DNA from: a virus
DNA: 64,000 nucleotides
Reading direction: 5' to 3' (one strand)
Virus record (IMG/VR): IMGVR_UViG_3300018424_000008
Span: 1 to 64,000 of that record
Shown here piece by piece: positions 1-64,000 of the stretch. A program made the translations under genes and the position numbers. The notes beneath the pieces were generated by a model. The model made no database searches. It saw only the letters and a list, made by a program, of their open reading frames with translations, and was not told the DNA's origin. Every line of letters begins with the position of its first letter. The first letter of the stretch is position 1.

Positions 1-211
1 CATGCTGATATTGACTATGTTGTAACTCAAATGATTTACCATAAGACCAATGACCATAATGTGTAGGCATACCATGATATGACATATTTCCTAACATTTC
101 ATAGTAATCACATGTTTCATATGTTATAGGATACCAATCTAAATTATGCTTCTTTGCAATATCACATATTTTTTCATCCCACTCTTCTAAATCTTGTAAT
201 GTCCAACTCAT
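1..211 (-). CDS. SpoVR family protein, N-terminal part (cut by window edge)
   Basis: The frame starts at ATG 211 and runs off the left edge, so only about 70 N-terminal residues are visible. They read like the start of SpoVR: a W-x-L-x-D-L-E-x-W motif, then LDWYPITYETCDYYEML, GMPTHYGHWSYGKSFE and a Q-Y. SpoVR/YcgB is a conserved bacterial protein of unclear mechanism, usually encoded with the PrkA kinase and YhbH. Here the start overlaps the TGA of the preceding small gene (ATGA), and YhbH lies two genes upstream, so the SpoVR-YhbH association is kept on the phage. PrkA is not in the visible part; it may lie beyond the edge. Recognition is from conserved residues only. Confidence 0.85.
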   Translation of the reverse strand, partial: MSWTLQDLEEWDEKICDIAKKHNLDWYPITYETCDYYEMLGNMSYHGMPTHYGHWSYGKSFELQHSQYQH

Positions 212-531
212 AACACTTTCCTTAAATTGTTGAAAGAACAAACATGCAACTCTTTGCCAAATAACACATTTGCAAAATCTTCACAATCATTAATATAATC
301 AATTAAATAATCACCTGGTTTTTCTAACTCCACCAATATCTCTGTAGAAATAATGTGTGATTGAAAACATTCGACAATTATACCGCCAAGTTTCTCAGTA
401 TCGTCTATCAAAACTGATGTTTCCGCGAGGTCATAATCGTTATTACCTGGATTGTAATTGCCATCTTTGTCTGGTATGGATTTAAATATTTCCCATGTGT
501 AATTAACTAAATCTCCAGGTTTAAATGACAT
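208..531 (-). CDS. small GDLV-type (SH3-like) protein of unknown function
   Basis: A 107-aa protein. I choose the ATG at 531 (MSFKPGDLVNYTW) because GGAGGT precedes it; an upstream in-frame ATG at 573 would lie deep inside yhbH. The N-terminal K-P-G-D-L-V pattern followed by short beta strands recurs in several small proteins of this window and suggests a small SH3/KOW-like barrel. It sits between yhbH (11-bp overlap) and spoVR (4-bp overlap), so it is translationally coupled to both. Function unknown. Confidence 0.75.
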   Translation of the reverse strand: MSFKPGDLVNYTWEIFKSIPDKDGNYNPGNNDYDLAETSVLIDDTEKLGGIIVECFQSHIISTEILVELEKPGDYLIDYINDCEDFANVLFGKELHVCSFNNLRKVL

Positions 532-1705
532 CAATACCTCCAAAAAATCCTGTAAAAGCTGGCCAAACATCATTTTTTGATTCTATATGCGATATTTTCA
601 TTTTCTCATCTTGCAAATGAGCTAAAGTATTTGAAAGAGACGCAGAATCTAACCATAACGATTTTTCATTGTCAGGCACTATTTCACAGTATCCTACAAA
701 TTGGCACTTTTCTTTTAATTTTTGCATGCATGTTAATACTTTTTCATTATCATTACCCCAATTGTCACCATCACTGCAATGAAATGTATACAAATTCCAA
801 CTATCAGAATTGTATCTAGATTCTATTGCATCGCAAACGTATTCGTAAGCTGGACTTACAATTGTTCCGCCACCGGAGCCTCTCTTAAAAAATTTGTCTT
901 CATCAACTTCATATGGTTTAGTATCATGAGCAATAAATATTATCTCTGTTTGTTCATATTTTGATCTGATAAAGTGATAAAGTAAGAAAAAGAATGATCT
1001 AGCTAAATACTTTTTATTAGTACTCATAGATCCACTAACATCCATTACGAAAAATATACAAGCATTACTAGCGTATTTATTTTTCTTACTAATATGTTTA
1101 TATCTTAAATCAGCATCGTGGTATGAAAACGACTCATCACTTTCAGGGTCATATGTACCTGATCTAATTGCTGCGTTCTTTCTTTTTATGCGTCTTTTCG
1201 CTGTTTCTTTTTTACTTAATCTGGGTCTTATACCAGAATTCCTGTAACCTTTTCTTTTAAACCCAGATGAAATAATTTTTTTAAGATTTTTCTTTTGCAA
1301 GTCAGGCAAATTTAAATCAGCAAATAAGTAATCAGCCAACTCTTCTAAAGTTATTTCAACGTCATAATATTCTTCGCCAGCTTTATCTCCTGCCTTATTA
1401 TCTTTGCCTTTTTTACCTTTTTTTTGACCTTGTGAAATTTTTTGTCCACGCTTTACGTCTAAATCACCGCCTTCACCGACTTTTTGTGAGTTTTTTTGAT
1501 TTGCTCCATAAACAAATTTGTATTCTTTTATACCCCTTACTGGTATACGAATTTTTTTCTTTCCATCCTGACCTATTATACTTTCTTCTGCTACAATATT
1601 GTGTATGCCATCTTTTATTGCTTTTTCTATTTTTTGCTTATGTCGTCTTTTGTCGGAAGCAGATCTATCTGCTGTTGTTCTGTGATGACTAAAAACTGAG
1701 CTCAT
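521..1705 (-). CDS. YhbH/YeaH-family (DUF444) von Willebrand A protein
   Basis: 394 aa, with GGAG before ATG 1705. The N-terminus (FSHHRTTADRSASDKRRHKQK), the long basic linker and the C-terminal VWA domain are typical of YhbH/YeaH. The MIDAS motif D-V-S-G-S-M lies near residue 221, followed by RSFFFLLYHF, a GGGTIVSPAY threonine segment near 280 and CSDGDNW near 310. In bacteria YhbH works with the PrkA kinase and SpoVR in stress or sporulation responses; the biochemical role is not settled. Here it is followed by a small protein and SpoVR. Its full length and intact MIDAS argue that it is functional. Confidence 0.93.
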   Translation of the reverse strand: MSSVFSHHRTTADRSASDKRRHKQKIEKAIKDGIHNIVAEESIIGQDGKKKIRIPVRGIKEYKFVYGANQKNSQKVGEGGDLDVKRGQKISQGQKKGKKGKDNKAGDKAGEEYYDVEITLEELADYLFADLNLPDLQKKNLKKIISSGFKRKGYRNSGIRPRLSKKETAKRRIKRKNAAIRSGTYDPESDESFSYHDADLRYKHISKKNKYASNACIFFVMDVSGSMSTNKKYLARSFFFLLYHFIRSKYEQTEIIFIAHDTKPYEVDEDKFFKRGSGGGTIVSPAYEYVCDAIESRYNSDSWNLYTFHCSDGDNWGNDNEKVLTCMQKLKEKCQFVGYCEIVPDNEKSLWLDSASLSNTLAHLQDEKMKISHIESKNDVWPAFTGFFGGIDVI

Positions 1706-1766
1706 AATATCTCCATGTTAAATAACTATACATGGCTTATCAAAAATGTTCAAGTCTTTAATAATA

Positions 1767-2033
1767 TCAAATTATTGTTTCATAATCTGGGTATTTTTTT
1801 AATAACTTACGTCTTTTTGACCTTAAATTGCTCAATAAGCCATTGTAGTGCACTCTGTTAGCTGTACCTCTGTCATACCCATCTCTATGGTACAACATAT
1901 CTTTTAATCTTTTTTCTACATCTATTAGACATTCTATAGAATCATGATCAACTAAACTACCATCTAAGCATCGATGTTGTGCATATTTTGTTTCATTTAA
2001 TATTTGACGAATAAAATTTCTTAAATTTTCCAA
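1767..2033 (-). CDS. small protein with class B capsid-targeting-like N-terminus
   Basis: 88 aa. It probably starts at TTG 2033 (no ATG fits, and GAGAT lies just upstream), giving (M)ENLRNFIRQILNE followed by TKYAQHRC. The first 13 residues match the class B helix seen in about 20 proteins of this window, and the predicted cut would follow L-N-E. The mature part (about 75 aa) is basic with no recognisable domain. It is embedded between the Nudix and yhbH genes, far from the main clusters, so the targeting module is dispersed through the genome. Confidence 0.75.
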   Translation of the reverse strand: MENLRNFIRQILNETKYAQHRCLDGSLVDHDSIECLIDVEKRLKDMLYHRDGYDRGTANRVHYNGLLSNLRSKRRKLLKKYPDYETII

Positions 2034-2036
2034 TGT

Positions 2037-2456
2037 TTATCTCAAGTTTGATAATTTTTTATTACATATCCTAATTATGGGTTTGAGATAATTATAACAA
2101 TCTTTTTCTAATTCTTCTGGTGTTAACCACTTATAACCTTGATGTTCTATTTCTTTAGTAACAGGGTTTCTTTTTATTTTACATGTCACAAAAGGCTCTG
2201 CAAAGCAAATAAATAACGTAAGATTTTTATGTATAATTGGGCCATATTGTATATCACTTTGGTCGAACCAAATGCCAGCTTCTTCTAAGCATTCTCTTTT
2301 AGCACATTCCCAAACAGACTCGCCACCATCCACATGACCTTTTGGCAGATCATATATACCTTTTTTGTCTTTGATAATATTATCAGGTCCTATCAGACCT
2401 AAAACTAATGGTTTATCATTTTTAAACTTAACAACATATATGCCTGCACCAGTCAT
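2037..2456 (-). CDS. Nudix hydrolase
   Basis: 139 aa. A complete Nudix box (G-x5-E-x7-R-E-x-x-E-E-x-G) lies at about residues 39-61: GHVDGGE, then SVWECAK, then RECLEEAGI. Family members hydrolyse nucleoside diphosphates linked to another moiety. The preceding Y-D-L-P-K-G-H is typical of MutT/Ap4A-type members, and the protein has no additional domain. It follows the cupin and nucleotidyltransferase genes in one minus-strand operon, so a housekeeping role in nucleotide-sugar or NTP metabolism is plausible; the substrate cannot be read from sequence. Confidence 0.93.
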   Translation of the reverse strand: MTGAGIYVVKFKNDKPLVLGLIGPDNIIKDKKGIYDLPKGHVDGGESVWECAKRECLEEAGIWFDQSDIQYGPIIHKNLTLFICFAEPFVTCKIKRNPVTKEIEHQGYKWLTPEELEKDCYNYLKPIIRICNKKLSNLR

Positions 2457-2470
2457 TATTCCTCTCTTGT

Positions 2471-2830
2471 TTATCTTTTGTAATCATCTTTTAATCTGAC
2501 AACGTCATCCGGGTAATATGTAGAAATTTCGCAAAGCATTACGTCACCGCCATTTGAACAAAATCTATGTATTAAACCAGGCTTAATATGATACGTAAAA
2601 CCTGGGCCTCCAGTCATAACTTGTTCCGGATTTCCGTCCGCATCTTCGCCTATTTCTAATCTTAACACACCTCTTACAACGTAGATTGCCTCTTCTTTTT
2701 TTTCATGATACTGTCTAGAAAGTCTTTCGCCCATGTTGATAAATATACACTTGCCTATGCAAACACCATCAATATCACCCCAAATTTCTTCTCTACCCCA
2801 AGGTTTTTTTACTCTTTTAATATTACTCAT
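2471..2830 (-). CDS. cupin, mannose-6-phosphate isomerase type II-like
   Basis: 119 aa, AAGGA before ATG 2830, overlapping the upstream gene by 8 bp. A single cupin domain has the marks of the C-terminal domain of type II mannose-6-phosphate isomerase / GDP-mannose pyrophosphorylase: R-V-x-K-P-W-G-R-E at the start, LSRQYHEKKEEAIYVVRG with the metal ligands near residue 40, PGLIHRFCS, and STYYPDDVVRLKDDYKR at the end. It lacks a nucleotidyltransferase domain. Its partners are an HldE-like transferase directly upstream and a phosphomannomutase 3 kb away, so it probably handles mannose or heptose phosphates for surface glycan synthesis (inference). Confidence 0.85.
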   Translation of the reverse strand: MSNIKRVKKPWGREEIWGDIDGVCIGKCIFINMGERLSRQYHEKKEEAIYVVRGVLRLEIGEDADGNPEQVMTGGPGFTYHIKPGLIHRFCSNGGDVMLCEISTYYPDDVVRLKDDYKR

Positions 2831-3362
2831 TTTTTTGATCCTTCTTAAATATTTGTTTTAATAGATTTTTTACCAAATCAGAAGATGATTGAATTTTTCC
2901 ACCAGCCCCGACACCAGTCATTATTTCACAACCTATTTTTTGACATGTTTCCCATTCCGGAATAGTACTAGCATCAAATCTATCTCCACCTTTTGTGAAA
3001 TATTTTGGTTTTAGTATTTCAATTGGCTTGCAAACTGTAGTGTCATCTTTTGTGTTATCCCATGAAGTTACAAAATCTACGCCAGAAATAGCATCAATTA
3101 TTTCCATTCTTTCATCTAGTGACATGAATGCAAAACCTTTTTTATTAATTAAAAAATTGTCAGAATTAACAACTACAACAACTATACCAGTATCATAATA
3201 TGGATGCCTATGAGGGTTATTTGCTAAAGTGCCGGTGTGTTTAATGCACCTTACATGCCCCGGATGAATTGGGTCAAAACCACCTGACGTTAAATATATG
3301 GGTCTAAGATGGTTTGCGCTTTCTAGTTTCTTTTTTAACTCGTATATATCTTTTATAATCAT
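2823..3362 (-). CDS. HldE/RfaE-like sugar-phosphate nucleotidyltransferase
   Basis: 179 aa, GAGG before ATG 3362. It has the cytidylyltransferase-like fold: T-S-G-G-F-D-P-I-H-P-G-H (HxGH signature) near residue 30, FMSLDERMEIIDAI near 95, KPKYFTKGGDR near 135, and GGKIQSSSDLV near 160. The last motif corresponds to the GxxxSTS-type motif of ADP-heptose synthase-like and glycerol-3-phosphate cytidylyltransferase-like enzymes. The reaction is transfer of a nucleotidyl group from NTP to a sugar 1-phosphate or similar. The insertion around residues 45-60 is unusual. The exact substrate is unknown. Confidence 0.87.
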   Translation of the reverse strand: MIIKDIYELKKKLESANHLRPIYLTSGGFDPIHPGHVRCIKHTGTLANNPHRHPYYDTGIVVVVVNSDNFLINKKGFAFMSLDERMEIIDAISGVDFVTSWDNTKDDTTVCKPIEILKPKYFTKGGDRFDASTIPEWETCQKIGCEIMTGVGAGGKIQSSSDLVKNLLKQIFKKDQKNE

Positions 3363-3370
3363 TTTTTACC

Positions 3371-4996
3371 TCACTTTAAAATTGCTTTTCGAAAATCAAC
3401 TGGGAATATATCTTTATTCCTACCATAAAATTTGTTCCAATCACTGTCTAAAATATATGTTACTGCTTTGTCATCAGATGATCTAATACTTCTACCTACA
3501 GATTGTATGATTACTTTTACCGTTTGTAAAGGATACCACCATGACCATTTATGCATGCGTTTCTTTACTAGTTTATCACCTAAATAAGGGTAAGGCACTT
3601 TACACAATATTTGAAATTCACTAGCTTTTCCTTTTAAATCAACACCTTCTTGCATCGATGGAGACAATAAAACAGTTGGTGCTTTCTCAAAAATATGTCT
3701 GTTTAAAACCTTTTCTCTATCCTCAGCTGTATGTGTTAATAGTCTTTTTGTTTTTAACTTTTCCTTGAGATACTTAGCTATCTTATAATTGTGACAGTGA
3801 ATTATGCCTTTTTGATTTTTATGATTTTGTAATATTGTTTGAATTGCTACTGCCATTCTAGGTAGAGACGCATCAATATTATTTAAACTCATTGAACCAA
3901 CACCACTAAACAATATTGGTCTATTTTCTACTGGGAAAGGACTAGGCACAGAAATAAATGCACATTCTTCTTTTTTAATTCCTAAAACTTCACAAAAAGC
4001 ATCTTTGTTTATAATAGTTGCAGACATCATTAGTATTTTATCAGCTTTTGAAAATAAAACTTCGTTAGTGTAAGGACTTACATCAATAGGTTTAAATTCC
4101 CACTTAGTATAATTTTTCCTATCAGTTTTTACAATATTCATAATCCAGTTGTCTTTATTGTATATAGTAAAAAACTTCTGTATTTTTTGCAAATGGCCAT
4201 CAACCATTTTCCACTTTTTTTCTAACATGACAAATTCCGTTATACGATCTTTTATACCAGTCGACTCAATCATTTTTTCCATTTTGTTCCGAGTTTTTAC
4301 TAGTGCTGGAAGATAATTTTCTTTAATCCATTTCAAAACTTGGAACTGGGTTTTTAATTCAGGCACTTTTAACTTTAATATTTTTTCAGCAAAATATTGC
4401 GTAAAAGTCATTTCTACAAACTTGCTTAACTCAGTTTCAACGTTATGACATTCATCAATAACCATTATTTGTTTATTAGAAAGCTTGCCACTATAATTCT
4501 TTTCAGTTAAAAAATAAGAAAAATTTGTGACACCATTATTACTTTCATCAAACTCTTTCTTAGCATTAGAATAATTACAGTTAATGGCACAGCACATTTT
4601 AAAACTATCGTCTTTAGATACCTTTAGTTCAGGCAAAGACTCTGCACAAGTTTGATTTGTATAATATTTACAACGATAATTTGAAGCTGATTGTAAAGAC
4701 TTCATTTTTACATAATCTACGGTAGCAAAATCTTTGATATACTGTTGTTGCAATACTTTTTGCGTAGTAAGATAGTAAGCGCCTTTTTTATTCATTGTCT
4801 CATCTGTTAAATGATCAATAAGATAATTGGCTACTGTAACGCCAATAGCAGATTTACCAATACCAGTACCAGCTTCTACTATGACAAACTTTTTATTATT
4901 TTGCAAAAAATTATGTAACGCAAAATTTATAATATTCCTTTGCTGTTCCCTGACAGTGTCATACGGGAAATATTTTTTAATATCGTAATTATTCAT
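3371..4996 (-). CDS. XPD/DinG-type superfamily 2 DNA helicase
   Basis: 541 aa, AGGAG before ATG 4996, overlapping the previous stop. Motifs in order: Q-like motif VREQQRNII; Walker A GTGIGKS near 42; a cysteine set (YRCKYY, TCAES, MCCAINC) between about 104 and 150 that fits the 4Fe-4S domain of XPD/DinG helicases; DECH Walker B near 179; QEGVDLKG near 445; and motif VI QSVGRSIR near 500. These helicases unwind DNA 5' to 3' in repair or replication. Length and motif set suggest a complete enzyme. The cluster ligands are inferred from spacing only. Confidence 0.93.
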   Translation of the reverse strand: MNNYDIKKYFPYDTVREQQRNIINFALHNFLQNNKKFVIVEAGTGIGKSAIGVTVANYLIDHLTDETMNKKGAYYLTTQKVLQQQYIKDFATVDYVKMKSLQSASNYRCKYYTNQTCAESLPELKVSKDDSFKMCCAINCNYSNAKKEFDESNNGVTNFSYFLTEKNYSGKLSNKQIMVIDECHNVETELSKFVEMTFTQYFAEKILKLKVPELKTQFQVLKWIKENYLPALVKTRNKMEKMIESTGIKDRITEFVMLEKKWKMVDGHLQKIQKFFTIYNKDNWIMNIVKTDRKNYTKWEFKPIDVSPYTNEVLFSKADKILMMSATIINKDAFCEVLGIKKEECAFISVPSPFPVENRPILFSGVGSMSLNNIDASLPRMAVAIQTILQNHKNQKGIIHCHNYKIAKYLKEKLKTKRLLTHTAEDREKVLNRHIFEKAPTVLLSPSMQEGVDLKGKASEFQILCKVPYPYLGDKLVKKRMHKWSWWYPLQTVKVIIQSVGRSIRSSDDKAVTYILDSDWNKFYGRNKDIFPVDFRKAILK

Positions 4997-5276
4997 TATC
5001 GAATTCTCCTATAAGTGTGTAATTTATTATGTCTGCACGAAATATAATGTGATAAAAACACGATTCATTAACGCAAAAAACTGTTGATTGAAAAACGTCT
5101 TCGTTCAATATATCTCCCATAAACTTAGTTTCTAAAAAAAGTATTAATTTATGTTCACCAAACCCAAGTGATGTATCAAAAAAATAAGAATTGTCCATTA
5201 CAAAAGTATTATCTAGTGTTGCGGTTGATTCTATTGTTGAAAAATCAATACGACATAGGTCTCCTTCTTTAAACAT
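4989..5276 (-). CDS. small GDL-type (SH3-like) protein
   Basis: 95 aa. The ATG at 5276 overlaps the TGA of the upstream gene (TGATG). It begins M-F-K-E-G-D-L-C-R-I, the small-barrel start shared by several tiny proteins here, followed by hydrophobic strands (KLILFLETKF, TVFCVNESCFYHIIF). No catalytic motif is seen. It is coupled to the helicase downstream by an 8-bp overlap. Function unknown. Confidence 0.7.
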   Translation of the reverse strand: MFKEGDLCRIDFSTIESTATLDNTFVMDNSYFFDTSLGFGEHKLILFLETKFMGDILNEDVFQSTVFCVNESCFYHIIFRADIINYTLIGEFDNE

Positions 5277-5581
5277 CAATCATCTATCTGGGTGACAAAG
5301 TCATATAATACACTTGCGCAATCAACTATTTCTTTTGCATCTGGCAATTTTTTATATTCTTTATTTATCTCCCAGTGCATCTGAATGTTACTATATAGTA
5401 TTTCTTTTGCTTGAGTAATAAGCTGTATTTTTAAATCTCTATTGGATGCAATTTTTTCTATATCCTCTCTTTTAATTAAACCCAAACTATCTAAAACATC
5501 ATCTGTCAGCTCAAGTTGCATTTCACCTGCTTGTGTATTTTCAGATTCTGTTATTGTGCCTGTTTCATTTTCACTACTCAT
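5276..5581 (-). CDS. hypothetical acidic protein
   Basis: 101 aa, starting at ATG 5581 with GGAGG upstream rather than at the ATG 42 bp earlier inside the phosphomannomutase gene. It has an acidic, low-complexity N-terminus (MSSENETGTITESENTQAGE), then a helical region ending in KEIVDCASVLYDFVTQIDD. Its start overlaps the end of the upstream gene and its stop overlaps the next start. No family recognised. Confidence 0.7.
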   Translation of the reverse strand: MSSENETGTITESENTQAGEMQLELTDDVLDSLGLIKREDIEKIASNRDLKIQLITQAKEILYSNIQMHWEINKEYKKLPDAKEIVDCASVLYDFVTQIDD

Positions 5582-6386
5582 CTTTACCTCCAATAATTTG
5601 TTCAATAATGTATGTTGTTTCAAAATAATTTCTTACTTTGTATGATTTTCCATTCTCTAATTTTTTACATGCGTCATAAATTTCTTTATCATTGCCATTG
5701 TCTTCACAACGGTCGCCCATAAAGATAATCTCTTCGTACTTAATATCACTGTTTAATTGATCATTTAAAGCGTAAGTTTTATCCCATCCCGTAGGGAATA
5801 TATCAAAACTAGTATCACCACCTAACTTTACTGTGACACCTTTAAATAAATCTTTATAGTTTTTATCGATGTATTCTAAAATACTCATTCTTATGTTATA
5901 CTTTTTATCAACTGCAACAAATCTCTCTCTATCATTACTATCAGCATTTCTACCTATAGGTGACCAGTTTATCATAGATCCGCGCGAGACAATAAACGTA
6001 GAAGTCAACAATATTCCATCAGTACCTTCTAATCTTAATAAATAACTTTGACAGTCAAATATTGCTTTAATCATATCGCTGTATCTTCCTCTTCCAACAT
6101 GATGACACAAACTATGAGTATACTCGCAAGAAAACCTACCATTTGAAAAATTATATTTTTTCGTGCCATTGCAAGGATAGTATAGAATAGCTGTTGGATC
6201 AACAGGACTACCTATATCAAAAATTGGATCACATTGTTGCTCTATGTAATTTAAGTCGGAACCAGTCACAATAGCTATTTTATAACCGCTTTTTTGTAAG
6301 TTACCTAGCGCTGTCATCATTGACAAAGATATTTGTTTTCTAGCATCAGTTAATGTGCCATCCATATCAAACATAACTAATTTCAT
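5574..6386 (-). CDS. eukaryotic-type phosphomannomutase (HAD superfamily)
   Basis: 270 aa. HAD motif I is F-D-M-D-G-T-L-T at residues 6-13, with V-T-G-S near 40. The cap-domain signature RGSMINWSPIGRN lies near 132, followed by a R-E-R-F segment, GGDTSFDIFPTGWDKTYAL near 189 and FMGDRCEDNGND near 217. The cap signature and the G-W-D-K-T segment are diagnostic of the alpha-PMM (PMM1/PMM2) type common in eukaryotes, which interconverts mannose 6-phosphate and mannose 1-phosphate; most bacteria use an unrelated enzyme. With the nearby cupin and nucleotidyltransferase it suggests a phage-encoded route to an activated sugar. Confidence 0.92.
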   Translation of the reverse strand: MKLVMFDMDGTLTDARKQISLSMMTALGNLQKSGYKIAIVTGSDLNYIEQQCDPIFDIGSPVDPTAILYYPCNGTKKYNFSNGRFSCEYTHSLCHHVGRGRYSDMIKAIFDCQSYLLRLEGTDGILLTSTFIVSRGSMINWSPIGRNADSNDRERFVAVDKKYNIRMSILEYIDKNYKDLFKGVTVKLGGDTSFDIFPTGWDKTYALNDQLNSDIKYEEIIFMGDRCEDNGNDKEIYDACKKLENGKSYKVRNYFETTYIIEQIIGGKDE

Positions 6387-6441
6387 ATTATCGACTCCAT
6401 ATTTTATTTTAAATAATACTTAATTAATAAGAAGTGTATAA

Positions 6442-7152
6442 ATGATTAGCGTTAATAAAATATTAAATAACATACTATTGTTCATAATTTTTTTAGTTTG
6501 TGTTTCAAGTTGCATGTCATGTAACGTGAAAAAAATCAGTAATAAAAAAGAGATTAAATTCGGTAGAGTTAACGAAACTACTGTGTTAATACAAACTACA
6601 TTAATGTCAGCTGACTTAAGTGAAGAAGATGTTTCTCGAGGTACAGGTGTCATTATAAGTGATAAATACATATTAACTGCTGCTCATGTTTGTGAACCAT
6701 GGAAATATATGGTTGATATTGAAAAAAGATATGCTAGTATGACTATTGCAATTGATGTTTATGGCAACTATTGGACCGGTGAACCTATAAGTATAGATCA
6801 CTTTTATGATATTTGTTTATTTGAAAGTGATTACAATCTAGGTATAAAACCTTCAAAGCTTTCTAAAAAAGAACCAAATAGATCTGACTTATATTATTAT
6901 ATAGGATATCCTTTAGGCATAAAAGGCAAAAATCTATCTAACAAACTGTTCGGTTATTATGCTGGTGAGTTAGATAATACATATTCAATATTTAATATAC
7001 CTGCTGTTGGAGGATCATCTGGTGGTCCTATATATGACAACAAAGGAGATTTTGTAGGTCTTCTAATAGCTACATATCCAGAATTTAACAATATGTCAAT
7101 ATCTATACAACACAAATATATCAAAAGATTTATAAAAGAAAGCGTCCCTTAG
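6442..7152 (+). CDS. trypsin-like serine protease, predicted lipoprotein
   Basis: 236 aa, one of few plus-strand genes. The N-terminus is a hydrophobic signal (LLFIIFLVCVSSC) with a lipobox V-S-S-C, so it is likely exported and lipidated in the host envelope. A chymotrypsin-fold triad is visible: His in TAAHVC near residue 82, Asp in H-F-Y-D-I-C-L-F near 122, and Ser in GGSSGGPIYD near 193. It is flanked by divergent genes upstream and a convergent gene downstream, with a terminator hairpin across its stop codon. The ribosome-binding site is weak. A phage-made envelope protease could act on surface proteins or in superinfection exclusion (inference). Confidence 0.88.
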   Translation: MISVNKILNNILLFIIFLVCVSSCMSCNVKKISNKKEIKFGRVNETTVLIQTTLMSADLSEEDVSRGTGVIISDKYILTAAHVCEPWKYMVDIEKRYASMTIAIDVYGNYWTGEPISIDHFYDICLFESDYNLGIKPSKLSKKEPNRSDLYYYIGYPLGIKGKNLSNKLFGYYAGELDNTYSIFNIPAVGGSSGGPIYDNKGDFVGLLIATYPEFNNMSISIQHKYIKRFIKESVP

Positions 7153-7166
7153 GGTAGAGGACGCTT
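7140..7166. terminator. hairpin terminator between convergent genes
   Basis: An 8-bp perfect stem (AAGCGTCC / GGACGCTT) spans the stop codon of the serine protease gene. A-rich sequence lies on the left and T-rich on the right, so it can act for transcripts from both sides. It separates the plus-strand protease from the minus-strand VWA gene. Confidence 0.7.
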
Positions 7167-7231
7167 ACTTATTAATCGATGTTGTTGAACTTTATTTTAT
7201 AAAACCCTAAACGCGTTCTACGTCTATATTT

Positions 7232-8638
7232 TTATTCTTTCATTTCTATTAAGAAGTCTCTGTTCTTCTTTTTGAAAGCAAGTTTTCCGTCTGGTACAAT
7301 AACCCAGCCTACCTTAAGGTTTGATTTAACTTGTGGTTTAGAAGCATAACCATCTGTTAATATAAGTATACCATCATACTTAGATTTGTTTAAATTAGCA
7401 TGCTTAATAACGCAAGTAAAACATGTGCCACCGCATCTGGTACGCTTAATATCAATACGCTTACCTTTTTTGTATTCTTGTTCAGAGTCGACATCTACTT
7501 CAGTATCAAAGTTGTACATAGTAAATGTTACTCTTTTAGCAAGATTTTGAAGTTCGCCTGAAAGTAATTCTAAGTCACTATCTGAAACGGAACCAGACTG
7601 GTCTACGTATACAGCAATATTAGATTTGTAATCACGAAAAGCTCCTGGGTGTATTCCAGGATACTTGCGATGTATGCGTCTAATAGATGATGCTCTATCA
7701 GCACGTCTAGACATTCCACAAAATTGCTTAAGCACTGATTGCCAAGGGATTTCACGTGAAACCAAGCTACGTAAAGTAGAGCGCATCGATGCACTAATGT
7801 TACCCCACTTATTTGTTCTATCACATTCCTTAATAGACTTTTCAAGTGCGACCTTAATCTTACCTTCCATTTTTTGACGTTCTTCATCAGACATACTATC
7901 CCAACCTTCATGGCTATCCATAGAACCTTCGCCACCTTCTCCGGGAACAACTGTAACTGGATTACCATCTTGGTCAACGAGGTTGCCATCTTCGTCTATT
8001 TTGACAGTGCCATCTGCTAAAGCATCTTGCAAAGATTTTCCTTGCATTTTTTGCGCAGATTCTATAGCCTCTTTGACTTCAGGGTCTTCCATAAGTCTAG
8101 AGAAATACCATTCAGCATTTTTGTTTTTAGGAAAAGAAGCAATTTTGTTAGATATCATTTCATATCTATCAGCAGCTTGTTGACCCATTTGTTCAACTTG
8201 CTCTGCAGTAAGAGGTTTAAATTTTTTACTAGGTATTAAACCACCTTCCGGTAATTCATCTTCTGGTATCATACTATTAATAGCTAAATCAGTAGCATAA
8301 TTCCAAACTATATGTGGGTCAAATCTACGTGTTGTAGTGTGACTGAAGATTAAGTGCATTGCTTCATGCTTAAGCAAGCCAAAAACTTCTTTTTTGCTTA
8401 AACCAGCGAGAAACTTTCTATTCCACATCATGTGTATTTCACTGTCTTTGACATACACACCCGCAGTAGGAATTTTAGTAGTTTCAGACTTGTTAATTTG
8501 TCTGATAATGTGCGCATAAAAAGGCTCATTCCACATGAGAGAAATTAAATAATAGTCTAGATTGAAGTTATCCATTTGTTCTTGAGTAACTTCTTTAGAA
8601 ATAAGAGATTTGTTTGTTTCAACAGTGTTTGCAGACAT
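7232..8638 (-). CDS. VWA-containing metallopeptidase-like protein (MoxR partner)
   Basis: 468 aa. The N-terminal half is a zincin-like domain: LLKHEAMHLIFSHT, with HEAMH near residue 92, followed by WNYATDLAIN, a typical third-ligand region. The middle is acidic and glycine-rich (about 210-250). The C-terminal half is VWA, with MIDAS D-Q-S-G-S-V-S near 346 and ILTDGYA. This matches DUF2201-type proteins that are encoded next to MoxR AAA+ ATPases. The gene has its own sigma70-like promoter and lies downstream of the MoxR gene. The pair probably remodels a protein complex; the target is unknown. Confidence 0.9.
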   Translation of the reverse strand: MSANTVETNKSLISKEVTQEQMDNFNLDYYLISLMWNEPFYAHIIRQINKSETTKIPTAGVYVKDSEIHMMWNRKFLAGLSKKEVFGLLKHEAMHLIFSHTTTRRFDPHIVWNYATDLAINSMIPEDELPEGGLIPSKKFKPLTAEQVEQMGQQAADRYEMISNKIASFPKNKNAEWYFSRLMEDPEVKEAIESAQKMQGKSLQDALADGTVKIDEDGNLVDQDGNPVTVVPGEGGEGSMDSHEGWDSMSDEERQKMEGKIKVALEKSIKECDRTNKWGNISASMRSTLRSLVSREIPWQSVLKQFCGMSRRADRASSIRRIHRKYPGIHPGAFRDYKSNIAVYVDQSGSVSDSDLELLSGELQNLAKRVTFTMYNFDTEVDVDSEQEYKKGKRIDIKRTRCGGTCFTCVIKHANLNKSKYDGILILTDGYASKPQVKSNLKVGWVIVPDGKLAFKKKNRDFLIEMKE

Positions 8639-8671
8639 ATAAACTCCATAATTGTTAGTTGTTGTATTAGT

Positions 8672-8700
8672 AATATAACTAAGTAATATAAAAATTGCAA
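8672..8700 (-). promoter_or_regulatory. sigma70-like promoter for the VWA gene
   Basis: On the minus strand: -35 TTGCAA, exactly 17 bp, -10 TATATT. The ATG lies about 34 bp downstream. Four other sites in the window share the same elements and spacing. Confidence 0.75.
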
Positions 8701-8713
8701 AAAACGCCGGAAA

Positions 8714-8893
8714 TTATTCTATAATTTCTATTTCTCTTCGAAAAAAATGTCTAATTTCCCCATTAAACAAAACGTTGTACACGCTATATTCATCATTAGT
8801 ATTATCAGTTAAGCCTCTAAGGAGACTTATTACTAATGCAAACTGTGACTCATCACACTTATATTGTTTAATTTTAACTAATTTACCTACCAT
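8714..8893 (-). CDS. small SH3-like protein
   Basis: 59 aa from ATG 8893 (MVGKLVKIKQYKC), preceded by TTGGA. It begins with the G-K/D-L-V-K-I pattern and has strand-like segments (FALVISLLRGL, YNVLF, HFFRREIEIIE), consistent with a small barrel. It lies between the MoxR and VWA genes, upstream of the VWA promoter. Function unknown. Confidence 0.65.
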   Translation of the reverse strand: MVGKLVKIKQYKCDESQFALVISLLRGLTDNTNDEYSVYNVLFNGEIRHFFRREIEIIE

Positions 8894-8905
8894 AATATAT
8901 TCCAA

Positions 8906-8935
8906 GCAGGAGAGGCCAAAGAAAGACCTCTCTGC
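8906..8935 (-). terminator. stem-loop between MoxR and the next small gene
   Basis: GCAGGAGAGG pairs with CCTCTCTGC (one bulge) around an A-rich loop, just after the MoxR stop at 8950. There is no strong T-tract on the minus strand, so it may be a weak terminator or an mRNA-stabilising hairpin. Confidence 0.5.
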
Positions 8936-8949
8936 ACATGATACTAATA

Positions 8950-10047
8950 TTATTTCAAGTTTCTAGAAGTTTGTACAATCTTAGTTACTTTTGCACCAAT
9001 AAGCTTGTGAATAGCACTAATATTTTTTAGATTACCAGAAGATGAAATATTACCCCAAAGTGTAACAGTAAGCTCGTCTGAAATAACTTCAGAGAAGGCT
9101 GCTACATTAGCTGCTTCAGATGCATCCCAGTCGTTATCCATGCAATGTTCCTTAAGTTTGTCACATATACCAATAATAATGCCAGTTGAAACACCTTCTA
9201 GTTTAGTTAAATCATACCCAGCTAGAATGTCTTCAGCAGTAATATTTGCTTCAGCATTTTTGACAAAAGTGTTAAATGCAATACCAGCTTCTACACCTAC
9301 CATACCAATTAATAAAGTGTATACATAATCAGGCATTTCCTTACCAGCATAGCTGCTAGGATTGACACCCATATGCTTAAGACAGGTATCAACTCTGTGC
9401 CAAGAAGCAGGGTTTGGACAAACAGTTCCAGGTTCAACAGTTGATGGATCGACTCTAAGATGAACAGGGTTTTGTTGAATAAATTCTACTAACAATTTAT
9501 CTATAGAATTATTCTTAGCCCAAGAAACCCAATCTTGTGTACTAGGTTCAAGATTAACTGCCCAAAAACGACGAAGAAGTGCAGGGTCCATTTCGTTGAC
9601 ATCATACTCTGAACCAACATTTACCGCAGCAAATATTCTTGTATTTGGATGCAATTTATATGGAGCACCGTTTTTGTCGTTACCAAGAGCTCTATCTAAA
9701 ACTAATTGGAAGAATGATTGTTGAACGCCAGGAAGAGAACGATTAAGCTCATCTAGCATTACAACACATGGCTCAGAACAAGCACGAATAAACCAAGAAG
9801 GCATGCAGAAAGTCATGACACCGGTTTCCTTCATACTTTCAATATCTGGATAACCACCTACATCACCTTCAGACATAGTAGAACCAAAGACAGGGATAAA
9901 TGGTAAATCTAAATCCTCAGCAACTTGTTTAGCTAAAAAAGATTTACCGATACCAGTAGGACCTTGCATTAAGACAGCAATTTCTGGTGGCAACTTAGAT
10001 GCAACAGCAAGAAATGAAGAGATTGTTGTAGTTGTTTTTGTAGACAT
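8950..10047 (-). CDS. MoxR-type AAA+ ATPase
   Basis: 365 aa. Walker A QGPTGIGKS lies near residue 30, PVFGSTMSEGDVGGYPD near 52, Walker B CVVMLDELNRS near 95, and sensor 1 IFAAVNVGSEYDV near 130, followed by MDPALLRRF, the arginine finger region. The C-terminal part (about 190-365) is less conserved. MoxR ATPases act as chaperones together with VWA proteins, and the VWA/zincin gene lies downstream. The gene has a sigma70-like promoter about 50 bp upstream, so the system is probably made by host RNA polymerase early in infection (inference). Confidence 0.93.
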   Translation of the reverse strand: MSTKTTTTISSFLAVASKLPPEIAVLMQGPTGIGKSFLAKQVAEDLDLPFIPVFGSTMSEGDVGGYPDIESMKETGVMTFCMPSWFIRACSEPCVVMLDELNRSLPGVQQSFFQLVLDRALGNDKNGAPYKLHPNTRIFAAVNVGSEYDVNEMDPALLRRFWAVNLEPSTQDWVSWAKNNSIDKLLVEFIQQNPVHLRVDPSTVEPGTVCPNPASWHRVDTCLKHMGVNPSSYAGKEMPDYVYTLLIGMVGVEAGIAFNTFVKNAEANITAEDILAGYDLTKLEGVSTGIIIGICDKLKEHCMDNDWDASEAANVAAFSEVISDELTVTLWGNISSSGNLKNISAIHKLIGAKVTKIVQTSRNLK

Positions 10048-10094
10048 AAAGACTCCGAAAAAATAAGTTAGTTGATTGGTTAAGTTGTATATAT

Positions 10095-10123
10095 AATATA
10101 ATTGATTTTAGAAATATTTGCAG
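10095..10123 (-). promoter_or_regulatory. sigma70-like promoter for the MoxR gene
   Basis: Minus strand: -35 CTGCAA, 17 bp, -10 TATATT followed by ATATATAC. Same architecture as the sites at 8672, 10615, 48100 and 48744. Confidence 0.72.
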
Positions 10124-10150
10124 ATTTTGCTTGAAAAAAAATAATTTTTT

Positions 10151-10594
10151 TTATATTTTTCTTAGCATTGAAACTTTTATCCAAACATTATGAACGCCAC
10201 CAATGATGTTTGCAAACTCGGTCTTTTCATCAGAATGCATTCGGCCCCACATGTTATCAACGCTTTCACAAAGACCCCAGTTAATAGGATTACGTTTTGA
10301 TTTAGCTATTACTATAAACACAGTGTTTTCAATTTCTTCCAGTGGTGTGCCACCAAATTGCCATTCTGCGTTTTTTCCAGTTACTTTTATTTTTACTAAA
10401 TCATTTTCCTTAATATCCCAATCGAATTCTGGTTTGCGTTTTTGACGGCGATCTTGTTTCCATTCAACACTGTGCTGAGCTTTTTGTTCTCTCATACTAG
10501 TATTAACACGCTTCTTTTTATAAGCAGCAAATTCCTCTGGGTTGTTTTGCATAATCTGTTGTTTGATTGAATTGTATAATTTTTTTCTAGACAT
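10151..10594 (-). CDS. hypothetical protein with basic N-terminus and SH3-like domain
   Basis: 147 aa, with AGGAGGT before ATG 10594. The first 55 residues are highly basic and helical (YKKKRVNTSMREQKAQ, KQDRRQKRKPEF). From about residue 57 it has the E-N-D-L-V-K-I-K-V pattern and beta-rich sequence ending WIKVSMLRKI, like the stand-alone GDLV proteins. The basic tail suggests nucleic-acid binding (inference). It has its own promoter 20 bp upstream. Confidence 0.8.
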   Translation of the reverse strand: MSRKKLYNSIKQQIMQNNPEEFAAYKKKRVNTSMREQKAQHSVEWKQDRRQKRKPEFDWDIKENDLVKIKVTGKNAEWQFGGTPLEEIENTVFIVIAKSKRNPINWGLCESVDNMWGRMHSDEKTEFANIIGGVHNVWIKVSMLRKI

Positions 10595-10614
10595 GTTGAC
10601 CTCCTGATATATGT

Positions 10615-10643
10615 AATATAACTAGCTCAGAATGTTTTTGCAA
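10615..10643 (-). promoter_or_regulatory. sigma70-like promoter
   Basis: Minus strand: -35 TTGCAA, 17 bp, -10 TATATT, then the AGGAGGT ribosome-binding site almost at once, implying a leader of only about a dozen bases. Confidence 0.72.
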
Positions 10644-10659
10644 TATTTGCAGAAAATAA

Positions 10660-11124
10660 TTATAAAAAATCAAAATATTTTTTGTTTTTACTTTTGTTAA
10701 CGTTTTTTATGTATTTGTCAGCTAATTTTTTTATTTCATTTGACTTATTAGGTTTTTTTGTTTTTTTTGGCTTTGTATCAACTGGATTTGATACTGCACC
10801 ATCAACATATGTACCTAAAGTAAATGATTCAAAATGTGAAGCCAAAAGATGTTCTATATCTGATATATTATGATTAGTGATATCAAATCTGTAACTCGAC
10901 ACTAATACAAATCCTTTGTCTGTCCACTTTTCTAATTTTGCCCAGTATACAGACACATGTGTAGATCCATCAGCCTCCCATTCAGGCACTGTATCAATAG
11001 TAATTTGAAAACGGCCAGTAATTGCATCTCCTCCTGATCTTAAATAAACTGAGTATGCATACATACTTAAGTAATTTTCTTCTCCACTAAAAGAATATAA
11101 ATTCTTATGTTTATAATTATTCAT
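10660..11124 (-). CDS. hypothetical protein with lysine-rich tail
   Basis: 154 aa, AGGAGC before ATG 11124. Residues 20-105 look beta-rich (RFQITIDTVPEW, VSVYWAKLEKW, FVLVSSYRFDIT). After about 115 the sequence is strongly basic and low in complexity (KPKKTKKPNKS, KNVNKSKNKKYFDFL). No family recognised. Confidence 0.75.
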   Translation of the reverse strand: MNNYKHKNLYSFSGEENYLSMYAYSVYLRSGGDAITGRFQITIDTVPEWEADGSTHVSVYWAKLEKWTDKGFVLVSSYRFDITNHNISDIEHLLASHFESFTLGTYVDGAVSNPVDTKPKKTKKPNKSNEIKKLADKYIKNVNKSKNKKYFDFL

Positions 11125-11212
11125 AATAGCTCCTATAAGTAAGTTAATAATTATTAATTCAATTTAAGTCAGTAATTAATTGAATTAATTAAATTATAAA
11201 GGCAAATTTAAA

Positions 11213-11494
11213 ATGTATAAATTTAATTTAAAAAAATATATTAGATATATTATCTCAGAAGAAATTGGTCGTAATTATCATACAATAGAAACTGATCCAT
11301 ATAATTGGCAAGATCATCCGGATATTAACTCAGTTATATTTGCAAATGGTGATAAATACACATGCAAAATAGAATGTAAATCTAATCCTAGCTTAAGCAC
11401 AGATTCATATTCATTTCCTACAGAGCAAGAAGCTCAGCACTGGATGAGAAAACAAGCAGAAGAAATTATTAACATATTACGAAACAAAAAATAA
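11213..11494 (+). CDS. small protein with class B targeting-like N-terminus
   Basis: 93 aa on the plus strand. It starts MYKFNLKKYIRYIISE followed by EIGRNY, a class B helix ending at I-S-E. The mature part (about 77 aa) is compact: SVIFANGDKYTCKIEC, then FPTEQEAQHWMRKQAEEIINIL. It stands alone and is closed by a terminator on its stop codon. Its separate position and strand show that the targeting module moves independently of the clusters. Confidence 0.8.
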   Translation: MYKFNLKKYIRYIISEEIGRNYHTIETDPYNWQDHPDINSVIFANGDKYTCKIECKSNPSLSTDSYSFPTEQEAQHWMRKQAEEIINILRNKK

Positions 11495-11513
11495 GAGGAC
11501 ATACGCCCTCTTA
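11492..11513 (+). terminator. rho-independent terminator
   Basis: TAAGAGG / CCTCTTA stem starting at the TAA stop codon, 8-base loop, then TAATTTTAAT. Confidence 0.75.
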
Positions 11514-11538
11514 TAATTTTAATACTAACAGCTATTTC

Positions 11539-11982
11539 TTAATCAATATCAATGTTGAAAGATTTTGTTTTATTTTCAACGTTAAATGGCACATTTACTA
11601 GCAAAAGACCAGCTTCGTATTTTGCTGATATCATTTCTAAATTAACAGTTTCTGGCAAGGTCCATGATCTGCTAAAGTTATTATATGAAAACTCTCTATG
11701 GATATACCCGCTGTCTTTATTCGAATCAGTGGAATTTTCAACGCGTACAGTAAGAACATTGTTTTCAACATTTAAGCTAAAATCATCTCGAGAAAATCCA
11801 GGCGCTGATAACTCTAATGTGTATCTGTCATCCAACTTTTTGACGTTGGCTAAAATTCCAGATGATTTTTGTTTGCTACTTTTGTAATTAGTTGGAAAAA
11901 AAAGATCCATTGCATCGAAAACACTTGACATGTCACGTGAAAAAGGATCAAAAGAATTCATTAAAGGATATAGTTTTGACAT
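11539..11982 (-). CDS. Hsp20-family small heat shock protein
   Basis: 147 aa from ATG 11982 (TTGGAG upstream; the longer frame would need a TTG). The N-terminus MSKLYPLMNSFDPFSRD is followed by an alpha-crystallin domain at about 43-140: YTLELSAPGFSRDDFSLNVENN, LTVRVE, REFSYNNFSRSWTLPETVN and the G-L-L-L-V-N-V-P motif (A-x-x-x-G-x-L type). Small Hsps hold unfolding proteins in soluble complexes, and phage copies are known in T4-like and cyanophage genomes. It lies next to the tail-fibre gene, so a role in folding structural proteins is possible. Confidence 0.93.
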   Translation of the reverse strand: MSKLYPLMNSFDPFSRDMSSVFDAMDLFFPTNYKSSKQKSSGILANVKKLDDRYTLELSAPGFSRDDFSLNVENNVLTVRVENSTDSNKDSGYIHREFSYNNFSRSWTLPETVNLEMISAKYEAGLLLVNVPFNVENKTKSFNIDID

Positions 11983-12100
11983 ATATTTATTCTCCAAAGT
12001 ATAATTAATAATAAAATATAGATAAAAATGTAGACGTCATTTGCATGACTAGATTATTATAATCACCAAATTATGTTTTTATAAAAAAAAAGGACAAATT

Positions 12101-15100
12101 ATGGCAAAAATAAAAAATATGGGAACTGCTACAATGCGTTTTAACGAGGGTATTGTTGTAAGCGGTTCTATAGATACAAGTTACGCATCACAAGATGGTG
12201 TTGCCATAGTTTGCACAGGATCTGTTGAGATATCGGGCAATGGCACAAATGATGAAGTCTTGAGAGTTATCACCAACAGTCAGCAAAAAGACATTGTTTT
12301 TGTTACACAAGGAACAACTAGCACCCCTGCAGAAGCAGCATTTCTAAATGGAAATAGTAGCGGTGGTTTAAGACTCCAAGACCCATATTCAGCACCAGGA
12401 GATGGATCAACTTTCATACTTAACGACGGAACAAGCTTTACATATTTTATCAAGGACGATATATCATCCCAAGGTCCTAATCTTGCAAATAAAGTTTTTA
12501 TCAAAAGAGATGCATCAAGTTTCTCAACAATGAGAGATAGAATTATAGGTGCCATCAACGCATCGGGAGTTACCATATATGATGGGACTAATGGAGGGTC
12601 TGCTGAAGTACGTTATTACAACAATAGTATTGCCAATAGAGCAGATATAACTGCGATAGAAAACGGTTCTTTTAATGGGGGTATCAACCTTACAGCGACA
12701 ACAGCAGGATCATCTGGAAACAGCTTTTATTTCAAAGCAAATTTTTCCACACTAACAAATGACAGCCCGCTAAATCAAGATCAAACATTTAGTGGAGGAA
12801 CTGATGCTGTGACAGGTACAGCACAGTCGGTCAAAGGAACCCTTTATTTGGATTCTAGCGAAGATTTAAATTTAAGTGGGTCAAACAACACAGTTCTGGT
12901 AGGGGGTGAAAACGGGTATGTTCTGGTACCAAGTAATAGTGTAGGTATTGGTACCACTTCTCCTGAAACAGACTTACACGTGTCAGGTGCACTTTATACC
13001 ACCATAACTGTTGGTGATGGTCTTAATAAAAGCACGTATTTTAGTTCAATCAGCACAAAAGCATTCTATGGAGATGAATCTGTCACTGGTTCATTCGGAT
13101 CAGTAAGTACACAAGGTGGTGCTGGTTATGTACAACTAGGATCTCTTTCAGATCATGATGTAAAATTTGTTGTTAACAACAGTGCAAAAATGATAGTATC
13201 AGCTTCCGGAGATATAGGAATTGGTACTTCTACACCTGATTCTAGGCTTCACGTAAATGATACCTCTGGAACAACACAAATTATAATTGGCGATAATGCT
13301 ACTCAAAACGAATTATCGGAAATAATTTTAAAATCAAGTAATCAAAGCAATAATGTACAATCCTTTATAGCAAGCAGTGATACTTCCGGTGGCGGCAGCG
13401 TTGGAAGTGTTGGCACTATAGGCTCTCATGATTTTCAAATCAAAACAAACTCAGCTATTAGGGCTGTAGTTGATGCAGGTGGAAACACAAGGGTTGAAAA
13501 TGATGCTTATGTTTTAGGTGACTTATATGTGACAGGTACATTTAGGCCAAATAAATTAGGGATTAATACAACCAAAAACATGTTTGATGGCCAAATGATT
13601 ATTGAAAGAGTAGGAAGTGTACCAACTTTCAGTTATATAAGATCATCTTCTGCAGTAGCTTCATCTGACTTACCTGATGACAACAATACAATTTTTGGAT
13701 CATTAGTTTGGAATAGCTCTGATGATAGTTATGCCGGCACAGTGGCAGTAGCATCTATACAAGCAAAGGCAGATCGCGATACATGGAATTATGCATCTGA
13801 TAAACCAACATCAATAGTTTTTAACACCGGGCAAGAAGATAGCTCCCTTGTTTCAGAAAGAATGAGAATAACATCGAGAGGGCGTTTAGGGATTGGCAAC
13901 CCTGGTCCCGCATTTACTTTACACGTAGAACGAACAGGATCAGCTAGCACTTTTCCAGAGTTAGGCATCGTAAGACGAGGAAAAAATATCGACGCTGATA
14001 AAACATTAGGGATGATAAATTTTTCAATAAGGGGCGGCACAGATGACGAACTGCCTTATTTTACGCCGGCACAAATATTGGCTAGAAACATACAAATTGT
14101 ACACATATCAGATGATGAAAATGAAGCATTTGTCAATCATGGTGTTGGTTCTGAATTAGTGTTTAGAACAACAGTTTCTGGTAGTACCACTGCAGCAAAT
14201 GCAGCTATTCTTACTAGTGACAAAGAATGGGAATGTGATACACTTCGTGGTCTAAGTACGGAAGTATCAAATCAAAGAATAAAATTTGACTTTGATAATA
14301 TTGATGTGCCTATTGGACCAAACATTGATGTTCGAAAAAGAATTGACTTTTTTGGAGAAGGCGATACAAGTGGTGTTGTAAGATATGCAACATTTATGGC
14401 TAATTTTAACACATTTACAGAAGATCTTGTGGATGGTGATATAGTATATCCCAGACAACCTAATAGAGCATATTTTAATCCGGATAGTAATGCAGATTTT
14501 CAATTTAGGTTTGACAGTGCGAATGGTGGTGCACTATTGACTATGACATCATCTGCTACTACTACTGGTAATGATGGACAAATTAACATGGGGTCAAGTA
14601 CTAATGCTGGCAATGGTTACGTTAACATATGGAAACCAGTAGCTTCAAGTTTAAGTGCTGATTTAGCATTTAACAATGTTTCTGACACATCAGCTGATAG
14701 AGACATGTTCATATCTTTTTACAACCAAACTATTGAAAATGCACGTATTATAACTAAAAGAAATAGTGGTGATAGTTTTGATGCAGATTTCACTATTCGA
14801 ACGAGGACATTTAACGGAGCAACGGCAACATCAAATTTTGCGGATAGGTTTATGATAACTAAATCTGGATCTATTTTATTGCATGAAAATGATCTTTCAA
14901 ACACTGATGCCTCATCTATAGATACTTCGCTTTTCGTTTCTGGTACAATAGGGTTATCAGGAAACGCTGCTAAAAACTCTGTTTTTGGTGGAGACGTCAT
15001 TGTAAGTGGTAGTTTAGATATTAAACAACAAGCAAGTTTTGAAGATTATATGATTATTTCCGTAACTGCAGACAATACAGATATTCAAGTTGGTGCAGCT

Positions 15101-15409
15101 CAAGCTGTTTTTAGAGCACCTTTTGCAATGGAATTATACCAGCCGCCGAGAGCTAGTTTGACGACTGCAGCTACAACATTAACAACAGTTGATATACATG
15201 TTGATGGTACCACTATTATGGATGAAACAGCTTCAGGATCACGTTTACGTATTGACGGTAACGAATCAACATCTACAACAGCTTCAACTGCTTGTGTACT
15301 TACAAATACATCTATAAATGATGATGCGCAAATTAGAATTGATGTCGACACAGCCGGCACCGGTGGCAGAGGTTTAAAAGTTACACTTTATTATCGGAGA
15401 GCATTGTGA
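12101..15409 (+). CDS. phage tail fibre / receptor-binding structural protein
   Basis: 1102 aa, AAAGGA before ATG. It is Ser/Thr/Gly/Asn-rich and beta-repetitive, typical of fibres. Fibre-type repeat motifs V-G-I-G-T-T-S-P-x-x-x-L-H-V occur near residues 281, 371 (IGIGTSTPDSRLHV) and 597 (LGIGNPGPAFTLHV). The last ~115 residues (AVFRAPFAMELYQPPRASL, TVDIHVDGTTI, DAQIRIDVDTAGTGGRGLKV) resemble a small C-terminal domain found on many marine phage structural proteins. There is no S74 autocleavage chaperone. It is followed by a PA14-like gene in an overlapping start. The host receptor cannot be deduced. Confidence 0.88.
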   Translation: MAKIKNMGTATMRFNEGIVVSGSIDTSYASQDGVAIVCTGSVEISGNGTNDEVLRVITNSQQKDIVFVTQGTTSTPAEAAFLNGNSSGGLRLQDPYSAPGDGSTFILNDGTSFTYFIKDDISSQGPNLANKVFIKRDASSFSTMRDRIIGAINASGVTIYDGTNGGSAEVRYYNNSIANRADITAIENGSFNGGINLTATTAGSSGNSFYFKANFSTLTNDSPLNQDQTFSGGTDAVTGTAQSVKGTLYLDSSEDLNLSGSNNTVLVGGENGYVLVPSNSVGIGTTSPETDLHVSGALYTTITVGDGLNKSTYFSSISTKAFYGDESVTGSFGSVSTQGGAGYVQLGSLSDHDVKFVVNNSAKMIVSASGDIGIGTSTPDSRLHVNDTSGTTQIIIGDNATQNELSEIILKSSNQSNNVQSFIASSDTSGGGSVGSVGTIGSHDFQIKTNSAIRAVVDAGGNTRVENDAYVLGDLYVTGTFRPNKLGINTTKNMFDGQMIIERVGSVPTFSYIRSSSAVASSDLPDDNNTIFGSLVWNSSDDSYAGTVAVASIQAKADRDTWNYASDKPTSIVFNTGQEDSSLVSERMRITSRGRLGIGNPGPAFTLHVERTGSASTFPELGIVRRGKNIDADKTLGMINFSIRGGTDDELPYFTPAQILARNIQIVHISDDENEAFVNHGVGSELVFRTTVSGSTTAANAAILTSDKEWECDTLRGLSTEVSNQRIKFDFDNIDVPIGPNIDVRKRIDFFGEGDTSGVVRYATFMANFNTFTEDLVDGDIVYPRQPNRAYFNPDSNADFQFRFDSANGGALLTMTSSATTTGNDGQINMGSSTNAGNGYVNIWKPVASSLSADLAFNNVSDTSADRDMFISFYNQTIENARIITKRNSGDSFDADFTIRTRTFNGATATSNFADRFMITKSGSILLHENDLSNTDASSIDTSLFVSGTIGLSGNAAKNSVFGGDVIVSGSLDIKQQASFEDYMIISVTADNTDIQVGAAQAVFRAPFAMELYQPPRASLTTAATTLTTVDIHVDGTTIMDETASGSRLRIDGNESTSTTASTACVLTNTSINDDAQIRIDVDTAGTGGRGLKVTLYYRRAL

Positions 15410-15969
15410 TAATTAATGATATACAAAACCCAGGGCAATTAAAAGTTTACACTTCGGGCTTATACAGGCAAGGCTGGGACGATGCTTATTATGCAGACCC
15501 TGCTGCAGTTGCAACTTCCGGTGGGGACCCTGTTTTCGAAACAACAAACACAAATATTTTCCAACTTTCAATAGGGACGACGGATGCCTTAATATGGCGT
15601 GGCTATTTTTTACCTGATGCATCATCGTCTACATGGCAATTCCGTACTGTTTCAGATGATGCTTCATTTCTCTGGATTAATAGACAAGATACAAACGAAC
15701 CTCGAAATGCTGCGCAGCAAACAAATGCAAATATGGTTAATGCTGATGCAACTGTCAACAATGGTGGTCTTCACTCTGTGGTAACCGCGTCAAGTGGTAA
15801 CATCACATTGAACGCCGGCGTGTACTACCCTATCTGTATTTTTGCTGCAAATAACACAGGTCCAGGAACAATAACTGTACAGTTTAGACGTGATAGTGGC
15901 ACATGGCAATCGGATGGTGCCGGGTTTTATTTTTATGATGCGGGTGCTGATGATGGATACCATTTATAA
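15406..15969 (+). CDS. PA14-like structural/adhesion protein
   Basis: 187 aa starting at GTG 15406, which overlaps the TGA of the fibre gene (GTGA). It has PA14/GLEYA-type features: IWRGYFLPDASSSTWQFRT, then S-D-D-A-S-F-L-W-I, then VYYPICIFAANNTGPGTITVQFRR. Such domains bind carbohydrates on toxins and adhesins. Being coupled to the fibre gene, it is probably a fibre tip or an attached protein that recognises the host surface (inference). Confidence 0.8.
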   Translation: MIINDIQNPGQLKVYTSGLYRQGWDDAYYADPAAVATSGGDPVFETTNTNIFQLSIGTTDALIWRGYFLPDASSSTWQFRTVSDDASFLWINRQDTNEPRNAAQQTNANMVNADATVNNGGLHSVVTASSGNITLNAGVYYPICIFAANNTGPGTITVQFRRDSGTWQSDGAGFYFYDAGADDGYHL

Positions 15970-16497
15970 ATTACTAGCGTATTCACTTAAAATTTGTTTG
16001 TTGTATCCTCTTACGTAATCTATGACTGTTTTATTTTCATCGAATACATAAAAAGTTGGCCATGCATCTAAGTATAATTTGTTTTCTACTTCTGTAGGGT
16101 TTGACGTCAAAATTTCTCTACTACTTGCCCAAACTGGTGTATCAACTCCTAATGAGTTTTTCCACCCATCAATATCATTTGCATCTGGCGGATTACCTAC
16201 GCCATCTTCAATAAGTAGTGTTAAAAAAGTAACATCAGGATATTGATCGTGCAAATCTGACAAGTCCTGTGCAGCAGTTTGGCACGGTGCACACCACATT
16301 GCACTAAGGTCCATGACTACTGGTCCATCTATGTCATGAAACCACACCGGCTGATCATATTCGTTTGTAGCCATAAAGTCGCAAATTTGCTTCCCTTTCA
16401 ATGTTGCGCATTCTTCTGTGTAAACATACTGAATTTCTTTTTCAACGCTTTCTGGTGCCATATCTGCGCATGCAAAAAACATAAACATATTTAACAT
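15964..16497 (-). CDS. TlpA/ResA-like thioredoxin-fold lipoprotein
   Basis: 177 aa, AAGGAG before ATG 16497. The start MLNMFMFFAC is a very short uncharged hydrophobic stretch ending in A-C, which reads as a minimal lipoprotein signal. The thioredoxin fold runs from about residue 55: GPVVMDLSAMWCAPCQTAA (CxxC near 70), DVTFLTLLIEDG, and the cis-Pro region A-W-P-T-F-Y-V-F. TlpA-like proteins reduce or exchange disulfides outside the cytoplasm. It ends 6 bp into the convergent PA14 gene and follows the metzincin in a three-gene operon. Confidence 0.87.
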   Translation of the reverse strand: MLNMFMFFACADMAPESVEKEIQYVYTEECATLKGKQICDFMATNEYDQPVWFHDIDGPVVMDLSAMWCAPCQTAAQDLSDLHDQYPDVTFLTLLIEDGVGNPPDANDIDGWKNSLGVDTPVWASSREILTSNPTEVENKLYLDAWPTFYVFDENKTVIDYVRGYNKQILSEYASNL

Positions 16498-16507
16498 AAA
16501 CTTCTCC

Positions 16508-17050
16508 TTAAGGAACGTAAAAATTTGGACCCATTAAAGAAAATGAAGGGTGCATTATGTGTCCGGCTTTTTTTACGTGCGCATAACCTAATGCATGTCC
16601 TAACTCATGTTCATTTAATAGATGTAATTTGTAATTTTCTTCTTTGTAATATATTATTGATGAAATAATATTTAAAAAACTAGTTTGCCTTATTGTAGCA
16701 GCTAACGCTGTTTCATTTATATGAACATCTCTCTTTTTAACTTTTTTTAAAATTATAAAACCCGGGATATATTTTTTATCACACAAGTTTTTAGGAGGTC
16801 TGTGTTCATAAAAACCAAACTTTTCACCTTTTCTAGTCCAATACGTCATTGCTCTTTTAATTGATTGCTCAGAAAATTCTTTGCCGTAACAGTTGACTAT
16901 ATTAGGTGGATTTTCCCAGCTGTACTGTTTAAAAGTATTTAATTCATATACTAATTTCATATTAAAACCAACAATCATACCCAAAACTAAAGACAAAAAC
17001 AAAGCTGAAAAAATAACCACCATGTCTGTTTTTTCACTTTTTTCAATCAT
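16508..17050 (-). CDS. membrane-anchored metzincin-type metalloprotease
   Basis: 180 aa from ATG 17050, overlapping the upstream stop. A single N-terminal membrane segment (MVVIFSALFLSLVLGMIVGF) follows a short charged start, so the catalytic domain should face outward. The zinc site H-E-L-G-H-A-L-G-Y-A-H (HExxHxxGxxH) lies near residue 148, with the Met-turn-like IMHPSF about 10 residues later; this spacing is typical of matrixin-like metzincins. The domain is short (about 140 aa). It lies between the VWA lipoprotein and the thioredoxin lipoprotein, suggesting a joint envelope role. Confidence 0.87.
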   Translation of the reverse strand: MIEKSEKTDMVVIFSALFLSLVLGMIVGFNMKLVYELNTFKQYSWENPPNIVNCYGKEFSEQSIKRAMTYWTRKGEKFGFYEHRPPKNLCDKKYIPGFIILKKVKKRDVHINETALAATIRQTSFLNIISSIIYYKEENYKLHLLNEHELGHALGYAHVKKAGHIMHPSFSLMGPNFYVP

Positions 17051-18600
17051 TCTCCACACCCTCTGACAGCATATTTTACATTAATTGTTTGCCCTGGTTC
17101 CGGCACACTGTCTTCAAAAAATGAAACTTTGTTATCATCTTCAATGTATTCCCAATCAGCACTTATCTGACCGTTGACTGTAACTTCTATTGTTTCAATT
17201 AAAACATCATTTTCACTAAGCGGAAAAAATCTAGAAGTACTTACTTCTTCAGCTAAATCTTGCAATTGCATCCCCCAATCTTCCGCACAAATAGAGTACC
17301 ATTTTCCTCCGTAATGATTGATTAATTCATGGTAACCATAACCTGGTTGAGCAACGTTATAACCCCAACTACTAAGTTGGCACCCGTTAGGTATATCACC
17401 TATTACACCGTACGGTATAAAATCACCAGCTGGTTTCAAACTATCAAAAAATGTAGTATATGTTTGCCAACCATTGTACGACCAATCTTGCTCATCAGAA
17501 ACATATATTACAACTAGTTTAGAATCTGTTCTAAAAAATGGGCTCCCGGGACCACTGTATAAACCATTAGACAATGACTGAAAAGACATTTCTATACCCT
17601 GTTCTATACCACTTCCGCCTATTCCTGGCATTAAAAGCTGTGCCAATACATTTGAAGCATTTGGAGTACTATTACTTACGATCGTAGTAAATGAAGGATC
17701 ATCAGTTGTGATAACTGCTATGTGAAAATCAGCACCAACATTAAAAAATGCATTTACGAAAACGCCAGTATTGTTAGCCAAATTAGTTTGAAAACGGTTC
17801 ATTGAGCCTGAGTTATCAATTACCCACAATATATCTAAAACTGGTACCTCATCTTGGACCCAAGTTTCATCATACCATTGTTCAACTTCTCCATAACCCT
17901 TTTGAGTAATTTGGTATTCCGCTTTCTGTGGATCATTACTGGTAATTTTTATAATACTTTCATCATTACCAATATCGTTTGGTATATAAGAAACTAAAAA
18001 GTCTAACTGGTGCGTAGGTTGTATTACCCACGGCGTAGATGGCAATGTGCCATTTTCTAAAATTATATCCACTGGTGAATTTACTAATTGATCTAGATCT
18101 TCAATTATCAAATCTAGATTGCCACTATTTTCTATCGTTATACGTTCTTCAATATCACAGCCGATTGTGATGTCTCCCCAATCAATAGTTTCTGGCTCTA
18201 TATTTAGCACTGGGGCGTCGCCGTAACCTTCAAGTGTAACTTCTACAGTGGTCGTTTCCTCATCGCTGCTGATTATTCTTACTATTCCTCCATTTGCTTC
18301 ATAAGTTTCAGGCGTATAGTCAACTTTTAATTCCACTATTTCATCGATGCCTATAACAAGTGGTATATTTGTATCAATAGAGAATCTACTATTACCAGAA
18401 ATTAACTCGGGGGACAAGATTTCTAAATCAGAGTCCCCCGAATTTATAATATATATGTTTTCACTTGCGTTTTCATGCCCCGACAGCAAATGGCCAAAAT
18501 CAATGTGCTGTGGATGAACTAATAATGTCGGTTGTTTTGGATCAGTTTTTATGACACCATAATCAACACAGCCTAACGCAAGAAATAACATACATAACAC
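17047..18600 (-). CDS. VWA lipoprotein with ASPM/HYDIN-type Ig repeats
   Basis: 517 aa, GGGAGG before ATG 18600. The short signal MLCMLFLALGC has a lipobox A-L-G-C. Two Ig-like repeats follow, at about 25-125 and 130-232 (IDFGHLLSGHE, INSGDSDLEI; IDWGDITIGC, ENSGNLDL). The VWA domain starts near 253 with W-V-I-D-N-S-G-S-M (MIDAS) and VVIYVSDEQDWS. This domain order is common in secreted or outer-membrane lipoproteins of myxobacteria and relatives. On a phage it may alter the host surface or take part in adsorption or exclusion; host capture is likely (inference). Confidence 0.87.
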   Translation of the reverse strand: MLCMLFLALGCVDYGVIKTDPKQPTLLVHPQHIDFGHLLSGHENASENIYIINSGDSDLEILSPELISGNSRFSIDTNIPLVIGIDEIVELKVDYTPETYEANGGIVRIISSDEETTTVEVTLEGYGDAPVLNIEPETIDWGDITIGCDIEERITIENSGNLDLIIEDLDQLVNSPVDIILENGTLPSTPWVIQPTHQLDFLVSYIPNDIGNDESIIKITSNDPQKAEYQITQKGYGEVEQWYDETWVQDEVPVLDILWVIDNSGSMNRFQTNLANNTGVFVNAFFNVGADFHIAVITTDDPSFTTIVSNSTPNASNVLAQLLMPGIGGSGIEQGIEMSFQSLSNGLYSGPGSPFFRTDSKLVVIYVSDEQDWSYNGWQTYTTFFDSLKPAGDFIPYGVIGDIPNGCQLSSWGYNVAQPGYGYHELINHYGGKWYSICAEDWGMQLQDLAEEVSTSRFFPLSENDVLIETIEVTVNGQISADWEYIEDDNKVSFFEDSVPEPGQTINVKYAVRGCGE

Positions 18601-18642
18601 CTCCCTTAAAAATAAGTCACTAATTATAAGTATTGTGAAATA

Positions 18643-18864
18643 TTATTTAATTTGTAAAATGCAAGTCCGGTCAAAATGAAAATGGTTTTTTATGCTATTG
18701 ACAAATTTTACCCACGTGTTTGTGTCATACTCAGGATACTCTAAATGTTTTTTATTTGCCCGTATACAACTTATAATATATTCTATTTCATCATAAAATA
18801 TATTAATCTCAGTATCATAAATAGCAATTAGAAAATTAAAATAGTTTTTAATGTTTTTATTCAT
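18643..18864 (-). CDS. hypothetical small protein
   Basis: 73 aa, GGGGTGA before ATG 18864, overlapping the upstream stop. It is Ile/Asn/Lys-rich and helical (YFNFLIAIYDTEINIFYDEIEYIIS). No family recognised. Confidence 0.6.
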   Translation of the reverse strand: MNKNIKNYFNFLIAIYDTEINIFYDEIEYIISCIRANKKHLEYPEYDTNTWVKFVNSIKNHFHFDRTCILQIK

Positions 18865-19127
18865 TTATCACCCCATGTTTGCCATAGTAAATCTTCATTA
18901 GCGTTTCTATCAAACTTTCTTTCTATATCAGTTTCCCAATAACATAACTTTTGACGTTCACCGTTAATTTCTATAACGTAACATGGGCCTAAGCTGACAG
19001 TAGGTTTTACTTCTACTATCTTTGCTAAGTATGGCTGTGTTTTCTTTCTTTTGATATGAGTTAAGTCGACTACAAATTTTTGTGTCAAAATAACCCAGTC
19101 ATTTACTTTGTATGCTGGAGTTTGCAT
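18861..19127 (-). CDS. small SH3-like protein
   Basis: 88 aa, GAGGT before ATG 19127. It has the pattern K-V-N-D-W-V-I-L followed by PYLAKIVEVK, CYVIEINGERQKLCYWETDIER, another small barrel of the GDLV type. It overlaps the end of the preceding ORF by 29 bp. Function unknown. Confidence 0.7.
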   Translation of the reverse strand: MQTPAYKVNDWVILTQKFVVDLTHIKRKKTQPYLAKIVEVKPTVSLGPCYVIEINGERQKLCYWETDIERKFDRNANEDLLWQTWGDK

Positions 19128-19683
19128 GTTTAACCTCGTTGTGTAAGTAAGTTTTTTGATTGTTAGGATTTGAACCTAAAACAAAATCTTTTATAGATCC
19201 TATGTTACCATTTACACCACAATCAATTTTTATTTTATTTCTAAAATTTAATATTATGTTCTTATTATAGCAGTAAAAATCTTTACCATGCACATTAACT
19301 TGTTTGTTAATTTTACGTGCATAGCTATTCCATGATTTAGAATGCATTAGATACACATCATCATTTGACAACAGTTTAATTACATAGTATTTGTTATCAC
19401 CAATAAAATTCTTAGTTTTTGAAACAGGGAACAGCCCATCATCATTTAACAAAGTAAATAATTCAAAATGTGCAATAATATATTTTCGTTCATCAAATAA
19501 AAGTATATCACCATTTCTTAATTCTAATTTTGCTAAATCTACCTTTGTGTAATTTTTATTTTTTTGTTTAAAATAATCCCAAGTAGGAATAACATTTAAC
19601 TTGTTTTCTAACATTAAATTATAAAATTCCGTTTGAAATTTTTTACCTCTTTTAGCACGATCAGTATTTTCATTATATAACAT
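19099..19683 (-). CDS. hypothetical protein whose 3' end overlaps a tRNA-like gene
   Basis: 194 aa, GGAG before ATG 19683. Residues 1-150 have an unknown fold (LRNGDILLFDERKYIIAHFEL, YVIKLLSNDDVYLMHSKSW). Residues about 152-176 (IDCGVNGNIG to LGSNPNNQK) are encoded by DNA that folds as a complete tRNA cloverleaf on the same strand. The last part then overlaps the start of the next gene by 29 bp. The C-terminus may therefore be a by-product of read-through into a tRNA gene. The core resembles no family I know. Confidence 0.6.
   Translation of the reverse strand: MLYNENTDRAKRGKKFQTEFYNLMLENKLNVIPTWDYFKQKNKNYTKVDLAKLELRNGDILLFDERKYIIAHFELFTLLNDDGLFPVSKTKNFIGDNKYYVIKLLSNDDVYLMHSKSWNSYARKINKQVNVHGKDFYCYNKNIILNFRNKIKIDCGVNGNIGSIKDFVLGSNPNNQKTYLHNEVKHANSSIQSK
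19155..19226 (-). tRNA. tRNA-like cloverleaf with atypical anticodon loop
   Basis: On the minus strand 72 nt fold into a full cloverleaf: 7-bp acceptor TTGATTG/CAATCAA, T8, D-stem GTGT/ACAT (one G-T) with A14 and G18G19 in the loop, 5-bp anticodon stem GGATC/GATTT (two G-T), 4-nt variable region, and perfect T-arm TTAGG-TTCAAAT-CCTAA. The anticodon loop is TATAAAA, so position 33 is A instead of the universal U; the nominal anticodon would be UAA. CCA is not encoded. The odd loop, the short variable arm (not leucine-like) and the overlap with an ORF make it either a degenerate or a specialised tRNA. Confidence 0.55.
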
Positions 19684-19696
19684 ATATTCTCCATAT

Positions 19697-19728
19697 ATGA
19701 TTATATAATATAGTACAACATTTTATAG
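19697..19728 (-). repeat. promoter-containing direct repeat, copy 1
   Basis: About 32 bp (minus strand TATAAAATGTTGTACTATAT, then TATAATCATA) nearly identical to 20625-20658. It carries a TATAAT-type -10 and lies just before the start of the 19683 gene, overlapping the stop of the GT10 gene. Confidence 0.55.
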
Positions 19729-20607
19729 AATATTTTTTAAAATATTGTTTATAAAATAATAATAAAAAGGATTTATTTTATCTTTACCCTTATCTAGGTT
19801 TTTTTCACAAATAATCATGTTATTAATTATTGATTCAATATTACTCTTGTAAAAAGCATCAGTTGCAATATTATTAACGATATTTTCAAATTGACTTTCA
19901 CTATCAAAAAACAAAACAGTTTTTGTATCAAAATATTCTTGTATAACATCATTTGCACCCCAGTAAATTGGGATTGAGCCTCTTAATAAGCAGTCAACTA
20001 TTTTTTCTGACATGTAACCTGGGGTATGTATGTTTTCTATTATTATTGAATATTGATTATTTTCAAATATGCTTTTTTTATCTTCCACCCACGTGCTAGA
20101 TGGGTATAAAACAAAATTATTATTAATAACATTTCTTCTGTTTTTTATTTTATCATATATGTGATGCCTTAACCTATGACCAATTAAAAAATTTTTTTTA
20201 CCTGGCATGAAACTTATTTTATTTTGCTTTGTTAACAAATAATTTTCTTTTTTCTTTTCAATGGGTAATGGTTCACACCAATTTATAAAAACTGGTATAT
20301 TGTATTTTTTTGTTGGTGGCACATTGGAAAAGGCTTCGTGCGCAAACATTCTTTTTTGAGTGCTGACAAAAAAATCAAAATCTTTTGATATTTGCTCATA
20401 AAATAAATTAATTTTACTTATTTCATGTACTTCTTTAGAAATATATATTTTGCAGTTACTTTCAATATATTTTAAATTATTTCTATATTGTTCCGGATAT
20501 TCATCAATACATACAAATACAGCTGTTTGTTTTCCTAAATTTTCAATTACATTGGTTTCCCACGTATTTTGTTCGCTAAAACATATATTTGTATACGACG
20601 TAATCAT
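19723..20607 (-). CDS. GT10-family (fucosyltransferase-like) glycosyltransferase
   Basis: 294 aa from ATG 20607, chosen because GGGGGT lies just upstream. The C-terminal half has the GT10 signature: YSIIIENIHTPGYMSEK, then IVDCLLRGSIPIYWGANDV, then FDTKTVLFFDS (about residues 193-245), with acceptor-domain features NIPVFINWCEPLP upstream. GT10 enzymes transfer fucose from GDP-fucose in alpha-1,3 linkage. With phosphomannomutase and the cupin enzyme in the same window, GDP-mannose-derived sugars could be supplied. It probably modifies host or virion glycans; donor and acceptor are unproven. Confidence 0.82.
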   Translation of the reverse strand: MITSYTNICFSEQNTWETNVIENLGKQTAVFVCIDEYPEQYRNNLKYIESNCKIYISKEVHEISKINLFYEQISKDFDFFVSTQKRMFAHEAFSNVPPTKKYNIPVFINWCEPLPIEKKKENYLLTKQNKISFMPGKKNFLIGHRLRHHIYDKIKNRRNVINNNFVLYPSSTWVEDKKSIFENNQYSIIIENIHTPGYMSEKIVDCLLRGSIPIYWGANDVIQEYFDTKTVLFFDSESQFENIVNNIATDAFYKSNIESIINNMIICEKNLDKGKDKINPFYYYFINNILKNIL

Positions 20608-20624
20608 AGCACCCCCTAACTTTT

Positions 20625-20658
20625 TATGATTATATAACATAGTATAACATTTTATAAA
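20625..20658 (-). repeat. promoter-containing direct repeat, copy 2
   Basis: Second copy (minus strand TATAAAATGTTATACTATGT, then TATAATCATA). It spans the stop of the upstream gene and the leader of the GT10 gene, as copy 1 does for the next gene. Confidence 0.55.
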
Positions 20659-21464
20659 ATTCTTTTCATTTGCAGTGCTGCAGGGTTTGCTATATCGCCT
20701 ATTAATTCATATATTTCAGTTGGCGTTTCTGTCATATCTATTTCAAAACTACCACCAAATGCTGGGTGAAAAGTTTGAGGATGAATATCAAATGTTATTT
20801 TCCCTTTAGATTTAAGTGTTTTATCAGCTTTTTTAGTCAGCCCACCAGCTGCGTCATAAGGAATATTAAATGGTTTCATTTTCTTGTAAAATTTTCCTTT
20901 ACGCCCGCCAAAAGAATCCCCCATGTCACTAGTTGCGCACAAACAACCTTGACAATTTGGTACTCTAACAATATATAATGGTGCTTTAAATCTTTTAGCA
21001 TGCTGTTTACCAAACTCTAAAGCTGCTGCCAGTTCACCAGCAAATGATGCACCAAATTCTGACTCTGAATCTGGCGTCACAGCTCCTTTTGGCAACTTAG
21101 CTAATCCTTTTGTGCCTATTATTTTTTTAGTTTTCTTTATAGCTGCGTATTCAATTGAATCTATTATTCTATATAACTCAGCTTCACTCTCAACTACAGC
21201 TGCGTCCATTGGTAAAAAAGTATCTAGACCCATTCTTTTACTTACTTCGCCACCAGGCAACATTCTTTTATCAATACTACATGTAATTTTAGTTGTATTA
21301 AATGGAAAATTTGCTGGAGTGTAAGTTTGACCAACAACTGTTCCAGTATTTTGAGGTACTGTTTTTGTTTTTCTCTTTCTTTTTGCTTCTGCTAATTGTT
21401 TTTTAAAAGCTTTGTAGTTTTTATTTCCAAATATTTGAATAATTCTACTTTTCGTTATTAACAT
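20652..21464 (-). CDS. hypothetical protein, possible head/structural role
   Basis: 270 aa. The N-terminus is basic (MLITKSRIIQIFGNKNYKAF, AEAKRKRKTK). The centre is alanine-rich and helical (EFGASFAGELAAALEFGKQHA, about 140-165), followed by P-N-C-Q-G-C-L-C with three closely spaced cysteines near 175 and a glycine-rich basic region. The end is mixed strands (TFHPAFGGSFEIDMTETP). The first residues vaguely resemble the class A targeting helix but lack the L/I-x-E end. No family recognised. Confidence 0.7.
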   Translation of the reverse strand: MLITKSRIIQIFGNKNYKAFKKQLAEAKRKRKTKTVPQNTGTVVGQTYTPANFPFNTTKITCSIDKRMLPGGEVSKRMGLDTFLPMDAAVVESEAELYRIIDSIEYAAIKKTKKIIGTKGLAKLPKGAVTPDSESEFGASFAGELAAALEFGKQHAKRFKAPLYIVRVPNCQGCLCATSDMGDSFGGRKGKFYKKMKPFNIPYDAAGGLTKKADKTLKSKGKITFDIHPQTFHPAFGGSFEIDMTETPTEIYELIGDIANPAALQMKRIL

Positions 21465-21468
21465 AATA

Positions 21469-21684
21469 TCACCTTAACATGTTTAAATTGTGCATCCATT
21501 CTTCATAAAATTTATTTTCTGCAAAAAATACAACTAGCATAGCAGTACGATTTATACTCAAACACCATCTTTCTTCGCATCCAATAACTATACCAATTAA
21601 ATTCTTTTTCCTAGTATAATCAGTAGCTACTAACATTCCTTCAAAATAATGATCAACATGTATTTTGGTACTCTTTTCTTTCAT
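21469..21684 (-). CDS. hypothetical small protein
   Basis: 71 aa, directly upstream of the 270-aa gene. It has mixed strands (GMLVATDYTRKKNLIGIVIGC, AMLVVFFAENKF) reminiscent of the small SH3-like set. The ribosome-binding site is weak. Function unknown. Confidence 0.6.
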   Translation of the reverse strand: MKEKSTKIHVDHYFEGMLVATDYTRKKNLIGIVIGCEERWCLSINRTAMLVVFFAENKFYEEWMHNLNMLR

Positions 21685-21685
21685 A

Positions 21686-24600
21686 TCAATTTTTTATTTT
21701 TATTTTAGGTATCAAAATATCAGTGTATGTAGAATTTGAAACTAAATTTGCCAAATCTTTTGCACTAACAGTTTCCTTTATATCAAAACTTACTGTGTTT
21801 AAAAATAATGAACGATACTGTGTATTTTTATAGGCAAAAGCATATAAAATAATAAAAGCATCTGAAAATAAATAAAATGGTAAATTCATAATATTTATGG
21901 TTTCATTAGGCTTAATTAACTCTATTGTTTTGTCTGTCGTAGGTTTTCTTCCGACAACTGACATTGGCGCAGCAGTATCAGATTCTTCAGTGCTCTCTGC
22001 ATTATTAAAATTTTCTAAAGCAGCTCCATACATTTTTTTGTATCTACTCGCAAATGAACCAGCAAAAACATCTGATGGGTGTCTTTTGTTTTGCCAGTGA
22101 CCATCAATACCAGCATGTTTCCAATATTCTATTTGCTTTTTAAAACTTTCAACTTCTACAGGATTGTTAAAAATACTTGAATATATTTTTTCTACGTGAT
22201 TTGATATTCTATATGGCAATGGATTCTCAATATCTTTTTGTAGACTGGCAGAATATTGAAAGTATTTATCCAATATATAACCATATCCTGTTATGTGATA
22301 ACAGTAATTAATAAATATATTAATGCTTTCCTTCGCAAGTTTTGAGTTATCTACTATGTCCTGCACAAAATGCTTCCATTTAGCCGGCTGTTTTTTCGCC
22401 ATTTCTTGATGAGCACCAGCGCCGACAAATTTAAAATATGCCCAGAAAAAATCCTCTGGTACTGCTTCCGTAAACATGTTTTTGTTGCTTAAATAAAAGT
22501 TTTTATAATCGTACATATAGTCAATAAAATTAACCTTATCTACAAATTCATCGGAACCGTATACAGTAGACCAACTTTCAAATGCTCTTATTTTAGTTTC
22601 TGTGCCCGTAATAGTAGCTTTACCGCAAAGATATTCCCACATAGAAAACCCGTCATTCAAATAAGTATTACTATCAAACAATGGCATACGACTTGCTCCA
22701 CTTGATTTAAAACCATACAAACCGTAATCTTTTAAATTATTATAAAATATTTTTCCATCATATGATATTAAATTAGCATATAGTTTTGCTCCGTGTTGAT
22801 AATGCACCATAAAATCTTGAACTGCCTTTGGTTTTATTGCTAATGCATTAACAAGACCTAAAACTAAGAATCTAGATTCAAACGTAGTGTGATTTAATTT
22901 TACAAACTGATTATATATTTTTTCAGTAAAAAGAAAGACTTGCGTTAATATATCGTACAAAACTCTATCTTTGCTTTTTACATGATTTAAAAAATTAGAA
23001 ATTGCTTCTATAATGCGACTTGTCTTTTCTATTTCACTTGGATCGTCTGTTCTTCTTTGATAAAAATAACCTAACGCATTGATAAATCTAATACCAATTA
23101 TCCCTTCTAACATGTAGTCATTAAAGTCATTGTATTCTGCATTTTGGCCATCATTAACTAGTCTAACAACCTTTTCTATCCCAAGCATAGATTTTGTTTT
23201 TTCATAAAACTGAATAAGGTTTTTAAATGAGCTTTCAGAATAAAAGCCTCCAGTAGTCCCAGTGTGGAATATAGACGACATTATTTTACTTATAAACACA
23301 TTGTATGTTCTATCTTTATTTGTGTCTCCAATCAGTGCTCGAGATGCATACATTTTTATTTCGCTATAGTCACCAAAAGCACTCAGTGTATCTAACATTT
23401 CAAATATTTCTTCCATCTCTTGTACATTAAAGTTTGGTTTTTTATACAAGTTTATTTTTTTATCTATGTTTAAATCCTTAACAGCGTCAGCTCCAAGTAT
23501 ACCTACGTATTTATTTAAAAAAGATTTATTTTCATTAAAATACCAACCAGAGTTATTTAAACCTCCGTCATTCGCTCGAGGATAAAATGATCTACTTGCA
23601 TTAATGTGATTATACATATTCTCAAAGTACAATATCCTGAAAGCACTGTTGTTTAAATTTTTGCTAAATGTTTTCTTAAAACTTTTCTCCGCTCCTTCCT
23701 CTTTCATTCTGTGCTTGTAAAATTTAACCATTAGTTCTTTTAATTCACCCCAGTAAACAGTGTTCCAATTAGCCATGTGTTCTTTATCTACTGAAGCTTT
23801 GAATAAGTTTCGTAATTTTTCTAAACTTTTGTCTCTTTCCTCGAAAAACTCTGCATTTTCCTCTGTTTCTTCTATTTCCACATTCTGGAGTCGTAAATCA
23901 TGTAGAATATTCCCTTTTAAGGAATGTTTTCTTCCAGCACTTAAGTTATAAACATTAAACAATTCTATTTTTGGATGATCACTTATAAAATTATGTACTG
24001 ATGCATCTTCATTTTCAGCAAAATATTTTTTAATATAGTCACCAGTTACTTGTTTTGAAGATTGAGCTATGGAATTTGACATGTCAAATTTACGTTTGAA
24101 AGACTTCATAACTTGAGTATGAGCATATTGTACCAAACTGGTATTGTCTGCACTAAATAATTGCGTATCATCTAATATACGTTCATCTATGAATGATCTA
24201 TGTTTATTATCTTCTGCATATTTGTTGTTTATTATTATATCAATGTTTTTATTTTTAAAAATATTTTCTAACATGTGTTCATATTTTTTTACAAACTTTC
24301 TAGAAAAACTAAGAATTTCGGCTGGCGCAAAAACTGGTTTGTTATCGAGTTTCTTACACATAAAATACATCAAACTACCTAAAGACACAGACAAATTAAT
24401 ATCTTTACAATATGCTTTCGGCTGATCAGTTAAGACATAAATCTTATTCTTCGAAGCTTTTTTTGCTTGTTCCCAAGAACTAAAAGGGTCGATGCCTAAA
24501 TGAATATTAATTAAATAATTTCCCTCTGTTGGCGCATTACCACCATCGAAGATAGCTGCCGGACCAATGTCTTTAGGATCCCATAGTTTTGTACTTTTGT

Positions 24601-26410
24601 CATATTTCAAAGTTAATTTCTTGACAGTTTCTTTGTTTTTGTCTAGTGAGCTTTCGCTTTCTATATTTTCTAATTTTTCATCGCTACTTTCTGGTACGAA
24701 AAAATCATTTATAAAATCAGTTACAGTATAATCTGACTTTATGCCGTACGCCATTTTGTATTTGTTACATATTTTTTTAAGATGTGCAATTATCTTTTCT
24801 TTATCTTCTTTGCTAACTTGTTCGTTAAGAAAAACAAGGTTAAGAAAGGTAATACATCTATCAATATCTTCTGTTCTTAGTGCACTATTTAATTTAAACT
24901 TATTGCCAATAATATCTTGTTGAGCATTCCATGGCAAAAATTCTCTAGTTCCAGCAGCATCATTTTCTATCCTTGTGCCTACACTATTTTTTAACAATGT
25001 TGATCTAGAAAAAACGTTTTCATTGATATTAAAACCAGTATTCAATATATCAAGAATAATAGCTCTTATTTTTTCACGTGCTATTTCCACACATTTATCA
25101 TAACTCTCTGGTTTGCAATATGCTAAAAGGGTGCACACATACTCATTATAAAAATGCATAAAATCATCATTATTATAACTACCCATATCAAATTCATTAT
25201 CATTGCTAGCATCAATTTCATGAAAAAAACTAGTTTTTTTAATATTTCTATCATTTAACAAGTCAGAAAATATTTTTTCGTCAATTGTCAAATAGTGACC
25301 CCTGTTGTTGGTTAACAAATTTAAATTTCTATCTAGCTTAAAACCTTTGTGTGATTTTAACTTTTCATTACTTTGTAGTTTTGAAAAAGCTTCCTTGATA
25401 TATTTTCCGTATACACCGCTTTGAATAGGATGTATTGGCCCCTTCATGTGAATAAATTTGTCATAATAACTAGCGTTTAACAGAAGTTTAAGTGAGTCAA
25501 TTGATTCTGTGCCACTTTGATTTGAATAAAATTTCATAAATACATCTGAATTAGTTCTTGCTTTCTCTATTTCTTTTTTTACTGGGTGTATCAATCGCCC
25601 TCGACTATCAGTCAAAGTGTCAACTTTATCAGTAAGTTTTCTTTGTATTGCATTCCACTTCGATGACCCAAGAATATCTAATAACCTACTTTCAGTTAAA
25701 CCAACATTGTCACCATCAACACTAAGACTTCCATTCGTGCCATCTAATAAAGCCTTCCCATTTCTATAACCAATAGATAAATAATCTTCTGGTCCACTAG
25801 CATTATCTTTAATTAAATAAAACAATACTATATCTGCATCTTCTCGAGCTACATAATTGTAAAACAAGTTAGACCCATGAATTCTAGCAGTGCACCAAGT
25901 TGTTTTTGGGACATATGTCTTCTCATCATACCCCGCTATTACACAACTTGATGCTCGTGTTATAGGCATGTATACTTGCCAATCATCCACACGCCCAATT
26001 ATTTCTTCTCTCTGGATTCTAGTATTGTCTACGTCGATTAGTGGTTTTCTATAATCTAAAAGCTGGATTAAAATTAACATTTCATCAACTGATAATTTCA
26101 TAAAATCATTTGGGTTTTCCCATGACTTGTTTGGCAAAGAATTATCGACGGCATCTTTGTATTCACCACCCGATTTGTATTTTGACTTTACACGAGATTC
26201 TTTGCGCAAATAATCGTCCAGGACAGAAAAACAATCTTGTATAGGATGCACTTCTGTATAAGTGTCTTTAATAAATCTACTATTCAACCAATTAGATGCC
26301 TTATTAGGCAATGCATTAATTTCATTAGCGTATTCAGGAAATGCACTAATTAACTTTTTCTTGTTTTCTAATAATAAAATTATTTTGTATGTTTCGTTTA
26401 TTAAATTCAT
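21686..26410 (-). CDS. giant phage protein (1574 aa), paralogue of the next gene
   Basis: Start ATG 26410 (GGTGGAA upstream), overlapping the upstream stop. The N-terminal ~250 residues are clearly homologous to the 1652-aa neighbour: LLLENKKKLISAFPEYANEI, LPNK, EVHPIQDCF, then PKTTWCTARIHGSNLFYNYV near 180 and GSLSVDGDNVGLTESRLLDIL. The rest is helical and unrecognised. Similar N-terminal blocks occur, as far as I recall, in uncharacterised large proteins of other marine phages. The start MNLINETYKIILLLE ends in L-L-E before NKKK, resembling a head-protease site. A giant virion-internal or ejection protein is possible (inference). Confidence 0.85.
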   Translation of the reverse strand: MNLINETYKIILLLENKKKLISAFPEYANEINALPNKASNWLNSRFIKDTYTEVHPIQDCFSVLDDYLRKESRVKSKYKSGGEYKDAVDNSLPNKSWENPNDFMKLSVDEMLILIQLLDYRKPLIDVDNTRIQREEIIGRVDDWQVYMPITRASSCVIAGYDEKTYVPKTTWCTARIHGSNLFYNYVAREDADIVLFYLIKDNASGPEDYLSIGYRNGKALLDGTNGSLSVDGDNVGLTESRLLDILGSSKWNAIQRKLTDKVDTLTDSRGRLIHPVKKEIEKARTNSDVFMKFYSNQSGTESIDSLKLLLNASYYDKFIHMKGPIHPIQSGVYGKYIKEAFSKLQSNEKLKSHKGFKLDRNLNLLTNNRGHYLTIDEKIFSDLLNDRNIKKTSFFHEIDASNDNEFDMGSYNNDDFMHFYNEYVCTLLAYCKPESYDKCVEIAREKIRAIILDILNTGFNINENVFSRSTLLKNSVGTRIENDAAGTREFLPWNAQQDIIGNKFKLNSALRTEDIDRCITFLNLVFLNEQVSKEDKEKIIAHLKKICNKYKMAYGIKSDYTVTDFINDFFVPESSDEKLENIESESSLDKNKETVKKLTLKYDKSTKLWDPKDIGPAAIFDGGNAPTEGNYLINIHLGIDPFSSWEQAKKASKNKIYVLTDQPKAYCKDINLSVSLGSLMYFMCKKLDNKPVFAPAEILSFSRKFVKKYEHMLENIFKNKNIDIIINNKYAEDNKHRSFIDERILDDTQLFSADNTSLVQYAHTQVMKSFKRKFDMSNSIAQSSKQVTGDYIKKYFAENEDASVHNFISDHPKIELFNVYNLSAGRKHSLKGNILHDLRLQNVEIEETEENAEFFEERDKSLEKLRNLFKASVDKEHMANWNTVYWGELKELMVKFYKHRMKEEGAEKSFKKTFSKNLNNSAFRILYFENMYNHINASRSFYPRANDGGLNNSGWYFNENKSFLNKYVGILGADAVKDLNIDKKINLYKKPNFNVQEMEEIFEMLDTLSAFGDYSEIKMYASRALIGDTNKDRTYNVFISKIMSSIFHTGTTGGFYSESSFKNLIQFYEKTKSMLGIEKVVRLVNDGQNAEYNDFNDYMLEGIIGIRFINALGYFYQRRTDDPSEIEKTSRIIEAISNFLNHVKSKDRVLYDILTQVFLFTEKIYNQFVKLNHTTFESRFLVLGLVNALAIKPKAVQDFMVHYQHGAKLYANLISYDGKIFYNNLKDYGLYGFKSSGASRMPLFDSNTYLNDGFSMWEYLCGKATITGTETKIRAFESWSTVYGSDEFVDKVNFIDYMYDYKNFYLSNKNMFTEAVPEDFFWAYFKFVGAGAHQEMAKKQPAKWKHFVQDIVDNSKLAKESINIFINYCYHITGYGYILDKYFQYSASLQKDIENPLPYRISNHVEKIYSSIFNNPVEVESFKKQIEYWKHAGIDGHWQNKRHPSDVFAGSFASRYKKMYGAALENFNNAESTEESDTAAPMSVVGRKPTTDKTIELIKPNETINIMNLPFYLFSDAFIILYAFAYKNTQYRSLFLNTVSFDIKETVSAKDLANLVSNSTYTDILIPKIKIKN

Positions 26411-26411
26411 T

Positions 26412-29400
26412 TTAATTTCCACCATCGTGCAAGTCAAATATTTGTTTGATTAATATAACCTGGTCATTATGCGTATCGTTAATTTCTGAGCTAGTTTTAC
26501 TCATGGCAGGTACACCCTTGCTGTTATCTGCATAGTCAAAACCATATTTTTTAACTTGTTCTAAAAAAGCCTTACCATTGCTAGGCGTAATATTTTTTGT
26601 TATCCCCGGGCTACCAGTATTTGATTTATCAAAATATTTCTTTAACAGACAAAGAAGAAAGTATTCAAAAGGCATATCCAATATGTGCACATCATACATG
26701 CTGGTAGTTTTTCCCGGGTAAACTGCTGATAGAAGAGCTTTATAAAGCCTTTCTTTACCAATATCGCCCATGTTGTAACCGCGATGCATTTTAACAGCTT
26801 TAAACACAAAGTCAATAAAAAACATAGTGTGACTGTCAGAAATTTTAAAATTGCTAGCAACAACAGGAATATCAGTGTTTTCTTTATTCAACCCAAAATG
26901 CCAACATATATAAAGTACTGTGTTTAGAGTTTGATAAAATTTATCATCAAGTCCGCTTAACATGTGGCCCTTAATTATATCACCACTGTTGTTGAATGTA
27001 ACATTAGCTCTTTCATTATACATACTAGCAACTTTCGTATAAAATTCTTGTTCATCTGCAGCAGACATTTCAAGAGGAGGGTATTCATCACCAATATCCT
27101 GCACATGTTTATGTATTTTTCCTCTTACTATATGACTGGCAATATCTTGTAAAGTATCCGACTTTATTATTTTGAGACCGCCTGAATGATAAACTTTATT
27201 ATTTATAGTTTTGTACAATTCTTTCCAAGCGTTATAAGCATGTATAACATAAGCAGCTGGTAATATTTGTGTAAGTAATGTGCTCAGCTTATGAAACGTT
27301 ACAGACTGAATATCCTTTATAAAATTGTTTTTAGAAACTAGTTCAAGTAATTGTTTTATTGCAATTTCAGAAATATTGTGGTTTTCGACATGTATATCTT
27401 TATAGCCTATAGTTGATGCTGCGAATATAGCTGTGTTTATAAAACATGTTTTCTTAAGACCATCTGGCAGGTTTTTTGCGTGCAAGAGTAATGAAAATAA
27501 AATCTCAAATTTTTCTTTGCTTTCTTTCATGAAACTGCCGGCTTCAGCTGCATATTTTAACCGGTGAGAATTTTGGTTTAAACCAGCAGCTTCGTTTCTA
27601 TCTTCTCCGCTTTCATACATTTTGTGCGTTAATACAAACCCTAATGATTTAGGAAATTCTGCGTGGTCTTTAGCTTCCAGTAAAAAATCTAAGTATTTAT
27701 CAAACACTTCCATAGATTGGTTGATTTCTGATAATGATGTTGCATTATCAAACAAAGCAAGAATCATATCATTAGTGTATGTTTCATGCCTTGCTCTTGT
27801 GTGCACGTCAAAATATGCTTCTACATCAGGATTTTCTTTAATATATTTTATATAAAAAGTTACTAATTTGTCAATATCAGAAACAGAATAATTTTTATAA
27901 ATATTATTGACTTTCCCAACCCGGGTTTGATTCATTGCTTCTCTACCATACATAAAGTGCAATTCACCAATCATGCCTAAAAAATGATGTTCTATACATT
28001 TTTTATAAAACTGTTTTGACTTTTCATTCTTTAATTTTGAATAAAAGTTTCTAGATTTTTCGACCATATTAAAAAAATCATTAGGGTTTGTAATATATTC
28101 ACCTTCACCGAAAATGTCTGCCAAACAACTTTTAATAATATTAGTGACATGTATTTGCAAAGGTATATTAAAATGTGACAATATTTCTATTACATTGTAA
28201 TGCAACATGTTTAAAAAATCAACAGCATCTTCCTGTGCCCAATCCTGAGTGTTTTCGCCATTGTCAATGGCTTTATAATCTTTTTCAAATTTATCAGTAT
28301 CTATTCTACCATTTTTAACATAGCATTGCACCATTACCACTTGAGCTGTTTCTGTCTGTTTTTTCTCTTCGTATTTTTTAATTGATAAATAACTCAATGG
28401 TTTTTCATAAAGGCTATCAAAAGCATCTGAACCATCTTTGTGTTTTAAAAACCTTAAATTGCTTGTTCTTAAAAATCTTTGGTTGTAAGCACGTGAAATG
28501 CATGGGAAATTATGGCTAATTTTAAAACCAAGCAAATCACACATTTCATTTAAATATTTCATATGACTTATTAACTTTTCTAAAATTTCATAACGCTTAT
28601 TTAAATCTAATTCTAATGGCCATCCGCCCTCGTGATAACCTACTTCCTGATTTTCGCCTCTAGTAAATGGACTAGTAAAATTGTTTCTAGATATAAAGAC
28701 TGATGATAAATAATTTTCACTGTAGGATCTATTTACTCTTGCAAGAAAATCTCCTTCTGAGTACGTATCATTAGCTCGATCATGTCTTCCAATATGATTT
28801 ATTTGTCCTATCTCAAAACTGTAACTTGTTTTAAAACCAGCAGCAACTTCTTTCTTAAATGTACTTATTTTTTCCGATGCTGTGTTATAATAATTGCCCT
28901 GCATTTCATGAATTGGTTTATCATTTGTAACATTCTTGCTAGCAAATTTTTCGAAAAACTTATCAAAAATTTTTACTTTTCTGTCCAAATCTAAAGAAAC
29001 AATTTGCAAATCAATGTTACCTATATTGCTAGAATCAGTATAGTCTGCAGAAACTGGATTATAACCCAAACTTTTTTGGAAAGCTTCATGTACATTTTCT
29101 GACGTCAGAAAAGATTCTTTTATATCTTTTCCGCGGGCAACTTCCAACCTTGGACTATTTAAATTAATAGGCGGTGCATAATGATTTCTTTCACTATTTA
29201 TTTGCCAACTTTTAGAATTACCACTAATCGGATTATTCGCAATTAATGGCATTGCACTAACGGGAATTGATACAACTTCGACATTAGGGTTTCTAATCAG
29301 TGAAAATATTCTAGAATTTATATTACTTATTAATTCATTTATTTTTTTTATGTATTCATTATATAAGTTGTTTTCCTTAACAGCGTGAAGAAACCTAGTC

Positions 29401-31370
29401 CCGCGACTGCCATGAGCTGCAGGGTCATCATTTAACAAATGGTATATTAAATCGTCAAAATACACAGAAGTATTTAAAATTGGTACATGGATTAATAATT
29501 TTCCGTGTAAAAATAAAACTTTTTTCTTTTTAGAACGAGTATCATTCGACCAGTTGAAATTGTCAGAAAAATTCATTTGCAACAACGTTGCTGGCATCGA
29601 ACCTTCTGGCGTAGGCAAAATTTTGCTATTATTTATTTTTTTATATTGATTAATCAAATCTAAGTCAGCTTTTCGAATGTTTGGCGCCAAACTCGTAGTC
29701 CCTCTACCTTTCGGACTAAATATGCTCTCATCAGCCTTGTAAGAAAACCATTTTATTTCATCATCTCTACGCTCATCATAATTCTTGCCGAATGTTAACA
29801 TTCTATCCAACCCATACACTTTCGCAAATGTAGTATTTACCATAGTTTGATTTAAGGGTTTTTGATTTCCACCGACATGTTTGTTCAGGCTGGTTTGATC
29901 TTTAATCGCGGCTGCAAAGTTAATTGGTTTATTAATTTCTTCTAATTTATCTCCCCCTTCTAAAGCATCATCAACTGCTGCCAATATATGAGCGCGTTTT
30001 ATGTTTTCTAAATATTCAGCTGCATATAAGTTGTGCACAGCTCTGTTAAGCTTGCCATAAGCTACACTGTCACTGCCTACATCACCATTCTTTGAATTAA
30101 AGATGTCTGACATTTTATATAAATCAAAAACTGCATCATCACGTGATTTAATAATATTATCAATCAGATTAAAAATAAACTGACTTGTAACAATGCTAAC
30201 AAAAGCATCTTCTTCTGCCTGCTTATCTGTGGGTAAATTAACGCCATAATTTCTTTGTTTTCTTAAAACTTTTCTAGCAATATCAGAATACATGTTAACA
30301 AAAGTGTTATGACTTTTATCCACCGGTGTAGATATTGTATTACGCTGTGTCGGTGGGTTTTTTGTAACTGCATTAAAATATTTCTTATTGTTAAAAATAT
30401 CTAGCCTAATTTCATTGGTACAGTCTCCATCTAAAACCATGTTAATAGCATCTTCAGTTTCACTAGCACTTAAGCCTCGAATAAAATTTTGAAGTTCTTT
30501 TCTGTCTGTTCTTGCTAATTTAACTTTTTGTTTAGCAGGGTGCACCAAGTTGCCGTCTTTGTCTTTCCATCTTTTAGCATCTTCTAATATTTTTGCTTCC
30601 ACTTTAGACCACGTAGATGCACCAAATATTTTTTTAACTCTTTCAACTGTAAGTCCAATGTTGTCTCTATCAACGCTCAGTCCACCATTTTGGCCGTTAA
30701 GTCTTACTTTGCCATTATATAATCCAATTGAAAGAAAATCTTCAACGTCTTTTGCATCATCTTTTATTACATAATATAAAATAATATCGGCTTCTTCTCT
30801 TCCGACGTAATTATAAAAAAGATTTGAGCCATGAATTCTAGCAGTACACCATGTAGTTTTTGGCATCATTGTCATTTCGTCATATTGAGCTATAACGCAG
30901 CTAGATTCGCGCGATAAAGGCACGTATATGTTCCAACCATCGATGTTACCTACTATTTCATCATTTTGTATTTCTACCGCTTCAATATCAAATGGTGGTT
31001 TCTTTCTTTCTCTTAAAACAATCAACATTTCCATTTCGTCAATTGTCAACTTCATTATATCCCTAGGGTCGTTCCATTCTTTGTCAGGTAACATGCGATT
31101 TACTACATTAACAAATTGTTTATCTCTGAATTTTGCATTAACACTATTTTCTACTTTACTATATTTTTGTAGTGTTTCAAAACAATCTTCTATTGGATGT
31201 ACTTCTTGCACTTTTTTAGAAACAAAGCGCGAGCTTAACCACATTAAATATTTATTTGGAAGTGTATTAATATCATCTGCATGTTGTGGATACAGCTTTA
31301 TTAAATTTTTCTTATTTTCAACTAAAAGAAGTCTTTCTATTAATAGTTTTTGCACATTCTGATCTAACAT
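26412..31370 (-). CDS. giant phage protein (1652 aa)
   Basis: TAGGAGC before ATG 31370. It shares the N-terminal block with the 1574-aa protein downstream (LLLVENKKNLIKLYPQHADD, LPNKYLMWLSSRF, EVHPIEDCF, PKTTWCTARIHGSNLFYNYV near 178, GGLSVDRDNIGLTVERVKKI). The remaining ~1400 residues are long helical and mixed segments without a known motif. The tandem arrangement indicates duplication followed by strong divergence of the C-terminal 85 percent. The first 24 residues, up to L-L-V-E, fit the L/I-x-E pattern seen in the targeting helices. No polymerase or lytic motif was found. Confidence 0.87.
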   Translation of the reverse strand: MLDQNVQKLLIERLLLVENKKNLIKLYPQHADDINTLPNKYLMWLSSRFVSKKVQEVHPIEDCFETLQKYSKVENSVNAKFRDKQFVNVVNRMLPDKEWNDPRDIMKLTIDEMEMLIVLRERKKPPFDIEAVEIQNDEIVGNIDGWNIYVPLSRESSCVIAQYDEMTMMPKTTWCTARIHGSNLFYNYVGREEADIILYYVIKDDAKDVEDFLSIGLYNGKVRLNGQNGGLSVDRDNIGLTVERVKKIFGASTWSKVEAKILEDAKRWKDKDGNLVHPAKQKVKLARTDRKELQNFIRGLSASETEDAINMVLDGDCTNEIRLDIFNNKKYFNAVTKNPPTQRNTISTPVDKSHNTFVNMYSDIARKVLRKQRNYGVNLPTDKQAEEDAFVSIVTSQFIFNLIDNIIKSRDDAVFDLYKMSDIFNSKNGDVGSDSVAYGKLNRAVHNLYAAEYLENIKRAHILAAVDDALEGGDKLEEINKPINFAAAIKDQTSLNKHVGGNQKPLNQTMVNTTFAKVYGLDRMLTFGKNYDERRDDEIKWFSYKADESIFSPKGRGTTSLAPNIRKADLDLINQYKKINNSKILPTPEGSMPATLLQMNFSDNFNWSNDTRSKKKKVLFLHGKLLIHVPILNTSVYFDDLIYHLLNDDPAAHGSRGTRFLHAVKENNLYNEYIKKINELISNINSRIFSLIRNPNVEVVSIPVSAMPLIANNPISGNSKSWQINSERNHYAPPINLNSPRLEVARGKDIKESFLTSENVHEAFQKSLGYNPVSADYTDSSNIGNIDLQIVSLDLDRKVKIFDKFFEKFASKNVTNDKPIHEMQGNYYNTASEKISTFKKEVAAGFKTSYSFEIGQINHIGRHDRANDTYSEGDFLARVNRSYSENYLSSVFISRNNFTSPFTRGENQEVGYHEGGWPLELDLNKRYEILEKLISHMKYLNEMCDLLGFKISHNFPCISRAYNQRFLRTSNLRFLKHKDGSDAFDSLYEKPLSYLSIKKYEEKKQTETAQVVMVQCYVKNGRIDTDKFEKDYKAIDNGENTQDWAQEDAVDFLNMLHYNVIEILSHFNIPLQIHVTNIIKSCLADIFGEGEYITNPNDFFNMVEKSRNFYSKLKNEKSKQFYKKCIEHHFLGMIGELHFMYGREAMNQTRVGKVNNIYKNYSVSDIDKLVTFYIKYIKENPDVEAYFDVHTRARHETYTNDMILALFDNATSLSEINQSMEVFDKYLDFLLEAKDHAEFPKSLGFVLTHKMYESGEDRNEAAGLNQNSHRLKYAAEAGSFMKESKEKFEILFSLLLHAKNLPDGLKKTCFINTAIFAASTIGYKDIHVENHNISEIAIKQLLELVSKNNFIKDIQSVTFHKLSTLLTQILPAAYVIHAYNAWKELYKTINNKVYHSGGLKIIKSDTLQDIASHIVRGKIHKHVQDIGDEYPPLEMSAADEQEFYTKVASMYNERANVTFNNSGDIIKGHMLSGLDDKFYQTLNTVLYICWHFGLNKENTDIPVVASNFKISDSHTMFFIDFVFKAVKMHRGYNMGDIGKERLYKALLSAVYPGKTTSMYDVHILDMPFEYFLLCLLKKYFDKSNTGSPGITKNITPSNGKAFLEQVKKYGFDYADNSKGVPAMSKTSSEINDTHNDQVILIKQIFDLHDGGN

Positions 31371-31420
31371 TAACTAGCTCCTAAACTATATTAATTATGA
31401 CAAAAATTTATTTAATTTGA

Positions 31421-32095
31421 TCATTCTTCATATTTACGAAGTCTAACTTGACCATCTTTTATAATAACGTACGTGCAGTTGCCAACCCAATCCCCACTGT
31501 TTATATACGTTTTTATTTTCTCATTTTTGTCTACCCATATCAACACTTCAGGTACATGTGTATGCCCCATAATTAATACATCAATATCTTTATTCCAAGA
31601 TATTATATCCCAAATCCTAATTAGTTTCCTTTTTTTTAACTTCCAATTAGCATACAAAGTAGTCAAATCAATTTTAAACAATCTTTCAAATGCGTTTTGC
31701 GCAAATGAAACTAGTTGCATTAAATACTCTTTCTTAACTAAACCGGTGTCATACTCATCACCATGTACGACTCTATAAACTCTGCCGCAATATTTAAACA
31801 CGTGTTCTTTCTTAAATTCAACATTCATTAAAGTCGTATTAACAAACGCATGAAAAGCAACGTCGTGATTACCAACAATATATATAATTTTCTTATCTTG
31901 AAGGTTGTGAATATACTCAAACAACTCTCGAGAAAAAGGTGTGAAGCTGGGGTTTCTTAAAAACTCTACTATATCACCAGCTAATATTAACTCATCAAAA
32001 TACGTACTTTTTAAAAAGTTAATTAGTTTTTCTTCTTGTGAATACATCGAGCCAACATGCGTGTCAGAAACTATCAGCCTGATGTAATCATTCAT
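31421..32095 (-). CDS. calcineurin-like metallophosphoesterase
   Basis: 224 aa, start ATG 32095 overlapping the upstream stop (TGATG). Motifs in order: V-S-D-T-H-V-G near 10, L-I-L-A-G-D-I-V-E-F near 40, Y-I-V-G-N-H-D near 75, V-V-H-G-D-E-Y-D near 112, and I-M-G-H-T-H-V-P near 180. These are the five metal-binding blocks of the calcineurin-like superfamily; the compact form and the GDIVEF motif recall LpxH-type hydrolases that cleave UDP-diacylglucosamine. The substrate is not certain. Confidence 0.9.
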   Translation of the reverse strand: MNDYIRLIVSDTHVGSMYSQEEKLINFLKSTYFDELILAGDIVEFLRNPSFTPFSRELFEYIHNLQDKKIIYIVGNHDVAFHAFVNTTLMNVEFKKEHVFKYCGRVYRVVHGDEYDTGLVKKEYLMQLVSFAQNAFERLFKIDLTTLYANWKLKKRKLIRIWDIISWNKDIDVLIMGHTHVPEVLIWVDKNEKIKTYINSGDWVGNCTYVIIKDGQVRLRKYEE

Positions 32096-32349
32096 CAACT
32101 CAATCCACTATTAGGAAAAAATGCTGCTAAATAACCAGTGGGACAAGTTTTCTTAAGTAAACGCCATCCTTTAAAAGGACTAGACAACAATTCCTTTGCT
32201 TTAACTGGCACTTTCTCTTCAAACCAAACTTCCAAATGAGTACCACCATCATCAGAACGTACAAATACACGATACTCTTCCCCAATAGTGTCTATACAAA
32301 TATCATGTATTATTTCCTTAACTGTGTCTTCGTTTTTCTTAATCCACAT
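32095..32349 (-). CDS. hypothetical small protein
   Basis: 84 aa, GGAG before ATG 32349. Visible are an acidic helical start (KKNEDTVKEIIHDICIDTIG) and strands (YRVFVRSDDGGTHLEVWFEEKVP). No family recognised. It is coupled to the phosphoesterase by a TGATG overlap. Confidence 0.7.
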   Translation of the reverse strand: MWIKKNEDTVKEIIHDICIDTIGEEYRVFVRSDDGGTHLEVWFEEKVPVKAKELLSSPFKGWRLLKKTCPTGYLAAFFPNSGLS

Positions 32350-32642
32350 TATAACTCCATTTCTATAATTTTATCTAACAATACGTGTGTAAAATTGCTT
32401 AAATCATTTAAACCAGCTTCATTTATCAGATCACGAATACCTGAAATAAGACTTAATTCATATCTTACGTGTTCAAATAACTTATCAAACTCGGAAGTGC
32501 CTATAATTTCAGGTCTTATATGGTGTATAGCATAATCAATTATTTTTTTCCCACCCTGCACATTCTTAACATTTTCTATCATGTTAATTTCATTATGTAC
32601 TTCCTTTAAAAGTTTTCTAACTAGTTTTTTATTAACTAACAT
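32349..32642 (-). CDS. hypothetical small helical protein
   Basis: 97 aa, mainly helical (KKLVRKLLKEVHNEINMIENV, FDKLFEHVRYELSLISGIRDL, DLSNFTHVLLDKIIEM). It overlaps the start of the next gene by one base. No family recognised. Confidence 0.7.
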   Translation of the reverse strand: MLVNKKLVRKLLKEVHNEINMIENVKNVQGGKKIIDYAIHHIRPEIIGTSEFDKLFEHVRYELSLISGIRDLINEAGLNDLSNFTHVLLDKIIEMEL

Positions 32643-32850
32643 CTTTACCTCCCAAGCTGAATATTCTACTTACAGCCAAATCACTTATCCAAAATAATGG
32701 CATACCAGGTACGTATATTAAATATGTTACGTAATTCCAATTTGTATCTGCACTAATAGTTTTTGTCCTCTGGTCAAGCACTAAACCAATTTTTCTATCT
32801 ATGTTTTGATTTTTCCACGTGCCACGTAATAATATTATATCCCCAACCAT
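32632..32850 (-). CDS. small SH3-like protein
   Basis: 72 aa from ATG 32850 (MVGDIILLRGTWKNQ); the longer frame would need TTG. It starts with the G-D-I-I-L-L pattern and continues with strands (KIGLVLDQRTKTI, WNYVTYLIYVPGMPLFWISDL). First of four adjacent tiny barrel-like genes upstream of the phosphoesterase. The ribosome-binding site is weak. Confidence 0.6.
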   Translation of the reverse strand: MVGDIILLRGTWKNQNIDRKIGLVLDQRTKTISADTNWNYVTYLIYVPGMPLFWISDLAVSRIFSLGGKDVS

Positions 32851-32877
32851 GTTAATAAATATTAACACAGTCAAACA

Positions 32878-33078
32878 TTAATTTAATATTTCAAAAAAAC
32901 TTCTTGACATAGTTGTGACAGTGTTTTGTATATATACGTAATATACTATGTCATAATTTAAAAAATAATCCTTTCTACGACTTATTACAATACCTACACT
33001 CCCAGCTGGGATTTTATCTGTTGCTTTGCACGACAAATCTCTATTTGTTACAAATAAATCACCTGGTTTTACCATCAT
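32878..33078 (-). CDS. small GDL-type (SH3-like) protein
   Basis: 66 aa, CGGAG upstream. M-V-K-P-G-D-L-F-V-T, then PAGSVGIVISRRKDYF and YYVYIQNTVTTM: a typical small SH3/KOW-like layout of five strands. Overlaps the preceding stop. Confidence 0.7.
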   Translation of the reverse strand: MMVKPGDLFVTNRDLSCKATDKIPAGSVGIVISRRKDYFLNYDIVYYVYIQNTVTTMSRSFFEILN

Positions 33079-33284
33079 TTTACTCCGTACGTAAGCATTG
33101 ATATTCTAGTTATATCACAATAATAGAATTGCCTAGTTTTACCCAACTGGGGGAAAAATATTTCGTATTTTCCGTACGGCATTATTTCAGTTATTAGGCC
33201 ATAGCCGTGTAACTTGTGAGCTGTAAAATCTTTTTTGCCGTCAGGGGTTATTTTAACTAAATCACCAATATAAAAATTATGCAT
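33075..33284 (-). CDS. small GDLV-type (SH3-like) protein
   Basis: 69 aa. Y-I-G-D-L-V-K-I-T-P, then HGYGLITEIMPYGKYEIFFPQ and FYYCDITRISML. Same small-barrel pattern as its neighbours but with little sequence identity beyond the first strand. Confidence 0.7.
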   Translation of the reverse strand: MHNFYIGDLVKITPDGKKDFTAHKLHGYGLITEIMPYGKYEIFFPQLGKTRQFYYCDITRISMLTYGVK

Positions 33285-33286
33285 AT

Positions 33287-33457
33287 TTAATCCGGCAGTT
33301 TGTACATGAGTTGTAGGTTAAGATAAAATTCTATTGATATATCATGATCATAATAAACGTAGTAACCATATTTATAATGCTTCAAAGGTGGTCGACCAAC
33401 TACTATTCCTATTCTGTCTTTAGGTAATATTCTAACTAAATCTCCGCTTTCAAACAT
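33287..33457 (-). CDS. small GDLV-type (SH3-like) protein, 56 aa
   Basis: I read this short frame directly: ATG 33457, MFESGDLVRILPKDRIGIVV, then a segment rich in Tyr (KHYKYGYYVYYDHDIS) and a TAA at 33287. It has the same G-D-L-V-R-I start as the next gene and ends two bases before it, so it is the promoter-proximal member of the tiny-barrel run. It begins 15 bp after the 3' end of the tmRNA gene. Confidence 0.65.
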   Translation of the reverse strand: MFESGDLVRILPKDRIGIVVGRPPLKHYKYGYYVYYDHDISIEFYLNLQLMYKLPD

Positions 33458-33471
33458 ATTAATCCTTAAAA

Positions 33472-33819
33472 TGGTGGACCCGGCGAGAGTCGAACTCGCG
33501 TCCGCAATAGTCTTAGTTTAAGTCATTCACAACTATAGTTAATTATATCGTCAACTAACAAACTATCCACAACATTTTAAATCTTTTATGTGGCCTCCAG
33601 ATTTAGACTTATTTTATTCTTCTGTCGTTGCTAAAGTCATCACGCAATATATCCGTTATTGGACTGATGGTAAACGGAAACCACCCGATTAGGCTGCGAT
33701 TGCTGCTGCTTCGAAATGCTTATTATTATTTGCAATTATTGTTTTTGAACTGTTAAGGCCGAATCTCACCTAGTTGCACTCTCCCCTTGATTCTACCCCG
33801 TCGATACCATTACGGGCCC
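33472..33819 (-). ncRNA. ssrA: transfer-messenger RNA (tmRNA)
   Basis: 348 nt, minus strand, with CCA encoded. The acceptor stem GGGCCCG/CGGGTCC contains a G-U at the third pair, the alanine identity signal, and the T-arm GCGAG-TTCGACT-CTCGC is canonical. The resume frame begins at GCA and encodes ANNNKHFEAAAIAA before TAA, i.e. a degradation tag ending in A-A (bacterial type is ANDENYALAA). tmRNA rescues stalled ribosomes. A phage copy may support translation while host RNA decays, or may tag proteins with a phage-specific signal. It is flanked by small-barrel genes and a membrane protein. Confidence 0.95.
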
Positions 33820-33862
33820 ATTATTTTAAAGAACATTATATACTTATATATATACTTATATA

Positions 33863-34459
33863 TTACTCCATGTCACGATAATGTATAAAATAATTATACA
33901 GCTGTAACATTAATGCAAAAATCATTAAAAAAATAAACAAAGCTATTGACTGATTTTCATTAAGAAAATAAAAAATAACAATAACAATTAAGTTGCCACC
34001 AATTCCAGCCACGCCATCTCTAAATGTGGCACAATATTTATATTGCTCGAACACTTCTTTTTTGTACTTGTCAACAACATATACGTCCCAACCTATATGC
34101 AATACAATCGAGTTAACACAAAAGAAGATAGACAAAAATGATTCTGTCCATAAAAAAAAGAGCTGATCATAAAAATATAACAACGTTGCAAAAACATAAG
34201 TAAAGTTTAAACAAATAATAGTACTATATGATTTCTTAACATGGGTGCCCTTAAAGTAAGGTGATATTAAACCACCTAACCTCACCATAATTAAATAAAT
34301 AGAGATATAAGTAGTTGTCCACAACATACCCTGTAGTTTCATTATTATTGGTGATATCAATGCCCATGTACACTGTATATATAACCCAATCATCAGCTGA
34401 TCTTTTAAAAATCTATCAAAACTTTTAAAATCATTATATAATTCTTTTATCTTACTCAT
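33863..34459 (-). CDS. multi-spanning membrane protein
   Basis: 198 aa with five to six predicted membrane helices (for example IGLYIQCTWALISPIIM, TTYISIYLIMVRLGGLISPY, TIICLNFTYVFATLLYFY, FLSIFFCVNSIVLHIGW, GGNLIVIVIFYFL, LFIFLMIFALMLQLYNYF). Charged loops contain R-L-G-G-L-I-S-P-Y-F-K-G and R-D-G-V-A-G-I-G-G, loosely like half of a transporter of the major facilitator type. The size is too large for a typical holin. It lies just upstream of the tmRNA. Function unknown. Confidence 0.75.
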   Translation of the reverse strand: MSKIKELYNDFKSFDRFLKDQLMIGLYIQCTWALISPIIMKLQGMLWTTTYISIYLIMVRLGGLISPYFKGTHVKKSYSTIICLNFTYVFATLLYFYDQLFFLWTESFLSIFFCVNSIVLHIGWDVYVVDKYKKEVFEQYKYCATFRDGVAGIGGNLIVIVIFYFLNENQSIALFIFLMIFALMLQLYNYFIHYRDME

Positions 34460-34487
34460 AGTAACAAACTATACTATATAACAACAG

Positions 34488-34535
34488 CTTTTATAAAAAA
34501 CAGGCCGGGTCGCGTAAATAAAGTTACCACCCGGC
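34488..34535 (-). terminator. rho-independent terminator
   Basis: Minus strand GCCGGGT / ACCCGGC 7-bp stem with an 18-base loop, followed by CTG and a T6 run. It ends transcription after the 34624-35646 gene. Confidence 0.8.
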
Positions 34536-34623
34536 GTCTAACTCATACCTAAAATAAGTCAGCTGTTTTATTATTTGTTTTTTGTAATGATACAATATAT
34601 ATATATCACGTAAAACAGTTTTT

Positions 34624-35646
34624 CTATCTTTTAAAGTTGAACTGCAGCTTCGGCGGAGATGACTCAGCTTTTATTTTGCCCATAACATCTACATAAATAG
34701 TTTCTTTATAATATTTTGCAGGAATATGTGTTGGCGTATAAACATAATAAACATGCCAACCTAAAGGAGCACTGCGAGAATCATATACTTCCATCTTTGC
34801 ATTTTTGCTAAATTCAGTATCAATATAAAAATTCATTCCAAAATTATCTGCATCAATCTTAGCCGGATCAAAAACAATAAAACATTTATGCTGATTAGCC
34901 TTTTTGCCAGAAGCACTCAATCCCGACATTTGACTGATAAAATATGCAAATTCCTGCAACTTCTGAGGATCATTATAATCTTTCTTGTCAATAAGCATTA
35001 AATATAATCTGCCTTTACCAAAATCATGACCATATCTTGCTTTTCCACCAGTAGGCTTAAGACCTTTTGATTTAATAGAGGCTTCATTAGCTTCAGCAGT
35101 ATAATGAACAATTAATTTATCTTGAATGCCCTCAATGCCGGCAAAGTAACTAGGATTTTTTTTGTGTGGTAATGGTTGCAACAACATAGTAAACTTCATT
35201 ATCAAATGACTTGGTTCTAACCTAGTCTGACCAGTGTTAACAACATGCCACCCTCTAGCATTACACCACTTTCTAAAATCATTAACAAATGAATCATAAA
35301 CTTTACTAAATTCTTTATATCCTTCATCTTCAAAATACCTAATTGTATTCCTAGTGTAACCAGGCGGAAGTGGAGACAATAGCATTGAATCCTCAATTGC
35401 CCCAATAATCATTGGTTCTATAATAAATTCTAGCTTGATAACACCAGTATAGTTAATATGAGTGTCACCACGGTACTTCATCTTAAAAGTTTCAGTTTTT
35501 TTATCATACTCATTATAATATGAGAATTGCAAACCGGTTGTGACTAAAATATCTTTAAAATATTCCCTAATCCTGTTAATCATGTCCTGATGATTGACAC
35601 TAGTTATATTCTCTGTTATAACATTTCTGATAAATTCTCTAATCAT
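34624..35646 (-). CDS. ADP-ribosyltransferase-like protein with class B targeting helix
   Basis: 340 aa. N-terminal helix MIREFIRNVITE (I-T-E) followed by NITSVNH. The C-terminal half resembles small ART/KptA-type folds: KLIVHYTAEANEASIKSKGL near 180 (H-Y-T with following I-x-x-x-G-L), then R-L-Y-L-M and late strands CFIVFDPAKI, WHVYYVYTPTHIP. Residues 1-170 form a separate domain (GDTHINYTGVIKLEFII). If packaged, it would enter the host with the DNA, as T4 Alt does. The ART assignment rests on pattern only and the catalytic residues are not certain. Confidence 0.7.
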   Translation of the reverse strand: MIREFIRNVITENITSVNHQDMINRIREYFKDILVTTGLQFSYYNEYDKKTETFKMKYRGDTHINYTGVIKLEFIIEPMIIGAIEDSMLLSPLPPGYTRNTIRYFEDEGYKEFSKVYDSFVNDFRKWCNARGWHVVNTGQTRLEPSHLIMKFTMLLQPLPHKKNPSYFAGIEGIQDKLIVHYTAEANEASIKSKGLKPTGGKARYGHDFGKGRLYLMLIDKKDYNDPQKLQEFAYFISQMSGLSASGKKANQHKCFIVFDPAKIDADNFGMNFYIDTEFSKNAKMEVYDSRSAPLGWHVYYVYTPTHIPAKYYKETIYVDVMGKIKAESSPPKLQFNFKR

Positions 35647-35677
35647 ACAATAACTCCGATAAAATATAATTATCTAG

Positions 35678-36535
35678 TTATTTATAAAATCCCCAGTGCA
35701 TCGTTAAATCATATATATTCATGTCAAATTTAAGTAACACAATGTGTTCCTCATTACCATGTATATCAGTATTAGATCTCCCAATTATTTTATATTGTTC
35801 GAAACCTAAATTAGCTAACAAATCCCTGTGCTTTCTGTAAAAATCTTTATCATTAGGAGCTGAAACACCGAAAATAAGTGAATACTTGTGACCACGATTA
35901 GGAACAAATACGTCTAACTCTGACAATTCAGATATATTGTATAATATGGTTGCTGTTTCATCTACTATTTGATATCCCCAATCTTTAACTCCAAATCTTT
36001 CACTACAGTTTAAAAGTATAGATAAAAATCCTCTTTTTTCTTCGCCGCCACGAAAAAAACCATCTTTGTCAATCAAACTAATTCTAACAGCAGAAATTAC
36101 CTCATAATTTGAATCATCATCCTCTTTCCCAACAATATACAAATTATTATGCAACCAAACATATCTATCACGATTACCGGGTATCTTTAACCCATATGAC
36201 AATGCATTACATATATCTTCATTATCAATATTTCTAACAAACATCTGATGCTTTGCATGTGTCTCATATTCTATATTGTTTACTGCCCGGCCACCACGCT
36301 TAGGGCCTTTCATTACATTAAGTATCATATTTGTGTCATTACTAGCAACCTTTACCAATACATTGTTCAAGTAATAACCAAGCTTTCCATTTTCCTTCCT
36401 GTCCGCAACACGATACAATTTAAACTTCTTACCCCAGCTTAAAACATCCAACACATTCTGCTGTACAGCTTCACTCTCTAAACTAGGACCATTATAATTA
36501 TCTAAATTGTATCCAGCATCCGTTAACTTACACAT
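35678..36535 (-). CDS. hypothetical protein without targeting helix
   Basis: 285 aa, AAGGAGG before ATG 36535. It starts MCKLTDAGYNLDNYNG, with no amphipathic helix, unlike its neighbours. Beta-rich segments (YVWLHNNLYIVGK, ISAVRISLIDKDG) are followed by FYRKHRDLLANLGFEQYKI near 240, a helix-turn reminiscent of the end of GNAT domains, then HIVLLKFDMNIYD. A palindromic sequence lies upstream. Function unknown. Confidence 0.75.
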   Translation of the reverse strand: MCKLTDAGYNLDNYNGPSLESEAVQQNVLDVLSWGKKFKLYRVADRKENGKLGYYLNNVLVKVASNDTNMILNVMKGPKRGGRAVNNIEYETHAKHQMFVRNIDNEDICNALSYGLKIPGNRDRYVWLHNNLYIVGKEDDDSNYEVISAVRISLIDKDGFFRGGEEKRGFLSILLNCSERFGVKDWGYQIVDETATILYNISELSELDVFVPNRGHKYSLIFGVSAPNDKDFYRKHRDLLANLGFEQYKIIGRSNTDIHGNEEHIVLLKFDMNIYDLTMHWGFYK

Positions 36536-36551
36536 AAAAAACCTCCTTAAA

Positions 36552-36571
36552 TATAGTGTATTAATACTATA
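36552..36571 (-). promoter_or_regulatory. palindrome upstream of the 36535 gene
   Basis: TATAGT-8 nt-ACTATA inverted repeat 17 bp before the start codon and overlapping a TATA-rich region. It could be an operator or simply the -10 region; symmetry is the only evidence. Confidence 0.35.
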
Positions 36572-36605
36572 CCCAAAGAGGTCACATTTTATAAAAATAT
36601 TCTAA

Positions 36606-37550
36606 TTAGCTTTTTCCATATTTTTCAACGCGGTTAAAAATGTCAAAATTCAACCGAAAGTCATGAGCATATCGATCGCCACCCTTGCCGTCTTCGCCTA
36701 GCAGAGGTCTAATCTTATTTTTCTTTTGATCACCATGCTCGTAGTAATTCAAAAAATTCAATATGCCTTCTACACATTCTTTTATTGCTTCATCGCTAAA
36801 GTTTAAAATTGGTCCATCATCCCTTTTGTTTTCAGGCACGAAATATATAGGGTTTGAACCTCTATCTTCTGTTTCAGGACGGCTAGTGCCGAAGAATAAC
36901 TTTTGTACTTCTCCGGTCTTGTCGGATAAATATTTTTTTCCATATTTTTTACCAACAGCATCAACACCGGCCGGTATACCAACATGTTGACGTGCTTTGG
37001 AGGGTTTATCGAAGCCTAAAGCTATATCACGCGGAGAAAATGTAGCACTAATTTCTTGATCCTTATGTGCAGCATTTTTTTCCTTTTCTTTGTGGATAAC
37101 ATAATCATGTTTAGGTATTGACCCACCAAGCTTGTCTTCCAATAAAACTAATTTTCGTTTGGTCAATTTAATTACTGGTACTTTGCCGCTAACTTCCAGG
37201 AGTGCTGAAATACTAACATTTGCATATTTTTTCTGTGTTTCAGTACTATATTCACCGACTGAAGTTTTGGCTAATATTGGTAAATCTCTTATGTCAATGT
37301 TTAATTCGAGCCTTGGGTGTGCTGCATTTCGATCTGCTTGTAAATCATAATACCTCAGATCAACCTTCACTGGCGTTTGCATAGTAAGAAAATTATAAAT
37401 GTTAGATGCACCTCGCCCTAATGAACCCATAAACTCACCAGTGTGTATTTTCACCCGGTCCATAAATGTCTCTTGCAACAAGTCTCTTACACGCTTCCTA
37501 GCATATTCCTCAGCAATAATCTTTTTCAAAGTTGTCTTTTTAATTTTCAT
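36606..37550 (-). CDS. class A targeting-helix protein, unknown body
   Basis: 314 aa, GGGGT before ATG. The first 27 residues (MKIKKTTLKKIIAEEYARKR, then VRDLLQE) are almost identical to those of the next gene upstream (37572-38255), but the bodies differ. The predicted cleavage follows L-Q-E, before TFMDRV. The body has strands (VKVDLRYYDLQADR, PRLELNIDIRDL) and ends in LRPLLGEDGKGGDRYAHDFR, somewhat like the C-terminus of its neighbour. Function unknown. Confidence 0.8.
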   Translation of the reverse strand: MKIKKTTLKKIIAEEYARKRVRDLLQETFMDRVKIHTGEFMGSLGRGASNIYNFLTMQTPVKVDLRYYDLQADRNAAHPRLELNIDIRDLPILAKTSVGEYSTETQKKYANVSISALLEVSGKVPVIKLTKRKLVLLEDKLGGSIPKHDYVIHKEKEKNAAHKDQEISATFSPRDIALGFDKPSKARQHVGIPAGVDAVGKKYGKKYLSDKTGEVQKLFFGTSRPETEDRGSNPIYFVPENKRDDGPILNFSDEAIKECVEGILNFLNYYEHGDQKKNKIRPLLGEDGKGGDRYAHDFRLNFDIFNRVEKYGKS

Positions 37551-37571
37551 AATACTACCCCATATTTTAAT

Positions 37572-38255
37572 TTATGATAAATCGCCAGTTATATTCCAAG
37601 ACCAAGTAGGGGTGTCATCACCTAGTAGTCTTCGGTTCTTACCACCATAAAAATAATATAATTTTTTTAATATTTGATCAGTTATTGATTTTACTGATTC
37701 TTTGGTTACAGGCCTGTCCCCATAAACACGTTTGTTCCTGCCATCTTCATTTGGCACCATTTCACTGTAGAAAAAAGCTGGGCTTTGAAATTGGATGTCC
37801 TCACTTTTTTTGAGACCTTTTGTACCAAACGGACCTCCAAATCCATATTCACCCGTTCTTCTTGCAAAGTTCACCTGTGCATCAGGTCCCTTGAGACCCA
37901 TTACAATAGGAACATCTCCGACATGTGTTACACGTGTGTCTCCATTTTTTAGCTGTTTTAAATTTAACTCTGCTCTGTACAAGAAGTGAGGAAAACTTGA
38001 GCTGTGACGTGCAGAAATTCCGGAATTTTTTATTGTAAACTCAATTTTAAGATTATAATCTTTTCCACGTGTATTTTCTTTAACTTCTACTTTTATTGCA
38101 TCACGCATTCTTAACCAGTTATAAGCACCTTTCGCCATATTCAACACCGGTGATTGATCAAAATCAAACATTCCCTCTTGCAACATGTCTCTTACACGCT
38201 TTCTCGCATATTCCTCAGCAATAATCTTTTTTAAAGCTGTCTTTTTAATTTTCAT
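37572..38255 (-). CDS. class A targeting-helix protein, paralogue of the previous
   Basis: 227 aa. N-terminal helix MKIKKTALKKIIAEEYARKR then VRDMLQE; the predicted mature start is GMFDFDQSPV. Shared features with the 314-aa protein: AIKVEVKENTRGKDYNLKIE strands, a Y-F-Y-G-G-K helix end and the R-R-L-L-G-D-D segment near the C-terminus. Thus a tandem duplication with diverged bodies. Function unknown. Confidence 0.8.
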   Translation of the reverse strand: MKIKKTALKKIIAEEYARKRVRDMLQEGMFDFDQSPVLNMAKGAYNWLRMRDAIKVEVKENTRGKDYNLKIEFTIKNSGISARHSSSFPHFLYRAELNLKQLKNGDTRVTHVGDVPIVMGLKGPDAQVNFARRTGEYGFGGPFGTKGLKKSEDIQFQSPAFFYSEMVPNEDGRNKRVYGDRPVTKESVKSITDQILKKLYYFYGGKNRRLLGDDTPTWSWNITGDLS

Positions 38256-38268
38256 GATATTACCCCCC

Positions 38269-39165
38269 CTATTGATATTTTTTATTTTTATTTTTGCTTA
38301 AGTCATAATAATCTTCAGCTTTTTTCTGCACTGCTTCCCTATCCGGATTGCCCTTTTCCCCATACATGAAATGACCAAAAGTTTCCAAATCTGACATGTC
38401 TGGAGCAGTACCAGTTCTTAAATCTATTTTACTACCAGGATTTAATTTGGATATATCTTTATTCACCAACTGTTGATGAAAATCTCGTCTTACATTCTCC
38501 GCATCACCAAAAGTTTGCGGCATGTTAAATATATTCTCATCAGCTTCACGCCAACCCTTAGAATAATTACGACGACTTTCAAAATCCCAACTGTCACCTT
38601 CAAAATCAAACATGTACTTGAAATAACCATTATCGCCAGATACCTTCCGGAAATTATGTACAGGTCCCTTCAATGCTTTAGTCCCTAACCATGATGGTAT
38701 ATATTTATCCCATATCTGCATTGGGCTTTGTCTGTCTACCCTGCTTCCCCACCATCTGCCATCTAGATTTAAACCCAAAGTTTCATAATCATCACCAGAC
38801 AACCTAGTTTTTCTAGGGTCACCATAATACCACAACAACAAATCTTCCAAACTATCAGGCACTTCTGACGTCAGAAAACTTTGCGTAGAAGACAAGTCAG
38901 ACAATAACTCAACAGCCTTATCATAATCTCGTTTAGGCATTCTAGGATAGTATCTTGTAAGATTTTTGAGGTGCTCCAACGCCTGATCATACCTTAATTC
39001 CTTGTCAGATATCATACGCTTTATTTCCGCCACAATATCTTCAACAGGTACCTTCTCAGCAGCCATGCCCTGAAGTTTGTAGTATTCCTTCGTAGATTCA
39101 TTAAGTCTAGACTTTCGACTCAGCTCCTCACGAATAATACGCTTTAACGCACCCTTTTTTATCAT
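38269..39165 (-). CDS. class A targeting-helix protein
   Basis: 298 aa. The start MIKKGALKRIIREELSRKSR then LNE is followed by STKEYYK. The body: a helical region (about 30-110: EDIVAEIKRMISDKELRYDQ, LEHLKNLTRYYPRM), a Trp/Gly-rich region (LDGRWWGSRVDRQSPMQIW), and an acidic/basic C-terminus. No known domain. Confidence 0.8.
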   Translation of the reverse strand: MIKKGALKRIIREELSRKSRLNESTKEYYKLQGMAAEKVPVEDIVAEIKRMISDKELRYDQALEHLKNLTRYYPRMPKRDYDKAVELLSDLSSTQSFLTSEVPDSLEDLLLWYYGDPRKTRLSGDDYETLGLNLDGRWWGSRVDRQSPMQIWDKYIPSWLGTKALKGPVHNFRKVSGDNGYFKYMFDFEGDSWDFESRRNYSKGWREADENIFNMPQTFGDAENVRRDFHQQLVNKDISKLNPGSKIDLRTGTAPDMSDLETFGHFMYGEKGNPDREAVQKKAEDYYDLSKNKNKKYQ

Positions 39166-39204
39166 TTAATTACCTTTTATTTAATTTTAGTATTAAATGT
39201 AATA

Positions 39205-39822
39205 TTATTTAAGCATGAGCCTAATTTTTCTTCTTATATTTTCTTCTAAATTATCTTCACTTGGATCATAAAGATTATCTTCTTTTTCGTCATAAAAGGT
39301 GTTAGGCAAGCTAGCTCTATGTTTTGCATAAGCTTCTGTATCACCGCCAGGGCCACTAACACTCAATTGACCACTTCTGTGTAATTTCATTAAATCAGAT
39401 GAGCTTACATCAATACCAAGTTCCCTAGACAAATGACCAGCCCAGACATTACAGAAATTTTCCACAACATCACCGCCTCTTCTTCTTACCGAACCCATAT
39501 CCAATGATATTCTAGAACGATTGCCATATTTTTCTCGTTTCTCTCTGCTTGTTTTACCTCTTAAACTTGTTTCATGTTTCATATTTTCCGCTGCTATGTT
39601 ATGCGCCTGATGTCCAATAGATCTTTCTTGAGATCCCATATGCGAGCCATCTTTAAATACGGCAAAAAATGTTGATGATAGCTCTCCATCAGGGCCTTTA
39701 GCTATATCTACATTTAACTGTTGTAGTTTTTTACCCGCACTCTCATTGAGCATACGTCTGAATTTTAGTCTTGTGTATTCTTCACGTATAATTTGTCTTA
39801 GTTGTTTTTTTGATATTTTCAT
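39205..39822 (-). CDS. class A targeting-helix protein
   Basis: 205 aa. MKISKKQLRQIIREEYTRLK then FRRMLNE is a textbook class A helix, with predicted cut before SAGKK. The body contains SSTFFAVFKDGSHMGSQERS, a basic R-G-K-T-S-R-E-K-R segment, and NFCNVWAGHLSRELGIDVSS. The C-terminus ENIRRKIRLMLK is itself a basic amphipathic helix. Function unknown. Confidence 0.8.
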   Translation of the reverse strand: MKISKKQLRQIIREEYTRLKFRRMLNESAGKKLQQLNVDIAKGPDGELSSTFFAVFKDGSHMGSQERSIGHQAHNIAAENMKHETSLRGKTSREKREKYGNRSRISLDMGSVRRRGGDVVENFCNVWAGHLSRELGIDVSSSDLMKLHRSGQLSVSGPGGDTEAYAKHRASLPNTFYDEKEDNLYDPSEDNLEENIRRKIRLMLK

Positions 39823-39833
39823 GGTTGTCCCCC

Positions 39834-40073
39834 TTAATATGAGCTAATAGCTTCTTCAATTGTTTCTATATTTGCATGTGGAAATTTTGATTGTATATAT
39901 TCTATTAAACTTTCTTTGGTCATGACATCTAATAAATGATCTATTTCATCCATAGCTAATCTAATTGAATCTACTAAATCTTCATTAATCTCTTCATTAA
40001 GTATCCTGCGATTTTGCAAACGCACATACTCTTTTCTGATAATTTGCTTTAATTGCTTTTTTGATATCTTCAT
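39834..40073 (-). CDS. short class A targeting-helix protein
   Basis: 79 aa. MKISKKQLKQIIRKEYVRLQ then NRRILNE, leaving a predicted mature peptide of only about 52 residues (EINEDLVDSIRLAMDEIDHL, then KESLIEYIQSKFPHANIETI). The body is acidic and helical. It is one of the smallest cargoes and follows a promoter-like gap at 40074-40174. Confidence 0.78.
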   Translation of the reverse strand: MKISKKQLKQIIRKEYVRLQNRRILNEEINEDLVDSIRLAMDEIDHLLDVMTKESLIEYIQSKFPHANIETIEEAISSY

Positions 40074-40174
40074 TTGCTTCCTTAAAATCTATACCAATAA
40101 ATATAAACAACAAAATAAAAAACACGAAAAACTTTTGGCGCGCGATACACCCATAGATCACCACGTACAACAAT

Positions 40175-40193
40175 GTCTAGGCTCCCCCTAGAC
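40175..40193 (-). terminator. hairpin after the 40197 gene
   Basis: GTCTAGG / CCTAGAC stem with a 5-base loop directly after the stop codon, followed on the minus strand by ATTGTTGT. A weak T-tract makes it a moderate terminator. Confidence 0.55.
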
Positions 40194-40196
40194 ATC

Positions 40197-40592
40197 TTAT
40201 GCAACAGATCTCCGCGGCAAATTATCAATCACAACCTGCTTCAATTCCTGCCTAAACTGCGGATCATTTTTATTTTCCAACAACCAAGCTGTTACCTTTG
40301 CAGCTGCACCAGGCAAACCAAAAAACCCAGGCATCGTTGGTGGTATTACAGTTTTCACACCAGAATTATACAATGTCTGATACTGTTGCCAGTTTATAAC
40401 ACGGCACCTTTTATAAACATACTCACGAGCCTCAGTAGCATATTTTCCTTTTACTAAACCAAATACCGCGCCTTTTAAATTACCAGTCTGCGCCTTGTCA
40501 GCCAAACCATTAAGGTAATCTTCTAACCCCGGGTCAATAGACTCACGAAGAATCATTTCATATATTAATTTTCTTATGTACCTTCTTAACAT
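40197..40592 (-). CDS. class B targeting-helix protein inside the class A cluster
   Basis: 131 aa. MLRRYIRKLIYEMILRE followed by SIDPGLED; I-Y-E and L-R-E are both possible cut sites. The body has helices (YLNGLADKAQTGNLKGAVF, AREYVYKRCRVINWQQYQTL), a Gly/Pro segment (IPPTMPGFFGLPGAAAKV) and a final helix. Function unknown. Confidence 0.75.
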   Translation of the reverse strand: MLRRYIRKLIYEMILRESIDPGLEDYLNGLADKAQTGNLKGAVFGLVKGKYATEAREYVYKRCRVINWQQYQTLYNSGVKTVIPPTMPGFFGLPGAAAKVTAWLLENKNDPQFRQELKQVVIDNLPRRSVA

Positions 40593-40598
40593 GTAATA

Positions 40599-41120
40599 TT
40601 ACTCCGGGAGAAATAATTCTAATAATTTAATTACTTGGTCTTCTCGACCATATCTAGCTATTAAATCGGGCCAAGTTTCAGATTCATCTGTACTCCCGGG
40701 AGGCCGGCCCATTTGAGTTAAATAATTGATATCGACATGTTCTTCTAGAATATTGTTCCTAATCCAGTCGCAGTAACCAGCACATCTTCTCAACATTTCT
40801 ATTAATGCATCAATTTGTTTGTGTCTGATATTATCATCAATGTCCCACCAATTATATGCCTCTATTTCTAGAAATTTAGCATTTCTAATTACAACCCAGT
40901 TTTGTGGTCTTTCGTAACTATATTCATCACCATATAATTCATGCAAATATGAATCATGATCGATTACATGACTTTTATCCGGATTAGCCATTCGATATTC
41001 TTCTATATCATGCAAATTGCCTTGATCATCGATGAAACCAAATGATATATAATTACAGGCTGTGTTAGAAGTTTCTAACAGTATGTTTCTAATATATTTT
41101 CTTAGTGCGAAGCCTAGCAT
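40599..41120 (-). CDS. class B targeting-helix protein
   Basis: 173 aa. MLGFALRKYIRNILLE followed by TSNTACNY. The start lies inside the 3' end of the preceding gene (32-bp overlap, other frame) and directly after DNA that encodes a class A helix in that other frame. The body has NWVVIRNAKFLEIEAYNWWD and an acidic helical part (DALIEMLRRCAGYCDWIRNN). The residues YGDEYSYERPQNW do not match a known motif. Confidence 0.75.
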   Translation of the reverse strand: MLGFALRKYIRNILLETSNTACNYISFGFIDDQGNLHDIEEYRMANPDKSHVIDHDSYLHELYGDEYSYERPQNWVVIRNAKFLEIEAYNWWDIDDNIRHKQIDALIEMLRRCAGYCDWIRNNILEEHVDINYLTQMGRPPGSTDESETWPDLIARYGREDQVIKLLELFLPE

Positions 41121-42090
41121 TGTTTAATCTCATTTTTCTTCTATATTCTTCTCGTATTATTTTCTTAAGAGCAGACTTAGGTATTTTGTAAGATTCAAGC
41201 TTGTGAATACCTTTCTTCCCCTGTGATAAAGCAGGCGAAATAGTATCAGTAACAAACTTAGCCGTACCAAATAATTCTATGGCTTGTTTAACCCATGCAA
41301 TCGGACCAGCAAACTGTTCAATCGCTTTACCTGCTAATTTTTCCACAAGCTCCTGAATTTTGTTCTTGAACTCTTCGACAAAACCAAATTTTTCTTTAAT
41401 AACATCAAACACTTTTTCCTTGACAGCATCTAAAACATCTTCCTTTGCATCTTCTATTTTACCAGTAAGATAGTCTAATACTTCCCCTTTAAAATGTTTA
41501 ACTGGTTCTTTTAATATTTCAATAGCATTACCTAGCTTGTCACTGATTTCAAAATTATCATCTAAATATTTTACACCTAGTATATACGCTAAGTTTGACA
41601 ACAAGCCTTTCCAACCAGAGATTTTTGCTACACTAACTCTGAAACTATCTATAGTCTTAGCAATCTTATACAAGCCTTTTGCAAATGTTGGCATGTTGTA
41701 TTTTTTTAAATAATCGCCTATTTTATTAATTTTGTTAGCAATATTTTTACCTGCAGCCCTCCCGGAGTATTGCACGAAAACATTAATCTGCTTAAGCATT
41801 TTTCCATTTTGCACAGCTGCTGTAAGAGCAGCAACAATACCCTTGACGTCTGAACCAAATTCGTTTATTGCTTCGATTGGCTCCATGGCCTTTTTTTTAA
41901 TTTTATTAAAACCCTTACCTAGAAATTTTTTAGCAGGATCCCACCAACTTTCAAAAAGCAAATGTTCTCTAAGAATTGCCTCTTGTAGCTGGATATTATA
42001 ACGACCCTCAACTAGTAATCCGCGTTCGAAACCTAGTACCTCTACGATATAATTTTCACTTAACTCATGCGGTGTTATTAAACTTGACAT
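41089..42090 (-). CDS. amphipathic-helix-rich protein with a class A helix at its C-terminus
   Basis: 333 aa, AAGGAG before ATG 42090. It does not start with a targeting helix but has L-L-V-E-G and L-L-F-E-S near residues 25 and 45. The body is long lysine-rich amphipathic helices (NKINKIGDYLKKYNMP, VKEKVFDVIKEKFGF) and a hydrophobic part (AIEQFAGPIAWVKQAIELFG). Near residue 305 it reads KIPKSALKKIIREEYRRKMR, a full class A helix, and ends 10 residues later. The last 32 bp overlap the next gene. Colicin-like or membrane-active function is possible; unproven. Confidence 0.75.
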   Translation of the reverse strand: MSSLITPHELSENYIVEVLGFERGLLVEGRYNIQLQEAILREHLLFESWWDPAKKFLGKGFNKIKKKAMEPIEAINEFGSDVKGIVAALTAAVQNGKMLKQINVFVQYSGRAAGKNIANKINKIGDYLKKYNMPTFAKGLYKIAKTIDSFRVSVAKISGWKGLLSNLAYILGVKYLDDNFEISDKLGNAIEILKEPVKHFKGEVLDYLTGKIEDAKEDVLDAVKEKVFDVIKEKFGFVEEFKNKIQELVEKLAGKAIEQFAGPIAWVKQAIELFGTAKFVTDTISPALSQGKKGIHKLESYKIPKSALKKIIREEYRRKMRLNNARLRTKKIY

Positions 42091-42101
42091 TGATTTACTC
42101 C

Positions 42102-42422
42102 TTATTGTATATTCATTTGACTTTCAAAATGTAGTTGAACAGCTGCTAATACTCCCGCTTCAGCATCTTCACAGCCCATCTCAATACAGCACTCTCTTAC
42201 ACATTTATGCATAGTGATACTAAAACGTCGACCCTGCATTAATTCAAGTTCGACTTTCGTACGATGTAGATTTAGTTTTTCTATACATTTCTTGATGCAT
42301 TCTTCAACAATATCAGCTGACGACTCGTTCAGAGTGCTGAATGCGTACGCGTTCCACAATCTTCTGTGTCTTGCATACTCTTCCTTAATAATACGTTTTA
42401 GTGTCTTTCTAGATATTTTCAT
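42102..42422 (-). CDS. class A targeting-helix protein
   Basis: 106 aa. MKISRKTLKRIIKEEYARHR then RLWNAYAFSTLNE (L-N-E), followed by SSADIVEEC. The mature part (about 72 aa) contains five cysteines (ECIKKCIEK, KCVRECCIEMGC) spaced as in a helical zinc-site or disulfide protein. It ends QLHFESQMNIQ. Function unknown. Confidence 0.78.
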   Translation of the reverse strand: MKISRKTLKRIIKEEYARHRRLWNAYAFSTLNESSADIVEECIKKCIEKLNLHRTKVELELMQGRRFSITMHKCVRECCIEMGCEDAEAGVLAAVQLHFESQMNIQ

Positions 42423-42438
42423 ATTTATCTCCTAACTA

Positions 42439-43074
42439 TTATATATCTTCCATATATGCCCACTCGAACATGCTATATTCGTCTGCGTCTTTTAACCAAG
42501 CATCACAAAACTGTTTATAAGTTTCATAATCCAACCCAAAGACACCTTTATCATTATTAATTTCAGCCTGATTTACCATCCATTGAAAAGATCGAGTATC
42601 ATCACCACACCCCTCAATTGTAGGTAAATTATAACCCATCATAAAACTGTCCTCCCAGAGTTGAATTAATTTGCTTCGCTTTTGCATAAAATATGACGCA
42701 ACTGTGTCTTCAAATCTTGAAAGTATACTTTTAACATCTTTAAAAGATGGACAGTCGCCTTTTTCAGGGTGAGTTATACGTGTGCGTTTATCATATTCGC
42801 CCATAGGGTCCTTATGTATTTCGTCATCATCCGAAAATTCATGATATGGTCCATATTGTGGTTTATAACCTGCACCTTTAGCTAGATGATCTGCATATTT
42901 TCTATCACTGGTTTTTAAGTCCCTTAATTTCCCAACATGGTCTGGCTTAAGTTGATCAGCTGGGTCTTCGTCTGGCACAGCCATAGTACCTGCAGGTCCG
43001 GATATAAAAGACTCGTTTATTCTTCTATATTCTTCTCGTATTATTTGTCTTAACCTTTTCTTAGATATTCTCAT
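42439..43074 (-). CDS. class A targeting-helix protein
   Basis: 211 aa. MRISKKRLRQIIREEYRRIN then E (I-N-E), followed by SFISGPAGTMAVPDEDP. The body is acidic, with HEFSDDDEIHKDPMGEYDKR, a helical part (FEDTVASYFMQKRSKLIQLW) and TYKQFCDAWLKDADEYSMFE at the end. Function unknown. Confidence 0.8.
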   Translation of the reverse strand: MRISKKRLRQIIREEYRRINESFISGPAGTMAVPDEDPADQLKPDHVGKLRDLKTSDRKYADHLAKGAGYKPQYGPYHEFSDDDEIHKDPMGEYDKRTRITHPEKGDCPSFKDVKSILSRFEDTVASYFMQKRSKLIQLWEDSFMMGYNLPTIEGCGDDTRSFQWMVNQAEINNDKGVFGLDYETYKQFCDAWLKDADEYSMFEWAYMEDI

Positions 43075-43075
43075 G

Positions 43076-43879
43076 CTATTTCCTTGAAGGCAATGTGCCG
43101 TAATGATAATACTTCATAGTATCTTTATATTGCTTTCGTAAACTTTTAATAGCTTCTCGAATCATTTTTAATGCTTGTCGACCATCCGAAAAAGAAGCAA
43201 GATCCTGACGATCTTTTTCATACTTAGCATCACTCAAATACTTTTCCAAATTGTTAGCTGCCCTAATGATATCCTTTTCTAAAACAAAATTATTAATGTA
43301 TTTATGAAGCCTGGTTCTGTCCGCCAAGTCTTGACCAAAAAACCCGATGTCGGATCCTTTAAAACCAAACTCATTCCCAGTATCACTTTCCATTCTTTCA
43401 TTAATTGTTTTTATCCATATATCTTCAGCTACACGGGACAAATTATAAACTTGATTATTTGTATAACCACGCAAATTCAACATAAAAGGAGGTATACGAT
43501 CGTCAAAGTTTCTATCAACTGTACCCGGACCATCAGGGTTAGGTACCTCTTCATCATGTATTCTTGATATCATTTCCATTTCTTCTGTATAGCCTTTACT
43601 TTTATCATAAAACCCGTACGGCTCATTAATTAATGGTGCAACTAATGCATCCGTTTGCTTGCCATCATCAGCCCGCAAAGTGGCTAACTTATCACCATAC
43701 TTTTCTTTCTGTTCATCAGACAAATACTCTTCCGGAGGCTTACGACGATTTGGAGCATTTTTTGTAAACCAATGTTGATACGTGTGCGGCAATGACCGTT
43801 GAACCAAATTAGGCTGAGTTATAACGTTTTCAATCGCTTCTCTAATAAAATATCGAAGTTGCCTTTTTGTAAGCCTCAT
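43076..43879 (-). CDS. class A-like targeting protein, paralogue of 44466-45272
   Basis: 267 aa. MRLTKRQLRYFIREAIENVI is a class A-like helix, without a clear L/I-x-E end. The body is homologous over its length to the 268-aa protein two genes upstream: SLPHTYQHW, EEYLSDEQKEKYGDKLATLR, DALVAPLINEPYGFYDKSKG, LEKYLSDAKYEKDRQ and a final K-Q-Y-K-D-T-M-K-Y-Y. The conserved PLINEPYGFYDKSKGYTEE block is the best candidate active region. Function unknown. Confidence 0.8.
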   Translation of the reverse strand: MRLTKRQLRYFIREAIENVITQPNLVQRSLPHTYQHWFTKNAPNRRKPPEEYLSDEQKEKYGDKLATLRADDGKQTDALVAPLINEPYGFYDKSKGYTEEMEMISRIHDEEVPNPDGPGTVDRNFDDRIPPFMLNLRGYTNNQVYNLSRVAEDIWIKTINERMESDTGNEFGFKGSDIGFFGQDLADRTRLHKYINNFVLEKDIIRAANNLEKYLSDAKYEKDRQDLASFSDGRQALKMIREAIKSLRKQYKDTMKYYHYGTLPSRK

Positions 43880-43899
43880 AGAAGCCTCCTTTGTTATGA

Positions 43900-44346
43900 T
43901 TAGGTGTTTTCTTCATCAGTACCGGGCATGACACCATACTTTTCGTATTCCCAACCATCTTCTTGCCAATCGACAACATCCGGTGATACAGATCTCAATT
44001 GATTTTTTCTCCTTCTGTCTGAAGGCAATTCTCCACCTTCAGGTACATCATGATATTCTTTCCAGATGGTCAGAGCACGAAACAAAATATTGTAACACTC
44101 TTGGTCCTTTCCTTCTCGAGCAGACTTAAGTCCGTTAGCAGGATTCTCACCTAAAAGAAACGCAAAAGCTAGTTGTTCCTCTGTCGCTTCAGGAAACAAT
44201 TCTTTTAATTGCAAACACATCTCATGAACAGGGTGGTGGTTTTTCATGCCTAGGTGATACCCAACAGTGCCGGCAATGCCTTCTTTTATAACTTCCTGAT
44301 ATTCTTCTCGAATAATTCTTTTGAGTTGTCTTTTTGTAATTTTCAT
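43900..44346 (-). CDS. class A targeting-helix protein
   Basis: 148 aa. MKITKRQLKRIIREEYQEVI then KE, followed by GIAGTVGYHLGMKNHH. The body: a helical block (MCLQLKELFPEATEEQLAFA, LLGENPANGLKSAREGKDQE), then DRRRKNQLRSVSPDVVDWQE. A second ATG with a truncated copy of the same start lies 26 bp upstream. Function unknown. Confidence 0.78.
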   Translation of the reverse strand: MKITKRQLKRIIREEYQEVIKEGIAGTVGYHLGMKNHHPVHEMCLQLKELFPEATEEQLAFAFLLGENPANGLKSAREGKDQECYNILFRALTIWKEYHDVPEGGELPSDRRRKNQLRSVSPDVVDWQEDGWEYEKYGVMPGTDEENT

Positions 44347-44373
44347 TTTATACCCCTTTTTGATAATTTCATT

Positions 44374-44463
44374 TTATAACCCTTTAGCATCCATCTGACC
44401 ATCTTTGTATGCTTCCATCGCTTGTTCATAGTCATTCGGATAATCGTATTTTTGTGTCCTCTA
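44374..44463 (-). pseudogene. decayed C-terminal tail of the 43076/44466 family plus aborted targeting start
   Basis: After the stop of the 268-aa gene, another frame reads KYDYPNDYEQAMEAYKDGQM then DAKGL and a stop at 44374. This aligns with the C-termini of the two paralogues (Q-Y-K-T-A-M-K-W-Y-Y-T-G-Q-I-A-D-G in one of them). No start codon fits, so it is the tail of a lost third copy. It is followed by ATG 44372, whose first six codons (MKLSKR) match a class A start and then break off, just before the real start at 44346. Confidence 0.55.
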
Positions 44464-44465
44464 TT

Positions 44466-45272
44466 TCAGTTCTCTAACAATGGCATATACCAACCATCAG
44501 CAATTTGACCAGTGTAGTACCATTTCATTGCTGTCTTATATTGTTTTTCTAAACTTGAAACGAGGGTTTCCATGTCTGCCAATAATGTTTCGCCTCTGTA
44601 AGAATAATTAGAAACTATTTCTTCGCGATCATCCGCATATTTAGCATCTGTCAAGTATTCCTCTATCTTGGCTTTCGCTGTAAGAATATCTTTGAGGGCA
44701 AGCTCGCTATAATAATCAAAAAGTCTAGATATGGCGTTTGTGCCAGTGTCTCTACCCCAAGGATTAGCTACACCGCTGGTCGAGTATATCTTGTATGCAG
44801 CTTTGTACACTATATTATAGTCATGATTTTCAGTTGCTAGCAATTTCTCAACTGTTGGAGGAACAGACTGTCGCCTTCTATGTAATAAATTCGCTGGATC
44901 CTCTGGGTCTGGGATATAATCTTCTGAGTGCATGCGATATAAAATATCTTGCTCTTCAGTGAAACCCTTACTTGAATCGTACCAACCAAACGGTTCGTTA
45001 ACAACAGGACCAACTAATGCATCAGCTTGATGCGGATCAGTATTACGCAAATTTGCTACCTTATCACTATATTTCTTTTTTTGCTCCGGAGAAAAATATG
45101 TCTCTGGAAACTTCCGCGACCACTTGCCCTGTTGCATCAGAGACTTCCAGTGCACGGGTTGGTATGTATGCGGCAAAGAAGCCACAACACGATTAGGCTC
45201 CATCATTTGAGATGATATAGCCTCTCGTATGACCAATCGCAGCTGCTTTAATTGTTTTTGTCTTCTATTCAT
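44466..45272 (-). CDS. class A-like targeting protein, paralogue of 43076-43879
   Basis: 268 aa from ATG 45272 (MNRRQKQLKQLRLVIREAIS), overlapping the upstream stop by 8 bp. The helix is more basic than usual and lacks a sharp L/I-x-E end. The body matches the 267-aa paralogue: SLPHTYQPVHW, ETYFSPEQKKKYSDKVANLR, DALVGPVVNEPFGWYDSSKG, IEEYLTDAKYADDREEI. Duplicated cargo in tandem clusters suggests selection for variants. Function unknown. Confidence 0.8.
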   Translation of the reverse strand: MNRRQKQLKQLRLVIREAISSQMMEPNRVVASLPHTYQPVHWKSLMQQGKWSRKFPETYFSPEQKKKYSDKVANLRNTDPHQADALVGPVVNEPFGWYDSSKGFTEEQDILYRMHSEDYIPDPEDPANLLHRRRQSVPPTVEKLLATENHDYNIVYKAAYKIYSTSGVANPWGRDTGTNAISRLFDYYSELALKDILTAKAKIEEYLTDAKYADDREEIVSNYSYRGETLLADMETLVSSLEKQYKTAMKWYYTGQIADGWYMPLLEN

Positions 45273-45609
45273 ATATAGTCCCTCGAGGCGGTGTTGGTCC
45301 ATAAACAGTTATATCTCTCATCTTTGGATCCGGATGACGCCTAGGCATTAAAATACCAGCTGATATACAATCCTGAATTAATGAAACACAAGTTTCCATA
45401 TCAGCCTCCTCACCAAAAAGCTGTTTGTAAACCTGCCCGGCACAATGACAACAAACATAACCATTCTTACTTGCCATAGCTTCCAACTGTTCTACACAAT
45501 CCAACCAAACATCATCGAAAGCACTCTCATTAATACTATGTACCCGCGCTGCGCGGCGCGCATACTCTTCTCGGATAATTTTTTTCAACTGTCTTTTTGT
45601 AATTTTCAT
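45265..45609 (-). CDS. class A targeting-helix protein
   Basis: 114 aa. MKITKRQLKKIIREEYARRA then ARVHSINE (I-N-E), followed by SAFDDVWLDC. The body has four cysteines, including Y-V-C-C-H-C-A-G near residue 52 and M-E-T-C-V near 77, and ends PRRHPDPKMRDITVYGPTPP. The C-C-H-C cluster may bind zinc (inference). Confidence 0.78.
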   Translation of the reverse strand: MKITKRQLKKIIREEYARRAARVHSINESAFDDVWLDCVEQLEAMASKNGYVCCHCAGQVYKQLFGEEADMETCVSLIQDCISAGILMPRRHPDPKMRDITVYGPTPPRGTIYE

Positions 45610-45625
45610 ACATTCCCCCGCTTAT

Positions 45626-45940
45626 CTATCTATTACCGCCGGGTTGCTTTTCCAACCACCGATGTAACCGTTTTTCTGATATACCCCGGGATTCACATGT
45701 CCAATTAACCATATCCTGGATAGACTTGTCAAACCCGGTCTCCAGTTCCATTAACATGAAATTAATAGCTATATTCGCAATATCCTCTCTGCTTAATAAC
45801 TTGCCAACATCAGAAGCCATTTTAGCATCACTCTTGCTTATAGCCTTTCTCCGTCTCTCATATTTTTCTTCGCCTATAGATTCCGCGCCAGCTATATGCT
45901 CTCTTATTATTCGTCTCAACCGCTTTTTAGATATTTTCAT
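45626..45940 (-). CDS. class A targeting-helix protein
   Basis: 104 aa from ATG 45940 (MKISKKRLRRIIREHIAGAE then SIGE); the upstream ATG would add six residues before the conserved start. The cut is probably after I-G-E, before EKYERRR. The body is helical: KMASDVGKLLSREDIANIAI, then a D-K-S-I-Q-D-M-V-N-W-T segment. Function unknown. Confidence 0.77.
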   Translation of the reverse strand: MKISKKRLRRIIREHIAGAESIGEEKYERRRKAISKSDAKMASDVGKLLSREDIANIAINFMLMELETGFDKSIQDMVNWTCESRGISEKRLHRWLEKQPGGNR

Positions 45941-45966
45941 AATATAACCTTTGTACATGCATGTAG

Positions 45967-46386
45967 TTATCTACGTGGACCTTCTAACAAAGCTTTGTAC
46001 ATACGGGCCATCCGTAACAAACTTTCCGCCTGTTTTACTTCACCTACTTCACCATCTAGTCCACCCAGCTGTGATAGATATTCTTTCATTCCACTTAAAT
46101 TTTCAATAGCTTTGGAAACACTTCCACTTAACATGTCCTTTTCGTACGGTGAGAGATTCTTAGGTGGTCTCCCATCTTGCAAAACCTGAAGATAACCGGA
46201 ATATACGTGATACATTCGCGGAGCACCGCCATGAGCTGCATGCAGTTTAGCCAAGCTATCAAATCGCTTTCTTGCTTCTTCGTATGGCGTCATGTTACGC
46301 ATATCTTCATTTAGCATTTTACGTATACGCAAACGTGTATACTCCTCTTTTATAATTCGTCTCAATTGCCTTTTGGATATTCTCAT
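45967..46386 (-). CDS. class A targeting-helix protein
   Basis: 139 aa. MRISKRQLRRIIKEEYTRLR then IRKMLNE, followed by DMRNMTPYEEA. The body is helical with a central basic patch (EEARKRFDSLAKLHAAHGGA, YHVYSGYLQVLQDGRPPKNL) and ends in a leucine-rich helix (AESLLRMARMYKALLEGPRR). Function unknown. Confidence 0.8.
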   Translation of the reverse strand: MRISKRQLRRIIKEEYTRLRIRKMLNEDMRNMTPYEEARKRFDSLAKLHAAHGGAPRMYHVYSGYLQVLQDGRPPKNLSPYEKDMLSGSVSKAIENLSGMKEYLSQLGGLDGEVGEVKQAESLLRMARMYKALLEGPRR

Positions 46387-46388
46387 AA

Positions 46389-46844
46389 TTAAATCCCCCC
46401 AAATATCATATCTTCTAATTCATCATACATGTCCAATATGCTTTTATATTCGCCTATCTCTTTACCGATCTGAGCTTCTTTGTCTTTATCAGACCAAGCG
46501 CGGTACTCCTCTCTTTCTAGGTTATTAAGTCTCTTCTTAATTTCCTTCTCAACTTCGCCACGTAATTTACTTTTATCAAGCCCATATTTTCTTGAATTTG
46601 CGATTTCTCGTGCCCACTCAGCAACTTCTTCTAGACTTTTGTAATCTCCGTACATATCATACCCGGGTTCATTTTCATGGTGTAAGAAATAATCCATCCA
46701 TTGGATCAACGAATCAGCAATATCACTCACGTACATATCACTTTGCATGTAACCGCCAGTGGCTTCGTTAAGCATTTTACGCACTTTTAACCGCGTATAT
46801 TCTTCTCGTATAATTTGTCTCAATTGTCTTTTAGATATTCTCAT
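46389..46844 (-). CDS. class A targeting-helix protein, first gene of its cluster
   Basis: 151 aa. MRISKRQLRQIIREEYTRLK then VRKMLNE is the best consensus class A helix, followed by ATGGYMQSD. The body is acidic and helical (DSLIQWMDYFLHHENEPGYD, EVAEWAREIANSRKYGLDKS, DMYDELEDMIFGGI). It is the promoter-proximal gene of the 46.8-to-36.6-kb cluster; a TATAAT lies about 45 bp upstream. Function unknown. Confidence 0.8.
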   Translation of the reverse strand: MRISKRQLRQIIREEYTRLKVRKMLNEATGGYMQSDMYVSDIADSLIQWMDYFLHHENEPGYDMYGDYKSLEEVAEWAREIANSRKYGLDKSKLRGEVEKEIKKRLNNLEREEYRAWSDKDKEAQIGKEIGEYKSILDMYDELEDMIFGGI

Positions 46845-47135
46845 AATTTTCTCCCGGGAATTTTTGAAAGGTATGATATATCTTAATTATACGTTCGCTC
46901 AGGAAAAACAGTACCCATAGTCAAAAAATCTCCCCCCGGAAAATTTGAACACTACCTTAACCCACCTCCACCCAGAAAGCGCCACACAGCGACACCACGG
47001 GGGCCATTAGGGCCAGGCCTTTTTAGCATATTTATGGGCCTTTTAGGGCTGGCCCATTTCGGGCATAAAAAAGGGCCCTTCTGGCGGGCCCTATAGACAT
47101 ATATGGGAGCCTAGGCTGGGCTGGCCCGTCCTGGC
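46845..47135. other. GC-rich non-coding region with several hairpins
   Basis: No supported coding frame. The part from about 46930 to 47135 is rich in GGCC/GGGCCC and folds into at least three stem-loops (for example ATGGGCC/GGCCCAT at 47034-47057 and AGGGCCC/GGGCCCT at 47072-47092) in an otherwise AT-rich genome. It separates the class A cluster from the RadA-like genes. It may hold a terminator array, a small RNA or a replication-related site. The leader of the 46844 gene (TATAAT near 46890) lies at its left end. Confidence 0.55.
47066..47092 (-). terminator. strong rho-independent terminator
   Basis: Minus strand AGGGCCC-7 nt-GGGCCCT followed by a T6 run. It closes the 48.7-to-47.1-kb transcript after the 52-aa gene. 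Confidence 0.85.
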
Positions 47136-47294
47136 TTATGAATCTAATCGATTAACTTCCGTAATCCAGTGAGACTTTGGATGAGACCTTTGAAACATGA
47201 GGCATGCTAGTTGTGCATCCTTTGCTTGTAGGACTGTCTTACCAATACGGTTGTAATCCTCATCGATGATATATGTTATTTCGTACGTACGCAT
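47136..47294 (-). CDS. small protein, 52 aa
   Basis: Read directly: ATG 47294 with GGAG upstream, MRTYEITYIIDEDYNRIGKT, then a helix (VLQAKDAQLACLMFQRSHP), HWITEVNRLDS and a TAA. Strand-helix-strand layout. It ends right before the strong terminator and follows the RadA-like gene by 17 bp, so it is its operon partner. Function unknown. Confidence 0.75.
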   Translation of the reverse strand: MRTYEITYIIDEDYNRIGKTVLQAKDAQLACLMFQRSHPKSHWITEVNRLDS

Positions 47295-47311
47295 AGTGTT
47301 AACTCCGTGAT

Positions 47312-48052
47312 TTATTTTTTAAATGTACCGACTAGTTTAAAACCTTCTTCCGCCATATCGAGGAATACTAAGTGGCCGCATCCGCCAAATCTATTTTTCT
47401 CAGCGGTAAGTACACGACAGCCTAGCAAATCAGGGTCACGTTGTTCTATGCTGAGATGAAGATGACAGTCTACCATATGCTTGAGTTTATTGCTACCCGC
47501 CATTTTACCAGACTTATTGACTTGGTTAATGATGATAGCTATAGCATTGGTTTCCTTACAGAAGTTGGTTATCATCTCCAATGCGCCAGTTGCTGAATGA
47601 TAGCGTCCAAACTTAGGGTGCATATAGTGCATACATTGTAGGGAGTCAACGATAAAGAACAGCTGTTTCTTAGGATTGGCTGATTGGATTTCGCGGAGAC
47701 CATCGATTAAATCGTCTAAGCAATCTGTATTACCGGTAAGGAAACCGTGCTTAAGACCTAATCGTTCTGTGGTGAGACTGATTTGATGCAAGCTTTCTTC
47801 CGCGGTATTGAATACTGCGATATGACCTTGGCCGGTAAGTCCGTTACAAAGGGATAATGCCATAGTAGTTTTACCAGCTCCGGGTTCTCCTGTGAAGATG
47901 GTAACTGTTGAAGGAGTAAAGCCGCGTCCACCCATGACACCGTCGACATAATGCAAACCGGTTTGATGGCGTTGGCGTAAAGCGGGAGGTACTGTAATGT
48001 TAAGAATATCGGTACCGAATGGGATATCGTGACTGTTAATATTGAGTTTCAT
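47312..48052 (-). CDS. RadA-like RecA-family ATPase
   Basis: 246 aa, TTGGAG before ATG 48052. RecA/RadA core: Walker A TGEPGAGKTT near 55, VFNTAEES near 80, Walker B FFIVDSLQC near 130, and the RadA-specific A-E-K-N-R-F-G motif near 215 (KNRFG). The N-terminal zinc finger and C-terminal Lon-like domain of bacterial RadA are absent. RadA promotes branch migration in recombination. A stand-alone core probably works in phage DNA recombination or replication. It is driven by a sigma70-like promoter about 50 bp upstream. Confidence 0.88.
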   Translation of the reverse strand: MKLNINSHDIPFGTDILNITVPPALRQRHQTGLHYVDGVMGGRGFTPSTVTIFTGEPGAGKTTMALSLCNGLTGQGHIAVFNTAEESLHQISLTTERLGLKHGFLTGNTDCLDDLIDGLREIQSANPKKQLFFIVDSLQCMHYMHPKFGRYHSATGALEMITNFCKETNAIAIIINQVNKSGKMAGSNKLKHMVDCHLHLSIEQRDPDLLGCRVLTAEKNRFGGCGHLVFLDMAEEGFKLVGTFKK

Positions 48053-48099
48053 ATGTGCTCCAATAGGTAGGTTAATAAGTATGTTTAATTGGTATATAT

Positions 48100-48128
48100 A
48101 TTATAATTCGTTAAGATTAAATTTACAA
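48100..48128 (-). promoter_or_regulatory. sigma70-like promoter for the RadA-like gene
   Basis: Minus strand -35 TTGTAA, 17 bp, -10 TATAAT, about 48 bp before the ATG. Confidence 0.72.
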
Positions 48129-48140
48129 AATTTACTGGGA

Positions 48141-48545
48141 TTATTTTGCGTTAAATTCTTCCCGCAATTCCTTGTATCTTGGGTGGTCCGGATTATTGAT
48201 GGCGTATTCCCATTCATTCTCTTCGGCTTCTTGAATATTACGCGCATTGTCTAGAATGACTTCTGCTTCTTCTAGAATGTATGAGTACTCGAATGCCAAT
48301 GTCTCATACATATTTACTTGCGCAATAAGACCTTCAACGAATTCGACATCTATATCCATAGGCTTGACATTATAGGTGCACTCGACTATTCTGGATATAA
48401 GACATTTTTCCGGACCAGCGGCTAAAAGCTTTTCAATATTGGCGACGGTTTCCGGTGTAAACATATCTGCATTTTCTAGAAGTCTTTGCAAATCGGTAAC
48501 ACTGTGATCGGCTAGATAATCGTATGGTATAGTTTTTTTAGTCAT
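48141..48545 (-). CDS. hypothetical acidic helical protein
   Basis: 134 aa from ATG 48545 (AAGGAG upstream). MTKKTIPYDYLADHSVTDLQ, then helical acidic sequence (FVEGLIAQVNMYETLAFEYS, ILEEAEVILDNARNIQEAEE) and a C-terminal N-N-P-D-H-P-R-Y-K-E-L-R-E-E segment. The residue composition suggests a soluble helical bundle. A hairpin (48573-48591) sits in its leader. No family recognised. Confidence 0.75.
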   Translation of the reverse strand: MTKKTIPYDYLADHSVTDLQRLLENADMFTPETVANIEKLLAAGPEKCLISRIVECTYNVKPMDIDVEFVEGLIAQVNMYETLAFEYSYILEEAEVILDNARNIQEAEENEWEYAINNPDHPRYKELREEFNAK

Positions 48546-48572
48546 AAGTTTCTCCTTGTAAGTATTCGGGGC

Positions 48573-48591
48573 CGGAGGGACCAAACCTCCG
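48573..48591 (-). promoter_or_regulatory. leader stem-loop
   Basis: CGGAGG-7 nt-CCTCCG hairpin between the 31-aa membrane protein gene and the 48545 gene. No T-tract; possibly an attenuator or RNA-stability element. Confidence 0.45.
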
Positions 48592-48618
48592 TGGTGATGG
48601 TGATGAATTCGTGTGCAA

Positions 48619-48714
48619 TTATTCTGGCGGGCGGGTTAACGTGAGCATAAAAAGCATGAGGCCGAAAAGCGTGAACATCCCTAACCAAAGGCAAAGTAGT
48701 ATAAAAAGCTGCAT
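48619..48714 (-). CDS. tiny membrane protein, 31 aa
   Basis: Read directly: ATG 48714 with AGGAG upstream, MQLFILLCLWLGMFTLFGLM, then LFMLTLTRPPE and a TAA. One membrane helix, no charged residue before the final R and E. A perfect promoter and ribosome-binding site support its expression. Small membrane peptides of phages often inhibit host functions or help lysis; nothing here fixes the role. Confidence 0.7.
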   Translation of the reverse strand: MQLFILLCLWLGMFTLFGLMLFMLTLTRPPE

Positions 48715-49031
48715 AGTGTTCTCCTGTGTTTGATTACATATATAATATAACCGGTTACTGGAGATTTTGCAAAAAACACTGTAAAAAAATAATTCTTTTT
48801 TCCGCGGAGAGGGTAGACTCCAGACGGCGTGAGGATGGATTGACGATAGATTAGTCAGGATGTGCGAGAGGGCCTTAAAGGTACGGTACCCGTATAAGCA
48901 CTCGTATTCAGTGTCAGCATTACCTGGTGTACAGTATACTGTGGTTTATGGTATGAAATGGTGTCTATCCGGGTTGCTGGTATTTGGTAGTTTGGCCAGA
49001 GATGATGGTTTATGGTGATGGGTGTTGGTAA
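48715..49031. other. non-coding region upstream of the 31-aa gene
   Basis: It contains the sigma70-like promoter at 48744-48772, an A7/T6 self-complementary stretch near 48780, and about 240 bp of G/T-rich (plus strand) sequence with no supported gene; one 21-codon frame is not convincing. It marks the boundary between the class B cluster (49 kb upwards) and the RadA-like operon. Confidence 0.5.
48744..48772 (-). promoter_or_regulatory. sigma70-like promoter
   Basis: Minus strand -35 TTGCAA, 17 bp, -10 TATATT; drives the 31-aa membrane protein gene and probably the genes after it. Confidence 0.75.
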
Positions 49032-50495
49032 TTAGAATGGGACGACGTCGTCGACGTTGTAATATTTTACCATCTCAATGTTTTTGGCTGTTTTTTGGTG
49101 GTTTTTCCATGCTAGAGGGGTGCCATTACCTGACATGGCTATGGCGGCTATGATATCTTTGTCTATCGTATGACTTTCATAGATTACTTTTTTGGACATG
49201 TGGTTTATTATTTGCATGGTGCGTCTGAATTTTTGGATATTTTGTGTAATGTTGTTGTTACTTTGGTCGAACACGTTGAATGGTTGCAAGTATTGGGTGA
49301 ATGTTAATAGGTAGTCTATTTCTTTAAATGATTGTTTGAGCAGGCGATATCTTTCTTCTGCTTTGCTATTGTCTTGTGAGGTTTGGCTTAGTAGTGCATT
49401 GAAGTCAAATATTAATTTGTTTGCGATTCCTGTTCGTTTGTATTGGGTTTGTGGGCCGACGTGTTTATATTGGTTGAGTATAAAGTCATTAATGTTATTG
49501 GACATTTTGTTTACTTCGATTATGGCGTTCATAATTGAGAGTTCCCGTTTATCAAATTGGAATTTGTTGATGATGCTGGGTGGCAGGATGATGTAGTTAT
49601 CTAGTTTCCAGTTGTCTACTACTATTTCATTATATGGGTCGGCACCGTGGAGGAGTTTATCGTCTGGTCCTGTTATAAGTCCTTTAATGCCGCCTTTCCG
49701 CATTAGGGTTGAGAAGTCGGCAAACTTTTGGAAGTCGGCGTCTTTTTCTTTTGCGAGTTGTGTCCATTGTGTTAGTATGTCATGACTTCCGGCGAATTTG
49801 ATATCTCCTTTTATTTTAACGCATATTACTTGTTTTATTGGCGAGAGGTTGTTTGTTATTTGCATTATTCCGGGATTTACTTTTGTTTTGGATGTTTGGT
49901 TTTTAGTTCCGTCCCATCCATAGGTTGAGAAGTCGTCTGAGCTTGTTTTCCAGTATTGGCCGGTCATGATATCGATGAATGCTTTTATTAGTGCTTTAGG
50001 TTCTCTGGATTCTTTCCCTTCTTTAAATGCATTTATTCCGTGCCATGTTTCGAATGATTCCCAGAATTCAGGGTGTTTATTTGCCTCTTCTTTCCACGCG
50101 TTTTGTAATATTTGGTCGAATCTTTTAGCAAATTTGCTTCTCCCAGTGGTTTCTGCGCGTTCGAAGCCTGATCCGCTTTCTTTATCATATAACATTTGAA
50201 GGGCACTTAAGACGGTTTCTGTTGTTCCGCCTTTTGATTCGCCTACTGCTATGACGCTACGCATATCTTGTTCTGACATGTTGTATTGGTCAAGTATTTT
50301 ATTTAGTTTTCTTTTGACTATCTTTTTATATTTGTCCGCTTTTTTCTCGAGCTCAGGTTTGTTTTTGACTAATTTATCTATTTTTTCTGGTGTGAATTTT
50401 AGCGTTGAAAAATAGTCGTTTATGTCATCAAATATTGATTTATAAACATTTTCTGATCTTTCTAATATTATTTTTTGTATGTATTGTCTTATCAT
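49032..50495 (-). CDS. class B targeting protein, possible ART-like toxin
   Basis: 487 aa. MIRQYIQKIILE (I-L-E) followed by RSENVYKS. The body is large: helical N-part (EKIDKLVKNKPELEKKADKY), SVIAVGESKGGTTETVLSAL, and near residue 285 GADPYNEIVVDNWKLDNYII. The E-I-V-V-D-N-W strand also occurs in the 390-aa protein (PEAIIDNWEI) and resembles the catalytic-Glu strand of DarT-like ADP-ribosyltransferases. That link is tentative. Base composition differs from later class B genes (C- and A-rich coding strand). Confidence 0.7.
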   Translation of the reverse strand: MIRQYIQKIILERSENVYKSIFDDINDYFSTLKFTPEKIDKLVKNKPELEKKADKYKKIVKRKLNKILDQYNMSEQDMRSVIAVGESKGGTTETVLSALQMLYDKESGSGFERAETTGRSKFAKRFDQILQNAWKEEANKHPEFWESFETWHGINAFKEGKESREPKALIKAFIDIMTGQYWKTSSDDFSTYGWDGTKNQTSKTKVNPGIMQITNNLSPIKQVICVKIKGDIKFAGSHDILTQWTQLAKEKDADFQKFADFSTLMRKGGIKGLITGPDDKLLHGADPYNEIVVDNWKLDNYIILPPSIINKFQFDKRELSIMNAIIEVNKMSNNINDFILNQYKHVGPQTQYKRTGIANKLIFDFNALLSQTSQDNSKAEERYRLLKQSFKEIDYLLTFTQYLQPFNVFDQSNNNITQNIQKFRRTMQIINHMSKKVIYESHTIDKDIIAAIAMSGNGTPLAWKNHQKTAKNIEMVKYYNVDDVVPF

Positions 50496-51028
50496 GGTAC
50501 ATGTTCTCCGTATTGAGTTTTTAGTTGGTGAAGTTTATTGTTGATGGTATCTTGTGCTTCGGGTATGAGTTGTTCAGATTCTGCTTGCCATTCATCCCAG
50601 TAGAGCATTCCGTAATGGCGTACGGTGCTTTCGGGCATATCGGAAGGTGCTGGCATACCGCGGCGTTGTTTTTGTATTTTCATTGCCATTTCTGCTGGTG
50701 ATTTTTGTTGCCATGATTGGTAGTAATTTTTGGCGTGCCATTGGAGGAAGTCTGAGTGATCGAGGATATCTTGTGTAAGGTTTTCTTTTAGTGTTTCTTG
50801 TTCGATTAATTTTAGATGTGTATATATTTGCAATATTAGGTTTTCGGTATCATATTTGAAGGATGTGAGTGTTTTTATTGCGAACAAGAATTTTTCTTGG
50901 TGTAATTTATTTTTAAGCAATTTTTCGCCTAGGCTTTGTTTGATCATATTAACGAGTGTTGTTTCTCTTTTAGATTCAATGTCTTCTATAGATTCTGATA
51001 TGATGTTTTGTATATATTTTCTAATCAT
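50492..51028 (-). CDS. class B targeting protein, paralogue of the next
   Basis: 178 aa. MIRKYIQNIISE (I-S-E) followed by SIEDIESKRE. The start overlaps the upstream stop. The body is homologous to the 174-aa neighbour: EQETLKENLTQDILDHSDFL, P-A-P-S-D-M-P-E-S-T-V-R-H-Y-G-M-L, and a helical end. The S-D-M/N-D-M...R-x-Y-G-M motif is the conserved core. Function unknown. Confidence 0.78.
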   Translation of the reverse strand: MIRKYIQNIISESIEDIESKRETTLVNMIKQSLGEKLLKNKLHQEKFLFAIKTLTSFKYDTENLILQIYTHLKLIEQETLKENLTQDILDHSDFLQWHAKNYYQSWQQKSPAEMAMKIQKQRRGMPAPSDMPESTVRHYGMLYWDEWQAESEQLIPEAQDTINNKLHQLKTQYGEHVP

Positions 51029-51552
51029 TATTCAAATAACCCATATTTTTTGGCGAATTTATCTGCTTCGTGTTGAATTCTATTCTGTGCTGCAGCTGTA
51101 CGTTTTCTGACGTGTTCATCGAATACATGCTGAGGTATCATGCCATATCCGCGTGCAGTGTGAGAATCCATGTCGTTGGACGCAGGTTGACCATATATTG
51201 CGCCGACTTCGTTTGCTGCTTCGAAGCCTGCATCTCTGTTTAGTATCTTGTTATATTCTTTTGTGAGAATTCTTTTAAAGAATTCTGAGTGTTTTACTAT
51301 TTCTTTTGTTAAGTTATCTTTTAGTGTTTCTTGTTCGCTGTATTTTAAATTATTGTAATAGAGGCTTGTTGATGCGCTGGCTTTTATGTTTTTTATTTTG
51401 GCGAGTTTAAGTGCATATAAAAATCTGGTTACACTAGTGTCTGTGCTGAGCAATTTTTGTATGCTTTTTCTTATCATTTCATCGATGAGAAACTTTTCTC
51501 TTTGTTTGATGTTTGATTCCTGTATAACTTTTCTTATATATTTTTTAATCAT
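51028..51552 (-). CDS. class B targeting protein, paralogue of the previous
   Basis: 174 aa. MIKKYIRKVIQE (I-Q-E) followed by SNIKQREKF. EQETLKDNLTKEIVKHSEFF, A-S-N-D-M-D-S-H-T-A-R-G-Y-G-M-I and a helical end match the 178-aa protein. Tandem duplication with about one third identity by eye. Function unknown. Confidence 0.78.
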   Translation of the reverse strand: MIKKYIRKVIQESNIKQREKFLIDEMIRKSIQKLLSTDTSVTRFLYALKLAKIKNIKASASTSLYYNNLKYSEQETLKDNLTKEIVKHSEFFKRILTKEYNKILNRDAGFEAANEVGAIYGQPASNDMDSHTARGYGMIPQHVFDEHVRKRTAAAQNRIQHEADKFAKKYGLFE

Positions 51553-51604
51553 TGTTTCTTCCTGGCGTTTTTATATTTTTTAAAAACCATTTTGCAACTC
51601 TTTA

Positions 51605-52450
51605 TTATTTAAATTTTTCGATATTTTTCACAAACTGTTTGATTTCTCCGGGCCCGCGTCTACTTTGTCTCATCCCCACTAGTATTTGTTTTCGCACTTG
51701 TTTCCACTGTAGGTCATCAAAAAACACAGGTTTATATATCATTATACCAACACAAAGAACGCTATCTTTGCCGATCAATAATGACTCTTTTTCCGAACCC
51801 CAAGGGTTAAACAATGTATTGCCACTGTCGATGCCCATTTTGCCTCTTTCCCAAAGTTCTTGTGCTATTCTAGAAACTAAATCAACATTAAAAAACACTT
51901 TTGGATCGTTTTCCCTTTTGTGCCAAAAAATAACTGGCACCTCATTAGCCTCCCCAGTGATCTGGACATTGTATTGTTTTGAAAACTTTAGTACTGAAGA
52001 CAAGTGTGCTGACCAGCTATCGACTTCTCCTTGCGGTTGATAGTCAAAATTACCTGTAAATATTAACCAATTATCTGCTTGGTTGTCTGTGAAAATATTT
52101 CGACATGATGGCCGAAAATACTTTGTGTTTTTACTTAGGAATTCTCCTACTGCTTTAGGGCTTAATGTTAATCCACGATAATAATGATCATAGTTTGTTA
52201 ACAAATTTAACAATTTCGTACTAGTAAAAGTTTGCGGACCTTTGAAATATTTTTTTACCCAAGCATGCAGTGATTCTTCCTTGTGAAGCACTACATATTC
52301 ATGAAGGCTAACAATAAATTCCTGTTCAGCTTCAGTATTTTTTTCATATGGCATATTATCAAAAAGCTCATGGAATTCTTCAGCATTAAAATAATCACCA
52401 AAAACTGAGTTGCTTTCATTAATAATTTTTTCTATATATTGTCGTAACAT
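51605..52450 (-). CDS. R-S-E-type ADP-ribosyltransferase with class B targeting helix
   Basis: 281 aa from ATG 52450 (MLRQYIEKIINE, I-N-E); a longer frame would start inside the previous gene. The body follows the order of R-S-E ADP-ribosyltransferases: H-Y-Y-R-G-L near 95 (Arg), a serine segment E-V-D-S-W-S-A-H-L-S-S near 145, F-F-N-V-D-L-V-S-R, and N-P-W-G-S-E-K-E-S-L-L-I-G near 225, an E-x-E turn followed by VLCVGIMIYKP, as in T4 Alt-like enzymes. Alt is packaged in T4 heads and injected to modify host RNA polymerase, so this is the best functional parallel here. Confidence 0.72.
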   Translation of the reverse strand: MLRQYIEKIINESNSVFGDYFNAEEFHELFDNMPYEKNTEAEQEFIVSLHEYVVLHKEESLHAWVKKYFKGPQTFTSTKLLNLLTNYDHYYRGLTLSPKAVGEFLSKNTKYFRPSCRNIFTDNQADNWLIFTGNFDYQPQGEVDSWSAHLSSVLKFSKQYNVQITGEANEVPVIFWHKRENDPKVFFNVDLVSRIAQELWERGKMGIDSGNTLFNPWGSEKESLLIGKDSVLCVGIMIYKPVFFDDLQWKQVRKQILVGMRQSRRGPGEIKQFVKNIEKFK

Positions 52451-52461
52451 TTTTATACTCT

Positions 52462-53202
52462 TTACTTTATGTGCTCTATTTGCGTAGCCATTTTTTTGGT
52501 TGCTTCTAAGAACTGCTGACACATCATAAATATATTATCTAAAGTTAACTCATATTCTTCAAAAGGGTCAGATTGACCAATAGCTTTCATCATTGCAGAT
52601 TCAATATCATACTCTTCTTTAGGTATGTTTTTCCACCATGATCTTAAATTATTATTTTTATCATAATAATCTTTATAAAAAGTAACTATTTGCTGATGAA
52701 TAATAGGTCTCATACGCCAATTGTCAGGATTACTGTACCCAACGCCGTGTGTTCCGCCAAGAGCTTTATTTTTAAAATTAATTAAATCAAAATTAAAATT
52801 AGCTTTCCAACCACGACAATGCATGACGACGGAAATGTTGGTAAAAAAATCAGAATCAAAGTCTACATAAAATCTTATTTCGCCTTTTTTAAAACGCCTG
52901 GGGTTTTGAAACGTAGAGGTGTTGTTTTCATAATGTACAAGCCCTAAATTTTTTAGACGATCGATTAAAATTTTCTCAATCTTTTCATTATCTAAAAAGA
53001 AAACTTTTTCATAATTCTGGTCTAACGTGTCACCTAATGCTAGTGCTTGTTCTATGTTGTCATCTGCCAAATTTGCAAGTTTTTGAAAGTTTTGTGATGA
53101 TACGCCTGGTGCAATTTTTTTATAACGTGATGATTGTTTTGCCATGCTTCTAGTGACGCCTGGACCTTCGCTAATAATTTTTCTAATATATTTTCTTAAC
53201 AT
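52462..53202 (-). CDS. class B targeting protein, unknown body
   Basis: 246 aa. MLRKYIRKIISE (I-S-E) followed by GPGVTRSMAKQ. The body has helical (LANLADDNIEQALALGDTLD) and strand segments (GEIRFYVDFDSDFFTNISVV, CRGWKANFNFDLINFKNKAL). Then G-G-T-H-G-V-G-Y-S-N-P-D-N-W-R-M-R and a helical C-terminus. No known catalytic motif. Confidence 0.78.
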   Translation of the reverse strand: MLRKYIRKIISEGPGVTRSMAKQSSRYKKIAPGVSSQNFQKLANLADDNIEQALALGDTLDQNYEKVFFLDNEKIEKILIDRLKNLGLVHYENNTSTFQNPRRFKKGEIRFYVDFDSDFFTNISVVMHCRGWKANFNFDLINFKNKALGGTHGVGYSNPDNWRMRPIIHQQIVTFYKDYYDKNNNLRSWWKNIPKEEYDIESAMMKAIGQSDPFEEYELTLDNIFMMCQQFLEATKKMATQIEHIK

Positions 53203-53203
53203 T

Positions 53204-53908
53204 TTACTTCTCCTTTCTAAAATCTGGCCAACCTAATTTTTCTCTAAATTCTTCTCTGTATTTTTCTGGATCCTGTCGATAAGTGCCTACCTTTATTCTT
53301 TTTAATCTAAATAAGTCTTTTATTATTGGTTGATGCGCTTTACCAATATCATTGATTTTAAAGTATTTGTATTTTGACCAGCCATACTTTTTATCATGAT
53401 AAATGTCTAAGTTAATATTTCTGTGGTGATCTCTGGGATTCATTTTACATGGAAGTGGTGCTGGTGTCACATCATATCTAGTTGTAACATATTTTTTCCA
53501 AACGTTTTCTGCTTCTGCGGAAACTGTATGTCTGTCGCACATAAGCCCAGTGTCACCAGCTATTTCAATTGCAATGTCATATAATAATGGACCAGCGCTT
53601 TCCGTTTTTGCGTACGCATTAACGACTTCGTATGTCTTACACGTATGATTATACTCTACGTCTATATGATCAGTCATGCGAACAAGCCCTGACCCATCTC
53701 CACGCGCAGCTTCTAAACTTACTCTAAATGCTTCACCGGCCGGTTTTAAAGGCATGGTCTTATTTTGCATGCCATCGACCACAATAAAAAATTTTTCTGC
53801 ATACTTTGGATCTGTGTAATATTCTCCTGGTTCATCTAAATTACTGATATCATGTGGGCTCATCATACCTTCCATAATTTTTCTAATGTATTTTTTTAAA
53901 TTCTTCAT
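53204..53908 (-). CDS. class B targeting protein with degenerate GNAT-like domain
   Basis: 234 aa. MKNLKKYIRKIMEG (I-M-E) followed by MMSPHD. From about 90 it carries the shared block AGPLLYDIAIEIAGDTGLMC, D-R-H-T-V-S-A-E-A-E-N-V-W-K-K-Y and Y-D-V, found in five relatives here. The glycine turn before a helix, a strand and then a helix ending V-W-x-x-Y resembles the acetyl-CoA-binding half of GNAT acetyltransferases, but Q/R-x-x-G-x-G is reduced. The C-terminus (IGKAHQPIIKDLFRLKRIKV) is basic. The enzyme activity is unproven. Confidence 0.75.
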   Translation of the reverse strand: MKNLKKYIRKIMEGMMSPHDISNLDEPGEYYTDPKYAEKFFIVVDGMQNKTMPLKPAGEAFRVSLEAARGDGSGLVRMTDHIDVEYNHTCKTYEVVNAYAKTESAGPLLYDIAIEIAGDTGLMCDRHTVSAEAENVWKKYVTTRYDVTPAPLPCKMNPRDHHRNINLDIYHDKKYGWSKYKYFKINDIGKAHQPIIKDLFRLKRIKVGTYRQDPEKYREEFREKLGWPDFRKEK

Positions 53909-54225
53909 ACTTTTGCCTTTGGTTTGTTAACTATATAACCCGCTGTAACTAACCAGTTTTCAATTCTGCCACTTTCTAATATTATTGTTGCTAGCCAAGC
54001 ATTTTCACCACGAGTACGTTTGTTTGTTTCAATAATTATGGCGCTAGCAAGCAACTTACTTTCTAATTTTTTAATAGAAATTTCATCTGGTAAATCTTCT
54101 TCATCAGCAGCTGAAATAAATTTAAACATCTTTGCGCGATATGTAATACTAAAGCCTAAATCAATATCAACTTCTATAGAGCCATCTGCATAGCATTTTA
54201 TCAATTTAGCTTTGTACTTATTCAT
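53905..54225 (-). CDS. degenerate staphylococcal-nuclease-like protein
   Basis: 106 aa, overlapping its neighbour by ATGA. The start KAKLIKCYADGSIEVDIDLG is followed by FSITYRAKMFKFISAADEED and a late helix/strand (AWLATIILESGRIENWLVTA). It matches the SNase layout (V-x-D-G-D-T-x-x-V-D-I-D-L-G-F), but the usual D-G-D-T is A-D-G-S and the arginine and glutamate positions are changed, so nuclease activity is doubtful. It lacks a targeting helix although its neighbours have one. Confidence 0.6.
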   Translation of the reverse strand: MNKYKAKLIKCYADGSIEVDIDLGFSITYRAKMFKFISAADEEDLPDEISIKKLESKLLASAIIIETNKRTRGENAWLATIILESGRIENWLVTAGYIVNKPKAKV

Positions 54226-54228
54226 TTT

Positions 54229-55074
54229 TTACCCATTTATTAAAGCATCTATTTTATTTTTTTGACTTTTTGCAAAAGGACTCATGAGTTTTAATCGCTT
54301 ATTACTTGCAAACCACGTTAGAAGACCCGGGTTTTTTTTGTAATAAACTTTTGAAAATACATTGTTTGGGTCCTGAACATATTTTAAATATTTCGATGAA
54401 GGAGCTAAAGGCTTTGCAGTGTTTTTTAAAACGTCATCCTGGTGATCAACAAAATATCCATATAATTCCATTGGGTCATCTGCCGGGCCATACAATTCTT
54501 GTACTTCAGGGTATGCATTTTCTACACCAATATCTATGGTTTTGCCATGTTGCTCCATACTCCATTTGTCTGCACTCATAATATCTGCGCAATCATCTTC
54601 TGGGTCGTCTGTCAATGGACTGCCCGGCAAATCTAATTGCACAGTTTCTATGTCAGATCTCAATTTAAGATATTTTTCCCAAACTTCTTGCGCTGCTACA
54701 GAAACTTCATATCTATCATTAACCAATCCGTGACCGCCGATTAAATACACCCATTCCATTAATGCATCGTAGCACACTGGTCCAAAACCCAGGACATGTG
54801 CCTTTGCCCACTTAACCATATATGCATCATTACATGGGCCGAAAGCTGTTTTATATTTACCTTTTCTCATATGACTAGTTCTTGTGTACAAAAAGTCTAT
54901 TGTTACTAACAACAAATCACCATTAAATAGTTTAATGTATCCATCACCCGCGTCAGCCATTTTTATGTGTAAATGTGGATCTTTTATTAGGCTTAACAAA
55001 CTCCATATCTTTTCATCCGGCAAATCATTTGCTTCAACTAATATTGATCTAATATATTTTCGTAAATTTTTCAT
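54229..55074 (-). CDS. class B targeting protein with degenerate GNAT-like domain
   Basis: 281 aa. MKNLRKYIRSILVE (L-V-E) followed by ANDLPDEK. The shared block near 98 is FGPVCYDALMEWVYLIGGHG, L-V-N-D-R-Y-E-V-S-V-A-A-Q-E-V-W-E-K-Y and L-R-S-D-I-E. The C-terminal 90 residues (YLKYVQDPNNVFSKVYYKKN) are unique. The V-P-rich acidic linker DLPGSPLTDDPEDDCADI corresponds to the 'D-D-P-S-D-D-C' segment of the 229-aa relative. Function unknown. Confidence 0.75.
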   Translation of the reverse strand: MKNLRKYIRSILVEANDLPDEKIWSLLSLIKDPHLHIKMADAGDGYIKLFNGDLLLVTIDFLYTRTSHMRKGKYKTAFGPCNDAYMVKWAKAHVLGFGPVCYDALMEWVYLIGGHGLVNDRYEVSVAAQEVWEKYLKLRSDIETVQLDLPGSPLTDDPEDDCADIMSADKWSMEQHGKTIDIGVENAYPEVQELYGPADDPMELYGYFVDHQDDVLKNTAKPLAPSSKYLKYVQDPNNVFSKVYYKKNPGLLTWFASNKRLKLMSPFAKSQKNKIDALING

Positions 55075-56360
55075 GGTATTCTCAAATTTTTAAACTTGTT
55101 CATCTTTTGTCTTAAATATTCTTTTTTAATTGCACGTGACAATTGTTTAACTAACATGTTTTTAAACTTATCTTTATCTGGAAACTCTGATGCTATTTTA
55201 TTATAATTTTTAACGGTCCAGTTGTAATCATATTTTTGAAACATAGAAAACATATCATCAAAGAAACGTTTGATACCAGTAGGAGCTTTGTTAATGTTGA
55301 CTAAATCATTTGCTATTGCAGTAAATGCTTGATCAAAATCTTCATTTTCTAATTTGCTTTGTATTGTATCAAAATTATCCTGTACGTATTCAACAGCTGT
55401 GTGGTATATGTGAGCTTGTACTTCATGTGACTCTAAAAAATAGTCTGTAGTAGGATAAACTTTTTTAATCTGTATTTTTTTTTGTTTTGACAAAAGATCT
55501 TTAAATTTTACGCCACCGAAAATAAAATCTTTGTTATCAATATCAAAAAGATGACTATAAGTAAGCGTTATATCGTTCTTTTTAATTGTTTCTTTGTAGT
55601 CTGCTAGATTTTGTTTATAAAAAGCGCCTTTTCTGTCAGCTGAAAGTAGGCTGGCAGCACTATCACTAATTTCAATTTTCTTAATTTTGTTTAAACGTTG
55701 TACAACTATTCTTCCAAGTAACAACCAATATGAACCAACAAACTGTAAAAAATGTATAAATTCATGTATAATAGTAGCATTTGCTCTCTTGGACATGGCA
55801 GTTTTAAGTTTCATATCTATTATTGGCATCTCAATACCATCGCCTGTCGGCAAATTATTAGCAATATCTGCCTTAAATCTTCCTTCCGCACCTAGCATTG
55901 CAAAACCAGCTAGTATTCGAAAGCCAATAAACATATCTATATCTCGCCGATTTTCAGCACAAAATTCACTGGTTTTTTTGATTAATTTTTCCCTTTTTTC
56001 ATAAAGCACGTTACGTTCATTTTTTATTTTTTCTACAGTGCTACCTTTAAACCGGTTTTTTTGATTAACATTTTCGAAATAATCCTGTTCAAACATTTCA
56101 AATATTAAATCATTTATTGCATCATCTAAATTTTTATTATCTATTTTTAAACTTGCATGTATGTAATTGCCGATTTCAAGTAGAGGTGTGCGATATGGAA
56201 ATTCTGCTGTTGAATAATGCACAGTATTTCTGCCTTCTGTTGATTCGCCTGAAACTAGTTTATCTTTATGTGCAATAATAGTGTTTAATGCTTTATCGTG
56301 ACCTAATAAATTAATGCTTTCATTAATTGTTTGTCTTATATATTGTCGTAAATGATTCAT
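55071..56360 (-). CDS. class B targeting protein: zinc metallopeptidase-like
   Basis: 429 aa. MNHLRQYIRQTINE (I-N-E) followed by SINLLGHDK. Near residue 200 NATIIHEFIHFLQFVGSY has the HExxH zinc motif, and about 110 residues later Y-F-L-E-S-H-E-V-Q-A-H-I-Y-H offers a glutamate third ligand, as in gluzincin-type phage peptidases. The rest is helical and basic, ending RAIKKEYLRQKMNKFKNLRI. If injected, it could cut a host target on entry. The substrate is unknown. Confidence 0.75.
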   Translation of the reverse strand: MNHLRQYIRQTINESINLLGHDKALNTIIAHKDKLVSGESTEGRNTVHYSTAEFPYRTPLLEIGNYIHASLKIDNKNLDDAINDLIFEMFEQDYFENVNQKNRFKGSTVEKIKNERNVLYEKREKLIKKTSEFCAENRRDIDMFIGFRILAGFAMLGAEGRFKADIANNLPTGDGIEMPIIDMKLKTAMSKRANATIIHEFIHFLQFVGSYWLLLGRIVVQRLNKIKKIEISDSAASLLSADRKGAFYKQNLADYKETIKKNDITLTYSHLFDIDNKDFIFGGVKFKDLLSKQKKIQIKKVYPTTDYFLESHEVQAHIYHTAVEYVQDNFDTIQSKLENEDFDQAFTAIANDLVNINKAPTGIKRFFDDMFSMFQKYDYNWTVKNYNKIASEFPDKDKFKNMLVKQLSRAIKKEYLRQKMNKFKNLRIP

Positions 56361-57046
56361 ACTTCAATCCCCATAGCTCTCACCCGATCTCCATGTACTG
56401 CTTCTCCGTTCATGATAAATTTGAACGTAAGCAATCCCATATCGTATAAAGCATTTATCGTGTTAGTATGCATAGGTTTCTTTATAAATTTGTTTGTTGA
56501 AAAGTGATTTGCATAAGTTAACTCATCTATTTCGTTCGAGGATTTGGATCCATCATACTGCCTCTGGGAACAATCGTCAGAAGGATCGTTCGGTGTTATC
56601 CACGGTTCATCTCTGTAATCAAGCAATATTGCTTCAACGTCATCCCGAGCTCCTAGATAATGATACCAGACTTTTCTTGCCTTTAAAGATGTTATATGCC
56701 GATCAGACATGATCCCATCTTCACCAGCAAACTCCATCGCAAGATCATATAAGAGTGGACCTAAGCCAGAGACAGATTCAACAATGCCAGCATCCTCAAC
56801 AGACCAAGCGCTATCACAGTTGCCTTCCCCATAGTAGTTATCATTTTGCCAAACCAAATATAACTGCCCAACGTTCCCAAACCTGGGATTTGGATCTCCT
56901 GTTGCTGGTCTTTTCTGAGCCTGAAGCCAGATCTGAGATGGACCAACTTTGAATACTATATGGATGTTTTTGTCTTTCATTAGTGATGGTGTATACATCC
57001 CTTCTGTTAACAATATGTTCCTTATATACTTTCTTAATTGTTTCAT
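56357..57046 (-). CDS. class B targeting protein with degenerate GNAT-like domain
   Basis: 229 aa. MKQLRKYIRNILLTE (L-T-E) followed by GMYTPSLMK. The clearest copy of the block is near 95: G-L-G-P-L-L-Y-D-L-A-M-E-F-A-G-E-D-G-I-M, S-D-R-H-I-T-S-L-K-A-R-K-V-W, Y-H-Y-L-G-A-R-D-D-V. Upstream strands LYLVWQNDNYYGEGN fit the GNAT core. The C-terminus reads ITPNDPSDDCSQRQYDGSKS. The putative CoA loop is degenerate. Function unknown. Confidence 0.77.
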   Translation of the reverse strand: MKQLRKYIRNILLTEGMYTPSLMKDKNIHIVFKVGPSQIWLQAQKRPATGDPNPRFGNVGQLYLVWQNDNYYGEGNCDSAWSVEDAGIVESVSGLGPLLYDLAMEFAGEDGIMSDRHITSLKARKVWYHYLGARDDVEAILLDYRDEPWITPNDPSDDCSQRQYDGSKSSNEIDELTYANHFSTNKFIKKPMHTNTINALYDMGLLTFKFIMNGEAVHGDRVRAMGIEV

Positions 57047-57738
57047 TTTACTTTCTCTGCTATGTCAAAAAAATTAGAGCCATCTCTTTTTAATAATTTT
57101 GATTTTCTTCTGTCAAGTCTATAAACAGCCATAGGTTTCAATGGACCTTCGTGAGCAATGTCAGCACCCATATCAATCAAACTTAATTTTTCTTCATCAC
57201 TCATTACATCTACTAAATATCTTCCCCCCGTCGCAAAAGCATCATATTCACCGCCAACTAAGGCATCATACAAACTATAGTAACCCAAACCTTGTCCTTC
57301 ATCATCGTATGGCTCTTCTTCTAAATAATATTTTGCCATTTGGTCAAGCCAGGGCACCTCTTTATTGTATATCATTTCTCCTATGCTATCTTCATCTGGA
57401 TGTATATTAGATAAATCTTTGCCAGCAATTGCAAATACGTATCCGTATCTACCATACTTTTCCTCTAACTTTGATGTGCCATGACCCGCCATATCTCCGC
57501 CAAGTGCATACATTTGTACGGTCGCAATACTTGGTGTTATATAAACCATACCATCTACTGGTCGAAGCGGACCTGACCTATTTGATAGATCGGGTGGTTT
57601 TATCTCGCCAGCTGACATTATAGACTTTGCATATTTTTCAATCGGTGTACCATGATAATAAACAGTGTCAGAGTGATCAGTGCTAGGTGCTGCCATCTCT
57701 CTTAGCAAGTTTTGTATGTATAATCGCAAATGTTTCAT
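57043..57738 (-). CDS. class B targeting protein: ADP-ribosyltransferase-like
   Basis: 231 aa. MKHLRLYIQNLLRE (L-R-E) followed by MAAPSTDHSD. ART-like pattern: T-V-Y-Y-H-G-T-P near 27, with a following I-x-x-x-G-x-I-K-P, and G-M-V-Y-I-T-P-S-I-A-T-V-Q-M-Y-A near 63, fitting the H-Y-(E) group of small ART folds (KptA/PARP-like). A late glutamate-rich segment (PDEDSIGEMIYNKEVPW) may supply the third residue. It is followed by a coiled-coil membrane protein. The substrate is unknown. Confidence 0.75.
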   Translation of the reverse strand: MKHLRLYIQNLLREMAAPSTDHSDTVYYHGTPIEKYAKSIMSAGEIKPPDLSNRSGPLRPVDGMVYITPSIATVQMYALGGDMAGHGTSKLEEKYGRYGYVFAIAGKDLSNIHPDEDSIGEMIYNKEVPWLDQMAKYYLEEEPYDDEGQGLGYYSLYDALVGGEYDAFATGGRYLVDVMSDEEKLSLIDMGADIAHEGPLKPMAVYRLDRRKSKLLKRDGSNFFDIAEKVK

Positions 57739-57746
57739 TTTGCCCT

Positions 57747-58217
57747 CTATTTTGGTGGTAGTGTATCACCGTGAGCCATGGCAACAAGATTTCTAACACG
57801 ATTTTCTTGGTCCATCGATTTTACTAATTCACCTATGTTTTTAACTTGTTCATTTATCTGACCGACTTGATTTTTTATAAAATCTATGTCATCACCGTCA
57901 GCATCTTGCTTAACTAAAAAGTTTGAAGTTTTCTGATCTATTTTTTGCACTATTGATCCAACAGCTTCTACTCTTTGTTTAATTTGCAACCTCATTTGTT
58001 TCTTTTCACTGTCATACTTTGCTATGACATCATCATATCTTTCACGCAGTAATTCTTGATCACCTTTGTGAATGTTTTGCATTTCTTCTAGTTGAACCTG
58101 AAACCTATCTACTAGTGCATCCATTCTGGCTTGCATATTTGTATAAAGCCATATTAAGAATGCTGCAAATATTCCTAATGAGCCGTGGTCTAATAACATT
58201 TCTAATATTTCTGTCAT
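57747..58217 (-). CDS. membrane-anchored coiled-coil protein without targeting helix
   Basis: 156 aa. One N-terminal membrane helix (HGSLGIFAAFLIWLYTNM), then a long coiled coil (MDALVDRFQVQLEEMQNIHK, YDSEKKQMRLQIKQRVEAVG) to about residue 140. This layout resembles BhlA/holin-like or spanin-like phage envelope proteins, but the coil is long. It is the only clearly membrane-anchored gene in the class B cluster and may be part of a lysis or delivery apparatus (inference). Confidence 0.7.
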   Translation of the reverse strand: MTEILEMLLDHGSLGIFAAFLIWLYTNMQARMDALVDRFQVQLEEMQNIHKGDQELLRERYDDVIAKYDSEKKQMRLQIKQRVEAVGSIVQKIDQKTSNFLVKQDADGDDIDFIKNQVGQINEQVKNIGELVKSMDQENRVRNLVAMAHGDTLPPK

Positions 58218-58771
58218 TCTTCTTGTCCTCCATGTGTATGTTTAAATGGTCGAATATTTCCTACAGCATCATCTGTATTTCTTATGCCTGTGGCTGATCG
58301 AGTTTGTTCGTCTATCTCATCTTTAAAAGATGGCACCAGTCCATACATGTCTATTACTTCTTTACATTGTTCAGCAATGTGCCTCAGTTCATCAGTATCT
58401 CTAACACTAAATGCAAAGTTACCAATGTATGTTTTCTTATTAGCAATAAACCAAAGGGCAATCATAACTCTATCTGGTGTGTGTAGATTTGAGTATTTTC
58501 TAAAAATATCTACATCCCAGCTCCAAAAAGTGTGACGTGCCAAGTCATGAAATTTATCCTCTAATGTTTCTTCTTCTGCCATTTCATCTACATCTTCAAC
58601 AGTACTATACCATTCTTCGCCTATCATGCCCTCACGTAAACACTCATCAAAGTCTTGTCGAAATTTATCATTTAAACCATAGTAACAATCACTGAAAGTA
58701 TTCCAGCTTAACCATTGCATGTTGATAGATTCTCTTAAAATATTCCTAATATATTTTTTTAAATTTTTCAT
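58214..58771 (-). CDS. class B targeting protein, related to the next
   Basis: 185 aa. MKNLKKYIRNILRE (L-R-E) followed by SINMQWLSWN. The second half (PDRVMIALWFIANKKTYIGN, F-S-V-R-D-T-D-E-L-R-H-I-A-E-Q-C-K-E, Y-G-L-V-P-S-F-K-D-E-I-D) resembles the C-terminus of the 335-aa protein. Thus a domain is shared between neighbouring cargoes. Function unknown. Confidence 0.78.
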   Translation of the reverse strand: MKNLKKYIRNILRESINMQWLSWNTFSDCYYGLNDKFRQDFDECLREGMIGEEWYSTVEDVDEMAEEETLEDKFHDLARHTFWSWDVDIFRKYSNLHTPDRVMIALWFIANKKTYIGNFAFSVRDTDELRHIAEQCKEVIDMYGLVPSFKDEIDEQTRSATGIRNTDDAVGNIRPFKHTHGGQEE

Positions 58772-58783
58772 AATCAGTACTCT

Positions 58784-59791
58784 TTATCTATACTTGTCTA
58801 TTTGAGAGCTAGACCAACCTGGTCCAATTTGTTCATCTACATCTCTGTTCCACTGCATGTCGCTAATTTTATCTTCGAGGTCTTCAGGCATCATTACACC
58901 AAATTTTTTGCAAGCTTCTTCCACCTGTTTCGCTACATCGTCCAAATCAACACTTGAATAAGTAAGCATGCCTAGGTCTAAACCATCTTCCTTTACCACA
59001 GCGAGTGCCATAATTGCTCTGTCGATGTCGCTGAAATAGCCGCTTCGCCAAAAATTTGAACTTCCGGGGTCTTCGTACTCTTGATCAATAAATTCTTCCA
59101 CCGACATTTCACTCCACATTGGATCATTTCCGGGTACATAACCTCTATCATCAATATCGTGAGTGTCAACAAGCAACTCGTAGATTTCCGGATACATTTC
59201 GAAAGCCTGACCTATGGAAGCTGGTTTTGGTTTGATTTCATTAGATGGGTCATGGAATAATAGTTTATGAGATTTGATTGCAGCTTTGTTCCATACACAA
59301 CCCTGATCAATATCATATCCACTTAGCCAGCGCGGTCCATGTGGTAGAGGGCAAAATTCAATACCCGCAAACTCGTCAGCAACTGCATGCCAGTCAGGTG
59401 AGGCAAAACTCTCACCTTTAACGTATATACTAGTAAATTTTTCAAATGCTTCATCACTATCTATTTTACAAACTGCATTAGCATCAGGTTTGTCAATGGT
59501 TGTATAATTTACTTCTAATCTGTACAGAAAAGCTCTTCCTTTTTTAAACTGACCCATCATATTATCAGGATTTTTAACATATCGAAGCCACTCATCACCG
59601 CAAGCATAAAATAAGCCATGAGGTTTTGGCGTAAACTCGCCTGTCGGCTGTTCTATGTTATTTAACTTTTCAACATCTAACTCTGATTGTAAAACAGTTA
59701 ACAACTCACCTTCATCAGCCGGCTGAGTTTTATAATCAAATACAGACAATTCTGTTAATAGGTTTCTTACATATTTTCTTAATGTTTTCAT
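58784..59791 (-). CDS. class B targeting protein, two-domain, partly ART-like
   Basis: 335 aa. MKTLRKYVRNLLTE (L-T-E) followed by LSVFDYKTQ. Domain 1 (about 55-185): HGLFYACGDEWLRYVKNP, FLYRLEVNYTTI, W-H-A-V-A-D-E-F-A-G-I-E-F-C-P, Y-D-I-D-Q-G-C-V-W-N. I recall similar G-L-W-Y-A-C-G-D-x-W proteins in other phages, of unknown activity. Domain 2 (about 220-315) is shared with the 185-aa gene (FSDIDRAIMALAVVKEDGLD). The ART-fold idea is speculative. Confidence 0.75.
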   Translation of the reverse strand: MKTLRKYVRNLLTELSVFDYKTQPADEGELLTVLQSELDVEKLNNIEQPTGEFTPKPHGLFYACGDEWLRYVKNPDNMMGQFKKGRAFLYRLEVNYTTIDKPDANAVCKIDSDEAFEKFTSIYVKGESFASPDWHAVADEFAGIEFCPLPHGPRWLSGYDIDQGCVWNKAAIKSHKLLFHDPSNEIKPKPASIGQAFEMYPEIYELLVDTHDIDDRGYVPGNDPMWSEMSVEEFIDQEYEDPGSSNFWRSGYFSDIDRAIMALAVVKEDGLDLGMLTYSSVDLDDVAKQVEEACKKFGVMMPEDLEDKISDMQWNRDVDEQIGPGWSSSQIDKYR

Positions 59792-59800
59792 TTTGTTTTT

Positions 59801-60973
59801 CTAGTATATTTTATTAGCTTTATTCATTTCATGGTTTTTCTTAACATTAGGCGAGAATATGTCTAAAAAACTATCTCCATCAACATCTTCTAAAAACCTA
59901 TTGTACATATCTTTTGTACTGTCATCTAAATCTTCTTCTTCAAATCGCAATTCATCTTCTATCATAATTTCTTTTTCTACTGCACATGCATCATAAAAAT
60001 CTATATCTAAGTAGCCATCTTCATCAATTATTGGTATATCATCATAACATGTATCATGGAAAAAATTATCAGATGCTTCAGAATTAAAAAATGCTTGTTT
60101 CATTTCACTAGGTATACAAATCGCTACAATTTCCCAGTTGTCAATGATAGCTTCTGGCCAGTTTAAATCCATGCCGCGGTTTCCATCATCATCTAGTATG
60201 TCATCAAAAGGATTTAAGTCCTCTTTTCCTTTTATTATTATATCATATATATTGCTAATTTCGCCTTCTTTATCTTGCAACATGACGTCATCGCTACCGT
60301 ATTTAATATTGTCAGCTGCATCATCATCACCCTGTTCAAGTGCTTCAATGTATTCTCTTGATTTAGAGGCGCGGGTTTCAAGAGATGCAACGTCAGGTCT
60401 AGAAGGTACGCCACTAGTTTTGTATTGGTTATACATATATGCTAATTCAGTCGGTTTTAACATTGTAACCAACTTATTATAATTTTCTCTGTCACGATGT
60501 GTAATGTACTTTTTTAGACCTGGATCACGCTTGGCTTTTACTATTTTGTCATACGACTTTAACAACTTTAAAAATCTACCCGGCCGACCCGAATCTAAAT
60601 CAACTTTTGAGGCAAATGTTACATATCCATCAATCACAATGCCTATAACATGCTCATCCATCAGCTTAAAAGGTTCGAAAGTTTCTTCAGTTTTGTGGAT
60701 ATATGTATTAATCTCATTTCTTTGTCGACCACGTACATTAAAATATAAATCGACCGCTTGTTGAAAAGGTGCCCAATGAATATAGGTTAAACCATCTTTT
60801 AATCGACTTTGCCCTTTTGCTCCACCAGTTGTTTTCTGAAAAAACTGTTTTAGCTGTTTTGCTTGGGTACCTTTGTATCTACTAGATCGGTGGTGAAGTA
60901 AGTCACCCATCTGTGCTAGCTTCTCACCTTTTTCAGTGATAACATTTCTTATATATTTCCTTAAGTCAATCAT
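59801..60973 (-). CDS. class B targeting protein, possible ART-like toxin
   Basis: 390 aa. MIDLRKYIRNVITE (I-T-E) followed by KGEKLAQMGD. Near residue 110 EHVIGIVIDGYVTFASKVDL; near 275 NWPEAIIDNWEIVAICIPSE, the E-x-I-I-D-N-W strand also seen in the 487-aa protein. The C-terminus is very acidic (MIEDELRFEEEDLDDSTKDM). The shared strand suggests a common enzymatic core in two of the largest cargoes; activity unknown. Confidence 0.73.
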   Translation of the reverse strand: MIDLRKYIRNVITEKGEKLAQMGDLLHHRSSRYKGTQAKQLKQFFQKTTGGAKGQSRLKDGLTYIHWAPFQQAVDLYFNVRGRQRNEINTYIHKTEETFEPFKLMDEHVIGIVIDGYVTFASKVDLDSGRPGRFLKLLKSYDKIVKAKRDPGLKKYITHRDRENYNKLVTMLKPTELAYMYNQYKTSGVPSRPDVASLETRASKSREYIEALEQGDDDAADNIKYGSDDVMLQDKEGEISNIYDIIIKGKEDLNPFDDILDDDGNRGMDLNWPEAIIDNWEIVAICIPSEMKQAFFNSEASDNFFHDTCYDDIPIIDEDGYLDIDFYDACAVEKEIMIEDELRFEEEDLDDSTKDMYNRFLEDVDGDSFLDIFSPNVKKNHEMNKANKIY

Positions 60974-62008
60974 TCACTTCACCTTCTGATATGGTTTCCA
61001 CCAAGTGTTGTCTTTATAAATACATCCAAAATATGATTCTATTAATTCTAATAAACACTGATCGTTTGGTGCATCATCATGGCCGAACTCCATAAAAAAT
61101 GCATTAAAGTATTGTAAAGCTTCATATATAATGGCATTATTGTTTTGCACCGATACTTTTTGTTTTATTTTTACACCTATGTCATACAAATCACCATCAG
61201 ATAAAATACCATCAAGTGCAGGGTTATATACAATAGGAGCATCTCTATTTTCTAAATCTACAGCAGAAAGTTTATGGTTTGTATTATAGTTGTGTAATGA
61301 TGGCAAATCATCTAAGTTAGTACTAGTTATTTTTTCTTTTTCAGAGTCCATTAATATAAAATCATATTTGTCGAAAAGATTTTTATTTCTTATGTATTTA
61401 TAAAAATTCATAGCAGCATCAGTAATTGAAGGTATTACCTTTTTGTTCCCACGTTTGCCGACTTCTTTTTGCCCTCTATCCGGAACCATGATTTTTGGAT
61501 GCAAATGTGATAACATCATATCTTTCATTAGTGGCCCAAATTTAGAGCCTATGTGCGCTGCAGTGTATTCAATGTAATAAGAATTTTTTGAGGAACTAGT
61601 CGGTTTTGCTTTAATCATTCCATCAATTGAAGCAAAGAACATCCAAAGATCACCACGATATTCATCTGCGCCATATAAATCAATTGCTTGCGGTTCTTCA
61701 AACTCAAATGGTTCATACATGTAATATTTTTTTACCAATGGTGCAACTTTTCTTAAAGCACCGTCATTATTATTTGCATCGTTTATTGCTTCAATAAATT
61801 TTTTGCCAAGTTTCGTCAGCTGACTAGTCGGTGCAATATTCTGTTTTGCACAGTTGATGTATTCATCGATCAAGCTTTTGTTAAATAAAGCAATCATTAT
61901 ACATTCAGTTCCAGTACTGTCAGCTCCTTCGTAAACATATGTATAGTGGTTACTTACACCAGGATTAACGTAATTCTCAAATAACAATTTTTCTAAACTA
62001 TAAGTCAT
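60974..62008 (-). CDS. cargo-like protein with short L-F-E start, distant GNAT-like relative
   Basis: 344 aa. The start is shorter and not basic (MTYSLEKLLFE then NYVNPGVSNHY) but still ends L-F-E followed by a small residue, so it may be a variant targeting signal. The block near 150 (GSKFGPLMKDMMLSHLHPKI, M-V-P-D-R-G-Q-K-E-V) aligns with the GNAT-like family. The C-terminus has QNNNAIIYEALQYFNAFFME. It lies between two class B genes. Function unknown. Confidence 0.72.
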   Translation of the reverse strand: MTYSLEKLLFENYVNPGVSNHYTYVYEGADSTGTECIMIALFNKSLIDEYINCAKQNIAPTSQLTKLGKKFIEAINDANNNDGALRKVAPLVKKYYMYEPFEFEEPQAIDLYGADEYRGDLWMFFASIDGMIKAKPTSSSKNSYYIEYTAAHIGSKFGPLMKDMMLSHLHPKIMVPDRGQKEVGKRGNKKVIPSITDAAMNFYKYIRNKNLFDKYDFILMDSEKEKITSTNLDDLPSLHNYNTNHKLSAVDLENRDAPIVYNPALDGILSDGDLYDIGVKIKQKVSVQNNNAIIYEALQYFNAFFMEFGHDDAPNDQCLLELIESYFGCIYKDNTWWKPYQKVK

Positions 62009-63123
62009 TATCTTTCTACCATACGTTTTCTAAAAAAGTTTAATAATATACTGTCATAATTATCATGGTCTTCACAGAATTCCCAAAAATCTACTTCTAA
62101 ACCGTGCCAATTGTTAAGATGATGTACAAGGTCACCTAATTCACCTTTAACATCTGTGTGTCTGCGTTGCAATATACTATGTTCCCAAGAAAATGCACTA
62201 GTGTTATAGCTTAAATCTAGTGCCACACTGTCAGGATCGTTCTCTGTAAAATCATCTTTAATACTATCCCATGGCACTTCATTATGTAAGTCATGTTCTA
62301 TTTCCCAATGGTCTTCCATCCATTGTTCTTCTATTTCTTCTACTGTTTCGCTATCATTTCCAAAATGATTTTTCATCCAATTTATAATTATAAATGGCGA
62401 ATTCGCTCTATCAGCCCAGCCTTGTTTTTTGCAAATATCAACAATATCTTTATCAAAATTATTTTCAAGCCACATCATAAAAGCAGTGTTATATGCTTGT
62501 CGCAGCGGGGGGTCGTCACTCCAATAGGATTCTGTATCGTCAAAATCAGTCATAGTAATTTTTGCATCACCACCATCAAGGTATTTCTTTTCTATATCCG
62601 GTCTTTTAAATGCATAAGTGTTATAAACTTTTCTAGCCGACGACGACACTTCTTCTCTATCAGAAGTTATGCCATCTCCAAAATAAGACATTGTTAAATC
62701 ATATAGTGTCGGACCATAACCTTCTATGGCTGCAGCTCTTGTAATTTGCATTGCACCATTAGTATTTTCACCCTCCTGGTTTTCCGCTCTAATTGCTGCT
62801 TTAGTGCAATCGTAAAGCACAGAATAAAACTCATCAGAAATTTCATTATAAATAGCAGTACTAGCATCTCTGTTATCTATAGCCGCGGCCGCAACAGCAT
62901 TTCCTGCATCTGTGTGAACCTCATATGATTTTTCTATAACTTTTTTCATTTCTTCTAAAAATTTTACCCTATCATAAAGTATGCATGTGTAACCGCCCAT
63001 GAAAACACCGCCACCCGCACTTGCATGATATAGTGCCATGTTGTCTAACACCTCATTACTCTTAGGTGATTTGTAACTAGATTCTATTATTATATTTTGT
63101 ATTAGCTTTCTTAGAGTTTTCAA
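62008..63123 (-). CDS. class B targeting protein with degenerate GNAT-like domain
   Basis: 371 aa. MKTLRKLIQNIIIE (I-I-E) followed by SSYKSPKSNE. MGGYTCILYDRVKFLEEMKK is followed by the block G-Y-G-P-T-L-Y-D-L-T-M-S-Y-F-G-D-G-I-T near 135, S-D-R-E-E-V-S-S-S-A-R-K-V-Y. The second half (LDLSYNTSAFSWEHSILQRR) is homologous to the end of the next gene. Tandem duplication. Function unknown. Confidence 0.77.
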   Translation of the reverse strand: MKTLRKLIQNIIIESSYKSPKSNEVLDNMALYHASAGGGVFMGGYTCILYDRVKFLEEMKKVIEKSYEVHTDAGNAVAAAAIDNRDASTAIYNEISDEFYSVLYDCTKAAIRAENQEGENTNGAMQITRAAAIEGYGPTLYDLTMSYFGDGITSDREEVSSSARKVYNTYAFKRPDIEKKYLDGGDAKITMTDFDDTESYWSDDPPLRQAYNTAFMMWLENNFDKDIVDICKKQGWADRANSPFIIINWMKNHFGNDSETVEEIEEQWMEDHWEIEHDLHNEVPWDSIKDDFTENDPDSVALDLSYNTSAFSWEHSILQRRHTDVKGELGDLVHHLNNWHGLEVDFWEFCEDHDNYDSILLNFFRKRMVER

Positions 63124-64000
63124 TTTTCTGCTCCTGCGTAGTGCTCGTCGAAAAAGCCAATTAATATACTCTGGTATGTATTAGACTTTATTTTTTCAAA
63201 CATGCCAGCAAATGATTCTTCAAGTTCATAGCCATTGTATAATATATCCTCAACCATTTCATTTAAAATAAATAAAAAGTCCTCGTGTGCTTTTGTTAAA
63301 CTTTTAAAAGCTTCTTTTGCATAATCAGTGTTAAAGCTTAAATCTAACTCTTCATTAGGTTCAAAAACCTGAGTTGGTGAAAATTTAAATAAGTTTCTTT
63401 CTATATTTTCTTTATCAGACTCCCACTGCGAAACAATATCATCTATAACAAAATCCTGTGAATAATACTTTTTTATTAACCTTACAGCAGTGTAAGGGTG
63501 TTTACTAAAATATACGCTATCCACAGCATCATATAGACCCGGGTCATAACTTTTTAACCATAATTCAAAAGCATCCTTGTACGCATTTTCTATCATTTTA
63601 TTATTTCCAGCATGATCTGGACAGTCATCATTACTTATATCCGTGACACTATCTGGGTCTAAGTATTTTTTCTCAATATCTGGCCGTTTCTCTGCATAGA
63701 AACGATATACCTTTCTCGCAGAACGGCTGACAGAACCCCTATCTGGAATTATTCCATTTTCCTCTATCGACATAACTAAGTCATACAGCGTAGGTCCATA
63801 ACCTTCAATAGCTGCAGCTCTGCTTACTTCCGAAGCGAGATTGCAGCTGTCGAAGGGTTCTTTTGTTTGTATTACAGCGACAACACAGTGAGGAAGTATT
63901 GCAGTAAACACATTTCTCAGAGAAGATTCAAATTCTGATGACATGTAAAAAGTATATTCGTCACCCGGGGTGATGGGTTCTTCGTTAGCAGCGTAAGCAG
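63120..64000 (-). CDS. GNAT-like paralogue, N-terminus beyond window
   Basis: The frame is open from the stop at 63120 to the right edge of the window (upstream of the internal ATG at 63944 it reads AYAANEEPITPGDEYTFY in frame), so the true start probably lies outside, where a class B helix is expected by comparison with its neighbour. The visible part: ASEVSRAAAIEGYGPTLYDL, I-I-P-D-R-G-S-V-S-R-S-A-R-K-V-Y, then LDLSFNTDYAKEAFKSLTKA. Homologous to the 371-aa gene throughout. Confidence 0.75.
   Translation of the reverse strand, partial: AYAANEEPITPGDEYTFYMSSEFESSLRNVFTAILPHCVVAVIQTKEPFDSCNLASEVSRAAAIEGYGPTLYDLVMSIEENGIIPDRGSVSRSARKVYRFYAEKRPDIEKKYLDPDSVTDISNDDCPDHAGNNKMIENAYKDAFELWLKSYDPGLYDAVDSVYFSKHPYTAVRLIKKYYSQDFVIDDIVSQWESDKENIERNLFKFSPTQVFEPNEELDLSFNTDYAKEAFKSLTKAHEDFLFILNEMVEDILYNGYELEESFAGMFEKIKSNTYQSILIGFFDEHYAGAEN

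Follow-up and report, generated by a model that had tools for sequence, protein, structure and literature searches.

The DNA analysed here, from an environmental phage (a 64-kb stretch, called the window, of a 99,413-base record), carries 35 genes whose products begin with a short leader, and these leaders are very probably capsid-targeting propeptides of the T4 kind on injected cargo, with packaging, cleavage and injection being inferred. T4 loads proteins into its head by short address tags. The presence of dozens of proteins with two types of T4-like tag therefore suggests that, along with its DNA, this virus delivers an exceptionally large mixture of proteins into its host, the injection itself remaining an inference. 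We observed the leaders, selection on one of their two classes (class A), mostly unrelated bodies behind them, a head-module context in relatives, a matching motif at the capsid site and exchange of leaders. Capsid targeting of the T4 type, proposed in a preliminary description of the window, gained support from the gp21 and gp23 homologs of relatives, the L-x-E/A site in their capsid proteins, the helices in their head modules and the leader exchange on cargo.

When further copies of the helices were sought across the record, the count rose from 35 genes in the window to 44 (curated by eye), all with a basic N-terminal helix ending at L/I-x-E. These leaders are 11-33 residues long, with a mean net charge of +3.0. 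At least 33 such proteins had been claimed, and 33 were recovered at the stated places, 14 of class A (36606-46844) and 19 of class B, to which both outliers (1767 and 11213) belong; 60974-62008 and 63120 to about 64187 are additions (Table 1). The class A consensus is M-K/R-I-S/T/K-K-x-x-L-K/R-x-I-I-x-E-E-Y..., ending at L/I-x-E with variants, and that of class B is (M-x-x)-L/I-R/K-x-Y-I-R/Q-x-I-L/I-x-E; the class B cluster continues on the record past the end of the window. The class A helix was found once at a C-terminus (41089-42090). The rule that L/I-x-E is followed by a small residue held for most leaders: P3 was L or I in 43/44 record leaders and P1' was S, G, A, T or N in 33/44, against a background of 29%, leaving 11/44 sites with another residue at P1'. 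The P1' count is not blind, because visual inspection decided both which 44 leaders were taken and where they are cut, and some N-termini (e.g. that of 62008) are wrong because starts were chosen by rule as the upstream-most ATG. A helix-core regular expression, composed after the window leaders had been seen, matched the start of 32/124 record genes (shuffled mean 1.2, maximum 4, in 300 shuffles) and none of 430 body windows of the record proteins. In 27 of the 32 starts, [LIVM]-x-E-[GASTDEN] followed (shuffled mean 0.3, maximum 2, in 300 shuffles).

Table 1. Leader-bearing genes and related features of the window. A slash marks the putative cut.
Feature	Position	Strand	Details
Class A cluster, part 1	36606..46844	(-)	Genes 36606, 37572, 38269, 39205, 39834, 42102, 42439
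Class A cluster, part 2	36606..46844	(-)	Genes 43076, 43900, 44466, 45265, 45626, 45967, 46389; total 14
Class B cluster, part 1	49032..64000	(-)	Genes 49032, 50492, 51028, 51605, 52462, 53204, 54229, 55071
Class B cluster, part 2	49032..64000	(-)	Genes 56357, 57043, 58214, 58784, 59801, 62008, 63120
Class B gene at window edge	63120 to about 64187	(-)	Start outside window; leader MSSLRLLVSQIIAE/A
Class B leader MIREFIRNVITE/N	34624..35646	(-)	ART-like by eye
Class B leader within class A cluster	40197..40592	(-)	MLRRYIRKLIYE/M or MILRE/S
Class B leader MLGFALRKYIRNILLE/T within class A cluster	40599..41120	(-)	
333-aa protein with class A helix near C-terminus	41089..42090	(-)	Helix at position 304 of 333; outside the 35
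Outlier, class B leader MENLRNFIRQILNE/T	1767..2033	(-)	
Outlier, class B leader MYKFNLKKYIRYIISE/E	11213..11494	(+)	
Predicted ART-superfamily cargo (YYHGT), class B leader MKHLRLYIQNLLRE/M	57043..57738	(-)	
Predicted GNAT-fold cargo, class B leader MKQLRKYIRNILLTE/G	56357..57046	(-)	
HEFIH zinc-protease-like motif, class B leader MNHLRQYIRQTINE/S	55071..56360	(-)	By motif; no fold prediction
Short T4-like leader MTYSLEKLLFE/N	60974..62008	(-)	
Possible class A-like start MLVNKKLVRKLLKEVHNE	32349..32642	(-)	Outside the 35

Selection acts on the class A peptide. In the 12 of 14 class A leaders compared, identity was 62%, and no mutual blastp match at E 0.01 was found between the bodies (12 of 14 tested; 44466 was not in the test). 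Several of the class A proteins have short bodies of 79 to 151 aa. The leaders might instead be alike because a single gene start was recently duplicated again and again, as the tandem arrangement of the genes, mostly on one strand, and the class B synonymous codons, somewhat more alike than expected (same-codon fraction 0.53 vs 0.44), would allow. This was rejected for class A, since its synonymous codons differ as independent draws do (0.48 vs 0.49 expected in the 12 leaders), and with leaders also present in distant phages such as LR756508 we give it next to no weight as a general explanation. That the rest of each protein differs, as had been stated, is true of most bodies; the exceptions to a short leader shared by unrelated mature parts are paralogous sets, namely 43076 and 44466 (41% identity, with no relative found outside a contig with identical proteins) and the bodies of seven GNAT-type proteins on the record.

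Leader sets were also found in other phages. Blastp at 1e-5 matched 49/122 record genes to G004 and 46/122 to G032, some matches spanning the leader only. With regular expressions likewise composed after leaders were seen, matches were obtained in 38/330 genes of G004 (shuffled mean 2.5, maximum 9), 40/367 of G032 (mean 2.9, maximum 8), 10/177 of G003 (mean 1.4, maximum 5) and 19/144 in the 139 kb of LR756508 (mean 1.2, maximum 6). G005 did not rise above its shuffled maximum (6/219 vs a maximum of 6; with the site, 5 vs a maximum of 3), and immuto, Mel-JY01 and T4 showed no excess for the class A/B expression. Body windows matched in 5/650, 12/1125 and 5/675 cases in G003, G004 and G005, respectively, and false matches occur, for example at a terminase start. 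G003 and G004 had been picked up by the class A motif, in a search that returned at least the loci listed, and the class B motif had contributed to the finding of G032; LR756508 was picked up by its capsid protein, not by a leader. LR756511 and RM378 have the protease and were unmatched by the class A model. The tblastn search of phage records with a class A leader gave only matches of E=8, in Rhizobium phages, and the sole blastp match of a record gene to T4 at 1e-5 was a NUDIX protein.

Leaders resembling those of T4 itself were present in G019 (11 in 72 genes vs a shuffled mean of 0.06), although the expression used there, also written after leaders had been seen, fails on T4's own leader. 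The T4 leader MKTYQEFIAE was recovered in the T4 record. Residues 4 and 7 of this leader, which act in targeting, and residues 8 and 10, which act in processing, as given in the part of PMC9026906 available to us, fit the hydrophobic-x-x-hydrophobic-hydrophobic-x-E spacing of the leaders described here. This generic spacing was dropped as a detector because T4 was scarcely enriched for the looser motif (33/250 genes; shuffled mean 19.4, maximum 32).

The link to gp21 and gp23 runs through relatives, because neither PF03420 nor PF07068 matched in the window's own 99-kb record, which is a fragment; neither was found in two contigs with identical proteins. The gp21-like protease that the preliminary description had proposed to look for was thus unmatched in the fragment and present in G003, G004, G005 and G032. 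The same type of protease (S77) is encoded in LR756508, and it was above cut-off in 10/19 records that hold related ART cargo (T4, the control for the profile, gave E 4e-113). The four large relatives also encode a gp23-type capsid protein. The alignment of capsid proteins takes as its reference the exact cut position in T4 gp23, which we assume to be correct. At this position FLTE/A of T4 aligns with [LVI]-x-E/A in G003, G004, G005, LR756508, immuto and Mel-JY01. The G032 protein has the same stretch at the aligned cut as G003 and G004, with L-R-E/A-N in both G004 and G032, and the motif was absent at the aligned site of the RM378 capsid protein. As far as alignment can tell, the capsid maturation site of relatives bears a cleavage motif of the leader type; cleavage itself was not observed. 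In addition, small proteins encoded close to gp21 in the head modules of relatives start with class A-like helices; the G004 protein of this kind had no match among phage records.

The small head-module proteins leave room for another explanation, in which packaging and processing take place but the cargo, and especially the small class A proteins, would fill the head core or organise the DNA and would not reach the host as injected effectors. Besides the class A-like helices near gp21, several class A bodies of 79 to 151 aa without a Pfam match above cut-off would suit such a role. The class A genes, however, vary between phages: for 8/14, blastp at 1e-5 gave nothing in G003, G004, G005 or G032, and for the other six the match mostly spanned 24 to 72 residues starting at the leader, with 45265 matching across 94-99 of 114 residues and 39834 across all 79 in G032. 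Since class B cargo moreover contains proteins of predicted ART and GNAT fold, we regard the filler role as unlikely and favor delivery into the host.

The exchange of leaders on related cargo bears on a further alternative. Judging by comparison of related proteins, cargo swaps leaders between phages and the final glutamate is retained. The ART cargo has a class B leader here and MRFKEFLAE-type leaders in other phages. Among 24 distinct N-termini of its relatives, which were collected with body patterns only, in 18 the body is immediately preceded by a glutamate (17 with L/I-x-E, one with Y-T-E), 4 of these 18 requiring an internal start in a longer frame; the remaining 6/24, one of them truncated, do not have a glutamate there. 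Six ART leaders are T4-like (MRFKEFLAE, MKFKQYIIE and others), G019 being one such phage, so that the leader appears exchangeable with T4-like leaders on related cargo. The relatives of the 1767-2033 protein have a class A leader in G003, a class B leader in G004 and a third form in G032, and L/I-x-E precedes the same body each time. The relative of 11213-11494 in G004 begins MSKLRE/EIGRNY, and its match in G032 sits in a longer protein without this leader. For 34624-35646, the G004 relative (251182-252393; 25% identity) has MLIREYIRDIIVE/N inside a longer open frame, and no leader was found in the open frame, as called, of the G032 relative of L001:7448-8254. One cannot formally exclude that the helix is amphipathic and directs proteins to the membrane or nucleoid of the infected cell, with no relation to the head, as the leaders are basic (+3.0 on average) and packaging data do not exist. 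Such an address would not account for a leader that ends in glutamate with a mostly small P1', for the recurrence of its motif at the aligned capsid maturation site, for the head-module context of class A-like helices or for T4-like leaders exchanged on the same cargo family. Membrane addressing is disfavoured and seems very improbable to us, in the absence of a direct test.

ART, zincin and GNAT-like members had been proposed among the cargo, and models support the first and the last. The model of 57043-57738 (pLDDT 89.4; under 50 at residues 13-15) gave Tpt1 as its best structural rows (Z 8.4, rmsd 3.3, 89 aligned), and nearly all of the 50 matches listed were ART-superfamily chains. Foldseek alone was weak (best E 0.04). 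Over half of its length this protein is 39.8% identical to a Tunturi_5 phage gene annotated as ADP-ribosyltransferase. It is predicted to have the ART fold, from which NAD-dependent transferase activity is inferred. For 56357-57046 (pLDDT 74.9) the best row was GCN5 (Z 8.6, rmsd 2.9, 117 aligned), the other rows among the matches listed being nearly all GNAT-fold (Z 6.0-7.7), and Foldseek alone was again weak (best E 0.03). Its paralogues are 53204, 54229, 62008, 63120 and two genes beyond the window. This family, which had no sequence match in Pfam, PHROGs or PDB, has the GNAT fold according to the model, and acetylation is inferred. The zincin rests on HEFIH alone, 55071-56360 having no Pfam match. 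The Pfam scan of 40 proteins (31/35 window leader proteins and 9 others, leaving out 1767, 11213, 39834 and 45626) gave only matches below cut-off, and for this reason no MuF domain was found. PHROGs gave no match for 10 proteins, nor did a PDB sequence search with the GNAT profile and with the ART.

In the mechanism we propose, the basic N-terminal helix would bind the prohead core during head assembly, perhaps as a mimic of the helix in small core proteins whose genes lie near that of the protease, and each cargo protein would thereby be built into the prohead. The gp21-type (S77) prohead protease would then cut after L/I-x-E and free the mature protein inside the head. On infection, the cargo would enter the host together with the DNA and act early, possibly by ADP-ribosylation, acetylation, perhaps proteolysis, and inhibition of defences. 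Core binding, cleavage, packaging, injection and host targets are inferred parts of this model, as there is no virion proteomics. More speculatively, and with real doubt on our part, the two leader classes may be separate prohead addresses, class A copying the core-protein helix near gp21 and class B using a second dock, which together with the short T4-like leaders would form a general, sequence-readable code for dozens of exchangeable injected effectors in T4-like and giant phages. If there are two addresses, one virion would load two cargo sets differing in place, amount or time; if there is such a code, the number of effectors would be comparable to the set of a bacterial secretion system. 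The leader set makes the prohead-core address, and class-specific partners, a testable question. With ~44 tagged genes here and similar numbers in relatives, nearly all of unknown family, the leader can therefore serve as a search tag, pointing to a large and untested reservoir of proteins probably delivered at the first moment of infection, among them enzymes modifying host molecules.

The principle is known; the scale, the leader classes and the cargo appear to be new, since leader sets this large or leaders of these classes were not found in the literature among the matches listed, of which titles and abstract beginnings were available. Like IPI, IPII, IPIII and Alt of T4, the proteins described here have a short N-terminal leader of the form hydrophobic-x-x-hydrophobic-hydrophobic-x-E; as in the T4 internal proteins, the mature parts are mostly unrelated; and an S77 protease and gp23-type capsid protein are present, here in relatives. 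An ART is among the cargo in both cases, Alt being one according to the excerpt of PMC9503650 at hand, which also puts the total number of internal proteins in the T4 head at eight or more. Unlike in T4, the leaders are longer, basic and of two classes, and there are 35 genes in 64 kb vs three Ip genes in T4; the accessible portion of PMC12373910, which gives that number, states that each of the three blocks a particular restriction enzyme and that at least 10 Ips are reported among T4-related phages. In giant phages of the phiKZ/SPN3US type, several packaged proteins are likewise cut after glutamate by the prohead protease, but the motif there is A-x-E or S/A-x-E vs L/I-x-E here, and several propeptides exceed 100 residues vs 11-33 here (PMC5694885 and PMC9026906, both available in part). 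Head-packaged ARTs, MuF-fused effectors and polyvalent proteins are similar in being enzymes thought to be head-borne, with ARTs common (PMC9503650, as far as its available text goes). Unlike MuF-fused effectors and polyvalent proteins, the proteins described here are mostly a single cargo behind each short leader rather than fusions.

The preliminary description of this phage, which recognized two classes of helical leader ending at L/I-x-E, proved right in nearly all details. All 14 class A genes (basic helix) were found, and 13 of them, with one from L001 (part of the same record), give the consensus MKISKxQLKxIIREEYxRxxxRxxLNE; the 19 class B genes (MxxLRKYIRxIIxE) are also present, the outliers at 1767 and 11213 among them. 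With two additions (see the table) the window has 35 leader genes and the whole record 44, counted by hand; two of the nine outside the window begin large proteins (1403 and 744 aa). The 99,413-base IMG/VR record, classed linear, is probably a fragment, read here as bases 1-64000 and, for the rest, L001 and L002; no phage record matched bases 1-20000 at megablast level. Leaders are 11 to 33 residues long with a mean net charge of +3.0. With cut positions picked by eye, P3 is L or I in 43 of 44 leaders, and the small residue expected after the cut holds for 33 of 44 (P1' is one of S, G, A, T and N, which at a background of 29% has a binomial p of 3.6e-10) and not for the remainder. That the rest of each protein differs does not apply to the paralogues 43076 and 44466, nor to a GNAT-type (acyltransferase-fold) family, of which seven members in the record and nine in G004, another viral record, were aligned. 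The sole non-N-terminal match in the record is a C-terminal class A helix (41089-42090). According to PMC9026906, T4 Alt undergoes C-terminal processing too; the targeting address may not need to stand first in a protein.

Features of the window and of L001 and L002 (a slash marks the proposed cut)
Position	Strand	Feature
521-1705	-	DUF444 protein; one region with the next DUF2201 and AAA_5 entries, conserved in G004 and G032 (61-72% identity)
1767-2033		class B outlier
7232-8638	-	DUF2201 metallopeptidase/VWA-like protein
8950-10047	-	AAA_5 (MoxR-like) ATPase
11213		class B outlier
21686-26437	-	very large protein, 1583 aa
26412-31370	-	very large protein, 1652 aa
33472-33819	-	tmRNA gene, tag ANNNKHFEAAAIAA, Rfam 101 bits; an overlapping stretch also fits the permuted-tmRNA model
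36606-46844		class A genes
41089-42090	-	333-aa protein, class A helix 29 residues from C-terminus
55071-56360		HEFIH motif
56357-57046		GNAT-like cargo (predicted)
57043-57738		ART-like cargo (predicted)
60974		added gene, short leader
across window edge		added gene, leader MSSLRLLVSQIIAE/A
L001:7448-8254		protein with unlike leader in G004
L002:1-3730	-	two genes resembling carbamoyl-phosphate synthase large and small subunits (by eye)
L002:10284-11228		third leader form

In 32 of the 124 record genes the core-helix regex found its match among the first 16 residues, and in 27 of these [LIVM]-x-E-[GASTDEN] followed the helix. Shuffling the first 40 residues 300 times gave means of 1.2 (helix) and 0.3 (helix and site), with maxima of 4 and 2, and none of 430 windows from record protein bodies matched. 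Over codons 2-15 of 12 of the 14 class A genes (38269 and 44466 were excluded for length offset or start), amino acids agreed in 575 of 924 comparisons, and of these 575, 275 also shared the codon (0.48; phage codon usage predicts 0.49); the 12 bodies showed no mutual blastp match at E 0.01. On these data the class A leaders are not recent copies but old and maintained by selection. For class B (14 of 19 genes, identity 0.51 over 10 codons), same-codon use was 0.53 against 0.44 expected, so that some recent copying cannot be excluded.

The AlphaFold2 model of 56357-57046 (pLDDT 74.9) matched GCN5 with Z 8.6 (rmsd 2.9, 117 aligned), the other matches listed having Z 6.0-7.7; Foldseek alone was weak (HAT1, E 0.03). 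The model of 57043-57738 (pLDDT 89.4, under 50 at the proposed cut, residues 13-15) matched Tpt1 with Z 8.4 (rmsd 3.3, 89 aligned), and nearly all of the matches listed were ADP-ribosyltransferases (ARTs); Foldseek alone gave E 0.04, and the protein shares 39.8% identity over half its length with a Tunturi_5 phage gene annotated ADP-ribosyltransferase. Taken singly, such Z values are not strong evidence, and the assignments rest on the uniform family of the matches listed. The models agree with the cargo types claimed earlier, the proteins being predicted to resemble GNAT acyltransferases and the ART superfamily, respectively. The claimed zincin has its HEFIH motif and no further support. Among the 31 window leader genes (of 35) covered by the Pfam scan, the other bodies gave no match above cut-off, and PHROGs gave none at all for ten proteins. 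The N-termini of the two very large proteins look alike (LLLxENKKxLI...LPNKxxxWL, by eye); neither has a Pfam match, and both are possibly packaged as well.

A class A profile search of viral contigs hit at least 23 loci, among them G004 (273 kb), G003 (167 kb) and G005 (191 kb); G032 (288 kb) was added through the GNAT-family profile, whose patterns fell in the class B leader. Among 122 record genes, 49 had blastp matches at 1e-5 in G004 and 46 in G032, some leader-only; several further genes match along most of their length at 55-72% identity, with gene order kept, and by sequence comparison these two are true relatives of the record. The regex matched 38 of 330 genes in G004 (shuffled mean 2.5, maximum 9), 40 of 367 in G032 (2.9, 8), 10 of 177 in G003 (1.4, 5), 6 of 219 in G005 (1.6, 6, hence not over its maximum) and 19 of 144 in 139 kb around the capsid gene of the 484-kb phage LR756508 (1.2, 6). 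Counts in immuto (5/218), Mel-JY01 (4/232) and T4 (4/253) stayed inside shuffled maxima, and the class A model had no match in LR756511 or RM378. These counts include false matches, e.g. a terminase start. The four G records were found through leaders; LR756508 was found via its capsid protein, but the stretch analysed was picked after a motif search. As in the window, the class B cluster of G032 (31.9-45.3 kb) lies close to its class A cluster (53.0-59.8 kb). Leaders of a third form (MKLIMExWRxYLxE and similar) were seen in L002 and in G005 (32566, 33252, 38682, 122564, 123559), there with two copies directly after the prohead protease gene, gp21.

Related cargo was found behind different leaders. 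Relatives of the ART-like protein were collected at 38 loci by two body patterns, the leader having no part in the choice. A glutamate directly precedes the conserved body in 18 of 24 distinct N-termini (L/I-x-E in 17, Y-T-E in one; L122, L124/L125, L140 and L143/L144 require an internal start inside a longer frame), and the sequence in front varies: class B in the window and G004, T4-like in six (MRFKEFLAE, MRFKQYIHE, MKFKQYIIE, MISFKLYITE, MVSFKTYITE, MNFKTWYTE). Six rows lack this glutamate: L142 (cut off), L146, L151-L153, L155, L157 and L158. The gp21 family (PF03420) was matched in 11 of the 19 records searched, over cut-off in 10. A short-leader regex, composed after these leaders had been seen, matched 11 of 72 genes in parts of G019 (shuffled mean 0.06), 7 of 132 in G017 (0.09) and only 1 of 75 in parts of G020 (0.06). 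Tandem genes with such leaders (MKFKQYL-x-E type), several with bodies bearing by eye a YRG motif as in ARTs, make up additional tagged sets in other large phages (L130, L134, L138, G019 15001-35000). Relatives of 1767-2033 carry one body behind three leaders: G003 has class A MKITRSQLRRMISLITE/A, G004 class B MKTLRETIRRIILE/T and G032 MKTTETNLRIIIESIILE/S. L001:7448-8254 and its G004 relative agree only from VRGYIKP onward, and in G032 the relative, in its frame as called, lacks a leader. For the 11213 protein, the G004 relative begins MSKLRE/EIGRNY and the G032 match lies inside a longer protein.

PF03420 was over cut-off in G003, G004, G005, G032, LR756508, LR756511, immuto, Mel-JY01, RM378 and T4, the last serving as positive control (E 4e-113), and PF07068 (gp23, capsid protein) matched in G003, G004, G005 and G032. 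The record of the window gave no match to either family, nor did two contigs carrying identical proteins; all are fragments, so this is no evidence of absence. The T4 record states that gp21 cleaves gp23. In an alignment of gp23 proteins, opposite the T4 cut FLTE/A lie LLRE/AN (G003), VLRE/AN (G004), LLRE/AS (G005), LLKE/AS (LR756508), IVSE/AN (immuto) and LISE/AN (Mel-JY01); G032 has LLRE/AN, LR756511 has LFNE/I, and RM378 lacks the T4-like motif. One gene downstream of gp21, G003, G004 and G032 encode a small protein whose start is class A-like and ends IL-I/V-E, then G. In G005 a related start lies at 124455 (CIKEVIFE/D) and two class A genes (120812, 121593) just upstream of gp21, G004 has class A genes after gp23, and the protease match of LR756508 (156.5-158.1 kb) sits amid class A genes (152-163 kb). 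From this neighbourhood we infer that the leader may imitate the helix of a core protein.

The relatives' head modules, the gp23 sites and the leader exchange support the proposed T4-type targeting and processing. From sequence evidence, we judge it likely that the leader proteins would be packaged and cut; their injection is likely too, with less certainty. The listings of our literature search contained no report of a leader set this large, of two basic leader classes or of exchange with T4-like leaders. In T4, PMC9026906 states, the first ten residues of IPIII are enough for targeting, to which leader residues 4 and 7 are important, as 8 and 10 are to processing. PMC12373910 reports that T4 carries Ip1-3, each inhibiting one particular type IV restriction enzyme, and that at least ten Ips, identified by leader, are known among related phages; packaging of ARTs is believed to be common (PMC9503650). 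The principle is therefore known; the scale is unusual.
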